A stretch of 64,000 nt of DNA, taken from Psococerastis gibbosa. Taxonomy: Eukaryota > Arthropoda > Insecta > Psocodea > Psocidae. The notes beneath the pieces were generated by a model. It was given only the letters and a program-made list of their open reading frames with translations, ran no database searches and was not told the DNA's origin. A program made the position numbers and the translations under genes. The stretch spans positions 42,715,469 through 42,779,468 of the forward strand of contig OZ020485.1 in the NCBI GenBank assembly GCA_963971405.1, given 5' to 3'. Below, one piece after another: positions 1 through 64,000 of the stretch. Numbering within the stretch: position 1 is the first letter of the stretch; each line of letters begins with the position of its first letter.

Positions 1-1
1 A

Positions 2-3000
2 TTGTTGAAAGCTAAAGAAACGGAAATTAAAAAGCTTCAATATGCGAATGAAGTTCTGAAATCTCACAAAAACTTCGAGTGGTCTGACGATCAGTTTCAA
101 GACGTTTGTACATTAGAAACTAAAGTTTCTGAATTAAAATCGGAAAATAAGAGATTAGAAAAGTTATTAGAAGATTATGATGCAGATTACCAAAAAGAGC
201 TTGAAAATATTTTAAAAGATAGAGATAACTGGAAGAAGGCTGCCGAAAATAACAGATGGCAAAGCAGTACCGGTGAAGAGGCTGGAGAAATTATCAGACA
301 ACTTACTGTTAAAAACAATGTTCTTCTGGAGGAAGGAAAGAAAAAGGATAGAGAGTTGGAATATTACAAAAGTGAAGTTTCGCGTCTCAAAGGCACAGTG
401 CTAAAACCAAAAGCAGACAACAAATTTAACACAAGTAATGGTGATGGTGCTATAAAACAAGAGCTTGAGAATGTTAACCTGATGGCGGCTGACTCTAAAA
501 ATTCTGAGGAGGAAATTAGAAATTTGAAAGTGCTAGTTGAAGAAAAGGAAATCAAATTCGCGGAGTGTATAGAAGAGATTAAACGAATTCACGGCGAAAA
601 CCAAATGCTTGACTCAGATAACTCTTCTTTAATGACTGAAAAAGCAGAGATGGAGGTCTTAGTCCAAAACTTGCGAGCTACTGTTAATGACTTGGAAATA
701 AATCTTAGCAAAGAAAGGGAATCAGTTGGCGAGCTAGATTTGCAGCATGCCGACTTCGTTAAAATGTTAAAAGATATCCAGCTTGAAAAAGAGACGAACG
801 AACATAATTTGACTAGTAAAATTCAAAACATTCAAAGTGAACATGAAAGTGTAATAATGAAGTTGAAAGAGGTAGAGGCAAGTAATATTGATGAGCATCG
901 TCAGTATACTATTATCATTGATGGCTTGAAGACAGAAAAAACAAACCTCACTGAAAGGTGCGAGGAGCTTTTAGAAGAAATAAATATATTAAGTAGTAAC
1001 CAGCAATCGCTACGGGATAAAATTGATGAGCTCACAAATTCGCAAAAAAGTAGCAATGTCACGAACGCATCACATCAGAATCCTATTAATATGGGTAATA
1101 AATTAGTGGACGAAGTTAATATGACTGCGATGGATACAGGTTATGCGGATGAAGTCCAGAATCATTTCTACAGGCAGATTGAAGAAAACGTCTTGCAAAA
1201 TGAAAACACTTCACTGAAGGAAACTGTCAAGAGTTTAAGTACATTAAATGATGAACTAAAACAACGTATTTCAGACAATGAACGGGCTATGCAAGACTTA
1301 ACTACCAAGAATGAAGAACTTAAATCGGCGATGAGTGAATTAGAAGCTTCTTCAGCGAGTAAGGTAGAAATCGACCGCTTAACTGAAGAGTTTCAATCAT
1401 TCCAGGGGCATATAGGAGCATTAAGAAGTAGTCTGGAAGAAAAAGATAATCAGTTAAAAGAGTTCAGTGAAGGCACTGGGAAATTAGCCTCCGAAAATTA
1501 TGAACTTGCCAAAAAGCTGAAATTGCTGAAGGATAAAGATGAGACTGTTGAACGTTTAGCGTCGCAACTTGCAGATTGTCAAGAGCAAGTTAAAAGGCTG
1601 GAGACTGAATTAGAGAAGAAAGAAAATCTACTAACGACACTAAGCGAAGAGAAAAATGAGTTCCTAGAAATGGCTGGATTAATAAACACGCTAAGGGAGC
1701 AACATAATATCGAAACAAAACGCTTTACTGACGAAATAAAGCAACTGCAAATGACACTTTCAGCTCAGACATCAGAAAATGAAAAACAAATAAATAGTCT
1801 TTCTCAGCATGTGGAAAAGTTGAGAGAAGAAAATGGCAAATTGGTTGAAGAATTGCAAGAAATTAGAACCCATTTTGAAGGGAAAATACCTGTTGCTTGT
1901 GAGTGGATGACTACCCTTGAACAAGAAGCATTGCAATTGGCTAATTTTGTTGGTGTTGCTGTAACCAGACCTATAAACATGACTGCTTGTATGCAAGAAG
2001 TTAGTGCAAAAATTTCTCAACTGCTTGAGGAGCGAATACCTGCTGGAAACATCTCTCTCGGTCTGGAGATACGCAAATTAAAGAGTCTAATCAATCGCAT
2101 AAGACGGGAACTTATGTTATCAGTAGCTGAAAGAGGGCAACTAGAAGCTTACGCTGATCCAGAACTCGTAGATGAACAAGGTAACATATTTTTGCCACAT
2201 TTTGTTAATTTAGCTCGTGATAAGTATTATCTGTCTGATTGCTCAAGAATAATACACAGATTTCTATTAAAACATTATATATACAGTATATATAACACTG
2301 AAATTAAATTAACTTTGGTTGAACAGGTAACCTCGTAATAACCGAAAATCAGAGTATATAGAAAAACTGGGCTTGGCGTAGATCGTGGGTTCGAATCCCA
2401 CCAAGCCCAGTTTTTCTATATCCTCTGATTTTCCGTTCTATTAAAACCCCTGCTTACGCAGCTGTCATTGTCTTGTCACTTAAATTGCTTACAGTGCGTT
2501 AGGATCTTAGATTGTAGCAAAGGAGAACATAAGGTGACGGGGCTAAGCATTGTAATGAAAATATATCACGATGAGAATGGCGGGTCATAAAGTGCGGCTG
2601 TTTCACTGTTCTAGTTTAGTGTCTACCTCTGACATGGTTTTATTAAGGCGCCCATTCCATTGACCGGCTAGGGCTATTTCCAAAACGGTGACGTGGTAGC
2701 AGACACTCAAGACTTAGGTAGCGTCTCCAACGACCTCGCATTGCAGATTGCAAGTGACATTGATGGAAATGTTTGTTTTTCTTTTTATAGAAATCTATTA
2801 AAATGTTTGTAATTAACATATCCCATGAAGCCATTTTTTAATTTTAGTTTGTTTGTTTGTGATTTTATTGTATGATCATTGATCAATTTTAACTATGGCA
2901 TAGAGGAAAATAAACATTTCCGTCAATTCTGCAATGCGAGGTCGGTGGAAACGCCACCTAAGTCTTGAGTGTCTGCTACCACGTCACCGTTTTGGAAATA

Positions 3001-6000
3001 GCCCTAGCCGGTCAATGGAATGGGCGCCTTAGTTCATCCCATTGGTCTACTACAATCGACGATACTAACAAACTATAGGATCCGATTCTAACTGTTTCAA
3101 TTGCTCCAACCACTAGTAAAAACATTGACAAAATCTTTTATAAATCATAAATCAAGACATGTAGAGTAGTGGTACAGACTCCGACTTTCACCCGAAAGGT
3201 TGTTGGTTCCGTCGAGTCCCACACTTGCTACTTTTTCTGGCCATACTAGGGAGGGCGTGTAAGGCTGGTGGTCCCGGGCCTTCCTGTTTGAGTATAAGAG
3301 AGGGCTTTAAAGCCGTAACTCCGCTAGGTTGGCTTAGTAATAGAACAAAAAGTCAATATTTATTTATTTTAAGTCACTAATTTAAGAGGAAATGCTGCAG
3401 GAAAAGGTTATGCTTCGAGGAGTAGAAGGCGGTATGTTTATGTACTTAAGTAATGGAATAAGTCGGATAGGCTATAACCACATTTTTCTCTTCAACCTTT
3501 TACTATTGAATCAAATAAATAAATTACAATTAGCACAATATCAGCGAGGCTAAACTCCTACTATTTATAACTCATAGAACAGCGCAACTTATAAATTATG
3601 TAGGTCAAATTCTAATATTAATAAGGTAATTCAACAGCCAGGACTGTGCCTACGTATGAATAGCCAAGCGTTGATAGAAATTTCGTTTTTTAGGTGAAAC
3701 CCTTTTGACCCAGAGCCAAACTGACGATGTTAAGAGACTGAAGCAAGACATTGCTCAGATGACTGAAATATTAGGAATGATTGATAGAGGACTCAACAGC
3801 ATTCTCAAAGATAAAAGCAAATTAGAAAAAGAACTGTCAGTTCTCCACAGTATGTCCTCAAAAACTGAAAAGGAATTATCATCTGTAGTTCGGGATAGAG
3901 ATTTGTGGAAGGAACAAAAGAAACAGCTTCTGGAGGATCTTGAAATTAAAGAAGTTGATGTAAAAACTCTTCAAGAAGCGATTGCAAAAGAAAAGTGTAA
4001 TACAAGGGAACTAAAAACATCCTTAAATGCTGCATTACAGGAGAAGAGTAATTTGGATACCCAGTTGAAGCTGAAAGAAAAGCTATTGAAAGAGAATGCG
4101 GTGCATCAAGATAGATTGCTCGAGCTAGAAGATTCTTTGCCAAAGCAGTCGAAACAAATTGAAGCATTGACGCTCGGGTATAAAAATAAAGACCAGTCAG
4201 ACTCCGGTAAAGACCTGTTAGCTTCAAGTATAATTCCAGAAGACGCAACAATAGACGTAGAACGCGATTGGAAAACCATTGCTGCTGAAATGGCGCAAAA
4301 TTGCGAGGCCTTAGAAGCAAAATGTAAAGAACTAGAAGAAATTAGAGCTCAAAATCTTTCCACTCAAGAAAAGAATGACTTAGAAGATATGATAAAACGG
4401 CTCCAAAACGAAAATGCTGATTTAAAAAGCCTTGTCCAACAGCTGCGTGAAAACATTATTGCTATGGGGAGCAAAGCAAGTAATGAAGTGAGCCACGATG
4501 ATCATTCGCGGCACCGGCGATCCCTCTCCCAGGTTGTCTTTGACAACAATGGAGGCGGCGTTGAAGCACTCCGAGCTGAGTTAGATCAAGAACATTGTCG
4601 CTACCAAACCCTAACTCATCAAAATCAAGCTCTCACGGAAAAGGTAGATACAATGCTTAGTTTACTAACCTGCTTAATTTATGAGAGCCCATTGGTTTCC
4701 GGCAAAAGCGCCGAGTTTATCCTAGGTCTGAGTAGTTCACATACTTTATTGAGCCGGTTAAGTAACAATGCCGATGTTAAGCTTGCCCATTGACACTTGT
4801 AGTCGGTGTGGGTTGAAATCGAGGAGTGAACGAGTTTGCCAATAACTTGAAATTAATTCGGAAACAATACCAATAATGTCGGTCGTTAGCAAGGCGAGGT
4901 GCAATGAGCCACACTGCATATAGGCCTACATGCAGTCGATGGTATCCGTATCGGTATGAGTAATAAGGTTAAAATGGAAGGTAGACTACTGTACTTAGCA
5001 AAAGGTTGTTTTCTCTCGATGCTCTTTAACACAGCGGAATAAGCCATTACACCAGGCACTATTGTCCAGACTATAGCATAGGAATTTTGAGAATAACGGT
5101 ATTGTGGACGTGCTAGTGTTCATTTTCATGGCCTAATTAACTTTACTAAAATAGCCTACATAGTATTAGGCTGTAAGATCTTTAAATTCATCTGCTGCAG
5201 CTGTGTAGTAACATTTTTCTCTTTAAGAATGAAGTAATTCGCTAATTAAATATTACAACGATACATTTAATTCTAGGAAGCGAGCTTGAGAAAGGAGTTG
5301 GAGCGTCTGCGAAAGCATTTAGTGGAAGTAGAAGAGCACTACACTTCAGAGGCTATTCAAGCTGAACAGACATTGAATGAGTGCCGTTCGAAATTAGGAA
5401 CAGCTGAGGACCAGTTGAGAAATTCGTCTACAGTGTACAAATCTGCAAATGTTCGTTCTACGCAGCACTTGGAGGCTCTTCAAAATCAAATACGACTGAT
5501 GAGCGTACAGAGAGACGATCTACAGGCAAAATTGTCGACAGCGGAAGATCAGGTAGCAAGACATTAACTGTATGTAAAATAAAATTATTGGCTAAGCGAC
5601 ATTAACTTAAAGGGAAACTTTTAAATTTTTTATAGAAATAGTAGTGTTGCTTAAGGGTGGGGTAAAGAAAATTGACGCGGAAATGAACATTCGGGCTATT
5701 TTTGCTCAGGACTGACTGAAAAACGTACATTTGCTTTTTTAAATTAAGATTGTTGATATTAATACCGACAAATTCAATGTATTGACATGTACATTTTTTC
5801 GACTTAAGGCAGAAAGCATGGTTGTCTGAAAAAATGCATTGGAGAAGCCAGAATTGTTGCTCAATAGCAGTGCATTTTCGGCAGCAGAACATATGGGTTA
5901 ATTTTGCTGCCGTAGAGTTATAATTATAATAATATTAGGAAATGAGGGGGGGGGGGGAGATTTGAATTATTGGGCTTGTAGGTCTGTTTCCAAATAAATG

Positions 6001-6829
6001 ATTATTTATTTTATTTATATGACACAGGCGACTATTCTTACCCTAATTGTTACTTAACGATTTTACAATATTTTAGATGCAGAAGCAGTCAGCGTCCCTT
6101 GCAAGTCTTCAGATGGTTCTAGAACAGTTTCAGTTGGATAAAGAGAGGGAACTCCATGCTGCAGCGACAAAAAATGAATATCAGCTTCAACTAGCCGGAC
6201 GCCGATCTGCTGAGCTTGAAGCTGAGATCAACTCCTTGAAAGAACAGCTGACAGACGCTAAAAATGGCCTGAAGGCTGCTCTTCGACTAGGTGAACAACT
6301 AGATAGAAAGTCCCAACAAATATCTGCCCTTGAAGACGAGCTCAAGAAAAATCGGGAGGAACTAATAGAGGCCAATAAAAAAATAGCTACCGCCAATGAG
6401 ACCACTGCTGCTAAAATTGATAAATTTTTAGTTAAAAATTTGTTTCTTGGGTATTTGAGCGCTGGGCAAGGAAATACCAAGGCACAGGCGTTGAAAATTT
6501 TGGTGTCAGTGTTGGGCCTTACAGAAGAGGAGAAGGCTAAATTTGGTGTTGACAGTCAGAGTGGCTGGTTTTCTAGTCTTCTGCACCCATCGCCGGGCGG
6601 TAGTGTTGCGACTGAGCCATTGTCACAAGCTTTCATTCGATTTTTGGAAAGCGAGTCCCGCCCACAGCCTCAGTTGAAGCTTTTACCAGAAAATAGCGCA
6701 AATATTTCATCTAATACACCGAAACGTCCGCCTTTAGTGCTATCTGAACTAGTTTTACCAAATTTTAATCCCAGTCAGCCTTCCGAGGGTGCTACCTCTG
6801 CGCTGAATGATGTGTTGAAAGATAGCTGA
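2..6829 (+). CDS. TRIP11: TRIP11/GMAP-210 golgin, 3' part (four exons, N-terminus outside window)
   Basis: Coiled-coil cis-Golgi tether. Exons read 1-2180, 3694-4643, 5277-5552 and 6077-6829 (stop TGA). The junctions are CAAG|gtaaca, tttttag|GT, AAAG|gtagat, ttctag|GA, CAG|gtagca and ttttag|ATG. Phases match throughout (1, 0, 0), giving 1385 residues in window. Nearly all of it is heptad-like, Glu/Lys/Leu-rich coiled coil. The last exon identifies it: a segment close to vertebrate GMAP-210 (VLEQFQLDKERE) is followed by the GRAB-type Arf-binding module (FLVKNLFLGYLSAGQ, then ALKILVSVLGLTEEE). After that come a WFSSLL / FIRFLESESRPQP stretch and a C-terminal LNDVLKD like the family's terminal LKDLL. 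The family captures vesicles at the Golgi and binds ARF1-GTP through GRAB. Exon 1 is unusually long (over 2.1 kb) and its last ~100 residues look less coiled. A GRIP-domain golgin is the alternative, but the tail after GRAB favours TRIP11. Confidence 0.9.
2342..2435. repeat. Short foldback repeat with tRNA-like half, TRIP11 intron
   Basis: About 25-bp arms (CCGAAAATCAGAG...AAAAACTGGGCTTGG and its reverse complement) enclose a B-box-like GGGTTCGAATCCC. It is the smallest of four related copies in the window (10653-10824, 28565-28625, 62851-63300). The sequence just upstream (AAATTAACTTTGGTTGAA) is also shared with the copies at 10653 and 62851, so the true repeat unit is larger than the palindrome. 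Confidence 0.6.
2647..3028. mobile_element. PIF/Harbinger-like MITE, family A
   Basis: 382-bp foldback element in TRIP11 intron 1. The inverted repeats are ~130-150 bp, begin GGCGCCCATTCCATTGACC and contain GACGTGGTAGCAGAC. Flanks are TAA on the left and TTA on the right, consistent with the 3-bp TWA target of PIF/Harbinger elements. The loop holds an AT-rich segment shared with 9565-9959, 15642-16511 and 32696-33124. There is no transposase, so it is non-autonomous. Confidence 0.75.
3155..3375 (+). repeat. tRNA-derived SINE
   Basis: Copy of a repeat also found at 33190-33285 (-), 37388-37563 (+) and 58738-59065 (+, interrupted). The head resembles a tRNA: an A-box-like TAGTGGTACAGACTC is followed by a degenerate B box. 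The 37388 copy keeps a clean GGTTCGAGTCC B box. The body contains GGTCCCGGGCCTTCC and AAGAGAGGGCTTTA and ends in an AT-rich tail (TATTTATTTATTTTA). It lies in TRIP11 intron 1. The remaining intron to 3693 shows nothing recognisable. Confidence 0.6.
4771..4850. repeat. Dispersed repeat shared with GDA intron
   Basis: About 75 bp (CACTTGTAGTCGGTGTGGG... GAGGAGTGAAC...GTTTGCCAAT) recurs at 24795-24860 with few differences. It lies in TRIP11 intron 2 (4644-5276), which otherwise shows no recognisable feature. The family is not identified. Confidence 0.5.
5553..6076 (+). other. TRIP11 intron 3, with 12-G tract
   Basis: Non-coding interval between donor CAG|gtagca and acceptor ttttag|ATG. It carries a run of 12 G at 5946-5957. 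The antisense open frame here (5602-5892) has no recognisable protein character. Confidence 0.6.
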
Positions 6830-6884
6830 TGGCCGCCCTATCCACTTTTGTTTGGTGCTGATTGAATACCCTGCTTTTTATAAT

Positions 6885-7273
6885 ATATTTAAGAGGACAT
6901 GCTACGTAGGAAATTAGCACCCCAAAATTTGTTGTTTTTATTGACTTTTTATTTAATCAACAAAGCAAGTTATTAAAGATTTCGGTCATGTATGTTGAAG
7001 AAGACTACTTCATGTAACATATAATAGGAAATATTAAATTTTTGGTACTTAAGTTCTTTCATAAAAACCATTGGGGACTAACATTTCGCGTAAAATATAA
7101 TATTTGGAAAAACTACAAAACAGAAAAGTAAAAATACCCGATTATATAATGCACGAAGTAGTCTTCTACAACTTAAGTATGCCAAATTTTTAATAACTTG
7201 CTGAGTTAATGAAATAAAAAGTATTTCATTTTGGGGTGCCAATTTTCTACGTTGCATATTCTCCTATTAAATG
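6885..7273. mobile_element. Imperfect long inverted repeat (MITE-like) downstream of TRIP11
   Basis: Two ~130-150-bp arms are imperfect reverse complements. The left contains GCTACGTAGGAAATTAGCACC and the right reads back as GCAACGTAGAAAATTGGCACC. Both contain a GAAGACTACTTC-type segment, and the midpoint is near 7080. It begins about 55 bp after the TRIP11 stop, so it may form part of the 3'UTR. An AATAAA at ~7212 could serve as poly(A) signal. No clear target duplication was found. Confidence 0.6.
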
Positions 7274-7731
7274 GGCATACTTACTTGAATGAACTCGATA
7301 TTGGTGGCAAGCATGGGGTGGTATTCTTACCGCAATTTAATTCTATTGTAGACTTGTACATAGGCTAGTTCTATTGCAAGTATTTTCTGCCACGCATAAT
7401 GTGCACGTGTACAGTTGTTATGTCTATGCTACATTTTCACTATTTTATAAATTATAATGTGTCATTAAATTAATATATTTAGTTGGAATAATTTTTAGGC
7501 ATTTTTATAGCATTATCAATTAGTGCATTGGGGTTCTATGCGCACTTAAGCCTATTGTCATATTGTGCCCCCTACAGTGAGACTTCACTGCATCACTTCC
7601 TCAACACCTATCTACATAAGGAGAGCAACAGGATCTTGGAGTGATATGTCATTTACGCCATTGAATGTTTACACTTAACTGTAAGTTTCCCAAGCATGCG
7701 GCTCTCTTTCTAGCGATTGCATCACAGCTAA
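7274..7731. other. Intergenic, nothing recognised
   Basis: AT-rich sequence between the convergent TRIP11 and SEPHS2 genes. No coding, RNA or repeat signature was seen. It ends at the TAA target copy of the next MITE. Confidence 0.5.
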
Positions 7732-7992
7732 GGCGGCTACTCCACCGGCAAACTTGCTTCACTAATTCACTTGTGTTTTGAGATTTTTTGATTGTTTTGT
7801 TTTAAGAAGACTATTATATAGTATAATTAACTTATCTATTATAAATTAAGTTATAATATGGTAGCAGACATCATTAATAAGTCTCTACCATATTATAACT
7901 TAATTTATAATAGATAAGTAAAGTATCTGCATAATAGTCTCCTTAAAACACAAGTGAATTAGTGAAGCAAATTTGCCGGTGGAATAGCCGCC
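7732..7992. mobile_element. PIF/Harbinger-like palindromic MITE, TSD TAA
   Basis: 261-bp near-perfect foldback. It starts GGCGGCTACTCCACCGGCAA and ends with the reverse complement, TTGCCGGTGGAATAGCCGCC. It is flanked on both sides by the same 3-bp TAA (7729-7731 and 7993-7995). The arms are ~110 bp and the short spacer contains GGTAGCAGACAT, a motif also found in the other MITE families here. Confidence 0.8.
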
Positions 7993-8461
7993 TAAGGAGG
8001 ATGTGCTCGTTGTCCTGCACTCCTGAATTGGAAAGTGCTCTTGTCTTGACTACCTAAATTTTCCAAATGTCCATTCAAATTGCAATGACCAGAGAGGCAT
8101 TCTGTGATAATTGTGGGATCTTTTGCCCTTTTGGCTTCCCAGGAGCATTTTAGCATCTCGAAGGCTTGGCAATGAGGTTCAGTATTCAGCCGCTTTCCGG
8201 TTCTCTTTAGTTTGAACTAATCTGCGGACGAAGGTTTCCCCAAAACCTCAGAATGATTCGCGTTCCGTAAATTTTAAGGCAGCTCCCCTTCTTTCAAGCT
8301 ACTCAGCAATCTCAATGCCTGGTACCCATATCATATAGCCTGGTTGACCTAGGCCTACATTTAAGAAAAAACAGTGCAAACTCTTTAAAAAAATAGTACA
8401 TTTTTGCATTATCGCTTACATGAGAACTGTAATGAAAGAGAAGTCGCCAAATCATAGCAAC

Positions 8462-8520
8462 ATCATCATCAAACAAAGTTCAAAATTGATTTGCTTTGAA
8501 CGAGTCATACCTACTAATGA
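8462..8520 (-). promoter_or_regulatory. SECIS element candidate in SEPHS2 3'UTR
   Basis: On the minus strand, ~120 nt after the SEPHS2 stop, ATGA (8508-8505) and downstream TGAT (8468-8465) can form the U.U, G.A, A.G, C.U quartet of a SECIS core. Between them a stem includes CAAAG/CTTTG. An unpaired AAA sits at 8492-8490, 12 nt after ATGA, and a mini-hairpin (TCA...TGA) above it gives a type II shape. Helix I below the quartet is weak by eye. The location, spacing and the in-frame UGA of the same gene support the call. Confidence 0.7.
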
Positions 8521-8629
8521 ATCGAGACTTATGCTTTCACCACGTTCATCCGTTTAGGTATTAGCAAATGCAATATATTGTATGGATACTACTATAAAAA
8601 TGCTGATAAGGCAATATAGCCAATAATAA

Positions 8630-11463
8630 TCACGGAGATACTTCGATAATTTCTGGATTGTCTATGATTGAAGCAGTTTTCTCTCCATCAATAGCGACTC
8701 CTACCACCCATGCATCACAGTCTTCTAGCTCTTTGATATCGCGGCAAAAATCAACGGATACTGCGGGGTCCAAAGCAATAAAGAGACCACCTGAAGTTTC
8801 CGGAGAAATCCCATTGAGCAGCTTTTTCATTCCGAGAGCTTGAGCGATCTGGAAAAAAAAATACTGGCTAGTTAGAAACTGTAACCGTACTTCAACAATC
8901 TCTGGGATGGCTCGTAGCAATGAGATATTTTACAATTTTTATCCAGTGGTCTTTTCAAGTTTCCTGTTATACGAACCTTGACAGCATTTTTCATGATTGG
9001 GAGACGATCTATACGAAATGCCACGCAGTTATGTTGGTAGCCTGCTAAGTTCTTTGCGTGCCCTAATAGTCCAAACCCTGTGACATCTGTGCATGCATGA
9101 GCGTGATATTTGTGCATTAGTTGAGCAGCGACACGGTTGAGGCGACCCATAGACAGAGTGGCTTGGTCCCGGAGCTCTTCGATCTCCTTATCACTGACAA
9201 CATCTTGGAGCTTAGCGCGGCGTGCAGGTGTACTGGCTGCACAAGCGATCTAAAAAAGAAGCCCATTTTATATGTTGCTTCTATAACGCCTTTAGGCTGT
9301 ATATTTCCATCAACTATGACTGCGCATGAGCAATGGGTTTTGCATAACCTAAAGAGACTGACTTTATAATGTCTTTCCCGGTGGCATAAAACGTTCATTA
9401 AAATTTCCGTTACATCTGCACTTCGCTGGGGTTCCAGGGGTGGGGTGGTTGATGAGGGAGGGAAATTCGTGAATTAGGGTATTTGTAACCATTAATTTAT
9501 CATTGATCTAATCATGACTGGTCAACTGGATTAGGCTAAATACAGAAGATATAACGCATATTAAGGCGCCGTTTCCACCCACCGGCTAGGGCTAAATACA
9601 AAAACGGTGACGTGGTAGCAGACATTCAAGACTTAGGCGGGGTTTCCATCGACCTCGCATGGCAGAATGCAAATGACATTGGCAGAAATGTTTGTTTTCC
9701 TCTATGCCATAGTTAAAATTGATCAATGATCATACAGTAAAATCACAAACAAACTAACTAAAATTAAAAAATGGCGTCATGGGATATGTTAAGTAAAAAC
9801 ATTTTAATAGATTTCTATAAAAAGAAAAATTCTAATTTCCGTCAATGTCATTTGCATTCTGCAATGCGAGGTCGGTGGAATCCCCGCCTAAGTCTTGAAT
9901 GTCTGCTACCACGTCACCGTTTTTGTATTTAGCCCTAGCCGGTCGGTGGAATCCCCGCCTTAGGAACATTAACACAAAAACACCTAATTTACTGTTTCCA
10001 TGCTATCCATTACTCCGCGCCTGCAGTAGCCAAATGGCGGCGTAACTAGGCTACAATACACAATAAAAAACGATACCGCGAGACGCCTCGCGACGAGCTA
10101 CTGCCCCCGCAAGGCAAGACGATGCAGTGAGGAAGGCTACCTCAATTTAAAAGAACCATTAGTGAATGAAGTACCTGAGTTCCTAAAGGCTTCGTTAAAA
10201 CAAGGAAATCCCCAGCAACAGCGTTAATTGGTTGTATATATTCATGTGAATTTAGAACTGCTGTTGCAATACCACCGATTGTGCACCAAGGGTTGAGGAT
10301 CGCAGTTACACGTCCAAGTTTACTCCCTGCTTCTTGGACACCCATCAAAAATCCTTGAAGAATAAGTCGAGTAATTACCTACAGACAGATAAAAAATAGT
10401 GATGATGTGCTTGGGTTATCCGGTTGTCATTATAATTCAGCATACGGGTGTCAGCAGGTCCTATGGGGCTTTTGACAAATGAATATTTAAAAAATCGTCG
10501 AAAAGCTCAGAAAAACAATTCCCTTGATCGAGTTGCTATTTCCTTTGCGGGAAGTAAGTACTACACCTAGTTATATTGCAGTATTATATGGAGAATATAA
10601 AACTGACTTTTTAAATTAACTTTGGTTGAAGAGGCAACCACCACGTTATAACTGAAATTAGAGTATAGAGAAAAACTGGACTTGGCGGGATTCGAACACA
10701 TAAGAATTCAAAAGTAGAGGATATTCATCAACTGCGCTTGTGCGGCTTGTGGTTAAGACGACGCCCAGGTTAGGCTTGGGTTCGGATCCCGCCAAGTCCA
10801 GTTTTTCTCTATCCTCTAATTTCATTTACTACACCTAGTATCAAAGCCTGTATGCAGCGCAGGCACACCGACTAGCTAAGTTTAATCACGTCAGTGACGA
10901 TTGAAACTTACTCTTTGTAAGTCCGATTTATCCAAAGTGTAATGTATGCCGTTTGTACGCAAGGAACTTCCAAAAGAGGCTTAAATTCAAATATTTGCAT
11001 TTTATTGGACATTTAGGGGTTTGCAAATAAATGATTGTTTATTTTATAAGTTACTAATTTTATTTATACTTGCCTGTTGTTCATCTTCCGTCATCGCATT
11101 TGACAACTTTAAAATTACATCAACACATTCTATCTCGGAAACTCCCATTGCATATAGATCACTTATCACATTTGCACACGTAATTTTACCCATTTGAATT
11201 GGATCGTCTACAAGAGGGTAGAAGTAGTCAACAGTCTGCAAAAGTGACAGCCCATTGGCGAGAGGTATGACGGCACAATCAAGTCCTATTCCAATGAAAC
11301 CATCTTTTTTCTCAACTTCAACACATTTCAGTGCTTGAAGCAGGCGATTAAGCTCCGCTTCAGGCAATTTACAGCCTCATCCTTTTAGCTCTGCGTAGTT
11401 GGTAAGCATAAAATTTGCGTCCAAACCGTGGTCCACAGGATCAAATTTCCGTAAACTTGACAT
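8630..11463 (-). CDS. SEPHS2: Selenophosphate synthetase (selenoprotein, UGA-encoded Sec29)
   Basis: Makes selenophosphate from selenide and ATP, the selenium donor for Sec-tRNA. Minus-strand exons are 11463-11074, 10378-10175, 9249-8977 and 8848-8630, giving 361 residues including Sec. All introns are phase 0. The first uses a GC donor (CAG|gcaagt); the others are CAG|gtactt and AAG|gttcgt. ATG at 11463 follows a plausible 5'UTR acceptor (tttttcag|C). The product reads FDPVDHGLD, then LKG-UGA-GCK, the catalytic Sec/Cys motif. It continues GIGLDCAVIP, VDYFYPLVDDP, ANVISDLYAMGV, LNPWCTIGG, LVLTKPLGTQ, RLNRVAAQLMH, TDVTGFGLLGH, ETSGG and a C-terminal DNPEIIEV. All are diagnostic of eukaryotic SPS. 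The segment usually read as GGQT before NPW is RVTA here. It is convergent with TRIP11. SEPHS1-type paralogs lack Sec, so the UGA plus SECIS favours SEPHS2/SPS2. Confidence 0.9.
9565..9959. mobile_element. PIF/Harbinger-like MITE, family A, in SEPHS2 intron
   Basis: 395-bp copy with long inverted repeats (GGCGCCGTTTCCACCCACC at the left, GGTGGAATCCCCGCC at the right). Flanks are TAA on the left and TTA on the right. It contains GACGTGGTAGCAGAC and the shared AT-rich loop, inside the intron between exons 2 and 3 of SEPHS2 (9250-10174). The rest of that intron shows no further feature. Its loop, read on the plus strand from 9770, keeps an open frame like those in the other family A copies. Confidence 0.75.
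10653..10824. repeat. tRNA-like foldback repeat in SEPHS2 intron 1
   Basis: Arms GAAATTAGAG...AAAAACTGGACTTGGCGGG and the reverse complement close a 172-bp element. Each arm ends inward in a tRNA T-arm-like motif (GGGATTCGAAC; GGGTTCGGATCCCG). A segment GGTTAAGACGACGCCCAGG resembles a tRNA D-arm or A-box region. The same AAATTAACTTTGGTTGAAG sequence precedes it as in the other copies. It lies between exons 1 and 2 of SEPHS2. Confidence 0.6.
11377..11379 (-). other. In-frame UGA, selenocysteine codon 29 of SEPHS2
   Basis: The codons around it read AAA GGA TGA GGC TGT AAA, i.e. K-G-[UGA]-G-C-K. In the family the residue at this position is Cys or Sec. The frame stays conserved for 300 residues on the far side, so this is recoding rather than termination. 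Confidence 0.88.
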
Positions 11464-11479
11464 GCTGAAAAAGAAATGT

Positions 11480-13627
11480 TGAATTTTACTATGTGCCACA
11501 ATTAGCTTCAGTTCAAATCTTATGTATACTCAAGGCCGTAGCCAGAAAAAAACAAGAATTTGTCAGCCTTCACCACCCGATCAAGGTGTCAGAAAGCTAG
11601 CAGACGATCGAGCAGTTACTGGCGACAAGCTACAAACCGGAACTCACCTACTTGAAAAAGGTTCCGTTATGCTGCATTGCTGCGGTTGCAAGAGAAACTG
11701 TCGACGACGATGAAGGAGAGAAGGTGGTTGTGTTCATGAGGGTGTGCAAGAATAACATATTCCGCTTGGACGATAATGATATAGCATAGGGCCTACATCA
11801 AATTCGATGATATTATTGAAATACCTACTTCCCTCTCTTAATATTCAGAACAAGGGGAACAGAATTTTTTTTTAAGTTTCAATGCGACGTAAGTTTCTTC
11901 GAAAAATAGAAATTTCGAAAAGATACCATTGTTTCTATTTCTTCTAGTCAGTCAAACCTCCACCAGTCATGAGTGCAACTAGATAATCATGAGTGCAACG
12001 GACCTGTTTTAAATATTTTTCCAAACTTTCTTATGACTTTTCTTAGACGAAGTTTCAATAAATTGCTATAATTTGTAAGGTCTCATACGTTTTTGATGTG
12101 TCTTTAACTTTTCCCTTACGTTTAAAAATATTTTTCAGTATTGAAGACCTTCTCATTACAAGCAATTGCGACATTCATCGATTCTTTGATTTAGTAGAAA
12201 ATTGAGCAACTTACAGATATTGAGACATTTAGCAGAAGGGCAGGGGGATAGGACACATGGCAAAACTAATTGGGTGGAAAAATGCTTAAGGAAAGTTTTA
12301 CGTAAGACGCAAAGACAAGTTGTCTCGTTGCACTCACGACAAATTTCGGTAACTCCTAATCTTCAAACACGTTTAAAACTGTTATTGTTGAAAATGAAGA
12401 CAAACCACGTCAGTTATAGGTAGAAAGAATATAATAGGACCCCAAAAAAATATTAACGGGCAATTTTGAGTTCATAAAATAATTAAAAGTAAACAATTCA
12501 GATTTGTCAATGTTTTTGATAATGACTCCTATGCGTCCTTGCGTCGACTACCGGTAATTTGGTGTTACATAATAGATTCAGGCGTCATAATCATAGCGGA
12601 TAGCTGGTCTGTAATTGTTATCACACTATAAAGAGACTTACTGTATTTTTTGCGCAACGCTATAAATAATTATTTTACAATATTACATCGGAAATGAAAC
12701 TTTAGACTACATGATTGGTCGGAACATTTGGCTTGTCTTTGGCTATGACATCTCGACCAACGCATCTTGCTAAATTGCGTTATGTGTTAGTGTTACAACT
12801 AAATATATATACCAAATTTCGAACCTCACAATTGGTCTAATGTGGTCAAGGGGCAAGTGGGGTGGGTCTTGTTTGTTCTGTTGTTCACAATTCAAATTGG
12901 GTTTCCGGCAAATCTCTCGGGACTCCTCACTCTCCGGTCTCCCTTGTTAAATTGTAAACATCGGACGATGAGGAACGGCACGCATTCAATTGTAACGTCG
13001 GTGATGTTCATAAGGTAAACCAACAATAAAGTATTTTACCATGTTTAATTTTTCAGCATTTGCTGCAAGTCAATTACTGTAATAAATATAAGCTGAAAAA
13101 CATTGGTATTATTAATGTAAAGTTTCATTGGTCTTACACGGAGCAATGGAACTGAAGAAATGAAGAATTGCGATTTGCTCCTTGTAGATAACGGGATAAC
13201 CAACTTCCTACTTTAATAACTATGTGAAAGTAGAATGATAATATATATATTTATTTTACTTTTAATTTTATAAGGAACTTCAAACTATAAATAAATAAAT
13301 ATTTAATCGATTAATGGTACGTAAACAAAACTGAACAGTGAAAACTCAAGCATAGACAAAAAACTAATACAGATCATCTGCCGTAGTAAATTTCACGGAA
13401 AATTAGAAATGATGTTGGCAGCACTGTTTTACTAGGCAATTTTCTGATTGGCTAACATAAGCACGCACTTCCATGCGTCTGCGCATGCGTCGGGATTTAG
13501 TGCGCTATGTTTAGCTTACTGGGAAGATTTCTAAATTTGGGTATGCTTAGCTTATGAGATAAGGTTTCTTTTTATTGCTACTTCTGTTTCTCTAATCCCG
13601 CTCTTTTTCAAATGTATGAGTCAAAAT
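11480..13627. other. Intergenic upstream of SEPHS2
   Basis: No convincing gene. At 13446-13489 an inverted CCAAT (TGATTGGCT) and an NRF1-like TGCGCATGCG lie close together, as in many animal housekeeping promoters. This could be the distal promoter of SEPHS2, whose coding exon starts just after an acceptor, but no 5'UTR exon was identified. Weak inverted similarity around GAGTGCAAC (11990 and 12335) hints at another degraded element. Confidence 0.35.
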
Positions 13628-14014
13628 AACGGGGTAATATTTTTTTTTATTTCCTATAAGAAACGCATGAGGCCATTCTTAAAAAACCACAGGGAGCAAC
13701 TTGCTATCTGGGACAACAAAGACAATATCAATTCATTGTGAAATGATATTTTAGACGGAATTGAAATGCAATGTTTTTACATAAATAAAATGTAAACTCA
13801 CCTACTCTCATACGGTGCGTATAAGAAGCGCATCACAGTAAGTGAGTTTAATTTTATTTCTGCAAGAAGATTGCATTTGAATTGCATGTACAATATCATT
13901 TTGCAATGAATTAACATTCTTTTTTTGTCCCAGGTAGGAAATTGCTCCTTGTGGTTTTCTTATAAATGACACCATGGGTTTTTTATGGGAAATTCACAGG
14001 CAGATTACCCCGTT
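13628..14014. mobile_element. Palindromic MITE with AACGGGGTAAT termini
   Basis: 387-bp imperfect foldback. The left starts AACGGGGTAAT and the right ends ATTACCCCGTT. The arms (~170 bp) share AACCACAGGGAGCAA / AACCACAAGGAGCAA, TGGGACAA and AATTCATTG. The target duplication is unclear (AAAT left, AAAG right). The 14015-14864 stretch that follows shows nothing recognisable. Confidence 0.6.
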
Positions 14015-14864
14015 AAAGCCTCATTAGAAAAGTATCGTAGGCTGAATGAAACGGTAAAGACTGATTGTAACAATGTAAAAGTACTAATACACTGATTCAG
14101 ATGACATCTCATTACAGTAACTTTTACATTTAACATTTAATTCAATTGTTACAGTCAGCCCTCAGTTTCTCTGTGCCAGTGATAGGGTTTGCTCATAGCC
14201 TACATTACTTTGACTTATCATATGGTTTTTTAAGTTTGACTTATTACAAAACTCCGCAAATTAAAGGCAAACATCGCATTGTTATAATAAAATTATTATG
14301 TAGTAAGTTTCGACATTACAACTTTCTTCATAGTAGAGTATTATAGGCCAATAGCCTAGTAATAATTTAATGCGATAAGTAAATGAAATATATGTGTAAC
14401 AGTTAATTATATTGCATTAATACATGAAAATAAGGTGAAGTGTTACAATTAAAACATTTAATTTTTCACAAATGAAAGTGTGCACGGAGTAATTGTACAA
14501 CAATTAATTAGGCTTAGCCGTGTTAATTTTACTTCAAATTTGATGGTTTGGCTTGGCTGATAATGCTGATGTCTCTGTAACGAGATAAATTAAATAAATT
14601 AAAAATTAATGCTATAAGAATGTTCGGCAATTGAAACAAAGACAACAATGACGGACAAACTACAAATAGCCAATAACACTGAGATATAACTACTTACGAT
14701 TATGGAACGAACGATAGTGCAGAAGTGCACACTTTCAACCAGACTTTTAAGAGATATTACAACAGCTTTCCAAAATCCAAATTCAAAAGTCCTTAATAAG
14801 ACAAATGAGTAGAGACGGTTGGCTTCAAGTTCAATCAGTCAAAATGGCTGCTTCTTCTTGCTTA

Positions 14865-15026
14865 GGTGCCCATTCCACATACGTACAACGTCAACGAAAA
14901 ATTGAAAAATGACGTCAAAATGACGTAAATTGACGTGGTAGCAGAATTTTTAGTATGTCTTTAATGTCTGCTAAAACGTCATTTTTCAATTTTTCGTTGA
15001 CGTTGTACGTATATGGAATACCCCCC
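14865..15026. mobile_element. PIF/Harbinger-like MITE, family B, TSD TTA
   Basis: 162-bp foldback starting GGTGCCCATTCCACATACG and ending CGTATATGGAATACCCCCC, with exact TTA copies at 14862-14864 and 15027-15029. The inner part reads GACGTGGTAGCAGAATTTTT. Confidence 0.8.
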
Positions 15027-15311
15027 TTATATATAGATCAATGCTTGCAACCAACCTGCAAGTTTCAGTAGAAAAATAAAATTTTTATAACACAAAAAAT
15101 AAATATGTTTTATTGTTTTTTGGTTTAATTTACATAATGATTTGTTTATTACTAATTAAAAAAGATTTTTAAATATTCAAACTTATTATTTTCTTCATAT
15201 CTTAATTGAGTCATCTTATTGGATAACATAAGCACGCAGATCGTCAATTCTTTTGCTACATAAGCTATGCATAAATGTTCAATTTCCGAACTTCTGTGAC
15301 CTTGGCCATAA

Positions 15312-15454
15312 GGTGCCCATTCCACATACGTACAACGTCAATGAAAATTATGAAATTGAAGGTGGTAGCAGACATTAAAGACATACTAAAAATTCTGCTA
15401 CCACCTTCAATTTCATAATTTTCATTGACGTTGTACGTATGTGGAATGGGCGCC
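15312..15454. mobile_element. PIF/Harbinger-like MITE, family B, TSD TAA
   Basis: 143-bp near-perfect palindrome, GGTGCCCATTCCACATACG to CGTATGTGGAATGGGCGCC, with TAA at 15309-15311 and 15455-15457. The centre has GGTGGTAGCAGACATTAAAG. Confidence 0.82.
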
Positions 15455-15474
15455 TAAGAGATAGACTCCCCTGA

Positions 15475-15616
15475 GGCCCCCATTCCACATACGTACAACG
15501 TCAATGAAAATTATGAAATTGATGGTGGCAGCAGAATTTTTAGTATGTAAAAATGTCTGCTGCCACCATCAATTTCATAATTTTCATTGACGTTGTACGT
15601 ACGTGGAATACCCCTC
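15475..15616. mobile_element. PIF/Harbinger-like MITE, family B, TSD TGA
   Basis: 142-bp palindrome 20 bp from the previous copy, GGCCCCCATTCCACATACG to CGTACGTGGAATACCCCTC. TGA lies at 15472-15474 and 15617-15619, so the 3-bp duplication is kept but the TWA preference is relaxed. Confidence 0.75.
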
Positions 15617-15641
15617 TGAACTAAAGTCTCCAGTCGCCTTG

Positions 15642-16511
15642 GGCGCCCACTCCATTGACCGGCTAGGGCTATTTCCAACAGGGCTGCCGTTTCATTATTT
15701 TCATATTCCCGGAATCACTGCTTGAAAAGTCCCGGAATTCCCGGAAAATTCAAAAGTTTGCTGCCTAAAGGTACTACCAACAAATCGGTATAAAATTTCG
15801 GCTCCACTAACATCATAAGTGATAACCAAGAAGTTTTTTTTTAAATTTTGAGTTTTTTTTTTTAAGTTGTAAGTTGTTAACCTGTATTAAAAATATTTTT
15901 AGGCTATTTGGAGTAATTGTACGTTTTTTGCTGTATCAAGTATTCAGAAATTACTGCATTTTGTCTTAAAAACACGTTTGTAGACTAGGTTTACGCCATT
16001 TTTTTTATATATTTTTTTAAAATTTGCCGTGCTAGCTCGATTTAGCGCGTTTTTTCATATTGCGGCAAAGTCTCGGAAATTGATAGGTCCGGAAAAATTC
16101 CGTAATTTTAAAAAATTCCCGGAATTCCGGGACTATTCCCGAACAACGGCAGCCCTGATTTCCAACAACGGTGACGTGGTAGCAGACATTCAAGACTTAG
16201 GTAGCGTTTCCACTGACCTCGCATTGCAGAATGCAAATGACATTGACGGAAATTAGAATTTTTCTTTTTATAGAAATCTATTAAAATGTTTGTACTTAAC
16301 ATATCCCATAACGCCATTTTTTAATTTTAGTTTGTTTGTTTGTGATTTTACTGTATGATCATTGATCAATTTTAACTATGGCATAGAGGAAAATAAACAT
16401 TTCCGTCAATTCTGCAATGCGAGGTCGGTGGAACGCCACCTAAGTCTTGAATGTCTGCTACCACGTCACCGTTTTTGGAAATAGCCCTAGCCGGACAATG
16501 GAATGGTCACC
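15642..16511. mobile_element. PIF/Harbinger-like MITE, family A, split by a hAT MITE
   Basis: Family A copy starting GGCGCCCACTCCATTGACC and ending with GGACAATGGAATGGTCACC, then TTA. It is interrupted at 15679-16157 by a hAT element. Without that insert it is ~383 bp, like 2647-3028. The left flank is TTG and the right is TTA, one change from a perfect duplication. Confidence 0.75.
15679..16157. mobile_element. hAT MITE, TSD ATTTCCAA, nested in family A MITE
   Basis: 479-bp element with TIRs CAGGGCTGCCGTT / AACGGCAGCCCTG. A perfect 8-bp target duplication ATTTCCAA lies at 15671-15678 and 16158-16165, which is the hAT hallmark. It contains several CCCGGAATTCCGGG-like palindromes. No transposase is encoded. 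It must be younger than the surrounding MITE. Confidence 0.88.
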
Positions 16512-16514
16512 TTA

Positions 16515-17377
16515 TAATGGAGTTCTTGCGCAGGTAAAACAAAGATGGCGGGCTGTCGGAAAGGGAGGGGGTACCCCTGATTCTCGGACATCACCCCCTC
16601 ATTTTAACATGGAGTGTATAGGCTTTCCAATGAAATTTATTTTATTTTAAGAAATTTTTGATATTTACTGTTATTTATATGTTCCTTCAATACTTGCGCG
16701 GGTACTGACAAAAATTGCGGCAAAGTAGCTGCAAATAATTGTCGAAAAATATTATTTTCTTGTGTATCTAATTTTATTTCATTGGTTGTGATACTTCCGC
16801 GAGGGCAGAACAGATTTTTAAATGGGTATGTGGGCCTAAGCTGGCTTATACATATAACAATTAATGTATTAGTAATGATTTATTACCATACCCATACAAC
16901 TTTACTGCTAACTATTGAATTAATGGTCATCGAACAATACAGGTTTACATAAAAAATTATTTCGGGGGGGGGGGGGTCCGGACCCAATGGACCTCCCACC
17001 TGGGCACGGCCATGCCATATGTGTATTTTGTAACTTTAAATATTGTGGACTTCGTTCTGTCACAAAGATGCAACCTCCACTTGCATTTCTTAATTTTTTC
17101 CAATGGCTTGGGGAACGATATAATTCGGACCTCTCTCATATGTGTTCTGTCCTGGTGTAGGCTATCACTATTACACAAGCCATAGCAGCAATGCTTGACC
17201 AGAAAATATAGAAATATGAATAATAACAACTTAAAACTGTAAACATCAATTGCGCTCAATGCATTTCATATCCTCCAATGGCCGAACAGCTGATTTTGTT
17301 TACATTATTTTCGCAATCACGCATGCGCTGTTAGCTCCGCCCTCTTACTGTGACGTCACTACGCAAGAACTCCATTA
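16515..17377. mobile_element. Candidate TIR element reaching the SEM1 promoter
   Basis: TAATGGAGTTCTTGCG at the left end is matched by CGCAAGAACTCCATTA at the right end, with weaker similarity continuing inward (AAACAAAGATGGCGG vs GTAAACAAAATCAGC). It starts directly after the TTA of the previous MITE. It contains a long G tract (~16964-16976). No transposase and no convincing target duplication were seen. Confidence 0.45.
17318..17358 (+). promoter_or_regulatory. Promoter motifs upstream of SEM1 (NRF1-like, GC box, CRE)
   Basis: CACGCATGCGCTG (NRF1-like, 17318-17330), CTCCGCCCTC (GC box) and a perfect CRE palindrome TGACGTCA (17351-17358) cluster ~140 bp before the SEM1 start codon. This fits a TATA-less housekeeping promoter. 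The cluster lies inside the right arm of the candidate TIR element. Confidence 0.5.
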
Positions 17378-17493
17378 GTTATTTCACTTATTTGTCTATG
17401 CTGTAAAGCGTGTAAACAGATCTAAGTAATTCTTAAAGCAAAGTCACGCTCTTCGCTATTGTCTCATTTAAAGTTATTCGAACTTTTTTTAAA

Positions 17494-18831
17494 ATGACAT
17501 CCCTTATTACGGATAAATCTAAAGCTCCTCTTGATTTAGGATTGCTGGAAGACGATGATGAATTTGAGGAATTCCCCGCTGAAGGTAATTTGCCAGATTC
17601 ATTGTTTACATAATAGAGCAGTGGCAGAGGTAGTTTGACCAAAGTTGATCATGCTTATGGGTAAAGGGCCTTCCCGACGAACGAAACTTATCCAGCCACT
17701 AAGTTCAAGGGGAGGTGTTCTCATTATGTTCCTTCCATAAAATTTCTCATAAGTAAGTAACTGTACCACAGACTCACAGACGATGCAAAAATAAATAAGC
17801 ATTATAAAACTGTTCTGCAAGTTGGCGTTATCAATTCTTGGGTGGTTTTAGTTCTGAGTGTGTTTTAAATTTTATCAACTTCTTTTCACTACGGCTGTTT
17901 CAAGAAGTTTCAAAACTAATGCTGTCACCATTTGAACGTTTTACAGTTTTAAAATGATTATTTGAGTATGGCTGTGAAATGCCAAAAATAAAATATATTT
18001 TCAATTTTTTGCCCCTGACCTCCCCGACAGATACCAGAGTTCTTAATTTAATAATAAATTGGCTGCATTAACAACTCTAAAAAAATCTGGGTACGGGTCT
18101 GCCTAGCTGGACCACGAGCCGCTCTCATTTGCGCTGACATTAAAAAACATTAAATTTATGATTCAAAAATGTCTGATAACTTTTCTAGACTGGACCGCAA
18201 AGGATCAGGATAATGAAGATATCAGCGTATGGGAGGATAACTGGGACGATGATAACATAGAAGACGATTTTAGTAAGCAATTAAGGTGAGCCTTAAAAAA
18301 TATAAGAATCAAGCCATTGCATCCTTGCCCCAACCTCAACCTCTATTCCAACGTGATAATTGCTATGTGGACCGTGTGGACGAGACATGCCAGAGAAGCT
18401 TTGAATTTTTCAAAAAAAAAAAAAAAAAAAAAAAAGCAGCGAACAGCAACAAATATTCTTTTAAAAATAAGTCAATTTAATAAAAAAGTATGATAAATAA
18501 TAATTATCCTACTATATTTTTTTAGACATATCCATGGTGTATTGTACTTTTTAGACATTTCCATGGTATACTGTATTTTTTAGAGGTATTAGCATAGAAA
18601 ACACTATATGTCGTCGAAAAAAAAGTTCTAAAACTCTAGTTCTGACTCAAGCAGAATGTCAAATTAATTTTATTTTATTTCAGACAGGAATTAAGTAAAG
18701 GTCTGCCGGAGGACAAGAGAAAAAGATCTAACGCAGAAGTAGCTGCAGAAATGAGAGGGCGAGAGGCGCGCGTGCAGCAAGCGCAAACGCTCAAAGAACA
18801 AAACGACGCAAAGAAAGTTGGGAGGAAATAA
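17494..18831 (+). CDS. SEM1: 26S proteasome subunit SEM1/DSS1 (extended C-terminus)
   Basis: Small acidic proteasome-lid protein that also binds BRCA2 and the TREX-2 complex. Exons are 17494-17584, 18189-18285 and 18684-18831, with phases 1 and 2. Junctions are GAAG|gtaatt, ttctag|AC, TTAAG|gtgagc and tttcag|ACAG. The product (111 residues) carries both signature blocks: [18 protein letters not shown] and [20 protein letters not shown]. The family normally ends 7-12 residues later (LRxELxK...). Here RQELSKG matches that end, but the frame continues ~40 charged residues with a KRKR cluster to TAA at 18829-18831. If intron 2 is retained, the protein ends at once after KQLR (AGG TGA). The ATG lies in AAAATGAC. 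It is convergent with GDA, the two 3' ends being less than 450 bp apart. Confidence 0.88.
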
Positions 18832-18980
18832 ATTTTCTTTCTGAACAAAAGTGAAAAATTGGAAGAAAAAAAAATTCAATGTAACAGCGCTTTTATCAGT
18901 ATATAATAGACTGTTCGGAAAGCATTTTATTTTGCAATGATAATTTGTCAAGTTACGTTTCTTAAACTTAAATGGGCTTG

Positions 18981-18986
18981 AATAAA
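18981..18986 (+). terminator. Poly(A) signal AATAAA of SEM1
   Basis: AATAAA 150 bp after the SEM1 stop codon, on the sense strand, before the convergent GDA 3' end. Confidence 0.6.
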
Positions 18987-19047
18987 AAAATCCAGTAAAT
19001 AGTTTTTGTTGTTATTTGCATTAGGTTAGGTCGCCTTGATTGATCAA

Positions 19048-19076
19048 TTTATTTACAAAATGAGGTATTATTTATT
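19048..19076 (-). terminator. Poly(A) signals of GDA
   Basis: Two AATAAA motifs on the minus strand (19053-19048 and 19076-19071), about 200-230 nt after the GDA stop codon at 19279. Confidence 0.5.
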
Positions 19077-19278
19077 ATCTTTCGTGTCCAAGCGAGTCCC
19101 AAAATTGGGTTAAATTGTAGGAAGCACTGTTGGCTTCCCACAGCTCGTCTTTTATGCATTGGGCTGTACATAAGCTGCACTGGAACAAGTTGTCCACGTT
19201 CTGCCTCTGACCACACGAGCACATGGTGTTCTACTGTACTGTAGAGATCAACCATAACGAATTTGTTAAAGGTAAATA

Positions 19279-22200
19279 TTATATTATTGATTTGCTTAGT
19301 CTACCCTGAACATAAACACGATTAACATTGCGATCATCCCCGATGTATACAAATTTCTGGAGAAGTCTTTCTACCTTGCGGTCATCTAAAAAGTCCACCG
19401 CTCCGTTGGTGGTCATATCCACAACCAATGCGTCGAACTCCTTTCCAACTACAAAATTTCCAATTTTATCACTGATAGTAAGCGCTGAAAAAACAAATGA
19501 AACGAACAACGTTAGCTAGGATTTTGTACAAGTTGGAAAAACATTGAAAATTTTTAAGTTTTCGTTACCGCCTTCATTTTATTAAAAAATTGCTTAAATA
19601 ACAATTTAATTGTCAGCAGTTCATTATCTGTGCCCTGGTTCGCCCAACGGTAATAAAATAGAATCACCATAAACAAAATATTGCTGATAGTTGTGAGACG
19701 TAGGGAGAAATGCCAAAGGAAGCGTTTCTGCGTTGTAGCTTCAACATAAAAAAAGAAAATTGGCGGTATATAAAAAACAAATGAACAAAAAAAAACAGTA
19801 AAGTCTGCCCACTTGATTCGCAATATAAATAGCTCAATTTTGACTGTAATAGACTTATGGCGAGAACCACCCGCTTAAACGAGGAAACTACCGCGGGATC
19901 GTTGATTGACTGTGCTGCGGATACCTATCCAGCCCCCGTGAGTCCACCCCACTTAGAGCACAAAGATATATATATACCTAGGTATATATATATATATCAT
20001 TATACATAGTGGTCTCCGATTTGTCATATGATGTTATACTAGTTTTATAGAACAATAGTAAATCAGTCTGGTAAATAGTCTGCGTTTTAAGGAAGCTGGT
20101 ATTTTTATCCATATTCATATCATTGAGCATTGATATGATGAATATTTTTAAATCTGCCCTGATTGATGTCGCTATATGCAAATCAATCGAAGCCGAGAAC
20201 CAATGGGAACAACAATATTATACAAGCCGCTAACCAATTAGCCACAAGTCAAAATCAAAGTGGTTGTTGTTGTTTTCCAACGCCTGCTTTCAGCATTTCT
20301 GCTTTAAGCAACCCTGTCAGCTTGGCGGGGGAGTGAGTCTGTTTGTTAACTTGAGGCACCCTAAGGGCAGACTCTTTCACCTCGGGGAAGGGGGAGTTGA
20401 CTAACAGGGTGGACCTCCTGATTATAGTGGATTCCGAACCACTTGGGGAACATGGTAAAGTCACACGATTAAATCGGAGGTGACCAGGACTCGACTTATA
20501 CTTCCTAAGCGCGTCATCATGTCCCACCAGGTTCCCCTGCCAACGCTGTGCACACTACCAAGTTGCCGCAGTTTGAAACATGCTCTGCTCTAATCGAATC
20601 AACATAGTAAGGCCGTTGGCTAGTCAAAATCAAAGTGGGAACAGTCAGACCGACCAAAATATCCTGGAACACGGATCCTGTGGATGTCCAAGTAACAGTC
20701 ACACGCTGCCCTAGTTTAATTTTCCATATATTACACGAATTACAGGAAAATTTTCAAATTGTACATTTAATCTGGGTACCAAGTCATTGTGGCATAACAG
20801 GAAATGAGACTGCGGACAAGGGTGCAAAAGCTGCTTGCAGCTTGATCTCGGCCCCTTTCCCTCTTCTCACACCTGAGGACCTAAAAACATATGCATACAG
20901 CGAGATCAAATGCGCATGGCAACTCCAATGGCTTGCTCCGGACAACATCAACAATAAGCTTAGGAGAGTTAAGACGACACTTAGAAACTGGACGAAATCT
21001 TGCCGAGTAGAAGGGAAGAAGTGGTTATGGCTCGGCTTAGAATTGGCCATACAAGGCTTACCCATGGTCACTTAATGGCAGGCACTCCCTCATCGCAGTG
21101 CAGTTGCCGGGAAGAGGTGGCAGTCAAGCACATACTGCTTGACTGTCACCTCCTTGCCCAATACCGCACATGACCACCCCAAATATCACTCGCAGATCTT
21201 CTGAGCGACAATGAAAACAAAACGGCTGCAGTCTTAAAGTTTATTTCCTACTATGATCCAAATATAACTATGGAAAACCACACGCAGCGGGCGTAAAAGC
21301 AAGATACAACTTGCAAACGCCCTTAAAAAACTATTTAAAAAAAAACGCTGCCCTATAGTAATCAGCGTAAATATTTATTCTATGGCGCCAATATTAATGG
21401 AGCGTGACACCAAATTGGAGTATTTAAAACTAGTTCACAATTTTAGCCGTTAAATTTCCTATATCGCATCTATTAAGAACCGGTCCGAGTTTACTCGAAC
21501 ATGCTTTCCAATTTATCAAGTAGTACCTATCTAGAGAAAATGAGTAATTTCATGGTATATAATTTTTCTATAGTTAAATTTCGGGCATCTCGGGGGGGGG
21601 GGGGGGGGGGGTGTCCACCTGACGGCACTGGAGGTGAGGTAAATTATAGATAGGTCAGACCAACAAATCACCACACAGCAATAATGGCAGGGCACGCAAT
21701 GCATTTGACCGTGAATTTTCATTTTTTCAAAAACATTTTTTTTTGCACAAAACCAAATAGTTTTTTGGGAAAGCAATCTGTCCGGTTTCGTTACTCAATT
21801 TAACACCTAAAACATGCCTGAAGGTAGAAATCATCGATGGAAAGGTTTCACAGAAAAATTATTTTTTAGTCATTTTTCATGAAAATTGAGTTATTTTTAT
21901 TTTTTTACCCCCAGAAGCAATCTATCAAGGGGCAAGCGACCCGCCGCATTTTGTCAACATTAATAACGACTGCAATATATGTGAATTTAAAAGAAATCGT
22001 TGGAGCCGTTTTGGACAAATAATTTTTTTAGACTTTTTTTTTGAGTTTTTTGAAAATAAACCCCCCCCCCCAAATTGAGATAGACCAAAATAAAAAGAAT
22101 GGTCCCGAGGTATGATTTTTGTGAACTTTCATGCCGAATTTAATCAATATCGACAGAGTATTTTGCCCGGAAATCGACGCACAGACAGACATTTCGTAAA

Positions 22201-25200
22201 AACCACTTTTTGGGTTCCTGGGACCTCAAAACGTGTAAATCCGTTGAAATCTCGGAATCGAAAATTTGGACCATCACAAAGCTTTCCTTATACTACGTAT
22301 AAATTGGAAAGCAATAAACAACTTAGTCGTTAACCAAAGGGAGATAATGCTCACCTTGCGCCCCTCCCAGGGTAGCCAGAAAAAATACTTCAGGTATTGT
22401 TAGCCTATTTAACTTATCATTGTTGAAAGCAACGCAGTTTGATGTAGCAAGCGCTTGCCTCATGGAGTCTAGCATTGAAGTACTGTACCCTCCTGAGCAG
22501 TCAGTGCCAAGGCCCACCTGTAAAATTTAAGATAAATATACCTAAACAGTAGCTTCATAATACAAGTCCAAAGATTGTTTTACAAAGACATAGCTTTCGC
22601 TTAACATGGTCTTGAGTCTAATATGAATTATGCAAACTAAAGACTAGCTGGTATATCAAATATTTTGTTATGATAATAGTACAGTAATAACGTTTTTGAC
22701 ACATAAGTAATAAAGGTACCCTACACAAGATTTTTTGGGCTTACGTACTTTTAAACCGGCAGAAAGTAATTTTCGAACTGGGCAGAGCCCACTTTGAAGA
22801 CTTATATTTGAATTGGGGCAATGGGACACTGATGACCCCCTCTCTTTCAACACCTTCACTTCCTCGTCAGAAAGAAACACTCCATGCGCAAGTACAGTCT
22901 AAAAAAAAAAAAAGTCCTTATTTCAGGCGATCTTTAGCCCCGTAGGCCAAGAAATAAGAGCATTGCCCTACAAGAAAACGGACGTGTGCTTGGGACCCCA
23001 CGATTGAAGGGAAACTTCAAATTTATGGGCCGGTGAGGTACACAAGGCCCGACAGTTGATAGTGAGTAAAACAAACAAACAAACAAACATACTATGCAAC
23101 GCGCGTTGCTCTCGACTTAGTTTACAAGGTTTGAGATTGTTGCTCATACTCAACTGTCCATTCTCAACTAAATTTATATATTGTGCATACAGCATATACA
23201 GTATATGTATATATATAAATAGAAATATTGTCCATAGAATTTCCCATAGATGGTTGCATCCTTGCAGCCTTGACCAAAGAATTTACTTGAGACCAGAGAC
23301 GTGTTAACAGTTGTAGCGTAACGAGTTGCGCGTGACCCTATACACAGGCTACCCCTCAGAAAGAAAAGTCCCAATTAAATGCGCCTAAGGAAGTTTTCAC
23401 TTTAAAAATATTCCTTCGATTACGTTTTGCCGATGAAGAATATAATTCAGCTTAAGAGGAAGCTGACCGTATTTGCCGCCCCTGGAACACTCCAAAATCG
23501 GTCGGTTTATATTATATATTTAATATACATAAATTTAACATGGATGGCATGTCCCAACAGAAGAAGACCTTTGGGGCGTCCGAGACGACGCTATGGCGAC
23601 CAGCTAAACGAAGATATGCAGGAAGTTGGCCTTCGGGCCGATAATTGGTGTGATCTGGCGAAGGACAGGATCCGGTGGCGTGGTGTTGTGAATGCGGCCA
23701 AAAGTCCCCCAGGGCTGACAGCGCCAACTTAAGTAAGTAAGTAAGTAAATTTAACACTCAAGTTATCAAGATTCAAGTAGTAGAGGACTATGTTACTATG
23801 TGGATTTTTTTAGCTTTAGATATTTCAGTGATTTGGCCAGGACACTGATCGGTGACAGAAATTTATTTATCAATTATGTATGTATACATAGGTATATTTA
23901 TTTAGTTATCAAAATGGAAAAATTGTAACACTAAAAATTAAAAATATCTTGCAAATATTATGTGGTGAGCATGAAATCAAAGAGCAACAGAGTATATAAT
24001 ATACAATATATGCATGAAATAGTCCTCTTATTGAACAGACCAAATCATATCTGATCGTATTAAGAGAGACCCGTTTCTGTGTGCGATACCTCTATGTTCA
24101 GCTTATGGGGACTCCTCTGAATTAAAAGAAGATTTTAAATTTCAAAACGAAATGTCAAAGAATACCACACATTTGTTTGTTTCGTACCTTATGAGTTAAG
24201 AGACCAGCTTTATCATAGACATCAGCGTAGTTTGCACAGTCTGGGAACATTTCAGCTACAGCCAAAATCTCAGACTCATTTTCTGAAATGTGAGTTTGTA
24301 TGCTGGCATCAAATTTCTTGGCAATAATGGCTAATTTTTGCATAGTTTCCATGTCGCAGGATAAAGCGAACCTAATGAAAAGGAAAGTTGTAGTTTTTTA
24401 GTGTATCAAAATGTTAAATCAGTTTTATTCACCTTCGTAGATAAAATAATAAACTGAATCCTTAATAAAAATGGTTACCCTAAATGCCCCTTGCTATATG
24501 AACAATGTAAAAAGGTCATACAATTCAATCAATCCGCTATATAAAAAGAAAAAATTTCCACCGGCCCCATACCTAACCGAACCCTTTGAAAATGTTGGCT
24601 TCACCAGTAGAAGAAAGCCGCGAATACCGCCGGTCTTGTTTCAAGCTACAACTAACATCAAAGTCAAGAAAAAATGGACCTTCTGCCCGTTCTTAGTTGC
24701 AAGCTGAACTCAATCAGAAAAAGGCAGTCGATCTCGTACTCGGTTAAGTCGAGCTAACACCTGTTACAATGTCAATGGTAAGCATGTCTGAGCTTACCCA
24801 TCGGCACTTGTAGTCGGTGTGGGATGACATCGAGGAGTGAACCAGTTTGCCAATGACTAGAAAAAAAAATAGGCCTACGTCTACAATAAGCCCATCAATA
24901 ACAATAATCTCCAATCTTCCACCCATATATTGGCAATGCTATGGAGCTGCTATACCTTACAAGTCATGTAAATCAATAACAATACGAAAGAACTAACCTG
25001 GGCGTTACAATGGGTTTGACAATGCCTTTATCTTTCATAGCTACTAAGAACTCCTCTGTTTTCTGCAAACTTTGCTCCATTGTCTCGCCGTAGTCATCAA
25101 TTGACCCTACTGTCATGTTCACTTTCCCTACATACGCTCTCTGATTGAATTTTAGAGCAGCTTCTGCCAAGAGCAAAGCGGTATCTTCATGAATGGTTGC

Positions 25201-25999
25201 AAAGTAACAAGCAGTAGTTGTTCCTGACGAAATAGTCTGGTTCTGAAATGAAGAAACATATTTTAAAGTGACTTAGGTAACAGATTCACCTGGGATAAAA
25301 TATAGAAATGTTCTCCCTAGTCTTTGAGAACCCTATACAACTTCCATTTGAATCCGTTTCCGGAGTACATTTCTTAAGTAGGCTATATCTTTGCTTAGTT
25401 TCTTTTTTTGTTATTTGTTATAAATCTTACCACAACCGCTTCATACACCATTTTGGCAAATTTTGCATCGCTGAATTTCTTTTCTAATGGAAACGTATAA
25501 GTAATTAGCCAATCCAATAAAGGTAAATCCATTCCCAGCCCAGCATTGGGGTATTGTGGGCCATGAATGTGAGTGTCTATCAAGCCAGGCATCAGAAACT
25601 GGACGGATGAGAGGCGATGAATATTTTCATTTGGCACCTGAAATGAAATGAGCCCAGAATTTATAATTACTTCACACAAACAGAAAGCCTAACGGCCGGC
25701 ACCTTTTTGGCCTTTTCGTCGGACAGTTTTAGAGCGATAAGCTCCCCTCAAACTTAGTGACTGAATAAGTTTCGTTCGTCGGAAAGGACTTACATGGTTT
25801 TTATGCATCTCTCTATCTGACCAGTTCCACGAATTTAACTTACATTGAATTCGGTTTGCAATTGACTCAAATTTTCGGAACTGTTTTCAAGACTGCGTAT
25901 GACCCCATCGACGACAACAATAATACCGTCATCAATGAAATCGAGCGTCTCCAACGAAAGCGAATGTACCATTTTCCCCACATAAATAAAAGGATCACT
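19279..25999 (-). CDS. GDA: Guanine deaminase
   Basis: Zinc amidohydrolase converting guanine to xanthine. Seven minus-strand exons: 25999-25844, 25637-25431, 25242-24998, 24371-24188, 22898-22749, 22517-22355 and 19484-19279. Phases agree at every junction (0, 0, 2, 0, 0, 1), giving 436 residues, close to the ~454 of mammals. Metal ligands are all present: DTHIHG (HxH), QTHISEN, LAHG and the Asp of GLGTDCSGG. Further family motifs are FLMPGLIDTHIH, GTTTACYFATIH, YVGKVNM, KPIVTPR, SHCPNSN, LATLGGAQ, IGNFVVGKEFDA and YIGDDRN near the end. The first exon begins inside the frame (ttgtttcag|AGTGATCC), so a short upstream exon is required. A two-codon candidate is at 26550-26555. The 2.9-kb last intron holds a LINE fragment. 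Confidence 0.92.
19554..19843 (-). other. Possible exon or ORF of a membrane protein in GDA intron
   Basis: Open frame of ~96 codons on the minus strand, ending at a stop at 19554. A plausible acceptor (tctattacag) precedes 19843. It has two hydrophobic stretches (VFFCSFVFYIPPIFFFYV and ILFMVILFYYRW) and a basic tail. No family was recognised and no partner exon was found. It lies inside the last GDA intron on the same strand, so it could be an alternative terminal exon or chance in AT-rich DNA. Confidence 0.2.
19965..20000. repeat. AT-rich palindrome (TA repeats)
   Basis: Alternating TATATATA on both sides of a central CCTAGG forms a self-complementary stretch, a likely simple repeat. Confidence 0.6.
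20247..20638. repeat. 17-bp direct repeat flanking a 358-bp segment
   Basis: AGTCAAAATCAAAGTGG occurs at 20247-20263 and again at 20622-20638. The segment between (20264-20621) has no clear TIR, which would fit a retrotransposed insertion with a target duplication, or a local tandem duplication. Confidence 0.45.
20635..21174 (+). pseudogene. Non-LTR retrotransposon RNase H / ORF2 3' fragment
   Basis: The frame from 20635 contains IVHLIWVPSHCGITGNETAD, the RNase H core typical of Jockey- and I-like LINE ORF2. Near 21010 the homology moves to another frame (REEVVMARLRIGHTRLTHGH, then QCSC...VKHILLDC), the zinc-knuckle-like end of such ORFs, and stops at TGA ~21174. The frameshift and 5' truncation make it dead. 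It lies in the last GDA intron. A-rich DNA at ~21340 may be its 3' tail. Confidence 0.75.
21180..22322. repeat. GDA intron: repeat debris with 20-G tract
   Basis: Contains a run of 20 G (21592-21611). A block at 21930-22080, including AAGAAATCGTTGGAGCCGTTTT, recurs in inverse at 36125-36170. A segment near 22285 (TCCTTATACTACGTATA) also appears near 61220. These look like remains of dispersed elements. No coding sequence was recognised. Confidence 0.4.
23540..23732 (+). pseudogene. LINE ORF2 C-terminal fragment
   Basis: The frame reads RRRPLGRPRRRYGDQL, then DLAKDRIRWRGVV, and ends soon after. This is the arrangement (GRPxxRW, then AxDRxxWR) found at the C-terminus of many LINE reverse transcriptases. 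The fragment is short and lies in a GDA intron (22899-24187), followed by (AAGT)n. The rest of that intron shows simple repeats only. Confidence 0.5.
24795..24860. repeat. Dispersed repeat shared with TRIP11 intron 2
   Basis: Second copy of the repeat at 4771-4850 (CACTTGTAGTCGGTGTGGGA... GAGGAGTGAACCAGTTTGCC). It lies in GDA intron 3 (24372-24997). Confidence 0.5.
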
Positions 26000-26071
26000 C
26001 TGAAACAAGAAATATTCTGGATAGAAATAATTGTTGCGTTGCAGAGGCAAGCTGAAGTCTACGTGAGACAT

Positions 26072-27147
26072 TGGTGACCATATAGGTCTGATAGGCGTTG
26101 AAAAGTTACAGGTATAGTGATGACCAAAGCTTATAGTCTAAATGTGCCAGCAATATCCTAAATATGGGTTTCCCCTGCTATAGGATAGAAAGTTTATAAA
26201 TCAGCACTTGAGGGACAGTTTTCGCATAAGGGGTAGGTTGTCAGGTTGCTTATAAATAACCTCAGGAACGAAAACAATATCACCATATATGCAAAATTAG
26301 CCAACATTGGGGTATAGTCTCGTTTCTATTGTATTTTAACCCCCCAGTGGGCCTACTGTGTCGTTTAGTATTAATTTCCTATTGGGGTTAAACATGTAAG
26401 CAAATCAATTTTGACTTTTGACGATTTCCATTCTAAAGTCACCTGGTTTAAATTTTTAATCCCAGGTCGAGATAATAAGTAATGACCATAGTAGGCCCGC
26501 TAGCCTACGTATTTAGTTCGCTTTCATCAAATATGTTAACACAACCTACCGCCATGATGTAGCCGCCACGAAGTGTTTAGATAGCCGCAATCAATTAGAT
26601 ATCCACTCTGGTGTCATTCAGTTCAGGGGTGATCAAAATTTGTTCGCGCTATCAAAGAGAATTTACTGATGATTTTCTTTCATTTTGCATGAAATAATTT
26701 TTGTTCGTTTTTAAAGTAGATCTTAACAGGGTAATTAGGGACTGTCTTTGAAAATAAGCACTTCGCTGTGTTCGATGAATAGAAGAGACAAGAAAATCTA
26801 TGGGTTTTTTGTGTCTTGCATGAATTTAAATTTTATGTTTTGTTATTACAGCTTACTTACAGCTCTATTAAGCACTGTAAGCTACTCATTGAACCTGTCC
26901 AAAGCATCATAGGAAAACGGTATTTCTGCAGTTGCTACCCTCATCTTCAAGATACACTGGAGTAAACAAATCTATTTCTGTTTCCTCTATCAGCTCTCTT
27001 CTTATAGCTGCGTTTTAATAAAGACAACAGCAATGGCATCAGGTGGGACAGCAATGATCTTTGCTCAACCAAGTTTCAAGCAATATTATTCCCTGAATCA
27101 AGTCTTCGTGCTGTTGTCATTTTCAGTTTAAAACTTTAACTGGTATT
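26072..27147. other. Intergenic between GDA and NANS
   Basis: No recognised coding sequence other than the two-codon GDA exon candidate. GDA promoter elements are expected here on the minus strand, but no clear motif stands out. Confidence 0.4.
26550..26555 (-). CDS. GDA: Candidate GDA first coding exon (Met-Ala)
   Basis: On the minus strand ATCATGGCG is followed by GTAGGT, a good donor. Joined in phase 0 to the exon at 25999 it gives Met-Ala-Ser-Asp-Pro-Phe..., which makes the N-terminus complete at about the expected length. Two codons are very little evidence, and another upstream exon is possible. Confidence 0.3.
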
Positions 27148-27153
27148 TTTATT
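27148..27153 (-). terminator. Poly(A) signal AATAAA of NANS
   Basis: AATAAA on the minus strand 47 nt after the NANS stop codon (27200). Confidence 0.6.
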
Positions 27154-27199
27154 GGGGACAGGGTAAGAGTTCGAAAACTTATGTCATCTAATCATATTA

Positions 27200-28522
27200 T
27201 TATGCAAATTCATGATTGGGAGTCTTATATTGTACCGTCATCTCACGTCCAATCAAGTCGTCCCAAAAAATACTTTCATCAATTTCTACATCACGGGACA
27301 ATACTTTCCCAATCATTTCGTAAACTTCACCGCAATGGATGCCTTTAGGTTCTGCGACTTTAACAGTTAAATCATTTTCTTGCAAAATGGTACCAGTTTT
27401 CAAGTTTTTCGCCGCAACCACTGTTTTTCCTAGTTTAGCAATACAAGCCTTTTCTGACTCTTGAATAGTTTTCTCAAAGCTACCAAGAGCTACCGTAGGG
27501 ATTATTTTTCTACTATCCAAAGCTCGGATAGTATTTACCAGCATTGAAAGTTCTGAGGAGTTCAATGAACAGGAATGATCGCTCCCTTTCCATGTTTTAT
27601 CCAAAGTAAAGTGTCTCTCAATTAATTTTGCACCGAGTTTAACAGCGGTTATGGTGTGCTCATAGCCCATCTCGTGGCCTGAATACCTGAAAGTAACGGA
27701 GATGTTTGCCAACTTGCACCTAGAAGCCATTTCTTTCGTGAATATCAAAATAAGTGTCAAACAACACAACACATAAGAACCAAGCAGTTCATCTCATAAT
27801 ACCATGCAGCCTGGTCGGCTAAAATATCCATTTGCATGCGATAAACATTTCAGTTTTATTTCGGGCTCACTAGCTGGTTGGTTGATTTTCAGGCTGGAAT
27901 AGCTGATAACAACTCACCCAATCACGATGTCTGGAAAAATACGGCGAAAACTTGTAATAACGTTTAGATTGAGTTCGGCTTCAGGCGCTGGATACGAAGA
28001 CACGCAATGCATGATCCCGAAGTGCTTGTGATAGGAGGACATAATTGCATACATCTTTTTTACGGCTTGTTCGTCACACATTCCAGTCGACAATACTGCG
28101 GGAGCGTACGAACCAGCCAGATCTCTAATTAATGGCCAATTTTGAGCATCTCCAGAGCCTATTTTAATGAAGGGTAGTTGCATAGACAGTAAAAAAGACA
28201 AGGATACCGAGTCCATGGCCGATGCGGAGAAATCTACATTTATACTATTGGCGAAAGCTTGCAGAGTAATGAAGTCGGCTTCATTAAATTCTAGATAAGC
28301 CTTATGTTCGCCATAAGTTTCTCCCCATGCGTGAGGACTATTGTAAGACCGGTGAAGAGCGTGATTGTTAAATTTCGATGTCAAATGGCTCTTTTGAAAC
28401 TTGACACAATCAACCCCGCATTGCTTAGCTATTAACATCATTTTTTTTGCTATATCAATGCTTCCCTGGTGATTCTGTCCTATTTCAGCAATAACGTAAC
28501 ATGCAGAATCCATCTCCTGCAA
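27200..28522 (-). CDS. NANS: N-acetylneuraminate (sialic acid) synthase
   Basis: Condenses N-acetylmannosamine-6-phosphate with phosphoenolpyruvate to make sialic acid 9-phosphate. Exons are 28522-27918 and 27686-27200 (stop TAA). The junction is ATTGG|gtgagt to tttcag|G, phase 2, restoring Gly-Tyr-Ser-Gly-His-Glu. From the internal ATG at 28513 the product is 360 residues, matching human NANS (359). The NeuB domain shows AEIGQNHQG, KFQKS, FSASAMD, FIKIGSGD, STGM, YSGHE, RHFTLDKTWKGSDH. The C-terminal SAF/antifreeze-like domain spans about residue 290 onward: LGKTVVAAKNLKTGTIL, LTVKVAEPKG, IGKVL. An acceptor (attattacag) precedes 28522, in phase with an ATG exon 32 kb upstream at 60506-60547. 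The gene either starts at 28513 or uses that exon. Confidence 0.93.
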
Positions 28523-28564
28523 CTGTAATAATTTCCAAATTAACTACGTCCAACTCTTTTCTAC

Positions 28565-28625
28565 TAACCGAAATTAGAGGAAATGGAAAAAACTGTATAT
28601 GGCGGGATTCGAACCCACAGGCCAG
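28565..28625. repeat. Truncated tRNA-like foldback repeat
   Basis: Left arm only: GAAATTAGAGGAAATGG, then GGCGGGATTCGAACCC. This corresponds to the left end of the elements at 10653 and 62851. It lies just upstream of NANS exon 2. Confidence 0.55.
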
Positions 28626-28689
28626 ATGTAAAATATACATAGGAAAAGCAACCTAACCTAATATACAGTAGGCCTATATGACAGAACAA

Positions 28690-28876
28690 AAAAGAGCTAG
28701 AAGCCTTTGAGATGTGGTGCTCATGCTATGGTTACATGTTATGGTATTCATTCTGTGTGTGGTGCAATGGAAGATTCTTGAAAATATCATGGAGAGAGAG
28801 CATTATTACCAATAAAGACATGCTCCTAAGAATAGACGAAAAGAGATCTATTATTACCGCAATTGCAATAAGAGAC
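28690..28876 (+). pseudogene. LINE ORF2 fragment, left half, interrupted by giant element
   Basis: Encodes ELEAFEMW, then RRFLKISWRE, then LLRIDEKRSIITAIAIRD, the C-terminal part of a LINE reverse transcriptase also seen at 55535-56079. A ~45-bp insertion flanked by TGTGGTG splits it near 28725. The frame stops at the 9-bp ATAAGAGAC and resumes at 58590 with KWMGHI. Confidence 0.75.
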
Positions 28877-29231
28877 GAGACTGTGACATAACCTCGCCGG
28901 GCATTACATCGCTTGACAGTATAACGCCGGGCACTTCCTCGCGTGACAGAGCATCGCCAGACAAATCTCTCTTCTTACATTAAACCTAACATGGACAAGG
29001 CATGGCGTTTATGCAAATTTCAGTCACTGCATCGCCGGTCATTACCTCGCTGACAAGTACATCGCCAAAATTGAAATATCGGGTGTTGCATCGCCAGACA
29101 AGTCTCTTTTCTTACAATAAATCGAATACGGACAACACATCGCTGTTTATGCAAATTTTGGTCATTGCAACGCCGAGCTTCTCATCTCAACCACCAGGTC
29201 GCGACACTGCCCTCTCTTTTTAAATTTTTCA
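28877..29231 (+). repeat. Left terminal inverted repeat of giant element
   Basis: Composed of 14-17-bp units around a TCGCC core (CTCGCCGGGCATTAC, ATCGCTTGACAGT, ACGCCGGGCACTTCC, TCGCGTGACAGAGC, ATCGCCAGACAA). It also has a larger ~137-bp duplication: the GACAA(A/G)TCTCT(C/T)TTCTTACA block followed by TTTATGCAAATTT occurs twice. Such subterminal arrays often bind transposase. Confidence 0.8.
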
Positions 29232-32217
29232 AAATTGGCTCTGTGCAACTGAATACAAAATGGAATTATACGGTTTTGCCACTAGGCTGGGGGTGAGGCG
29301 GGCAAGACCACCTTTACATTATTCCTAGGCTTGCATAGTTTCATTTTTGTAGGATTTGTACGTACCGTAATTAGATAGGGAAACTATGAATTCAACTGAA
29401 TACTTATTGAAAGATCAAAGATGAGGCGATAGAGCGCTTCGATTTTTAGCCTCTCCCACTCTTGTTTTGAGCGCATATTCGGAGCACGCTCGTGTTTCGC
29501 TCCTCTCGCGATGTCATCTAAATTGTGTGTATCGTACATTTACATCATCAAGCTTGATAGGAGAATTGCATTTTTAAATAATTACTTATTTATACATAGG
29601 CTGTTAAAAAATTACCGTTTCAATTGGGCGGTGATATTGACTTATTGCAATGAACTACATAAAATATGTAACCCGGTAAGTAGGCTAATAAGTATAATAA
29701 TTTGATAGTAAAGTAAACTAAAAATATTTATGAGCATTTAAGAGTCTTAAACAATAATGTGCCCAGACTTTCGTGCAATCGATCGAAATTGGTCGAAAAC
29801 AGTTAACACATTACTGTCAGATTAGGTCAAATTGTTCGTTGGAGTATAAAATTATGGAAATAATATTGTCCTAAATGCACCGATAATTTTAAGGTTGCGC
29901 TTAACATCAATATGAGGGTAATAATCATAACATTGTAAAAGTAAAGCCTAGTTCAGCATGAATGTAACTCGCCTTCTCCAGGAGTTATAATTGCCTGCAT
30001 AGGGTAGTACTGCAAAATTAAGGCTCTGCAAGCAATGTATACCACAGGCATTTCTATCGCGGTGCATGCGCATTATGATTTCTCAGAATCGCGCCGTTTT
30101 CAAATTTTACTTGCGCTCATTTCGATACTAGTTAATTTGATTTAATCCATTAAAAATCATCACATTTAAACATTACACAACGTGAGGATCTTTGTTCATT
30201 AAAGAGTACCGTACTATGTAAGTACAGGAAAATGGAAATGAATAAAATAGAAAACTATATTAGAAAATAACATTATTATTGCATTTCGGCTAATTTTTCC
30301 ATTTCTAACTTGCCTGCAGCCTGCAGCATAGCCAATTTCTTTTGGATTAGCTAAGCCTTAAAAGTCTTTAGTCAAAATCAATAAATTCTTGGACTTTTGA
30401 TATCCGTGTAGCCGTGTGCAGCTTGTTTCATTAAAGGTTCCCGACGCTTACTAATTAGTATGCCCTAAGATAGTGAGTATGTTATCATTTTGCATATACA
30501 AGTTTTGGTGAGTTTCGAGGTTTAGCCTACAGCACTTAAGAGCTGGCCTAAATTTGAATCTGGCATGGTAACTATAGGCCTGAACATCAACCCTGATCGC
30601 CAGGCTTTTATATACAGTATGTACCGACTTCAATAGGTCATGTAGCCTAGTATTATCTTTTGTCATGTCATCTGGAAATAGAATTAAAATATTGCTTTTA
30701 GCAATCCATTCTATTTACCTTTATTGTATTACCGTTCGATTGCCTGGTCAGGAGCAATCCATTTGCCAGAGAATTGGATGACTAGCTCTATGATACGGAA
30801 GGTCAAAGGTCAAGACTTGCCTAGCCTGGGTCCAGCCAACTTTAAAGTGGGTTCATTGCTAGAGGTCAGGGGAAGAACGCGGCTGTTGGTCATGTTGCTG
30901 ACTGCAACTTCCCCAATAACGCAGTGGTCATTATATGGATCAGCCCACATTGGGTTGTTTTTTGTGTGAACCCCTATAGTGTTAATTACACCAAAATTGA
31001 ATACGGTATAGTCTTTGAATGCCAGAATTGGCAAATACTTTAAACTGACAACGGCACTTGACAATATAAATTATAATATGATGGCTCCTGAAAAAAAATT
31101 ACTAAATTCAATGGGCAACTCCCATAGACGAATAACTAATATGGCAACTCCGCCAACTCGCCTAGCTAGCCTACATAATACTATATTATATTCAATGCTA
31201 TGTCACATAGCGTATACGCATACGGTGCAAACCATTGACAAATAACTAACGGTGCAAACCCACCAGGCAGGCAGGCAGACACCAACGGCACCAGCAAATA
31301 CAGCCAATGCTCAATGCTCAATACAGGTAAAAAGTAAAAAATAGGGATATATTGTTTCCATTGTACTTTGTAGGGTGTTGGCCACTTGGCCTGGCCTTGA
31401 GGGTAGGAATGAGCGGCGCTGGTCCACTCCCTCCAGGCTCTAATTTTAGATTTTACCCTCCTGAATCCTGATTTTGAAGACGCGCGCGCCACGTTCCAAG
31501 TGGCAAGTTCCCTAATCTCTGTGCTCCTGCTCCCTGCTCCAGCGCCCCAGCGGGCAGCCCTTCCCGAATTTGGCGAATTTCCATTATTCCATTCCCTCAC
31601 CCTCTGGCAGTCTGGCTACCTTCACAATCCGCAATTTCGCATCGCATTTATTTTTATATTGTAGTATTAACGTCTATAACGATTACTTAAAGCCGTGAGT
31701 GTGTGATGTGTTCTTTCAGGACAACTATTGCGCTATTGCGCTAACTATTGATATAATGGGAAAGTTGTTCGTTGGCATAAATAAAGGTAAGTTTTTTATC
31801 ATTTTTTTATTATAAATATCCGGTTATACACGTAAAATACGTCATAGACCATATCATATAACTTATATAAGTTCTGTAGTCGCAGTCCCATAGACGAACA
31901 AGGATAGCTACGAAATTTTCTTTTATTTGTCGTCTGCAGGCCACCCTTCATAGGTTAGGTACCTACGCCTTGAGTCTTGACCGATGCAGGTTACATGCAA
32001 TGGTCAAACTAGGTAAAATAAAGCCATCCAATGGGCAAGTCTATGGCCGCCTATAATTTCTTTATTGATTGAAATATAATATAAAATATATATATAAATA
32101 AATATAATAATAATAAATAATATATGAATACCAAGACATGCTTGCCAAATACGATATAAGGTACTGTGGTCTGTGGGACGTGGGTCACAATGTCACATCC
32201 ACATTTTCATTATCGTG
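29232..32217. other. Left interior of giant element, no recognised gene
   Basis: Contains short open frames only (29511-29705, 30724-30969). A GC-rich stretch lies at 31380-31600 and a small ATG exon candidate at 31756-31786. No transposase, capsid, polymerase or other recognisable domain was found in any frame. Confidence 0.5.
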
Positions 32218-35200
32218 CAGGGCCTCCACTTGGTCACTTTTTCAACTATTGGTTACTTTTTTTCAATCTAGGTAACTTTTTGGTAACTTTTTTCATATTT
32301 GGTTACTTTTTTGAGGGGTTTTTGATATATTTTTATTTTTTTCAAGAAATAAAAATTGTTTCTTGCAATCACGTGCAACTTAAAATTTGGCGTCGGCGGT
32401 AATATTTAAAATGGTGTTGTGGGGTCTGCACACAGCAGTCTACACAAAATCCAAAAGCCAAACAAGGTCACGCAACCCCCATTCATAAGTGGCAACTCAG
32501 TACCTGTCGAGGCCTCGCTCCACCTCTCTGGAACTATCCCCTCGGCTTAGGTGCCCATTCCACATACGTACAACGTCAATGAAAATTATGAAATTGAAGG
32601 TGGTAGCAGAATTTTTAGTATGTCTTTAATGTCTCCTACCACCTTCAATTTCATAATTTTCATTGACGTTGTACGTATGTGGAATGGGCACCTTAGGCGG
32701 GTATTCCACATACGTACGTCAATGAAAATTATGAAATTGAAGGACATTTCAATTTCTCATTGATGGGGGCCATTCCATATGTTTTTTCAAAAATTGACAA
32801 TTTTTAATTTTTAAAATATGTTTGCATTTGTTTTCCTCGTCGCCTTATTATTTATTCCTTATTATAATTTTTATACAGAAATGCGTTATTTTTAAAGAAA
32901 TCAATTTAAATAGTTGTACTTGTCATATATTATCCCATGACGCCATTTTTTAATTTTAGTTTGTTTGTGATTTTACCAAAGAAGGAAAGAACTTCTAATA
33001 TTCTAATATTTTACTCTATGATCAATTGATAATTGATCAATTTTAACAATGGCATAGAGTAAAATTGAAATGTCCTTCAATTTCATAATTTTCATTGACG
33101 ATGTACGTATGTGGAATGGGCGCCTTATGGACATGGACTGTGGATTATCCGCTACAGTAGTCAGTAAGTGTTAAGTCAGTAACTGCGCTGTACTGTAAGC
33201 GGAGTTAGGGCTATAAAGCCCTCTCTTACAATCAACTAGGAGAGCCCGCGACCGCCTGCTTTACATGCCCTCCAAAGCATTGCGAGAAAATGCAGTGTAG
33301 CTCCTGACATATAAAAAGAGCAAGGCCGCCAGATATCCGGGTTTTCGAAGGCCATAGCCAAGGGGGATGGGCTTATTGGGCTGCAGCCCCCCCCCCCCAA
33401 CAGAAGTCTTATTCATTGAAATAATATTGCATTTCACTCAAAAAGGGGAGACCCCCCGGGGAAAAATTTGAAAATGAAAAAGTGCAAAAAAGTGGGCGGT
33501 TACATCAGGAAAGCTTGCAAAGGAATGGATATTCATATTGCTCCAAACAGGGGACCGGGGGTCTTCCCCGGGGGAATTTTTTTGAAAAAGTAGGTCCAAA
33601 AAAGTGAGGTTTTACGATTGTAACCGCAGTAAAGTTTATAATTTACTGAAGAAGACCCATTTATGTTGCCGAATTAGAATTATTTCATTCTCAACTTTTC
33701 ATTTCGGGGGGGGGGGGGGTTGGAGGGGGCTTATTGGGCTGGAGACACCCAGTCCCCCTGTTTGGAGCAATATTAATATGCATTCCCTTGCAAGCATTCC
33801 TTCTGTAAAACCCCACTGTTTTGCACTTACATTTTCAAATTTTTCCCCAGGGGGAGACCCCCGGGCTTGAGATAAATGCAATATTATTTTAATTAATAAG
33901 AATTCTTTTGTAAGCTTTGTAAATTCCATACTTTACTGCTGTTAAAATGCGTAGAACCCCACTATTTTTCACTTATATTTTCAAAATTTTCCGGGCCCCC
34001 CTCTTTGTGTTAACGATTTATTCCGCATACCCCAAAATATTATTAAAATATTATTATAAGCCTGTGTTCGCACCGAAGCTAAAACCTCTAATAAATTGCC
34101 TATGCTAAATCATATATACGAGTAACACACCTTAACCTCTTTAGAATACACGGGATACAATTAAATTCTCAAGAAATAAATTTACACCAGATAGGATCAG
34201 TCACCACAGCCACCCCCGAAAAAACTTCTGGCTACGGGCTTGGGTTTTTCAATGGCTTGTCCGGCTGAAAATTTGTGGACGAACCGGACAATGCAAAAAA
34301 CGAATAAAATTTATAACCAAAGTAATAAATAATTAATACAAAATTAAAAATGTTTTTTCCATGGCATTAACGTTGCAATTTTGATTTCAGTCACTTCATT
34401 AAAAAAAATACAGAAAATTCAAATTAAACTTCGTAAAATTGATAGTAATTATTATTGTACTTCCCTGAATCTGACAACACTGAAGAAGAGAGTTAAATTT
34501 CATAGGGCGTAGGTGTGCATGGAGTTGCAAAGTATCCCAAAATTGAAACACTGTCCTTAATTAATATAGAATTTTATTGCCTTACAAATTTCAAGTTCAT
34601 CAAAGTTCATTGATTTTATATTGCTTATTAGCGTATGAAACCCCTGACCAGGTTTTACAGTGATGTAACCTGGTTACTAAAAAGTCACTTTTTTCAAAGT
34701 TTAGGTTACTATTTCAACTATTTAGGATCAATTTTACGATGGAGGCCCTGCATTACGCATGGTACACACTAACATACGGCATGTGAATATAGAAACATGA
34801 AAAAGGAACCAGCTGGAGCATTTGAATTTCCCCATGTTCCCAGAAATATGTTGCCTTTGCCACCAAAAGATTGACTACACAAAGGCCGTAGGCAAGGGGG
34901 CTTATTAGGCTGCTGGCTGTAGCTCCCCTTTTCCGAAATTAAAAGTTGAGAAATAAATAAATCTAGTGCAGTGACATGAATATGCCTTCCTCTGTAAATT
35001 ATAATGCTTTACTACTGTTAAAATAGTAAAATCTCAATATTTTTCCTACCTATTTTTCAAAAATTAATATTTCCCCCTGGGTAGACCCCCGGGCAGCAAA
35101 CAGGGGGGTTTGCATCAATATGAATAACAATTCCTTCGTAAGCTTTTTAAAATCTATACTCTGCTTACTGTTAAAATGCGTAAACCCTCACTATTTTGCA

Positions 35201-38200
35201 CTAGCTTATAGTTTCCAATTTTTCCCCCGGGGGTTAAATCCAATAGTATTTCTATACAATCGAAACCGTTGTAATAATTAATTGCACTACGTTTTACTGA
35301 TTTAGTCCGCATAGCCGCAAAATATTATTTGCCTGTGTCTGCACCAAAGCTATAAGTCCGCCAATAAATTGACGTTTGATATGCCTTTCCTATTATACAA
35401 TATATTCGAGTAACACCATAACTTTACATAGAGAATACACACAGTATACAATTGAGCTCCCAAAAGACCATTTTACACTAGATAGGATTGTAGTCACCAC
35501 AGCCCCCCCCCTCCCCCTCACTTTCTTGTTGTGTTTTTTTTTTGGCAAATCCGACCCTGTCGATTCCTAATCTGTCCGTCACCAGGTCAGATTTTAAGTT
35601 TGAAAGACAATTGTAACCCCCGATTGCGCAATTAGAATGGTATTGATGCTGACGCTGTCTTGTTTGTTAAGGAGGGGTCAATTTAGTTTTATAGACAAAA
35701 GTCCCATAAATCCTTTTTCGGGGGGGGGGGGCAGGGCCATGAAGTCTACTCAAACTCAAAGGTACAGTATAAAAGTAAAAGTAATGCTAGTGGCACGGAC
35801 AAACAATTTTACTAGGCCTACTGTAAATTGTGTGGTGATCCCAATGCGTTTTTTTGGCTTTGGTTTCAGTATAATTTGTAATACCTTTTGATAAATACAC
35901 GCATTATTATTATTATTATTATTATTAGTTATTCAAGACGAGGTCCTAAATTAGGCCATTAAATTAGGCCTATATCATAAAAATATCTACTAAAATTGTC
36001 CCATTAATTCTAAATAAATAAGTGAGTATTTCTGTTAAATTATAAAATTATACTATCAAGTAATCAACACGTACCGGTTATTTTGGGGGGTTTCGCTCTC
36101 AAAAAAACTAAAAGAAAACGGCTAAAAAATTGTTTTCTCGAAAACGGCTCCAACGATTTTCTTTAAATTCACATAATTATATTGTAGTTTTCATTTATGT
36201 TAACAAAAGGCAATAGGCAGTAGGCCTGTGGGGGGGGGGGCTCTCCCCCGCGTGAAACATTTTGAAAAATAGAGCTAAATTATTGGGGTCTTACACATAT
36301 TGAGAGTAATACGTTTTATACTTTACGGGCAATGAATATATTGGCGAATAGGGGCAAGGGGGCCGAGGTCTCCTTTTTTTAATTTTTTTTTTTTTTGAAA
36401 AATAGGGCTGAAATAGTGGGGTTTTACGCGATTTGAGTGACTGTACTATAGTGACTGTACTATAGGATCGCATTGGCATTCCTCCCTGAAATGATTCAGT
36501 GTGCTTTAGGATCAGGTATTTCGAGGCAACCGAGATTTAACCATGGGAAAATTAATTACTATATAGACATAGTAAATAATATTATTTATCTCGGTACCTA
36601 TACTAATTTGATAAATAGGAAGGCATGTTTGATTAAAATCCGATCGTTTCTTTTATGATGGCGCTTTTGTTTAATTTTGCGGTGGTTTAGGATAGGATAC
36701 TCCCAAAAAATGTATTTTGCCACTGGATCTATGCACCATAATAGAGGTATTTATTTGCAGTTTTTAGCGTTCTAGACCCTATTATAGGCTATGTTAGGTC
36801 GAGAATGGGATTTTCGATTCACAAAAATTTAAAGCGTTTGATAGTTCAGAACTTCGAATGATGTCGGATCTCAAGGGCGTAGCCAAGATATATTTCCGTG
36901 AGAGGGGGGCCTGTGGCGACTGTGATCCTATTTAATCTAAACTGTTTTCTTGAGAACTCAATTGTATAGCTACTGTATCCTTTAAAGGTTATGGTGTTAC
37001 TCATATATTGCGTAGGCACAACAAACGTCAATTTATTGGCGGATTCAGCTTTGGTGCGGACACAGGCACAGGGCCGGATTTAGGCCCTAGCCTAGGGGCC
37101 TCCGAAGCCTTCCTCTGTGATTTATAAACTTTACTGCTGTTCAAATTTTTATCAAAACGTTTCCTCAGGTGGAGACCCCCCCCCCCCTGTTCGCCTTAAT
37201 ATGAATAGGAATTTCTTTGTACGTTTTGTTAAATCTATACGTTACTGCTTTTAAAATGCGTTAACCCCCACTGTTTCGCTCTTATATTTACAAAATCCCC
37301 CCCCCCCTACCCGGGGAGAACCCCGGGCGCCTCCCCCGGGCCCTCCTCTTTCAGTTAAATGCAATATTATTTCTGTACTATCTATATAGGTTGTTGGTTC
37401 GAGTCCTACACTTCCCACGTTTTCTGGCCATGCTTCGGAGGGCATGTAAAGCAGGTGGTCCCGGGCCTTCCTAGTTGAGTGTAAGAGAGGGCTTTATAGC
37501 CCTAACTCCGCCAGGTTGGCTTAGTATTAGAACAAAAAGAGTCCTTATTTATTTTATTTGTATACCGTCATACTGAAATCGTTGATATTTGGTCCGCATT
37601 TCGGCAAAATATTATCTGCCTGTGCCCGCGCGAATGCTATAAATCCGCCAATAATTTGACGTTTGATGTGCCTATTCTATCATGTATCAAGGCCGTAGCC
37701 AAGCCCCAAGGGGGGGGAGGGCTTATTGGAGTGCAGCCCCTCCCCCCGAAATGAAAAGTTGGGGGAATTAAATAAATTTAATTCGGTAGCATGAGTACGT
37801 CTTCCTCAGTAAATATAAACTTTACTGCTGTTAAAATCATAAAACACCACTATTTCGGAGCTATTTTTTCAAAAAATTTCCCCGGGGAGACCCTGTTTGG
37901 AGCAATATGAATATGCATTCCTTTCCAAGCTTTCCTGCTGTAAAACCCCATTGTGTTGCACCTACATTTTCACATTTTTCCCACGGGGTTAATTTTTATT
38001 AATATGCATTCTTTTGTAAGCTTTGAAAAATCCATACTTTACTACTGTTAAAATGCGTAAAACCCCATTATTTTGCACTTATATTTTCAAATTTTTCCCC
38101 CGGGCCCCCTCTTTGGGTTAAATGTTTATAATAATTTATAATACGTATTTATAATACTTTATAATGGTTTATTCCGCAAAATATTATTATATATAGCTTG

Positions 38201-41200
38201 TATTCGCACCGAGGCTAAACCTCCAATAAATTGCCTATGCTGTCATATACTGGATAAGAGTAACAACACCATAACCATTACACTAGACACAATTGAATTC
38301 TCAAGAAATAAATTGTAATGATTTAAAAAACAGCGCGGAGTGAGTGGCGGGGATACTTTGAAACTCGAAACGGAAATGAGTCGAAAGGGGAATAAATCGA
38401 GCATTAACCACGATTAAACACAATTGGGGGCGAGTCAAAATAATATATTGGGTTTTTTGGGGGGTGAGGTTAACCACATGAAGTCAACTTGGGAGTTAAA
38501 AGGTGCCTAAAAGTGGCTAATATGACCGGATAAGGACGAAGTGAGCTGGCAAGTCTCAAACTTGCTCATTCTCTGACTTTCTTGGTGATGAGTTGCGTCG
38601 AGGTTGATTTTTTGTGGTAAGCCCCGTTTTTATTAATTTATGAAATTACGTACCGCCGTAGAACCGGTAGAAACCCCTGAAAAAGAAAAATAAGCATAAA
38701 TATTATACACGAAACAAGTAGGAGCCTAGATAAATGCGTCCATGCGCGATGACGCATGCTTGCCGGCTCAAACCACGTCTGATCAGGAGGAAGTGGAATT
38801 TAAGATAATTTAAGGTAATTACGGTGTGGCTCGAGGAAAACACAAAATAAAAATAAATATAAAATTTGCTACTTAATCTTCACGTCGGATGTCGGAAAGA
38901 CCGTCAAGGTCACAGGAAGGTCAGATTGGAGCTGCTCGGCCATATGCAGGGGAAGAAAGGAAGACAAGCTACCACTAAATAATCATTAATTGTTTCCTCC
39001 ATAGCACTTGAAAACAGCCACCATGATGGGGTAGGAAAAACTTGTCTGGGCCTAAAGCCGGTCGCTGGGGAGCCACAGCCCGGAGCCTGACCAACTAGGC
39101 TCCGGTAGCCGCCTGGATTTCGGATAGGCGAGATGGAGTGAGCCATGCATATTTTGACCTACCTACGGCCTGCCTAGGGCCTACTACACCCTGCGGAGTA
39201 TGCACTCTCTGCGCCCTGCACCTACTAGTGGAAGCCGAGTACCCTGCCGTGAGCTCTGGTCCGTAAGCTTCTTTTCTTTTATATAATTTTCCAGTTCGTC
39301 AATTTTCCTAAGTTCTGGGCGCAATTTTGCTACCCCCTACATTTCTAAATCATTTAGTCCGTACGTAATTTTGATGAGCTGTCTGTCTTGTCATAATCAG
39401 CTGATGACACTCCTGGAGCTGTCAAACTTCGGGAGCCTGTTCATTCTTGTTCTAATTACAACATGGTGGTCTAAGAATAGGGACGCTGGGTGTTTGCAGC
39501 CACTTTTGGAACCGTAAAATTGAGGCGTGTGACCCGATCCTTGCCTACGGGAAAGGGGCACGTTTACCGGTCCTTGTTTGGCAGTAATCATTCCAAAATT
39601 GTAGGTTGGCGCCCCGGGTTCGTGTTTTGATTACATTTTAATAAAGAGGTCTCTGGTTTGGCGCAAAAACGCAGCGTCTCTGTGCTTAGATCACCAGGTT
39701 GTCAATGTATTGTTTTCACTGTACTTACCGTAGTAATTTCGTTTGTCACTCTCACATTATTTTTGTTTTGTTGCTTTTGGAAAAAGCGGAAAAGTTTCCC
39801 GGCTGGGTTTTTCCGGTTAATTTTAAAATAAAATAAGAGCTCCTCTGGTTCGGTAATCTTGTTGACTATTTCGGCCATATTGGTTTCTATTGCCCCGTCT
39901 AAGACGTGGTTTTAGCTTAATGCACCCGCTACTGTTTGGCGCTGTTTTTCAATTTAAAAATTATTATTGCACTGTATATTTTGTTGCATTAGAAGAGAGA
40001 TTGTTGTCGCAGATTTTGTCCAGGTTTCTTTCTGACCTTAACGCTCCCTGAGTTGAGTCTCCGCATGAGGAAGGATGCGGCTCTAGAGTATAGCGCCCCG
40101 CGATCTGGGTTTCTGTCAGATTCATCGGGAGCTTGACCTCGGTAGCTGCATGTTTCCCTAGTTGTGTTGAGTAGTTTGAAGCCGGAGTGGGATTAGCTTG
40201 GGTGTCGTCTGAGCTAGCCCGTTTAATTTTCGTATCACCAATCCCAGGCTAATCAGGCTCCGGGCTTCAGTGTCTTATCAGGACCGGTCATCCGTTAGAA
40301 AACAGCTACCTTCTAGAGTAGCCCTAAGTAGTTTATTTCATTTCCCTAAGTTCCCGAATCTAACTTTCCTAAGTTAAGCAAGCATAAACATCACAAGCAG
40401 TTTTATTTAATAAGAATATAGCAGATGTACGAGTATGAGTAACAGAAATGAACATTAAAGTTTAATTTCACATTTGACATATATGAGGGAATTTTTACAA
40501 GTGGCGCCTACGCGTTTGGGTGCCTGGACTCTATTCTGTGACAACTTTCCTCTCTACTGTTTTTTCCACTTGGTAGACACGTTTCGTATACAGGTTCATC
40601 ATCAGGATTTCAAATTATCCGGAAAGGTGTCGCGGGAAGGGGGTTTTGTCCTTCCATCGCTGTTCCTTCCCGGATGATTCGCTGTTGTATTGGGTGCTCA
40701 TCGGTGGAGTTCTGTCACCGACATGGCTCCTTACTGCTGTGATTTTATCCTGAACATTTTTTTTTCTTTTTTTTCCCCATACGGTTACCGCCGGTGGTGG
40801 GAGTAGACATAGTTTCTGTATGTCGACGCTCTATCACAGGCTGTAATTTACAGGTTTTTAAGTAATAAACATGTAGGTAGGTGGTTGTATAATTTATAAT
40901 ACATACTGCTATTATTATAATGTTCTAGCATTAAGTATTACACAATGATTGTTAGTCGCGTTCTTCTTGCGACTGGTTGTTTTGGCTCCTCTTGAGATAG
41001 AGAATTTTGGCTTCCCGGTTTGGTGATTAAGCCCGGAATATTGTATGTAATTTGAGTGCGTCCAAGTTCTTGAATATTTTTATCTTTGGGATATACCTGG
41101 AAACAGGAAATTAATTTAGTGTTAATTACAATAAGTTATTTGTTACCTTAGTGAGATTTTATTATCAGTATCAATATGAAGACGTTTCGGTCTTTTCTAC

Positions 41201-44200
41201 AACAGATCAATTATGACGCGTTGCTTGAGTTAGCAACAGAGTTGCAACAATTGCGCCCTGATTTTGCCTTTGATATGAATGGGCCGTTCACGGCACTGCG
41301 GAGAGAAGTGTGGGATGCGGTCCGGGACAACCCCGACGTGCTCTTGCACATCTCAGGGATTGAAAACCTTCCACTGACAGATCCGGCCGACCACATCGTT
41401 TCTCTTTCAGCACCGACAGTAGAGCCACCTCAGACTCTGCTGGATTATGCAGGGGTGCCTGGGGCGGATTTACAGCCGGAGTTTGCAAACACCGCAGTGC
41501 TGCGAACGACCTTTTCTGCCGTTCCTGAGGTAGAGCAGGAAGGGTTGAACACCCTGTTGGCTGCGCTTAAACAGTGTGAGCGGCAGTTTGCGGCTTTGCA
41601 GCCGGGGAGTGATACCCTTCGTTCGCCGTTGTTTAGTGTACATAAAAGGGTTCGGGAACAGAGGGTGCATACTTCTTATGCGCAGGGCCATACTTCGCTG
41701 TCTATGCAAGAGACGACGGAGCAAGCTGCCAGCCAAGGCCGCTCACCTTGGTCATTACGGGGATTGGCCCCCACCCAGCCTTTACCCCCACCCCAACCCT
41801 TCGACCCCCCTACGGTTGCATCTCAACAGCCTTCACAGCCGATGCCACCTGAGTGGAATGCTCCACTGCGGCAGCAGACTGCCCAACAGCCGCCTCGGGC
41901 GACAGTGCCCCAACCGCCGTCTCGGGCGACAGTGCCCCAACAGCCACTACCACAGTGGAATGTCCCACCTCAGCAACCGACTACTCAACAGCCGCCTCGG
42001 GCGACGGTTAGGCAACCGCCGCACCAACAACTGCCGCAAGATTGGCATGCACCACAGCAGCATCGGAGTACCCACCATCCGCCACCACAAATGCCGCCTG
42101 GGCCGCAGCAACCGCCGCCCTGGCAACAACAGGGGCCCTCGTCCGGTCGCCACAGCGCGTCCGACCCGTCGGGCAATTCGGCGGACTTAGGGGACTACAG
42201 GCGGACCCTAGTGAAGTTTCTGGGCGTTTGTAGGTCCCGAGAAATCGCTTTCTCTGGGAGGGGAGACCCGGAGGATTTTCTTGTAGATTTTGAGAGACAG
42301 GCACATTTGTTTGGCCTTCCCATGGAGTTGATCTATCCCTGTTTGGTAGATCTCCTCTCTGGGACGGCCAAGACATGGTTCGAAGTGCACCTACCGGATC
42401 TGACGAGTTGGAGTCAAGCCCGCGGGGAGTTCCTGGAGGCTTTTACGGTCGTCCGGGGGGACGCAGCGCGACTGCAAGAAATTCTGTCGGAGAAAATGAC
42501 ACCGGGGCAGCGATCGGTCGAATTTTTGGCGAATATTAGGAGTAGATTCAGGAAAGTGTCCGTCCAATTTGACGAGGCGACGATGGTAAACCTTGTGCGT
42601 AACAACCTGTTGCCGCTGTACAGGGAGAAGCTGATTTTTGCGGACGTTTCCAGTTTCCGGCAACTCGAGGCAGCCTGTGCAAAAATAGAAGCAACAATGA
42701 ATATGGGACAGCCGAAACTACAGTATGTCAGTGTGGCCGATACGGACGGCAAATTAGAGGCAGCAGCAGTGAATCTGTGCTTTAATTGTGATTCACCACA
42801 CCATTTTTTTAAAGATTGTGGGGCCGCCCGCCGGGTTTTTTGCCGTTATTGTGGGAAAAAGGGTGTCGATGAACATCATGAGTGCCCGCAAAGTCAGAGG
42901 GCGAAACGGTGGAAGTCCGCTCAACGCGGATCCAGCGACAACACCGATCCAAAGGCGGACATGTTGGCCTTACAACGCGCCTTAGCAGCCCTTACGCTGA
43001 AGGTAGAGGCCTTAATGGAATTAAAAAACGATCAGGCCAAGCAGTGAGTCCTGACGGGTCCGGACCACTGCGCAGGCCCCTTGAAATGGACCCCCTACAT
43101 CCCGAGTTTACTGAGTATATCAAGGACTATACCTTTCCGGCGCCAGAGCATATCGAGCTGGCATGTGTAGGGCCTGTGGAGCGACTTTTTTTACATATAA
43201 AAATAGGCGAAACGTTTTTTCCGACGTTGGTCGACACGGGCGCCAACTCTTCCTTAATATCAGCCCCTTATTGGGACATTTTAGTGACAAGTGGTTTTCG
43301 GGTGACGCCTACGTCTGGCCGTGTCAAATTGGCAGATTCTTCTTCTCATGCAGAGCTTGTGGGAACCGCCTGGCTGCGGGTTCAAGTGGGTTCCCGTATG
43401 GTAAACCATCGCTTTTACCTCCTCAAGGGCCTACGGCAGCCGTGCCTTATAGGCATTGATTTATTATTAAAATTAAAGGCCTCTATCGACGTGGCAGGTC
43501 GATTGTTGGTGCTACAACCTCTACCACCACAGACCCTACCAGAGGAAATTAGGTTGGTTACATACCCGGAGCTCACGTTGGCAGGTGTCGAGATTTGTGA
43601 GGCGGATTTGCAGCTGGCAACAGGCGACGACGAAGTGCGTATTGAGGCGGGTAGTTTTACGTACCCCATGACGCCAGAGCAGGTCTCAAGGGCCGTGGAC
43701 TTGATTCAATATTGGCACGAAGCGTTCAAGTCGAGCACGGGGAAGACATCAGCTGGACAACTGAAGCTGTACCCGGACTTGAGTCTGCCACCAGTCCGCG
43801 TCCGCCAATTTCGCCTCCCACCGGAAAACGAAAAAAGAGCGGCTCAAATCTGCAAGGACCTAGAGTCAAGGGGCATTTTGGAGCGGGGCGAATCGGAGTG
43901 GAATTCACCAGCCTTTCTCCACATTAACTATGCCCGGAACAAGCAGAGGCTCCTCATAGATTATCGTCAGCTCAACGCGCGCCTACGGAGGACGTCAAGC
44001 ATCTCTCCGGATATTAACCAGATAATTGAAAGCATCCAGGACGCGTTCGTGTTGTCTGTAATAGATTTGAGGGATGCTTACTATTCGGTCCCCATCAGTC
44101 CAGAGTCCCAGGACTATACAGCAATCACCGTCGCCGGAGTTCAATATAAGTGGAAATACTGCCCCCTGGGTCTTGCGGTGCTACCGGATAAGTTTAGCGA

Positions 44201-47200
44201 AATCATACATTCGATATTAGGCAAGTTTAAGCACCGCGGTCTTTACATTTATTTTGATGACTGCTTGGTAGCTACAAAGACCGTAGAGGAACACGCGGAG
44301 CTGTTACGGGACGTGTTTGCAGCCCTGCGAGAAAGTAATCTCATTATCAACAAGAAAAAATGCCGGTACTTCCAGCAGTCGGTCAAATTTCTTGGGGTGA
44401 AGCTGGAGAATAACACCATCTCGCCGGACGAGGATAAAATTGAAGCCATCCGCAGTATAGTCCAGCCTCGTACTCAAAAACAAGTTCGCCAATTTATGGG
44501 TTGCATTAATTTTTTCCGGAGGTTTATCCCAAAGCTCGGGGAAGTGGCTCGGCCAATCAACGATTTGTTGAAGAAGGGAGTCACCTCTCTACAGTGGACG
44601 GATGAACGGGTTGCGGCTTTCCAACAAATCAAAGATGTCTTGTGTTCGAGGCCAGTGTTGGGCACGCCAGATTTTAAGTTAGGTTTTCAAATTCGGACGG
44701 ATGCTTCCAACGTAGGAATTTCTGCGGTGTGTACTCAAGTCCAAAACAACAGCATTGTGGTCATTAGCTACGCATCGAGGCCTCTCAAACCATCGGAGCA
44801 GAGGTATAGTGCGGTGATGCGCGAGTGCTTAGCGGCCATTTTTGGACTCGAAAAATTCCGGATCTACCTTTTGGGAAGTCCACCGGATCAACGCAATAAA
44901 CTGATCACCGATCACAGCCCCATTCCGTGGCTTCTTGCTGTCACCAAGGGAGGAAGTGGCGGTTCAAAGTTGAATAAGGGAGAGGGGAATTCTTTACTGC
45001 AACGCTGGGTAGTGAGGCTGAGTAGCTTCATGTTCCACGTTCAGTTCACGCCAGGGGTGGAGAACGGGTTATGTGACCTGCTGTCTCGCAACCCTTACGA
45101 GATGGACGCGGAGGACGACGACCCCATTATGGCAAGCCTTGAAATCGATGAAACAAAGGCGCATGTTGACTCATGGTACGAGGAGCTCGTACGCAAGGTT
45201 ACTGCCCACCCGGATTGCTACCCCAGTTTTCAGATCGCGAATGGTAAGCTGTTTAAGCAGATTACCGATCCGGTCACCAAAAGGGAAGTAATTAGGAGGG
45301 TGGTACCTGGCCACGAGCGCGCGCGTATTTTAAAAGCTTGTCATGATGAGGCCGGCCACATGGGAGCCAAAAAGACCGCGCACAGAATTCTGGAGGCATG
45401 GTATTGGCCGGGTGTTTTGTTGGACTGCAAGCGGTATTGCAAGCTGTGCCAGCAATGCGCTCGTTTCAAACCGAACTTGCAGGGTCCTGTGGGCGAGATG
45501 AAGCTCAAGCCACCCACGCCCAAACCGTTTGCCACAGTCAATGTTGACTTATTGGGTCCATATCCCACCACCCACCCTTATCGCCATAAGTACATCTTCG
45601 TATTGGTGGACCAGTTTACGAAATTTGCATACGTTCGTCCCATCAAAGCAGCAACGACAGCAGCGTGCATCCAAATCCTGGAGCGTGACGTATTACCGGC
45701 GCATTCAGCACCAGAAATCCTAATTTCAGATGGTGGTTCGTGCTTCACATCCGCAGATTTCCAGCAGTGGTGCCAACAGCATTCGATCGCACATCACGTC
45801 ACCCCTAGATTCGCCCCATGGGAGAACGGAGCCGTCGAAGTTCTGAACAAACCAATAAAAACGGCGTTGGCCATTTATATGAAGGGCAAACACAATGAAT
45901 GGGACAAGTATTTACCCCTAATTGAGAGGGCCTTACGATCCGTCCCGCACTCCACGACAGGTTTCAGCCCCGCGAAGCTACTGTACGGCCACGAACTGCG
46001 TCCTCTTTTCCCATCATCTTCGCCATTGCAAGACGGAAACGGGCAGGATATTGAGCCTCACGTCTATTTCCAGGACAAACAGGAGGACCTAGAAAAAATT
46101 TACAACAAAGCTGTTCAGGTGGTTCTCAAGCACAAAGAGACACAAGCTCGCGTCTACAACCTCAGGAGGAAGAAGTCTCCATACGTACCTGGGATGCTGG
46201 TCTGGGTCAAGGCCTTCCCACAGTCATCAAAGATCCAACAAATTGTAGGGTCGCTCCAACCGAAATATAAGGGTCCATATAAGATAGCTCAGCTGGCTGG
46301 AACCAATCAAGTAATCCTGGAGACGTTAAAGGGGGTTAACGCTGGTCGTCACGAGATTAACAATTTAAAGCCTGCTTTCTTGTAATTTTCTGTGGGTTCG
46401 GTTATTTAACAAAAAAAAATGCTGTCTTGAGTTTGCTGCGGGTTTCGCATTTTTTTTTGTATAGGGGGGGGCTATGTAATGATTTAAAAAACAGCGCGGA
46501 GTGAGTGGCGGGGATACTTTGAAACTCGAAACGGAAATGAGTCGAAAGGGGAATAAATCGAGCATTAACCACGATTAAACACAATTGGGGGCGAGTCAAA
46601 ATAATATATTGGGTTTTTTGGGGGGTGAGGTTAACCACATGAAGTCAACTTGGGAGTTAAAAGGTGCCTAAAAGTGGCTAATATGACCGGATAAGGACGA
46701 AGTGAGCTGGCAAGTCTCAAACTTGCTCATTCTCTGACTTTCTTGGTGATGAGTTGCGTCGAGGTTGATTTTTTGTGGTAAGCCCCGTTTTTATTAATTT
46801 ATGAAATTACGTACCGCCGTAGAACCGGTAGAAACCCCTGAAAAAGAAAAATAAGCATAAATATTATACACGAAACAAGTAGGAGCCTAGATAAATGCGT
46901 CCATGCGCGATGACGCATGCTTGCCGGCTCAAACCACGTCTGATCAGGAGGAAGTGGAATTTAAGATAATTTAAGGTAATTACGGTGTGGCTCGAGGAAA
47001 ACACAAAATAAAAATAAATATAAAATTTGCTACTTAATCTTCACGTCGGATGTCGGAAAGACCGTCAAGGTCACAGGAAGGTCAGATTGGAGCTGCTCGG
47101 CCATATGCAGGGGAAGAAAGGAAGACAAGCTACCACTAAATAATCATTAATTGTTTCCTCCATAGCACTTGAAAACAGCCACCATGATGGGGTAGGAAAA

Positions 47201-50200
47201 ACTTGTCTGGGCCTAAAGCCGGTCGCTGGGGAGCCACAGCCCGGAGCCTGACCAACTAGGCTCCGGTAGCCGCCTGGATTTCGGATAGGCGAGATGGAGT
47301 GAGCCATGCATATTTTGACCTACCTACGGCCTGCCTAGGGCCTACTACACCCTGCGGAGTATGCACTCTCTGCGCCCTGCACCTACTAGTGGAAGCCGAG
47401 TACCCTGCCGTGAGCTCTGGTCCGTAAGCTTCTTTTCTTTTATATAATTTTCCAGTTCGTCAATTTTCCTAAGTTCTGGGCGCAATTTTGCTACCCCCTA
47501 CATTTCTAAATCATTTAGTCCGTACGTAATTTTGATGAGCTGTCTGTCTTGTCATAATCAGCTGATGACACTCCTGGAGCTGTCAAACTTCGGGAGCCTG
47601 TTCATTCTTGTTCTAATTACAACATGGTGGTCTAAGAATAGGGACGCTGGGTGTTTGCAGCCACTTTTGGAACCGTAAAATTGAGGCGTGTGACCCGATC
47701 CTTGCCTACGGGAAAGGGGCACGTTTACCGGTCCTTGTTTGGCAGTAATCATTCCAAAATTGTAGGTTGGCGCCCCGGGTTCGTGTTTTGATTACATTTT
47801 AATAAAGAGGTCTCTGGTTTGGCGCAAAAACGCAGCGTCTCTGTGCTTAGATCACCAGGTTGTCAATGTATTGTTTTCACTGTACTTACCGTAGTAATTT
47901 CGTTTGTCACTCTCACATTATTTTTGTTTTGTTGCTTTTGGAAAAAGCGGAAAAGTTTCCCGGCTGGGTTTTTCCGGTTAATTTTAAAATAAAATAAGAG
48001 CTCCTCTGGTTCGGTAATCTTGTTGACTATTTCGGCCATATTGGTTTCTATTGCCCCGTCTAAGACGTGGTTTTAGCTTAATGCACCCGCTACTGTTTGG
48101 CGCTGTTTTTCAATTTAAAAATTATTATTGCACTGTATATTTTGTTGCATTAGAAGAGAGATTGTTGTCGCAGATTTTGTCCAGGTTTCTTTCTGACCTT
48201 AACGCTCCCTGAGTTGAGTCTCCGCATGAGGAAGGATGCGGCTCTAGAGTATAGCGCCCCGCGATCTGGGTTTCTGTCAGATTCATCGGGAGCTTGACCT
48301 CGGTAGCTGCATGTTTCCCTAGTTGTGTTGAGTAGTTTGAAGCCGGAGTGGGATTAGCTTGGGTGTCGTCTGAGCTAGCCCGTTTAATTTTCGTATCACC
48401 AATCCCAGGCTAATCAGGCTCCGGGCTTCAGTGTCTTATCAGGACCGGTCATCCGTTAGAAAACAGCTACCTTCTAGAGTAGCCCTAAGTAGTTTATTTC
48501 ATTTCCCTAAGTTCCCGAATCTAACTTTCCTAAGTTAAGCAAGCATAAACATCACAAGCAGTTTTATTTAATAAGAATATAGCAGATGTACGAGTATGAG
48601 TAACAGAAATGAACATTAAAGTTTAATTTCACATTTGACATATATGAGGGAATTTTACAAAATTTACACTAGATAGAATCACAGTCGCCACAGCCACCCC
48701 CGAAAAAAAAGTCCTGGCTACGGGCTTGGTCATGTACCTGTATACGAGCTAGTTGCACCATAACTCGTAAAGAAGACACAGCATACAATTGAGTGATCAA
48801 GAAAACAATTTACTCCAAATATAGAATTATACAGTCGCCAAAATGGCAAAAATTCCTAGTTACGGCCTTGGCTCGACCTGATCATCCTGACAAGAGGCAT
48901 TAAAAGAAGGAGAATATATTCGAGGGCGCAAATTCTTCAACTTGCCACCAGCGCTAAAGTACCTCGGCCCGGCACTGCCCCTAGGCACAGTTCTCTGTGG
49001 GGGCCCTCCCAAAAGAAGCAGCTCCATTGGCTTTCCTTCACTGTTGCACTGCAGATGTAGAGTACAGTAGGTATTAGGAAAAGAGGGAGCAATAAAAATA
49101 AGAGCATAATACATGTCCTTACATTTCATTTTGGTAACGGTAACTTGTCACTGTCACGACACTAAATTTCCCACCATAATAAAAATTGAAAATTATTTTT
49201 GTCATAAGAAATTTACTTATTTCTTACTTTTTAAATTCGCTTTTTTTAATTTTGTGGGCCCCTTTCGTGTAGGGGTCCCTAGGCAGCTGCCTACTCTGCC
49301 TATTCCTAAATCCGGGCCTGCACAGGCAGATAATAATTTGAGACTGTGCAGACTAAATCGTAATGTTATCATTACAACGGATTTGATTGTATAGAAATAA
49401 CTCCCCCGGGGGAAAAATTTGAAAGTACGTATAAGTGCAACATAGTGGGGTTTTCAATAACAGTAAAGTATAGCTCTAGATTTTACAAAGCTCAAAGCTA
49501 AAAAAGGAATGCTTACATATATATTGCTGTAAATGGGGGGGGGGGGTGTCTCCTACGGTGGAAATTTTTTGAAAAATACGTATGTCCGAAATATTGGGGT
49601 TTTACGATTTTAACAAGTAAATTTTACAATGTTAGGAAGATATATGTAGGTATTCATGTGACCGTACTAGATTTGTTAAATTCTCAACTTTTCATTTCGG
49701 GGGGGGGGCGGGGGGCTGCAGCCCAATCAGCCCCCCCACCTTGCCTACGGTCTTTTAGGGCCTATTGTATTTATTAGGCGGCGAAAAAGTAAGCTTGTTT
49801 AATTTACATCTTTCGATTTAATAGCAGTTCGGTTATTACGTGGAGTTTAAATAAATAAATAAAGGTTATCTCTTCAACCAAAGTTAATTAAATGTCAGTG
49901 TTGTATACACCATATTATACTGCAATATAATATGTAATTGCATGTCCCTTTGAGAAATGTTATGAAGAAGTTATGAACCACGTTTTACAAATTCATTTCG
50001 GTTCAAAATCCAAAAGAACTCGTATAAGATGAGGATTGAGGTTGAAACTAGAAACTGAATGTTGGTATTTCAGAGTTCAGGTAGTTGGTACTTGTTAGGT
50101 ATACATGAAGCGTAGCAACGGCGCAACGCAGGTCAATCCCATTCACCATTGTACTAATTGTTTACCGTTATCCAGCTTGGCAACACTGCAGTACAAGACT

Positions 50201-52206
50201 ACAAGATTGTATATACCAATTACCAGGGGTGTTTGACAAAAAGGAGGGTGGCGGGTGCATTGTGCTTGTGCATTCCTTTTTGAAAACATTGTATCCGGCG
50301 TCACCTGACACCCTAGATAAACAACACCTTGGCCCTTGTTTCTACACTATTAGGGCTCTATATTAGGGTATATAGTGCCTTATACACTATATATCGTTGT
50401 ACATGTACTGTCCCAGCCATTATCGAAAATCGAAATTAAATGTTTGTTGAAATGGAGTGTAGGACCAAAAATAGATATTTCGCACACACCCCAGGCCCAT
50501 AGACAAGATTAGTGTCCACTACCCACCTTCTTTTGAGCAAGGCCCGTTTTTACAGATGAAGGAATCGTTGGCAAGGTAAACTAATAATTAAATGGCTGAG
50601 TCAGAGGAGGGACGACACGAACGGGGGAGTCCGAGACGTCAAGTGCGTAGACAGTTCTCAGGCTAGGGGCAGGGGCACCATTAAGGGTCGTTGGATTTTT
50701 TCAGTGGAGGTTATCAGCTCAATAAGAGGGGGGTTTTGAGTGTAATTTATGATGAGGGTACCCCCACCATACAATTGTATGCATTTTGTATAGGCGCGCC
50801 TACACAATTTGAAAAAAGAACATTCCAAGGAAAGTCTTATAGAAATGCCAAGCAGGGAGTCCAGCAGGCCCGTTCCCAAGGGTGAGCCAAAGGGGCCATG
50901 CCTCCCCCCCCCCCCCAATTTGATAAAAAAATAATTAATAATGTAAGGGTTTTAGCTAAAACTACTAAAATCACTACGGATGTACCTATCATTTATAAAA
51001 AAAAATTGAACTTGCCCCCCCCCCCAAATTAAATTCTGGGTACGGGTCTGAGTCCAGGGTACGCCTCTCTGATTTTTTTATTTTTTTTATAAATATATGA
51101 TTATGGAACAGTGGGGTTTTTCGGATGTTGACATCATTTTTTAAATAGACCTGAAATAGTGGGACCTAACACATTTTGAGAGCAGTTTAGATTTGAGTGA
51201 CGAAGGGTTATGATAAAACGATGTTATGATCAGCGACTTCGGTGGCAAGGTGGTAGCATGCTTGTACTTGTGCGAGTCTCTACACACCTTGCGGTCGGAG
51301 ACGTTTTGCGACTCGACACAAGTACCTACCTATCAGGTGACTTAGTGAGGCTATTGAAGAGGTTAATCGAATACATTCATTAAATTGCTTAAGTACGCGA
51401 TTTAACCTTTTTGTAAAAAAATTTCAAATCATTAGAATAGTCCTGAAGCAGTGGGAGTTCGTTTGCACATTCCAAGTTTAGATTTGACAGATGACTTATT
51501 AAAATATTCTAAATAGGGGATTTAAAACAATAGTGGGACTTTGCGCAATTTAGTAGGCCTATAGCAGCCAAATGTATATTTTACAAGAATTTTATTTTAT
51601 TTTACCATTACCCAGAAGCACTAATTTTTCGTTTGTATGAATTAGGCCTATTTGTAAATTTTATCTATGCCACATTTTCGGGGGAGGGGGTATAAACTCC
51701 CAGAAACCTCCTAAATCTACCAATACATTGAGAATTGATCCCCATCCCAGCTTTAGAAAAATACAAGTACCGGTATGAAACATTTTGACTACGAAAATAT
51801 TGGGCTCAAAGCATTTGTAATAACAATAACATAGGCTATGTCATATGAATTATCCATAATTTCATCAACAATTTATTTTTTAATGAAAACCAAATTTGGG
51901 CAAATTCATCAAAAAAAACCCTATCTAGTGTTAACTCGTCAAATCTTTAGGGGGGGGGGTCGTGTTAATTAATTGTAAATACCGTCATTGATTAATTTGA
52001 TTACCGGTACTGTAATCATAATTATTATGAAACACATTATTGTACAAAAACTATTAAATAAAACTGCTCGGTAGACCTAATTTATTTTTCTTTTCCTTGC
52101 AGGAATCACCGGAAGCGACCAGGACATGATTGTTTTCCTCAATGTTGAAGAAATTAATACTACCTATTCGGGCGATAGCTTACGAACATACGAACAAGTT
52201 ATTTAG
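31756..52206 (+). CDS. Candidate two-exon micropeptide gene inside giant element
   Basis: ATG exon 31756-31786 (MGKLFVGINK) ends AAAG|gtaagt. At 52103 a strong acceptor (ttttccttgcag) starts an exon whose frame continues in the matching phase (1) for 33 codons to TAG at 52204-52206. The predicted product is 44 residues (GITGSDQDMIVFLNVEEI in its middle) with no recognised family. The intron would be 20.3 kb and span the gypsy insertion. Both splice sites are strong, but so short a product could be chance pairing. Confidence 0.18.
32550..32692. mobile_element. PIF/Harbinger-like MITE, family B, TSD TTA
   Basis: 143-bp palindrome, GGTGCCCATTCCACATACG to CGTATGTGGAATGGGCACC, with TTA at 32547-32549 and 32693-32695. 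It is nearly identical to 15312-15454. Confidence 0.82.
32696..33124. mobile_element. PIF/Harbinger-like hybrid MITE sharing a TTA with its neighbour
   Basis: 429-bp element starting GGCGGGTATTCCACATACG and ending CGTATGTGGAATGGGCGCC. It has family B termini but the AT-rich loop of family A (GCCATTTTTTAATTTTAG, ATCAATTTTAAC.ATGGCATAG). TTA at 32693-32695 and 33125-33127. The left TTA is also the right TTA of the preceding copy, so one inserted into the other's target duplication. Confidence 0.75.
33190..33285 (-). repeat. SINE fragment (reverse)
   Basis: Reverse complement of the body of the SINE at 3155-3375 (TTAGGGCTATAAAGCCCTCTC ... TTTACATGCCCTCC). Confidence 0.55.
33347..34242. mobile_element. 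hAT-like repeat with AAGGCCRTAGCCA termini and G/C tracts
   Basis: Starts GAAGGCCATAGCCAAGGGGG and ends CTGGCTACGGGCTTG, with similar flanks (GGTTTTCG / GGTTTTTC) consistent with a decayed 8-bp duplication. Inside, a ~130-bp module recurs in both orientations (TTTACTGCTGTTAAAATGCG, ACCCCACT.TTTTGCACTTA, TTTTTCCCC.GGGGGAGACCCCC). Homopolymer G or C runs are frequent. Confidence 0.6.
34751..36872. repeat. Fragments of the G/C-tract repeat family
   Basis: A second left end (AAAGGCCGTAGGCAAGGGGG, 34882) is followed by the same ~130-bp modules up to ~35500. Then come C-rich (35505) and G-rich (35719, 36229) runs, an (ATT)n microsatellite at ~35907-35929, and a block at 36125-36170 that is the inverse of one at ~21990. 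No coding sequence was recognised. Confidence 0.5.
37388..37563 (+). repeat. tRNA-derived SINE with intact B box
   Basis: GTTGGTTCGAGTCCTACAC contains a canonical B box. The body (GGTCCCGGGCCTTCC, AAGAGAGGGCTTTATAGCCC) and AT tail match the copies at 3155 and 58738. The 5' A-box part is truncated. Confidence 0.65.
38314..40499 (+). repeat. 5' LTR (2186 bp)
   Basis: Starts TGTAATGATTTAAAAAAC and ends TTTTTACA. It matches the 3' LTR along its length with a single T-run indel noted at the end (TTTTT vs TTTT). About 2.2 kb is long for gypsy LTRs. The short antisense frames in it recur identically in the other LTR and show no domain. Confidence 0.92.
40502..40519 (+). other. Primer binding site candidate
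   Basis: TGGCGCCTACGCGTTTGG begins two bases after the 5' LTR. TGG at the start pairs with a tRNA 3' CCA. The primer tRNA was not identified. Confidence 0.65.
41176..43047 (+). CDS. gag: Gypsy Gag polyprotein
   Basis: 623-residue structural protein of the retrotransposon. The N-terminal ~160 residues are mixed. Residues ~210-340 are Pro/Gln-rich with repeated QPPRATV-type units. A capsid-like region follows (~360-520: FSGRGDPEDFLVDFERQ, LLSGTAKTWFEVH, LVRNNLLPLYREKL), resembling retrotransposon Gag capsids. A CCHC zinc knuckle starts at residue 535 (CFNCDSPHHFFKDC), followed by a second Cys/His cluster (CRYCGKKG...HHEC). It ends at TGA 43045-43047, overlapping the pol frame. Many antisense frames over it are shadows. 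Confidence 0.9.
   Translation: MKTFRSFLQQINYDALLELATELQQLRPDFAFDMNGPFTALRREVWDAVRDNPDVLLHISGIENLPLTDPADHIVSLSAPTVEPPQTLLDYAGVPGADLQPEFANTAVLRTTFSAVPEVEQEGLNTLLAALKQCERQFAALQPGSDTLRSPLFSVHKRVREQRVHTSYAQGHTSLSMQETTEQAASQGRSPWSLRGLAPTQPLPPPQPFDPPTVASQQPSQPMPPEWNAPLRQQTAQQPPRATVPQPPSRATVPQQPLPQWNVPPQQPTTQQPPRATVRQPPHQQLPQDWHAPQQHRSTHHPPPQMPPGPQQPPPWQQQGPSSGRHSASDPSGNSADLGDYRRTLVKFLGVCRSREIAFSGRGDPEDFLVDFERQAHLFGLPMELIYPCLVDLLSGTAKTWFEVHLPDLTSWSQARGEFLEAFTVVRGDAARLQEILSEKMTPGQRSVEFLANIRSRFRKVSVQFDEATMVNLVRNNLLPLYREKLIFADVSSFRQLEAACAKIEATMNMGQPKLQYVSVADTDGKLEAAAVNLCFNCDSPHHFFKDCGAARRVFCRYCGKKGVDEHHECPQSQRAKRWKSAQRGSSDNTDPKADMLALQRALAALTLKVEALMELKNDQAKQ
42882..46385 (+). CDS. pol: Gypsy Pol polyprotein (PR-RT-RH-IN)
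   Basis: Open frame of 1167 codons. The translated part probably starts at the frameshift (~residue 49). Aspartic protease: DTGANSS at 118-120. Reverse transcriptase: LLIDYRQLN, VIDLRDAYYSVP and YFDD at 457-460. RNase H: RTDASNVG with Asp607, and ITDHSP. Integrase: zinc-binding HDEAGH (His821, His826) with CKLC, then a D-D-35-E core of Asp889, Asp950 and Glu986. A KYKGPYKI motif near the C-terminus is the GPY/F module, and no chromodomain follows. All catalytic residues are present and no stop or frameshift was seen. The RT YFDD is a mild variant of the usual Y(I/V/L)DD. Confidence 0.92.
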   Translation: MPAKSEGETVEVRSTRIQRQHRSKGGHVGLTTRLSSPYAEGRGLNGIKKRSGQAVSPDGSGPLRRPLEMDPLHPEFTEYIKDYTFPAPEHIELACVGPVERLFLHIKIGETFFPTLVDTGANSSLISAPYWDILVTSGFRVTPTSGRVKLADSSSHAELVGTAWLRVQVGSRMVNHRFYLLKGLRQPCLIGIDLLLKLKASIDVAGRLLVLQPLPPQTLPEEIRLVTYPELTLAGVEICEADLQLATGDDEVRIEAGSFTYPMTPEQVSRAVDLIQYWHEAFKSSTGKTSAGQLKLYPDLSLPPVRVRQFRLPPENEKRAAQICKDLESRGILERGESEWNSPAFLHINYARNKQRLLIDYRQLNARLRRTSSISPDINQIIESIQDAFVLSVIDLRDAYYSVPISPESQDYTAITVAGVQYKWKYCPLGLAVLPDKFSEIIHSILGKFKHRGLYIYFDDCLVATKTVEEHAELLRDVFAALRESNLIINKKKCRYFQQSVKFLGVKLENNTISPDEDKIEAIRSIVQPRTQKQVRQFMGCINFFRRFIPKLGEVARPINDLLKKGVTSLQWTDERVAAFQQIKDVLCSRPVLGTPDFKLGFQIRTDASNVGISAVCTQVQNNSIVVISYASRPLKPSEQRYSAVMRECLAAIFGLEKFRIYLLGSPPDQRNKLITDHSPIPWLLAVTKGGSGGSKLNKGEGNSLLQRWVVRLSSFMFHVQFTPGVENGLCDLLSRNPYEMDAEDDDPIMASLEIDETKAHVDSWYEELVRKVTAHPDCYPSFQIANGKLFKQITDPVTKREVIRRVVPGHERARILKACHDEAGHMGAKKTAHRILEAWYWPGVLLDCKRYCKLCQQCARFKPNLQGPVGEMKLKPPTPKPFATVNVDLLGPYPTTHPYRHKYIFVLVDQFTKFAYVRPIKAATTAACIQILERDVLPAHSAPEILISDGGSCFTSADFQQWCQQHSIAHHVTPRFAPWENGAVEVLNKPIKTALAIYMKGKHNEWDKYLPLIERALRSVPHSTTGFSPAKLLYGHELRPLFPSSSPLQDGNGQDIEPHVYFQDKQEDLEKIYNKAVQVVLKHKETQARVYNLRRKKSPYVPGMLVWVKAFPQSSKIQQIVGSLQPKYKGPYKIAQLAGTNQVILETLKGVNAGRHEINNLKPAFL
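43023..43029 (+). promoter_or_regulatory. Candidate -1 ribosomal frameshift site A AAA AAC
   Basis: In the gag frame the codons are TTA AAA AAC, so A AAA AAC sits in the correct phase for -1 slippage, 16 bases before the gag stop. The -1 frame is exactly the pol frame, which is open from 42882. A downstream pseudoknot was not modelled. Confidence 0.7.
46463..46471 (+). other. Polypurine tract
   Basis: AGGGGGGGG four bases before the 3' LTR, the expected primer for plus-strand DNA synthesis. Confidence 0.7.
46475..48659 (+). repeat. 3' LTR (2185 bp)
   Basis: Duplicate of 38314-40499, starting TGTAATG and ending TTTTACA, followed by the AAAT target copy. Confidence 0.92.
49754..50864. other. 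Giant-element interior, little recognised
   Basis: At 49845-49935 a reverse copy of the TTAACTTTGGTTGAAG flank of the tRNA-like foldback repeats is present without the tRNA-like part. Otherwise no feature was recognised. Confidence 0.45.
50865..51050. mobile_element. Short hAT-like MITE, TSD AGTCCAG
   Basis: 186 bp, CAGGCCCGTTCCCAAGGG to CTGGGTACGGGTCTG, with AGTCCAG at 50858-50864 and 51051-51057. It contains two C runs, each followed by AAATT-type sequence. A related right end occurs at ~18087. Confidence 0.65.
51058..52102. other. Giant-element interior, nothing recognised
   Basis: AT-rich with a G run near 51950. It ends in a strong pyrimidine tract and AG at 52101-52102, the acceptor of the candidate exon at 52103. 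Confidence 0.4.
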
Positions 52207-52494
52207 GGAAATGAAGATATGAAAAATTTCGGGCCAGATTGGAATTCTAACAGCCAAGCCCCCACCTTGCCCGCGAGAGAGTGAATGGACAAAATATATA
52301 CAGGTTAACATTAACGGGTAAGTGATGAGCGTAACATTAACAAGTCCTCAGATGGGACCCAAAGTATTTCAAAATAAAACGAGTGACATTAAGTTTCATA
52401 AAGTTAATAAGGTGGCTATTGTGTATAACTGCATAAATTGCTTACACAATTATTTTGTTCAATATTCGATGTTAGCATTTTCATTGATATATGC

Positions 52495-53336
52495 CAGTAG
52501 TTCCCAAACTGTACACCGCGGTGCCCTAACTATAAGGCACCGCGACAACTTGCTAGGGGCACCGCGGCGCCATGGGATGAATTTAATTCCAAATTTAGAC
52601 TAGGTGAAACATTAATAATCGATAATTTAAAAATATAAATGTATTTTCTTTTTCTCTTAATCTTTGCCTCTAAAATCAAAGTGTTACTGCACTCAAAATG
52701 CGTAAAACCCCAATATCAAAGCCCTATTTTACAAAAAATTTCACCCGCGGGCGACCCCCGCCCCCCCCCCCCCTCGTTCGCAATTATACTAATTGCTTGT
52801 AAAATGATGTTATTGCTGCTATCAAAATGCTTAAAATCAGACTAATTTATTTCAGGTCTGTTTTCTCCAAACTTCTCCCCCGTGGGAGACCCCCTTCATA
52901 TCTCCCGAACCCTCTGGCTCCTGCGCTAAGGACACTTAGAACATTAATTTAAAAGCTGCATACGTCCATGAGGCTCGTAAATCCCATTAAAATTTGATAA
53001 AATTAAATGGTTTTATGACAATATAGTTCTGTGAGAATAGAAATAATTATACTCTCCAACTTGCAAATGCAGTTTTGTGTAAGAAAGGGCCATTGGCGCT
53101 ATCTACGCTGTTGAATAAAGACGATTTGTTGATATTTTTATTATTATTTAAGCCCAAGTTCATGATATCGAGGTGTTACAAGTATTTAGGATAGGTTCAA
53201 AAAGGTAGGGTCGGTAGGATTTGTTCGTATGTAGACCTACATGTACAATAAAGAATATATGCAGTCGGGCCATGCTGGGCACCGCTTACTAAATTCCTGT
53301 AAAAAAGGGCACCGCCTTCAAAAAAGAGAACCACTG
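52495..53336. mobile_element. hAT-like element with CAGTRGTTCYC termini
   Basis: 842 bp. It begins CAGTAGTTCCCAAACTG...CGCGGTGCCC and ends GGGCACCGCC...GAGAACCACTG, the CAGTGGTT(C/T)(T/C)CAA terminus common in hAT MITEs. The flanks ATATATGC / ATATACTG are only partly alike. It holds another G/C-tract module at 52690-52900. Confidence 0.6.
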
Positions 53337-55534
53337 ATATACTGTAGGCTTATAGCTTAGAAGCTTACACTGCAATACACATTCAAAATTCTTACTCTCA
53401 CCCTATTATCCCAATAAGGCTGCATTTATTGTCATTACGTTAAAAAGTATAGGCTAGTATGCCATATCCATAGATGCTGTCTTACATTTTTTTTCACGAC
53501 GAACAGTACCGTACTTCGAAAAGGGTGAAATTCTCTAAGCTAGTGTATTTTTGCTATGGGTGTAAAAAAAAGAGGGAAATTTGATTTTTCTAATTTTACT
53601 GCAACCTTATAAATAGGTCTACATCACAATGGCACCGCTAACAATTAAGGTGAACTTTTTGAAACTTTGCTATTAGGTATACTGCTTGCGGCCATTGAAA
53701 TAGGCTATACTGACATTAATAATGCTGGAATTGCAATTGTTTCAGATACTTGGATTGTCATTTTAGTGCTAGAATGGAGGACTTCAGGTGGCAAGGAAGA
53801 CCCCGGAACCTGTGGAGAGACGAAGTGGAATGTGACCGTCAAAAGATTTCAGTTGCGGCTATTTTTATTGTATTGTAGAAACCATCAGACCAAAGTTTTG
53901 AGTAAAATATTGGATAGGACTACTGAAATTGTAAAAAATATTATTGTTATTAGCCAATGCGGTATACCGAATGAAAACTAATGTATAATTAAACTACAAA
54001 TAAAATTTGCGCGCCATGAACAATTACCCGAAGGGTGTATTAACTTTAAACAAGTTATATTATGAGACTTCTGAGTTGCTTAAGATTAGCCATTACCCCG
54101 TAGAATAAAATTAAGCAGGCATCCAATGCTTTGCCAAGGAATTTGGAAAGGGGGGATCTGTCATTAGTACAATACTTATACGAAATGTTGTAAAATTATA
54201 GCCTATGTAGTCAAGTTCCAAGTATAAGTAACTGATACACATGTTAAACCTGATTGTGTTTTACTCATTTTGAAGCAGTAACGTGAGGTTTAATTTCTAA
54301 CAAATGAAGATTTGTATAACTGCAAACACGAGGGCCCGATGCCCGATGGTGCCCCTGGAGAAATTGTTTGAACAAAGTGGCCTGAAACATTTTTGTACGC
54401 TTTTTTTGAAAGAGGAATGGGGATACACAGCCATCACCATTTCTTTGTGTAACCTGTTTACTCTAAGTTATTTTGAACAAACTGTTATCCGTAGCGCATT
54501 GGGCCCGTCTAAAACAGTTCACTTATATCTTCCTGCTAGGTACTTTATTTTCTATGTTAATAAGTTGAGAAGTGGGTTAAATTATACATCATGCATTAAA
54601 ATCAGTTAATTGTAAGAGTGGGCGGAAAGGACAAAAATGGGCTTATAATGAAATTAAAAATAATGTTATTTCTTTCTAAAATGGCATAGCCTACTTTGTG
54701 TACTAGGTGAACGCAATAACGTAAGAGCTGGCCAATACTGTCGTGCTAAGCTAAAAGACCCTGATCTATTTTCCATTTTATATTTTGGCATGTTTTAATT
54801 CCGATGAGGTATACACATCTTTCCAAAGCGCAATAGTAGGCCATAAATAAAATTATTTCCTGACACATTCGACAATTAGTGTTTGCCTTAACATGAGTAT
54901 CAGATTGTTAATGTTGAAAGAATACATTATGAATCAAAAACAACGCATAGACACCTTTTGTTTGAGACCGGGAAAACATTCAGGCGTTTAAATTAAGAGT
55001 CATTAAGCTAAACCGCCGATTATTATTGAAGCAATCATAATTTAAAACCAACTCCTGACAAAACTTTTATAAATAAATCAGATATTTTCATTTCAAATAG
55101 AATGACCGATACATGGGGCTTCTTTCTCATTTAGCGTGGTTATAGTTGAGTTAGCGCATTCTCCTCTACTTCGACATTGCATTAAAAAATCATGGGTAAT
55201 ATCGAAAGTTAGTGTGTTCACTGTTCAGTCCATATCTCGCAGCAGGAAATTGTACAAAAATTCAGTCAACGTACCCTAACTCCATTTTCTTATAAAAAAA
55301 AAAACAGTACATTCATGATTAAAAAACTATTTCCACCAACCAAAAGTCCTCTCAAGTGTCAAATCTCTGATTCATATTAACAAAAACGTTTTTTTCGTTT
55401 TTATGGTTATTGTTAGGTTAAGTTTAGCTCGGCAGAATAGGCCTAGGTGAATCTTTTTTGTTTTTTGCTGCAGTAATTTTTTTTATAATGAGCTGTTTAG
55501 CCAACAGTATAATCTATGTAATTGTCTTTAACAT
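53337..55534. other. Giant-element interior, unrecognised ORFs
   Basis: Two ~100-codon frames (53667-53981 and 54304-54609) have no recognisable domain and no supporting splice or start context. They are treated as chance. Confidence 0.4.
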
Positions 55535-56079
55535 GTAAAGTTGAAGGTGTTTTTGGGTACCCTATCAAGTCTTACTTAGCCAGACTAGCTTTTAACATAA
55601 AGTCAAAGATATTCGAATCTAACAACATCGACTTGGAAATAAGGAAAAGACTTCTCAAAACTCTAGTGTGGAGTGTGCTCTTGTACGGAAGTGAGACATG
55701 GTGCATTTACGAACATGAAAACAAAGCTGGAAGCCTTTGAGTTGTGTTGATACAGAAGAATCATGAAAATCCCATGGAGAAACGACATAACCAACGAAGA
55801 TGTGCTCCATAGAATAAACGAAAAAAGAGCTATTATGGCCACCATTTCAACAAGAAGAGGCAAATGGATGGGGCATATTCTGAGACACGAAGGGCTCCTC
55901 AAGAGCATCATTGAGGGTATGGTTGAAGGCACCAACTCAAGAGGACGAAAGAGGAAGGAGTACCTAGAAGATGTCATGAAGGACCTAGGGTGCGCCACCT
56001 ACAAAGAACTAAAAAGGACCGCACAAAACAGACAAGAGTGGAGGAGAAAAATAAAACATTCGCTGCAAACCAATCCTTA
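55535..56079 (+). pseudogene. LINE ORF2 C-terminal fragment inside giant element
   Basis: Encodes RKRLLKTLVWSVLLYGSETW, then (after a frameshift and a TGA replacing the usual Trp at ~55757) RRIMKIPWRND, RRGKWMGHILRHEGLL, and RGRKRKEYLEDVMKDLGC with a terminal EWRRKI. Same family as the LINE copy that the giant element interrupts. The stop and frameshift show it is dead. Confidence 0.75.
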
Positions 56080-58234
56080 GATTGCAACTCAAGAATCAAG
56101 TCTCCTGAAAAAAATCGTGTCAGACTTTTATGCGGCCGTCACAGAACGAGTGTATTTTTGTAAGGTGTATGATATGCTTTCTACCCACCTTTGCCTGATG
56201 ATATATCTTGTTATTCTTGTTTCTGTTCAGTATATTTTTAGGTTGCTCAAATTGAAGTTATGTAGGTCACCTTACGCTCTGGTATAGGTAGGTACAGTCA
56301 AAACAGCAAACATACAGTATGTTACAATATAATATACCGCAGAATTATAAGAATGCATTTTTGCACTATTTACAGCATCTATGGCAAACAAGGGGAATTT
56401 AAGAATATATTTGAATAGAAAAAAACAGCAGTAGTGAGGGTAATGTTAACAAAGAGTAGTAGGGAAAAGAAAGATTTCTTCCCATGAATTTAAATTTGTT
56501 TGTTAAAATGGGTGAAAAATGACAGTAGAATGTAACTTCATGTTTAGTGATGCCGCGATTAGCAGTACTCGTATTATTATAAGTAGTAATCGGATGTCTG
56601 TTGGCGTTCTGGCTTTTGTAATCGACAGCTAAGACACTCATATTTATTTATTTATTTAATTCATAACAATACAAAACGTATTGTATTATTATTAACCTAT
56701 ATTGCAATTTTAAACTGTTGTTGATATGCACAGTTAGGTGAAAGAGAGGGCCATAGGCTCATAGCTCATAGGCAGTATATTATGATTACTTATGATGACG
56801 TACAAAACTCAATCGGTAGTTCAAATAGAACTCAAAAAGCAAATAAGCTCAATATGATTTCATTTCCACTCTGGGCTAATATATCCTATTTAATAATATT
56901 TAAATGGAGTCCCATGTGGTAAAGTGGGAAATAAGCTAAAATGAAACTTTGGAAGTGGGAGAATCGTTATAACAATTCAGTAGCCTTACGTTTTAAGTAT
57001 AACATCTGTCATCTTCATTATGTCATAAGTTTTACCGTCACTGGTATAGCCTACCTTTAATAATTTATTGTCAAACAATAGAAAAAAAAATACCGAAATA
57101 TTTGTTGTGGCATGCGTATTTCTCGTACCTGCTATGTAAGAACTTATACTGCTGTATATACTGTAAGTAAGATTTATTTCAGTATTTCAGGTTCTATTTA
57201 TTTGTATATATATTGAATATTAAAATGTCATGTAGGCTTAATCTGTTTTAGGGAGATGTATCTACCTATTGAGATGGCGACCAATGTTCGGCAACTTTCC
57301 AAAAATATCATCACACCTTTTCATTTCATGACCCCCTGAGCCTAAAACCACCCTCCGTCCAACAGTATATATAATATGTACTGTATATGTATGTTTAGGA
57401 AACACTCTAACTTCCGAAAATATTATCTGACTTTGATGAAACTTGGCACAAAAATTGATCATACAAATGTCATGATGGATTTCGTTAACCAGCTACAGTA
57501 GATCCACTATTAAGTTACAAGATGGTGGAATGAACTAAAATCTGACAGAAACTCGTATTATTATCTACGATAATGGTTATCAACACTTTTTACGACAAAT
57601 CAACGATTTCAAGATGACATCCATTCAAAGTAAAAATAATTTATTATAAGTAAAAGTTCGTAGTCGTCATTGTTTGGAACACAAGAGTGTTTATGTTGTG
57701 GTCGGAAAAATAATGAAGTAGGCCTACTTTTAATTTTTTATTGCATACATAGCGTACAGTAGGTAGCGTAGAAGAAAAGCAGGGTCTGCGGAATCTCACA
57801 ACTCCTGATCGGCCAGAGCCGAAAGGGATTTTTTACTGCATACCGTAATAAAACCATATTTCGACAGTTTTTTGTAGTTATTGAAAATCCTACCATCTGC
57901 ATGACAGGAGTAAGGCAGGCTCGGAAAGCGATTAGAATAGGTACACATTATAGTCAAGAGAGGGTCATACTAGCAGCATAATATGATTAAAATAGCATCG
58001 CGAGTTGCTCATAATTGAAGACCCTATCGTAACGAAGCATAACCCTGATGGAACCCCCCCCCCACCAGAAGCGTTACGCAATTTATGGATGCTCCCTAAA
58101 ATGAAAACCTGATATATCCCAAGTATATTCCCGGTATAGAGTTATGAAACATTATAAGAAGACAACATTACGGGCATGTTTTGGCTTAGGATTAGACTGC
58201 CATGATCCAAAATCGTGCGACAGCCCTTGTTTTA
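56080..58234. other. Right interior of giant element, nothing recognised
   Basis: AT-rich non-coding sequence with no repeat family or protein recognised, apart from a short C run near 58047. Confidence 0.45.
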
Positions 58235-58589
58235 AAAAAAATGTAAGAAGAGAGGGCAGTGTCGCCACCTGGTGGTTGAGATGAGAAGCTCGGCGTTGCA
58301 ATGACCAAAATTTGCATAAACAGCGATGTGTTGTCCGTATTCGATTTATTGTAAGAAAAGAGACTTGTCTGGCGATGCAATGCCCGATATTTCAATTTTG
58401 GCGATGTACTTGTCAGCGAGGTAATGACCGGCGATGCAGTGACCGAAATTTGCATAAAGGCGATGCCTTGTCCATGTTAGGTTTAATGTAAGAAAAGAGA
58501 TTTGTCTGGCGATGCTCTGTCACGCGAGGAAGTGCCCGGCGATGTACTGTCCAGCGATGTAATGCCCGGCGAGGTAATGTCACAGTCTC
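58235..58589 (-). repeat. Right terminal inverted repeat of giant element
   Basis: Reverse complement of 28877-29231 with scattered substitutions, ending CACAGTCTC directly before the second ATAAGAGAC copy. It diverges inside 58235, where an A-run replaces the left arm's sequence. Confidence 0.8.
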
Positions 58590-58737
58590 ATAAGAGACAA
58601 ATGGATGGGGCATATTCCGAGACATGAAGGACTCCTCAAGAACATTATTGTGGGCATGGTCGAAGACAACCATTCAAGAGGACGAAGAAGAAGAAGGAAG
58701 AAGTACCTTGATGATGTTACATGATATTATGTCAGGA

Positions 58738-59065
58738 CATGTGACTGTGACTTTCACCCGAAAGGCTGAAAAAAAAAGAGTTCTACACTTCCTACATTTT
58801 CTGACCATGCTTCGGCGGGGTTTCCACAAACGTCAATGTTCAATGAGAAATATGAAATTGACGTTTTAGCAGACATTAAAGACATACTAAAAATGTCTGT
58901 TACCACGTCAAAACCATTGACCATTGACCATTGACGTATGTGGAAACCCCGCCTTCGGAGGCGGTCCGGGGCCTTTCTAGTTGAGTGTAAGAGAGGGATT
59001 TATATCCCTAACTCAATTAGGTTGGCTTAGCAATAGAACAAAAAGCCCTTATTTATTATTTATGT
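58738..59065 (+). repeat. tRNA-derived SINE split by a MITE
   Basis: Head GTGACTTTCACCCGAAAGG and body (GGGGCCTTTCTAGTTGAGTG, GGTTGGCTTAG.AATAGAAC) match the copies at 3155 and 37388. It is split at the TTC of CATGCTTCGG by the MITE at 58814-58946. It lies within the LINE. Confidence 0.65.
58814..58946. mobile_element. PIF/Harbinger-like MITE, TSD TTC, inside SINE
   Basis: 133 bp, GGCGGGGTTTCCACAAACG to CGTATGTGGAAACCCCGCC. TTC lies at 58811-58813 and 58947-58949, and the uninterrupted SINE copies confirm the target (GCTTCGGAGGG). The centre contains TTTTAGCAGACATTAAAGAC as in families A and B. Confidence 0.82.
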
Positions 59066-59180
59066 TATGAAGGATTGAAGTCCTAGGATGCGACACCTAC
59101 CTTGTCCTAAACAGGACCGGATAAGATAGACTAGAGTGAAGAAGGAGATTGAAACTTCCACTGGAAACCAATCGATAGAT

Positions 59181-60505
59181 AGAAACTCCAGAAGAATACG
59201 ATATATAAAATATAAAGGCAAACTGTTTTAGATAGGCATCCACATTCACGGCGTAAACAATGAAGTGGCAAAAAGTTGCGACTGAGGTCGAGCTTAGAGG
59301 TTCTCGTCATAAGCTAGTCATAGTTATAATAAAGATAATATTGCGACTCAAGTGCACAAAACATAATGCGCCGGTTTTGTTGGCAAGCCAACTTGCTGGA
59401 TTGTACATTTGCTTTTCAGTTGCCACAATTTTTTTTTTTTAGTATATTGGAACCCGACAAACTCAGTCACATCTCCTTTGACAACCTTTGCCATTTCTCC
59501 TTACGTTTCACTGCCATCGGCATTACTGAGCTTATGGCATTGAATGGAATTACATATTCAATGCTTATGATTAGGCGACACCTGTCCTAAATCTTTGGCT
59601 TTCGATGATTCCTTGGCAACCTCATGGTCCAGTGCGTTCCCGATAGTACTCTTCCGAAAGACAAGGGTGCACACCACACCAACCACTCTGACTCAGCATT
59701 CAGCTATTATTGTATTATCTTGGAAAAACTTCGCGTACCAGTAAGCCTCAAAGGGCGCTTGATTTAATAATAATAATAATCATTCGGCTGTATGGTCTGC
59801 TTGGAGATATAATAAGAACAATGAGAGTACCTAGGCTTGCACACATATAGATTTTTCTCAACTGTAGCATTGTAGCCTTGCCACCTCAATATAGATTATT
59901 TAGCCGGCTATAAAGCCTGTCTGGCTGAAGCTAAGCTGCAATTACAATATGTCTACAGTAATAGGCCTACGTATGAGATACAAGTAGCGGGAAATAATCG
60001 CTAGTCGCATTGATAAGGCGACACCTGCTGAGGGTGTATTCTGAAAATAAATGTACCAAACGGCCTTGGATATAACTTTAGTTTACACTTTAGAGATAGG
60101 TATCTGGCGTTTATGGTCCGGTAGCGGTACACATGGTCCATTCCGCACGCGTGAATTGCCGAGGTCTTTTTCTATTGTATCCATAGAGCTAGCAGAAAGT
60201 TTCTTGTCGATTTTGGAAGCTGGCGTGCAGAATAAAATATACGGTTTTCCCCTAGACGGCTTGACACGCCAGATCATAGAAATCTCATGAAGTAGACTTA
60301 GTGGGTGTGCACCGACCATTCGGCAAGCCTTAACCCTACAATGGAAAAGACGTCGGTAAATCACGGCTGCGAGAATCATTTATGTGTAGGTACCGGGTCT
60401 ATTCATTACTTTCGCTATTTGACATTCAGAGTTTCAGACTGAGGTTTGGCTGAATTGGTCATCCTTCCTGACCTTATCTTCAATACGTGAGTAATAAATG
60501 CTTAC
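59181..60505. other. Region between LINE remnant and putative NANS exon 1
   Basis: Holds an (ATA)n run near 59767 and short unrecognised frames (60051-60290 and antisense). Nothing convincing was seen. Confidence 0.4.
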
Positions 60506-60547
60506 CTGAGAAATGATGTTTGCTGAACCTTTATTAGTTCCACTCAT
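60506..60547 (-). CDS. NANS: Candidate NANS first exon (14 codons)
   Basis: On the minus strand ATG at 60547 opens MSGTNKGSANIISQ and ends TCTCAG|gtaagc, a strong donor, in phase 0. The NANS exon at 28522 begins after an acceptor, also in phase 0, with Leu-Gln-Glu-Met-Asp. An inverted CCAAT (GCCAATGG, ~60581 on the plus strand) lies just upstream. The joined N-terminus would place AEIGQNHQG ~27 residues from the start, somewhat longer than human NANS. It could equally be the first exon of another gene. Confidence 0.35.
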
Positions 60548-60574
60548 TGCGACTGGAGACGTAGTCCGACTTCA

Positions 60575-60625
60575 GTATAGCCAATGGCCTTACCTATTCG
60601 GCTATTCAGGTAAGAAACATGGCGT
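60575..60625. promoter_or_regulatory. Possible bidirectional promoter
   Basis: The CCAAT-type AGCCAATGGCC lies between a minus-strand ATG exon (60547) and a plus-strand donor-like CAG|GTAAGA at ~60610. This suggests divergent 5' exons, but no plus-strand gene was identified. Confidence 0.25.
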
Positions 60626-61420
60626 TTTCTAACATTTTGAAAACTTTGAAACCTTTGAAATAGCATTAGCGTAGTAAATAATCGTGTTTTGGGATCTCTA
60701 GTCGTGGCTTTAGAGTAAGAGACGTATTCCCGTTTCCAAATAATAATATTGTTCTGGATTTTAGCAATCTTGAATCTACCACAATGGCTTTACTACCATT
60801 ATTATTAATTAAATTAATTATTAATAGACCTATATTGAAATATATACGCACTAATCTGAATTGATTAAAGAAATGGATTTGAATGGAAATATAGCAATAT
60901 GCAACATAGCAAGTTACAATCATGTGAGTTGCCTAAATTAACTTCCAATAATATGTAGCTTCTAGCTTGTAACATTTGTCTGTAGTGCTGTTAGGGACCA
61001 CTAATGGTTACTGTGTTGGGATCATTTATTTCAATCCATTATGGGTTCAAGAATTGAAATTGAAACAGGAAGCTTACCAATTGAATAGGCTTAGGTTCAC
61101 TGACAGTATTATGCCAATGGACGTAGCTATATTAATAGCTCTCTTGCAGAACATGGGTATCTGCGACTTCCATACATTAAAATCAAGTGAAATCAAAAAT
61201 TTCGACCGTTAATAAGCATTCCTTATACTACGTATACATAGGGAAGCAAAAGGTCCTGTTAATGTCAATTCGTCTTGGTTTCATTAAAGGTTAAAAGACT
61301 TGCTGTTCCCTCCAGATTAGAACCCCGAACGCGGAGAGTGATTGTGTGAAGCTGTTGGGCTTAATAGTGGACTCAAGTTAAATTGGACTGCTTACTCATA
61401 GCATTTTTTAAATAAAAATG
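60626..61420. other. No recognised gene
   Basis: The frame at 60976-61212 has no recognisable domain. Just after it, CCTTATACTACGTATAC recurs from ~22285, so the sequence is probably repeat-derived. Confidence 0.4.
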
Positions 61421-61429
61421 TCAAAAGTA

Positions 61430-61800
61430 CCAAAAAGTATCTGCTAATGGCATATCATGCTCCTTTCCATAGACACATTCATTACGGCTTACTTCTATGG
61501 GGTCATTCTCCAAGGGTGGTTAATTTTCTTCTATTGCAGAAGAAGGCTGTCAGGATTGTGGTGTCCCCAGCAGTCTTGCTATTAAAAAAAATTCAGGATT
61601 CAAGCCCGTTGTCACGAGGAGGATGAAGGAATGTCCACTCCACAGCATGGATGAGTTCAGGGAACTGGGATACATAACTCATTAAACATGACAGAGCATT
61701 CAGCAATGCGTACATGAGGGAGCTGCCGGCCATTTTTTCATATACTGTAAGTTATAATGAGAAAAAGTTTTGAGATAAACTGGAACATTCCAACTACAAA
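61430..61800 (+). pseudogene. LINE reverse transcriptase fragment
   Basis: The frame reads LMAYHAPFHRHIHYGLLLWG, then LLLQKKAVRIV, a segment near the end of the RT domain in Jockey- or CR1-like LINEs. Downstream stops and frame changes show it is dead. Confidence 0.65.
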
Positions 61801-62850
61801 CTATAATACCTATTATATATTGACACTTCACTGATTCACCGCTAATACCAGAGTTCTTAATGAAGGGCGGTAGGCAGATAATATTGTTTTTTTGACGAAC
61901 CCTATAAATAGTAAAACTGGGTCAACTCGCCACGACGGCCTGATAAGAACGTTTAACTGAGCTGAACCATTTTCTATGTCTGTATCATGTAGTCTTTACA
62001 TGAATTAGGCTGAGATGCGAATGCTAACAACTAAAAACCCAGTCAAATAACTTTAGTGGAGTGAGGCATCGGCATGACACAGTCATAATTTATTATGATT
62101 GAAAATTCGGCATGACGTGGACCTATTCAAATGGAAAATATTTTGAATTGCTACTTTTGTATTAGCAATACTTCCTGAATCACATAACCACCAGTTCCTA
62201 CCCACAACTCAATTTTGGAAGCTAAATATGAGATTCAGGAGTAGCAATGTAATGCTAACGAATTTGATTTTAGTTTAGCTTATCTTTTTATTGCGAAAAA
62301 AAATAGAATCGAGACAATAGATATGTTGTTTCCACGAAAACATTAATTTGAAGGCCCAATAGTTTGACAAATTCATCTATGCTGGTTATATAGTATTTCT
62401 CTCTCTCTTGGCTTGTAGATCACCTTTTATTCAGCCTTGCATAATTTGAATTGTTATAGGTCTTAAAAGTTCTAGCAACCGACCACGCATTAGATTCTAC
62501 TCGCCACTATTCGCAAAGGGAGAGTCCGAAACTAATACCTGCTAACCTATTCAGCATTGAATTAAACACTTCAAATCAGCAACATAGTAGTTCATTACTG
62601 TGACGTCAGGTTAAATGGAATAAGAAGGAGAAGCTCCTTCAATCGTACCTGATTTTCGTAAGTTAGTTTAATAATTATTTTATGTTTTACGCAGAAACAA
62701 ATGTAACCTGACCTAGAATGTGTCTTAACATCATGAGTGGGCAACTTACCCAATCTTATTAAGAATGGTAAATTCACATTATATTGTTGTATTAAATGGT
62801 GTATACAACACTAACATTAAATTAACTTTGGTTGAAGAAATAACCCCCAC
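61801..62850. other. No recognised gene
   Basis: AT-rich non-coding sequence. The last ~70 bp (AAATTAACTTTGGTTGAAG) is the flank shared by the tRNA-like foldback repeats. Confidence 0.4.
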
Positions 62851-63300
62851 GAAATTAGAGGATATAGAAAAACTGAGCTTGACGGGATTCGAGCCCATGA
62901 TCTACGCCTAGCCGGAGCGTCGTCTTAACCGCTGGACCAGAAGCCCCGACAAGAACAGTTGATGTACTTATATGCTCGAATTGACATGATTCGTATTGTC
63001 AGTCAGGTTAGCACAGCTACCGAACTAGTCTGTGAGCTTCCTTAACGCTAGAAAGGCAATGCTTTACATATTATATTGAAGTATTATATGGTTTATATAA
63101 CACTGGTCTTAAATTAACTTTGTGTTAACCTGGATAACATTACGAATCATGTCAATACGAGGTTATAACTTGAAGGTGTACATCAGTTACTGTTCTTGTG
63201 CGGTCTTACGTTCTTGTGCAGTTAAGACGACTCCCTGGTTAGGCGTAGATCATGTGTTCGAATCCCGTCAAGCCCAGTTTTTTTATATCCTCTAATTTTG
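62851..63300. repeat. Full-length tRNA-like foldback repeat
   Basis: 450 bp with arms GAAATTAGAGGATATAG and the reverse complement. Each arm carries an outward-facing tRNA-like unit. The left (minus strand) has an A-box-like TGGTCCAGCGGTTAAGACG and B-box-like GGCTCGAATCC. The right (plus) has GCAGTTAAGACGACTCCCTGG and GTTCGAATCCCG. Both end in AAGC(T/C)CAGTTTTT, and the T run would terminate Pol III. Confidence 0.7.
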
Positions 63301-64000
63301 GTGAACTTCACATTTTTAATCGCATGTTAAGACTTTATAAAATTGCCATAGTATGCCCGCAGGTAGCCTATATGCCATAAGTGAGTACCAACGGCCACCA
63401 GGTTCCCCACTCTCCCTGTCGATATCTATAAGAACCCTGCAACGTTTCGGAAAAAGGGAGATAGCAAACTCTTTAATTGGACAAGCATAGCATCTGAATT
63501 TGAAACCCCGAGCCGGTCCAGAAGGCATAATTTGCATTGGATTTGGCTTTATGTTATGTGTCATATTGTCTCGCCAATTAGTGACTGGGCGTCATACCAT
63601 GAAATTTGTCCTTACTACGTTTACTATACATGCGTACAATGGTTATTATTGCTCTATATTTATGTATTATTATAATTTTCAGGATGTTTCAATGTTGGTG
63701 ATATTTGAGAAGGATCTGTAGAATCAGGAGGACCCATTACGCCATCCTGCACTTCAGTTTATTCAGGAGAAGCTGCGAGAAAAGTTGTATGTGCTGAAAA
63801 GGACTGGCACTTGTTAAAATTCAGACCATCATTGTTATATATTTAAAATTAAATAACTAAGTCTGGAATGTAGAAACACACAGTTCATAAATTTTGCAAT
63901 TGTACGAAGAAACCATCAATCGCAATTTTGTGCACGGGTTATACATACCTAATTTTATTGCTTTTATACCCAGAAATAAGAAAAGAATTTTGTTTCATTT
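63301..64000. other. No recognised gene at right edge
   Basis: Short frames on both strands show no domain or splice support. Confidence 0.4.

Follow-up and report, generated by a model that had tools for sequence, protein, structure and literature searches.

Giant terminal-inverted-repeat elements of Psococerastis gibbosa form a many-copy family that is probably non-autonomous and most like Mutator in its ends

The 29.7-kb feature in the window (by which we mean the whole 64,000-nucleotide stretch of Psococerastis gibbosa DNA analysed here) is probably a member of a family of giant non-autonomous cut-and-paste elements that would be moved in trans by a MULE-type enzyme, a reading to which we assign a probability of roughly 0.6. 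The feature inserted as one unit, its long interior is present in many copies, the target-site duplications (TSDs) are 8–9 bp and the interior gave neither a Pfam nor a codon-phase signal. We further infer that the family is mobilised in trans, that the enzyme belongs to the MULE class and that excision occurs.

Inverted TIRs of 353 nt, 96.3% identical in a single ungapped BLAST block, delimit 29,713 bp in the window, and ATAAGAGAC is duplicated on their outer sides at 9/9 positions (Table 1), in agreement with the ~355-bp TIRs and perfect 9-bp duplication of the preliminary description. The TIR consists mostly of subterminal repeats, 15 bp long and of the CATCGCCGGGCATTA type. The interrupted target is a LINE-like frame: the two flanks, once joined, gave one uninterrupted frame (...ITAIAIRD continuing into KWMGHIPRHEGLLKNIIVGM...), so that the exact rejoining proposed earlier was found. 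The element itself contains another LINE-like fragment (55855-55959), which resembles the target at 85%; the internal fragment was kept in five of the six other copies fetched and mostly gone from the sixth. Short interspersed repeats make up the left body part as a mosaic, and several of them are also found elsewhere in the window outside the element. The labels LINE and gypsy come from frame reading and the preliminary description. The neighbouring gene in the flank is a sialic acid synthase, an exon of which was matched as such in a solved-structure search.

Table 1. Layout of the element and its target in the window
Feature	Position	Strand
Target, left half of broken LINE-like frame	28756..28867	+
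Left 9-bp target duplication, ATAAGAGAC	28868..28876	.
Left TIR, 353 nt, starts GAGACTGTGACAT	28877..29229	+
Left body part, common to other copies, Pfam-negative	29230..38313	+
Nested gypsy-like LTR retrotransposon, outside the family proper	38314..48659	+
Right body part, common to other copies, Pfam-negative	48660..58236	+
LINE-like fragment within body, named from frames	55522..56080	+
Right TIR, 353 nt	58237..58589	-
Right 9-bp target duplication, ATAAGAGAC	58590..58598	.
Target, right half of broken LINE-like frame	58599..58725	+

A genome-wide search for the TIR had been proposed at the outset, and the 24-nt terminus was found at 80 places, compared with 0 for a reversed-pattern control; 24 convergent pairs were observed where 0.23 were expected by chance. 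Two of the pairs defined by this terminus are under 1 kb and none is from 1 to 18.8 kb, while 22 large pairs of 18.9-45 kb are spread over nine contigs. Exact duplications were present in 19 of the 22 (9 bp long in 11 pairs and 8 bp long in eight); among the remaining three, one duplication matched at 7/8 positions and two pairs had none, one of these two belonging to a tandem pair of elements. Since there are 80 termini, 24 pairs against 0.23 and 19/22 exact duplications, the observation in the window is not due to chance. All 19 pairs with exact duplications end at the TIR borders and have differing flanks, each with its own 8-9 bp word, and the family thus has the precise ends, own TSDs and many unrelated sites of a class II TIR transposon. 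The single insertion event proposed for the window is upheld at the level of the family; the duplication is 8 or 9 bp family-wide and not constantly the 9 bp seen in the window. Six copies cover 16,949-19,315 of the 19,367 non-gypsy positions of the window element at 97.5-99.7% identity (figures that leave out gaps and BLAST blocks <88%), and for 27 of the 28 left bodies a right body lies 14-43 kb off in the same orientation. No exact match to a 22-nt TIR word was found in viral contigs. The interval C3:3324302-3363452 was rejected as a single 39-kb copy, having no TSD and consisting instead of two tandem elements; in the second, 83 bases are missing from the start of the TIR, and the first, taken by itself (to 3343169), likewise lacks a TSD. 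Also set aside was C2:20686061-20709975, for which no exact TSD was found, either as such or with the alternative left partner at 20676499.

Within the body of the window copy lies a gypsy-like element with LTRs at 38314-40500 and 46475-48660 (2.19 kb each, 99.95% identical), long frames at 41155-43047 and 42882-46385 that are gag- and pol-like by reading, and a probable flanking 4-bp duplication, AAAT. It makes up 10.35 kb of the 29.7 kb and was absent from the equivalent point in all six other copies fetched; this surplus of ~10.3 kb was inserted later. With 16 of the 22 large pairs spanning 18.9-23.9 kb, the family unit is ~19-23 kb without later insertions and the window holds an inflated copy. 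The unusual size first reported stands as that of a giant unit, but not as 29.7 kb. Retroelement-like frames, named by reading, were also seen in samples of a 41.5-kb and a 28.9-kb copy.

When 12 body translations in six frames, with X at stops, were compared with Pfam, 0 families were returned at E<=1, consistent with the earlier view that ~19 kb of the interior is largely unassigned once the gypsy-like copy is set apart. The same procedure applied to the flank as a control returned NeuB (1.9e-56) and SAF, with Amidohydro_1 slightly under the cut-off, and returned nothing for the one gypsy frame included; such a scan may overlook a gene that is strongly diverged or finely split. Codon periodicity was absent from 825 variable sites in seven copies (maximum chi-square 8.0, against a median maximum of 10.7 in 50 randomisations), in a test whose power is limited at 2% divergence. 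No frame over 150 aa is common to the copies. A frame of ~130-146 aa (window 31181-31615, minus strand) is present in several copies and partly overlaps a 500-bp bin that ranks among the most variable; this shared frame could be coding, which would count against a gene-free reading.

Short relatives of the element were also found. A 962-bp derivative with a 353-bp left TIR and a 123-bp right TIR has its own exact 8-bp TSD, which suggests that the ends of the element are enough for mobility. In a 552-bp candidate (L071) the exact TSD is missing. At two loci all that is left of the TIR is 26 and 76 nt, bordered on both sides by the same word, of 8 bp and 10 bp respectively, the chance of a repeated flanking 8-mer being ~0.006 per locus; these stubs resemble scars of excision with incomplete repair. 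Two other stubs, L124 and L130, were rejected as scars, the flank repeats being absent.

The MULE domain PF10551 was matched at 15 loci in the genome, 0 of them within the 27 tabulated copy intervals, and the Pfam scan gave no match to it in the body of the window element. In the 11 of the 15 loci whose flanks were read, no TIR-like stretch was present at E<0.05. A 694-aa MULE frame at C2:3793905 was rejected as an autonomous copy, the nearby family copy stopping at 3783776, 10 kb off. PF12762 was matched at three loci, none within 1 Mb of any family copy; Merlin elements have an IS1595-type transposase and TSDs of 8-9 bp. The earlier statement that no known transposase is present holds for the body and, among the loci examined, for the family as well. 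The TSDs fall within the 8-10 bp expected of MULEs (19/22 large pairs exact), and the TIRs exceed 100 bp and contain subterminal repeats (353 nt, 15-bp repeats); neither an encoded transposase nor an autonomous MULE sharing the TIRs was found within the loci examined. In the form of its TSDs and TIRs the family most resembles Mutator-like elements. The TSD of hAT, KDZ and P elements is fixed at 8 bp (or 7-8 bp) and that of Polintons/Mavericks is 5-6 bp, whereas 11 of the 19 exact TSDs are 9 bp, the family has 8-9 bp and its body is without a Pfam domain; duplication length speaks against hAT and Polinton, as had been argued from the window.

Among known systems, Pack-MULEs are generally a few kilobases long, Foldback macrotransposons reach 100 kb or more, and the giant transposons Teratorn, Starships and Polintons encode a recombinase and further genes, unlike the window family. 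Teratorn, Starships and Polintons are of the same size class as the window family, as are enlarged CACTA elements (16-20 kb, 4-5 ORFs; PMC6431247). The family is like the Aedes aegypti MULEs (Muta1 and 13 families) in its 8- or 9-bp TSDs (8-9 bp in all 14 families), its long TIRs (>100 bp in 12/14) and its short subterminal tandem repeats (9-15 bp subterminal repeats in 10 of these 12) (PMC5225508). Since insect MULEs show 8/9-bp TSDs and repeat-built TIRs >100 bp (PMC5225508), the structure has a parallel in at least one known superfamily, although no transposase was linked to it. The Aedes MULEs also have non-autonomous members with heterogeneous interiors that are moved in trans, but Muta1 is 3.2 kb with its own transposase (PMC5225508), whereas most copies of the window family span 19-24 kb and neither a gene nor a linked transposase was found. 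Long TIRs occur too in complete arthropod MULEs (13-1193 bp), which differ in being 1.4-10.0 kb and having a transposase by definition (PMC13359780). Plant Pack-MULEs are likewise non-autonomous with foreign DNA between MULE TIRs, but they hold captured gene fragments, whereas here a 19-kb body was amplified whole; LARDs share a large interior without coding sequence of its own and movement in trans, but are class I elements with LTRs and inter-LTR DNA rarely >10 kb (PMC6431247); the window family would be their class II equivalent at roughly double that length. Drosophila Foldback, Galileo and Tetris have similarly long, internally repeated TIRs, although Galileo is a P-superfamily element, unlike the window family (PMC4079207, PMC3573991).

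A further 17 loci (13 and 4 more), here called the second set, match parts of the body at 70-90% identity. Identity on the left was 90% at 30654-30914, 81-82% over 29521-31202 and 70-71% at 31615-32212, and on the right 87-88% at 53650-54565 and 83-84% at 54581-55264. At six of the 17 loci a left marker (window 30654) and a right marker (window 53650) were both matched with order and strand kept; five of the six have them spaced by 10.04-10.09 kb and the sixth by 11.85 kb, compared with 12.65 kb in the window minus the gypsy-like element. The second set may contain an autonomous partner, and its existence means that parts of the body are of some age; these may once have coded for protein.

In the reading we prefer, a class II unit of ~19-23 kb before later insertions, with 353-bp TIRs and 8- or 9-bp duplications, would be mobilised in trans by a TIR-binding transposase encoded elsewhere. 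The family is most likely non-autonomous because a recognisable gene is absent, and a MULE enzyme is suggested by the length of the TSDs and the build of the TIRs. Before the copies spread, the interior already contained a LINE-like fragment and MITE-like repeats, and it has multiplied as a single long body. It is unlikely, though a serious alternative, that the family is or recently was an autonomous giant with a transposase of its own beyond Pfam detection and the second set as its intact form. The 17 second-set loci that share body parts, six with both markers in order, are in line with this, and so is the young look of the set that follows from its equal scores (10/12 in one search, 6/10 in another); the window family, however, lacks a Pfam domain, codon periodicity and a shared frame >150 aa, no PF10551 or PF12762 lies within 395 kb of the second-set loci, and the right-end query (window 56160-58236) had no second-set match among 40 of 3,832 candidates scored.

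Enlargement of a small TIR element to 29.7 kb by nested insertions solely at this site is highly improbable. The other 19.4 kb, repeats included, is common to six copies with their own TSDs, even though the nested gypsy-like element (38314-48659) is missing from 6/6 other copies and retroelement-like frames occur in the 41.5-kb and 28.9-kb copies as well; nesting explains 29.7 versus ~19-23 kb but not the 19-kb body, for which nested growth is refuted. TSDs of 8-9 bp rather than 5-6 bp and the empty six-frame Pfam scan leave little room for a decayed Polinton/Maverick or other virus-like giant element, despite the similar size and TIR length of Polintons. Segmental duplication or assembly artefact with no transposition, to which the long near-identical blocks and the one C3 tandem pair could point, is scarcely credible for the window and refuted for the family: the 19 exact pairs stop at the TIR ends with distinct flanks and words, and the 22 large pairs lie on nine contigs.

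Non-autonomous DNA transposons are mostly short, and the efficiency of cut-and-paste is believed to drop with length. The 22 end pairs at 18.9-45 kb, 19 of them exactly duplicated, and the 27 two-half bodies make the movement of large cargo testable, and with it the cargo limit of MULE-type machinery, how the giant form stays whole and whether 20-kb blocks are shuffled. Repeat annotation can overlook such families because they resemble mosaics of smaller repeats. We tentatively consider it possible, if somewhat doubtful, that they represent a giant DNA transposon lineage, perhaps with at least two many-copy families, whose long interior spread as a single body and that either contains a transposase of a new type or has gene-free cargo of 20 kb and more routinely mobilised by a DNA transposase. 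If true, routine movement of such cargo would make the family a class II counterpart of LARDs and add a new size class to the non-autonomous TIR elements.

The preliminary description had proposed that one insertion event produced the window copy, with terminal inverted repeats (TIRs) at both ends. These TIRs were 96.3% identical without gaps, started with GAGACTGTGACAT and were made up mostly of CATCGCCGGGCATTA-type repeat units 15 bp long, and joining the two flanks of the element restored a LINE-like reading frame. Between the TIRs, 9.1 kb of body was followed by a gypsy-like element of 10.35 kb and a further 9.6 kb of body. The body was a mosaic with MITE-like repeats, several of which recurred elsewhere in the window, and it held a LINE-like fragment 85% similar to the insertion target (the names LINE, gypsy and MITE were assigned by reading the sequence, with no repeat library behind them). 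A repeat marked by words of the CCCCGGGGGAAAAATTT type was present several times over at 33400-38300 and 48660-52770 and, within the window, was matched inside the element only. The best named matches of a neighbouring sialic acid synthase exon were from insects (58% for Nilaparvata lugens), and an unnamed protein reached 60% (among the best 120 of 6,460 matches), which makes an arthropod host probable. A tRNA-Ala prediction at 62852-63299 was found within an inverted repeat pair, with relatives at 2370 and 10650, and may represent a tRNA-derived SINE instead of a gene.

Features of the window copy (window positions) and loci of the second set resembling parts of its body at 70-90% and in matching order, mostly with equal scores (contig positions in the searched genome; 11 more loci belong to this set)
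Feature	Coordinates	Size	Remarks
Left TIR	28877-29229	353 nt	outer flank ATAAGAGAC
Right TIR	58237-58589	353 nt	outer flank ATAAGAGAC
Gypsy-like element	38314-48659		LTRs 2.19 kb, unusually long, 99.95% identical; probable 4-bp duplication; named by reading
Second-set locus	C1:5252279-5265234		body-part matches
Second-set locus	C1:3778896-3790652		body-part matches
Second-set locus	C3:740721-755440		body-part matches
Second-set locus	C12:30895197-30906948		body-part matches
Second-set locus	C2:49212156-49223903		body-part matches
Second-set locus	C1:6210018-6222931		body-part matches

The TIR recurred in the 409-Mb assembly (68 contigs), where the search gave 146 candidates, the best 40 of which were all full-length at 96-100%. 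A 24-nt terminus pattern with at most three mismatches was found at 80 places in the genome (42 forward and 38 reverse), against none for the reversed pattern used as a control. When adjacent forward and reverse termini less than 60 kb apart were taken as pairs, 24 convergent pairs were observed, compared with a mean of 0.23 and a maximum of 3 in 2,000 trials of random placement. Two pairs were shorter than 1 kb and 22 measured 18.9-45.1 kb (16 of them 18.9-23.9 kb), with no pair of 1-18.8 kb among the 24. Variant termini such as GAGACTGCGACATTTCCTCGCCGG occurred unpaired at C19:3576193, C19:3601714, C19:3626434, C3:18622994 and C12:23639162; the two such loci that were read, L072 and L073, had more diverged TIRs, and L072, which is not part of the family's body, also showed words similar to the CCCCGGGGGAAAAATTT type.

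The 9-bp target duplication (TSD) described for the window copy held for only part of the family. Flanks of all 22 large pairs showed an exact 9-bp TSD in 11, including the window copy, but an exact 8-bp TSD in eight; the pair at C1:8118207 matched at 7 of 8 positions, and no exact TSD was present at C2:20686061 or C3:3324302. The latter is the first of two giant elements in direct tandem (C3:3324302-3363452), with no TSD at their junction and with 83 nt missing from the start of the second element's TIR. An exact 8-bp TSD flanked the 962-bp pair and none the 552-bp pair, giving exact TSDs at 20 of 24 pairs overall.

The copies also shared their interior. Six copies, fetched in pieces and aligned with gaps and BLAST blocks below 88% left out, were 97.5-99.7% identical to the window copy over 16,949-19,315 of its 19,367 non-gypsy positions; those on C3, C15 and C19 were mutually 99.6-99.7% identical, and all six lacked the gypsy-like element. 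A 261-bp left-body marker gave 28 matches at 96-100% among the best 40 of 60 candidates, and for 27 of these a right body followed at a distance of 14-43 kb in the same orientation (34 right-body places from 70 rows, after short pieces and 78-81% matches were dropped), both TIRs being checked for only some of the 27. The extra sequence of two longer copies showed retroelement-like frames in samples.

The same marker detected 12 loci of the second set at 90%, clearly separated from the family's 96-100% group among these best 40 of 60 candidates. Matches of 81-82% to window 29521-31202 were seen at seven loci, although at one of these the match began at 29637; six of the seven also resembled 31615-32212 at 70-71%, and ten loci matched 53650-54565 at 87-88% and 54581-55264 at 83-84%; the union of searches comprised 17 loci. 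Both the left (window 30654) and right (window 53650) markers were present in the same order at six of the 17. The spacing was 10.04-10.09 kb at five of these and 11.85 kb at the sixth; the window copy, with the gypsy-like element excluded, has 12.65 kb. Since 10 of the 12 loci shared an identical marker score, the second set looks young. The right-end query had no match at these loci among the best 40 of 3,832 candidates.

Thirty-two termini were left without a partner. The inner 400-1600 bp was fetched for 20, and family body was present inward of 11. Of the remaining nine, the ends of the four with an exact terminus were read: 26 nt of TIR lay between copies of an 8-bp flanking word at C2:40935294-40935754, and 76 nt between copies of a 10-bp word at C13:12811434-12811894, while no repeated flanking word was found around the stub at the other two. 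The two flanked stubs are what an excision with incomplete repair afterwards could leave behind; deletion after insertion is an alternative.

The absence of a known transposase was upheld by a Pfam scan of 12 translations of the window body (stops read as X), which returned no family at E<=1. On control sequence from the flank the scan detected NeuB and SAF, with Amidohydro_1 just under the cut-off, and it returned nothing for the sole gypsy frame included. Across seven copies 825 of 19,367 positions varied, with 389 transitions and 418 transversions at two-state sites, and no codon-phase signal was seen (largest chi-square 8.0 versus a median maximum of 10.7 in 50 randomisations, power being limited at 2% divergence). 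Frames of at least 130 aa in the fetched pieces included two of 718 and 283 aa, LINE-like by reading and unshared, several further unshared frames of 131-177 aa, and a single frame, some 130-146 aa long, common to several copies.

The MULE transposase profile PF10551 gave 15 matches in the genome, none of them inside the 27 tabulated copy intervals. No TIR-like stretch at E<0.05 was found in the flanks of the 11 of these 15 loci that were read (best E 0.055), and the three Merlin-type matches in the genome were all more than 1 Mb from any copy. At C2:3790000-3798999, a 694-aa frame with a MULE match was near frames of 350 aa, which we take to be mariner-like, and 275 aa, with a giant copy 10 kb away.

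Aedes MULEs are described as having a mixture of 8- and 9-bp TSDs and long TIRs in which the subterminal repeats measure 9-15 bp (PMC5225508). Complete arthropod MULEs are given as 1.4-10.0 kb in another report (PMC13359780), and a review of giant transposons states that DNA between two LTRs is rarely >10 kb and cites Pack-MULEs and CACTA elements of 16-20 kb with 4-5 ORFs (PMC6431247). Papers found on giant or large non-autonomous DNA transposons dealt with Teratorn and Ectocarpus. Among the titles and abstract openings listed by other literature searches, which covered neither subscription papers nor Repbase reports, none described such a family. The structure suits a non-autonomous MULE-type element, but no transposase was linked to the family; because of this we call it MULE-like in its mode of action and do not count it as proven to belong there. 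These giant TIR transposons form a real, recently amplified and apparently non-coding family, and we infer that it is moved in trans by a MULE-type enzyme.
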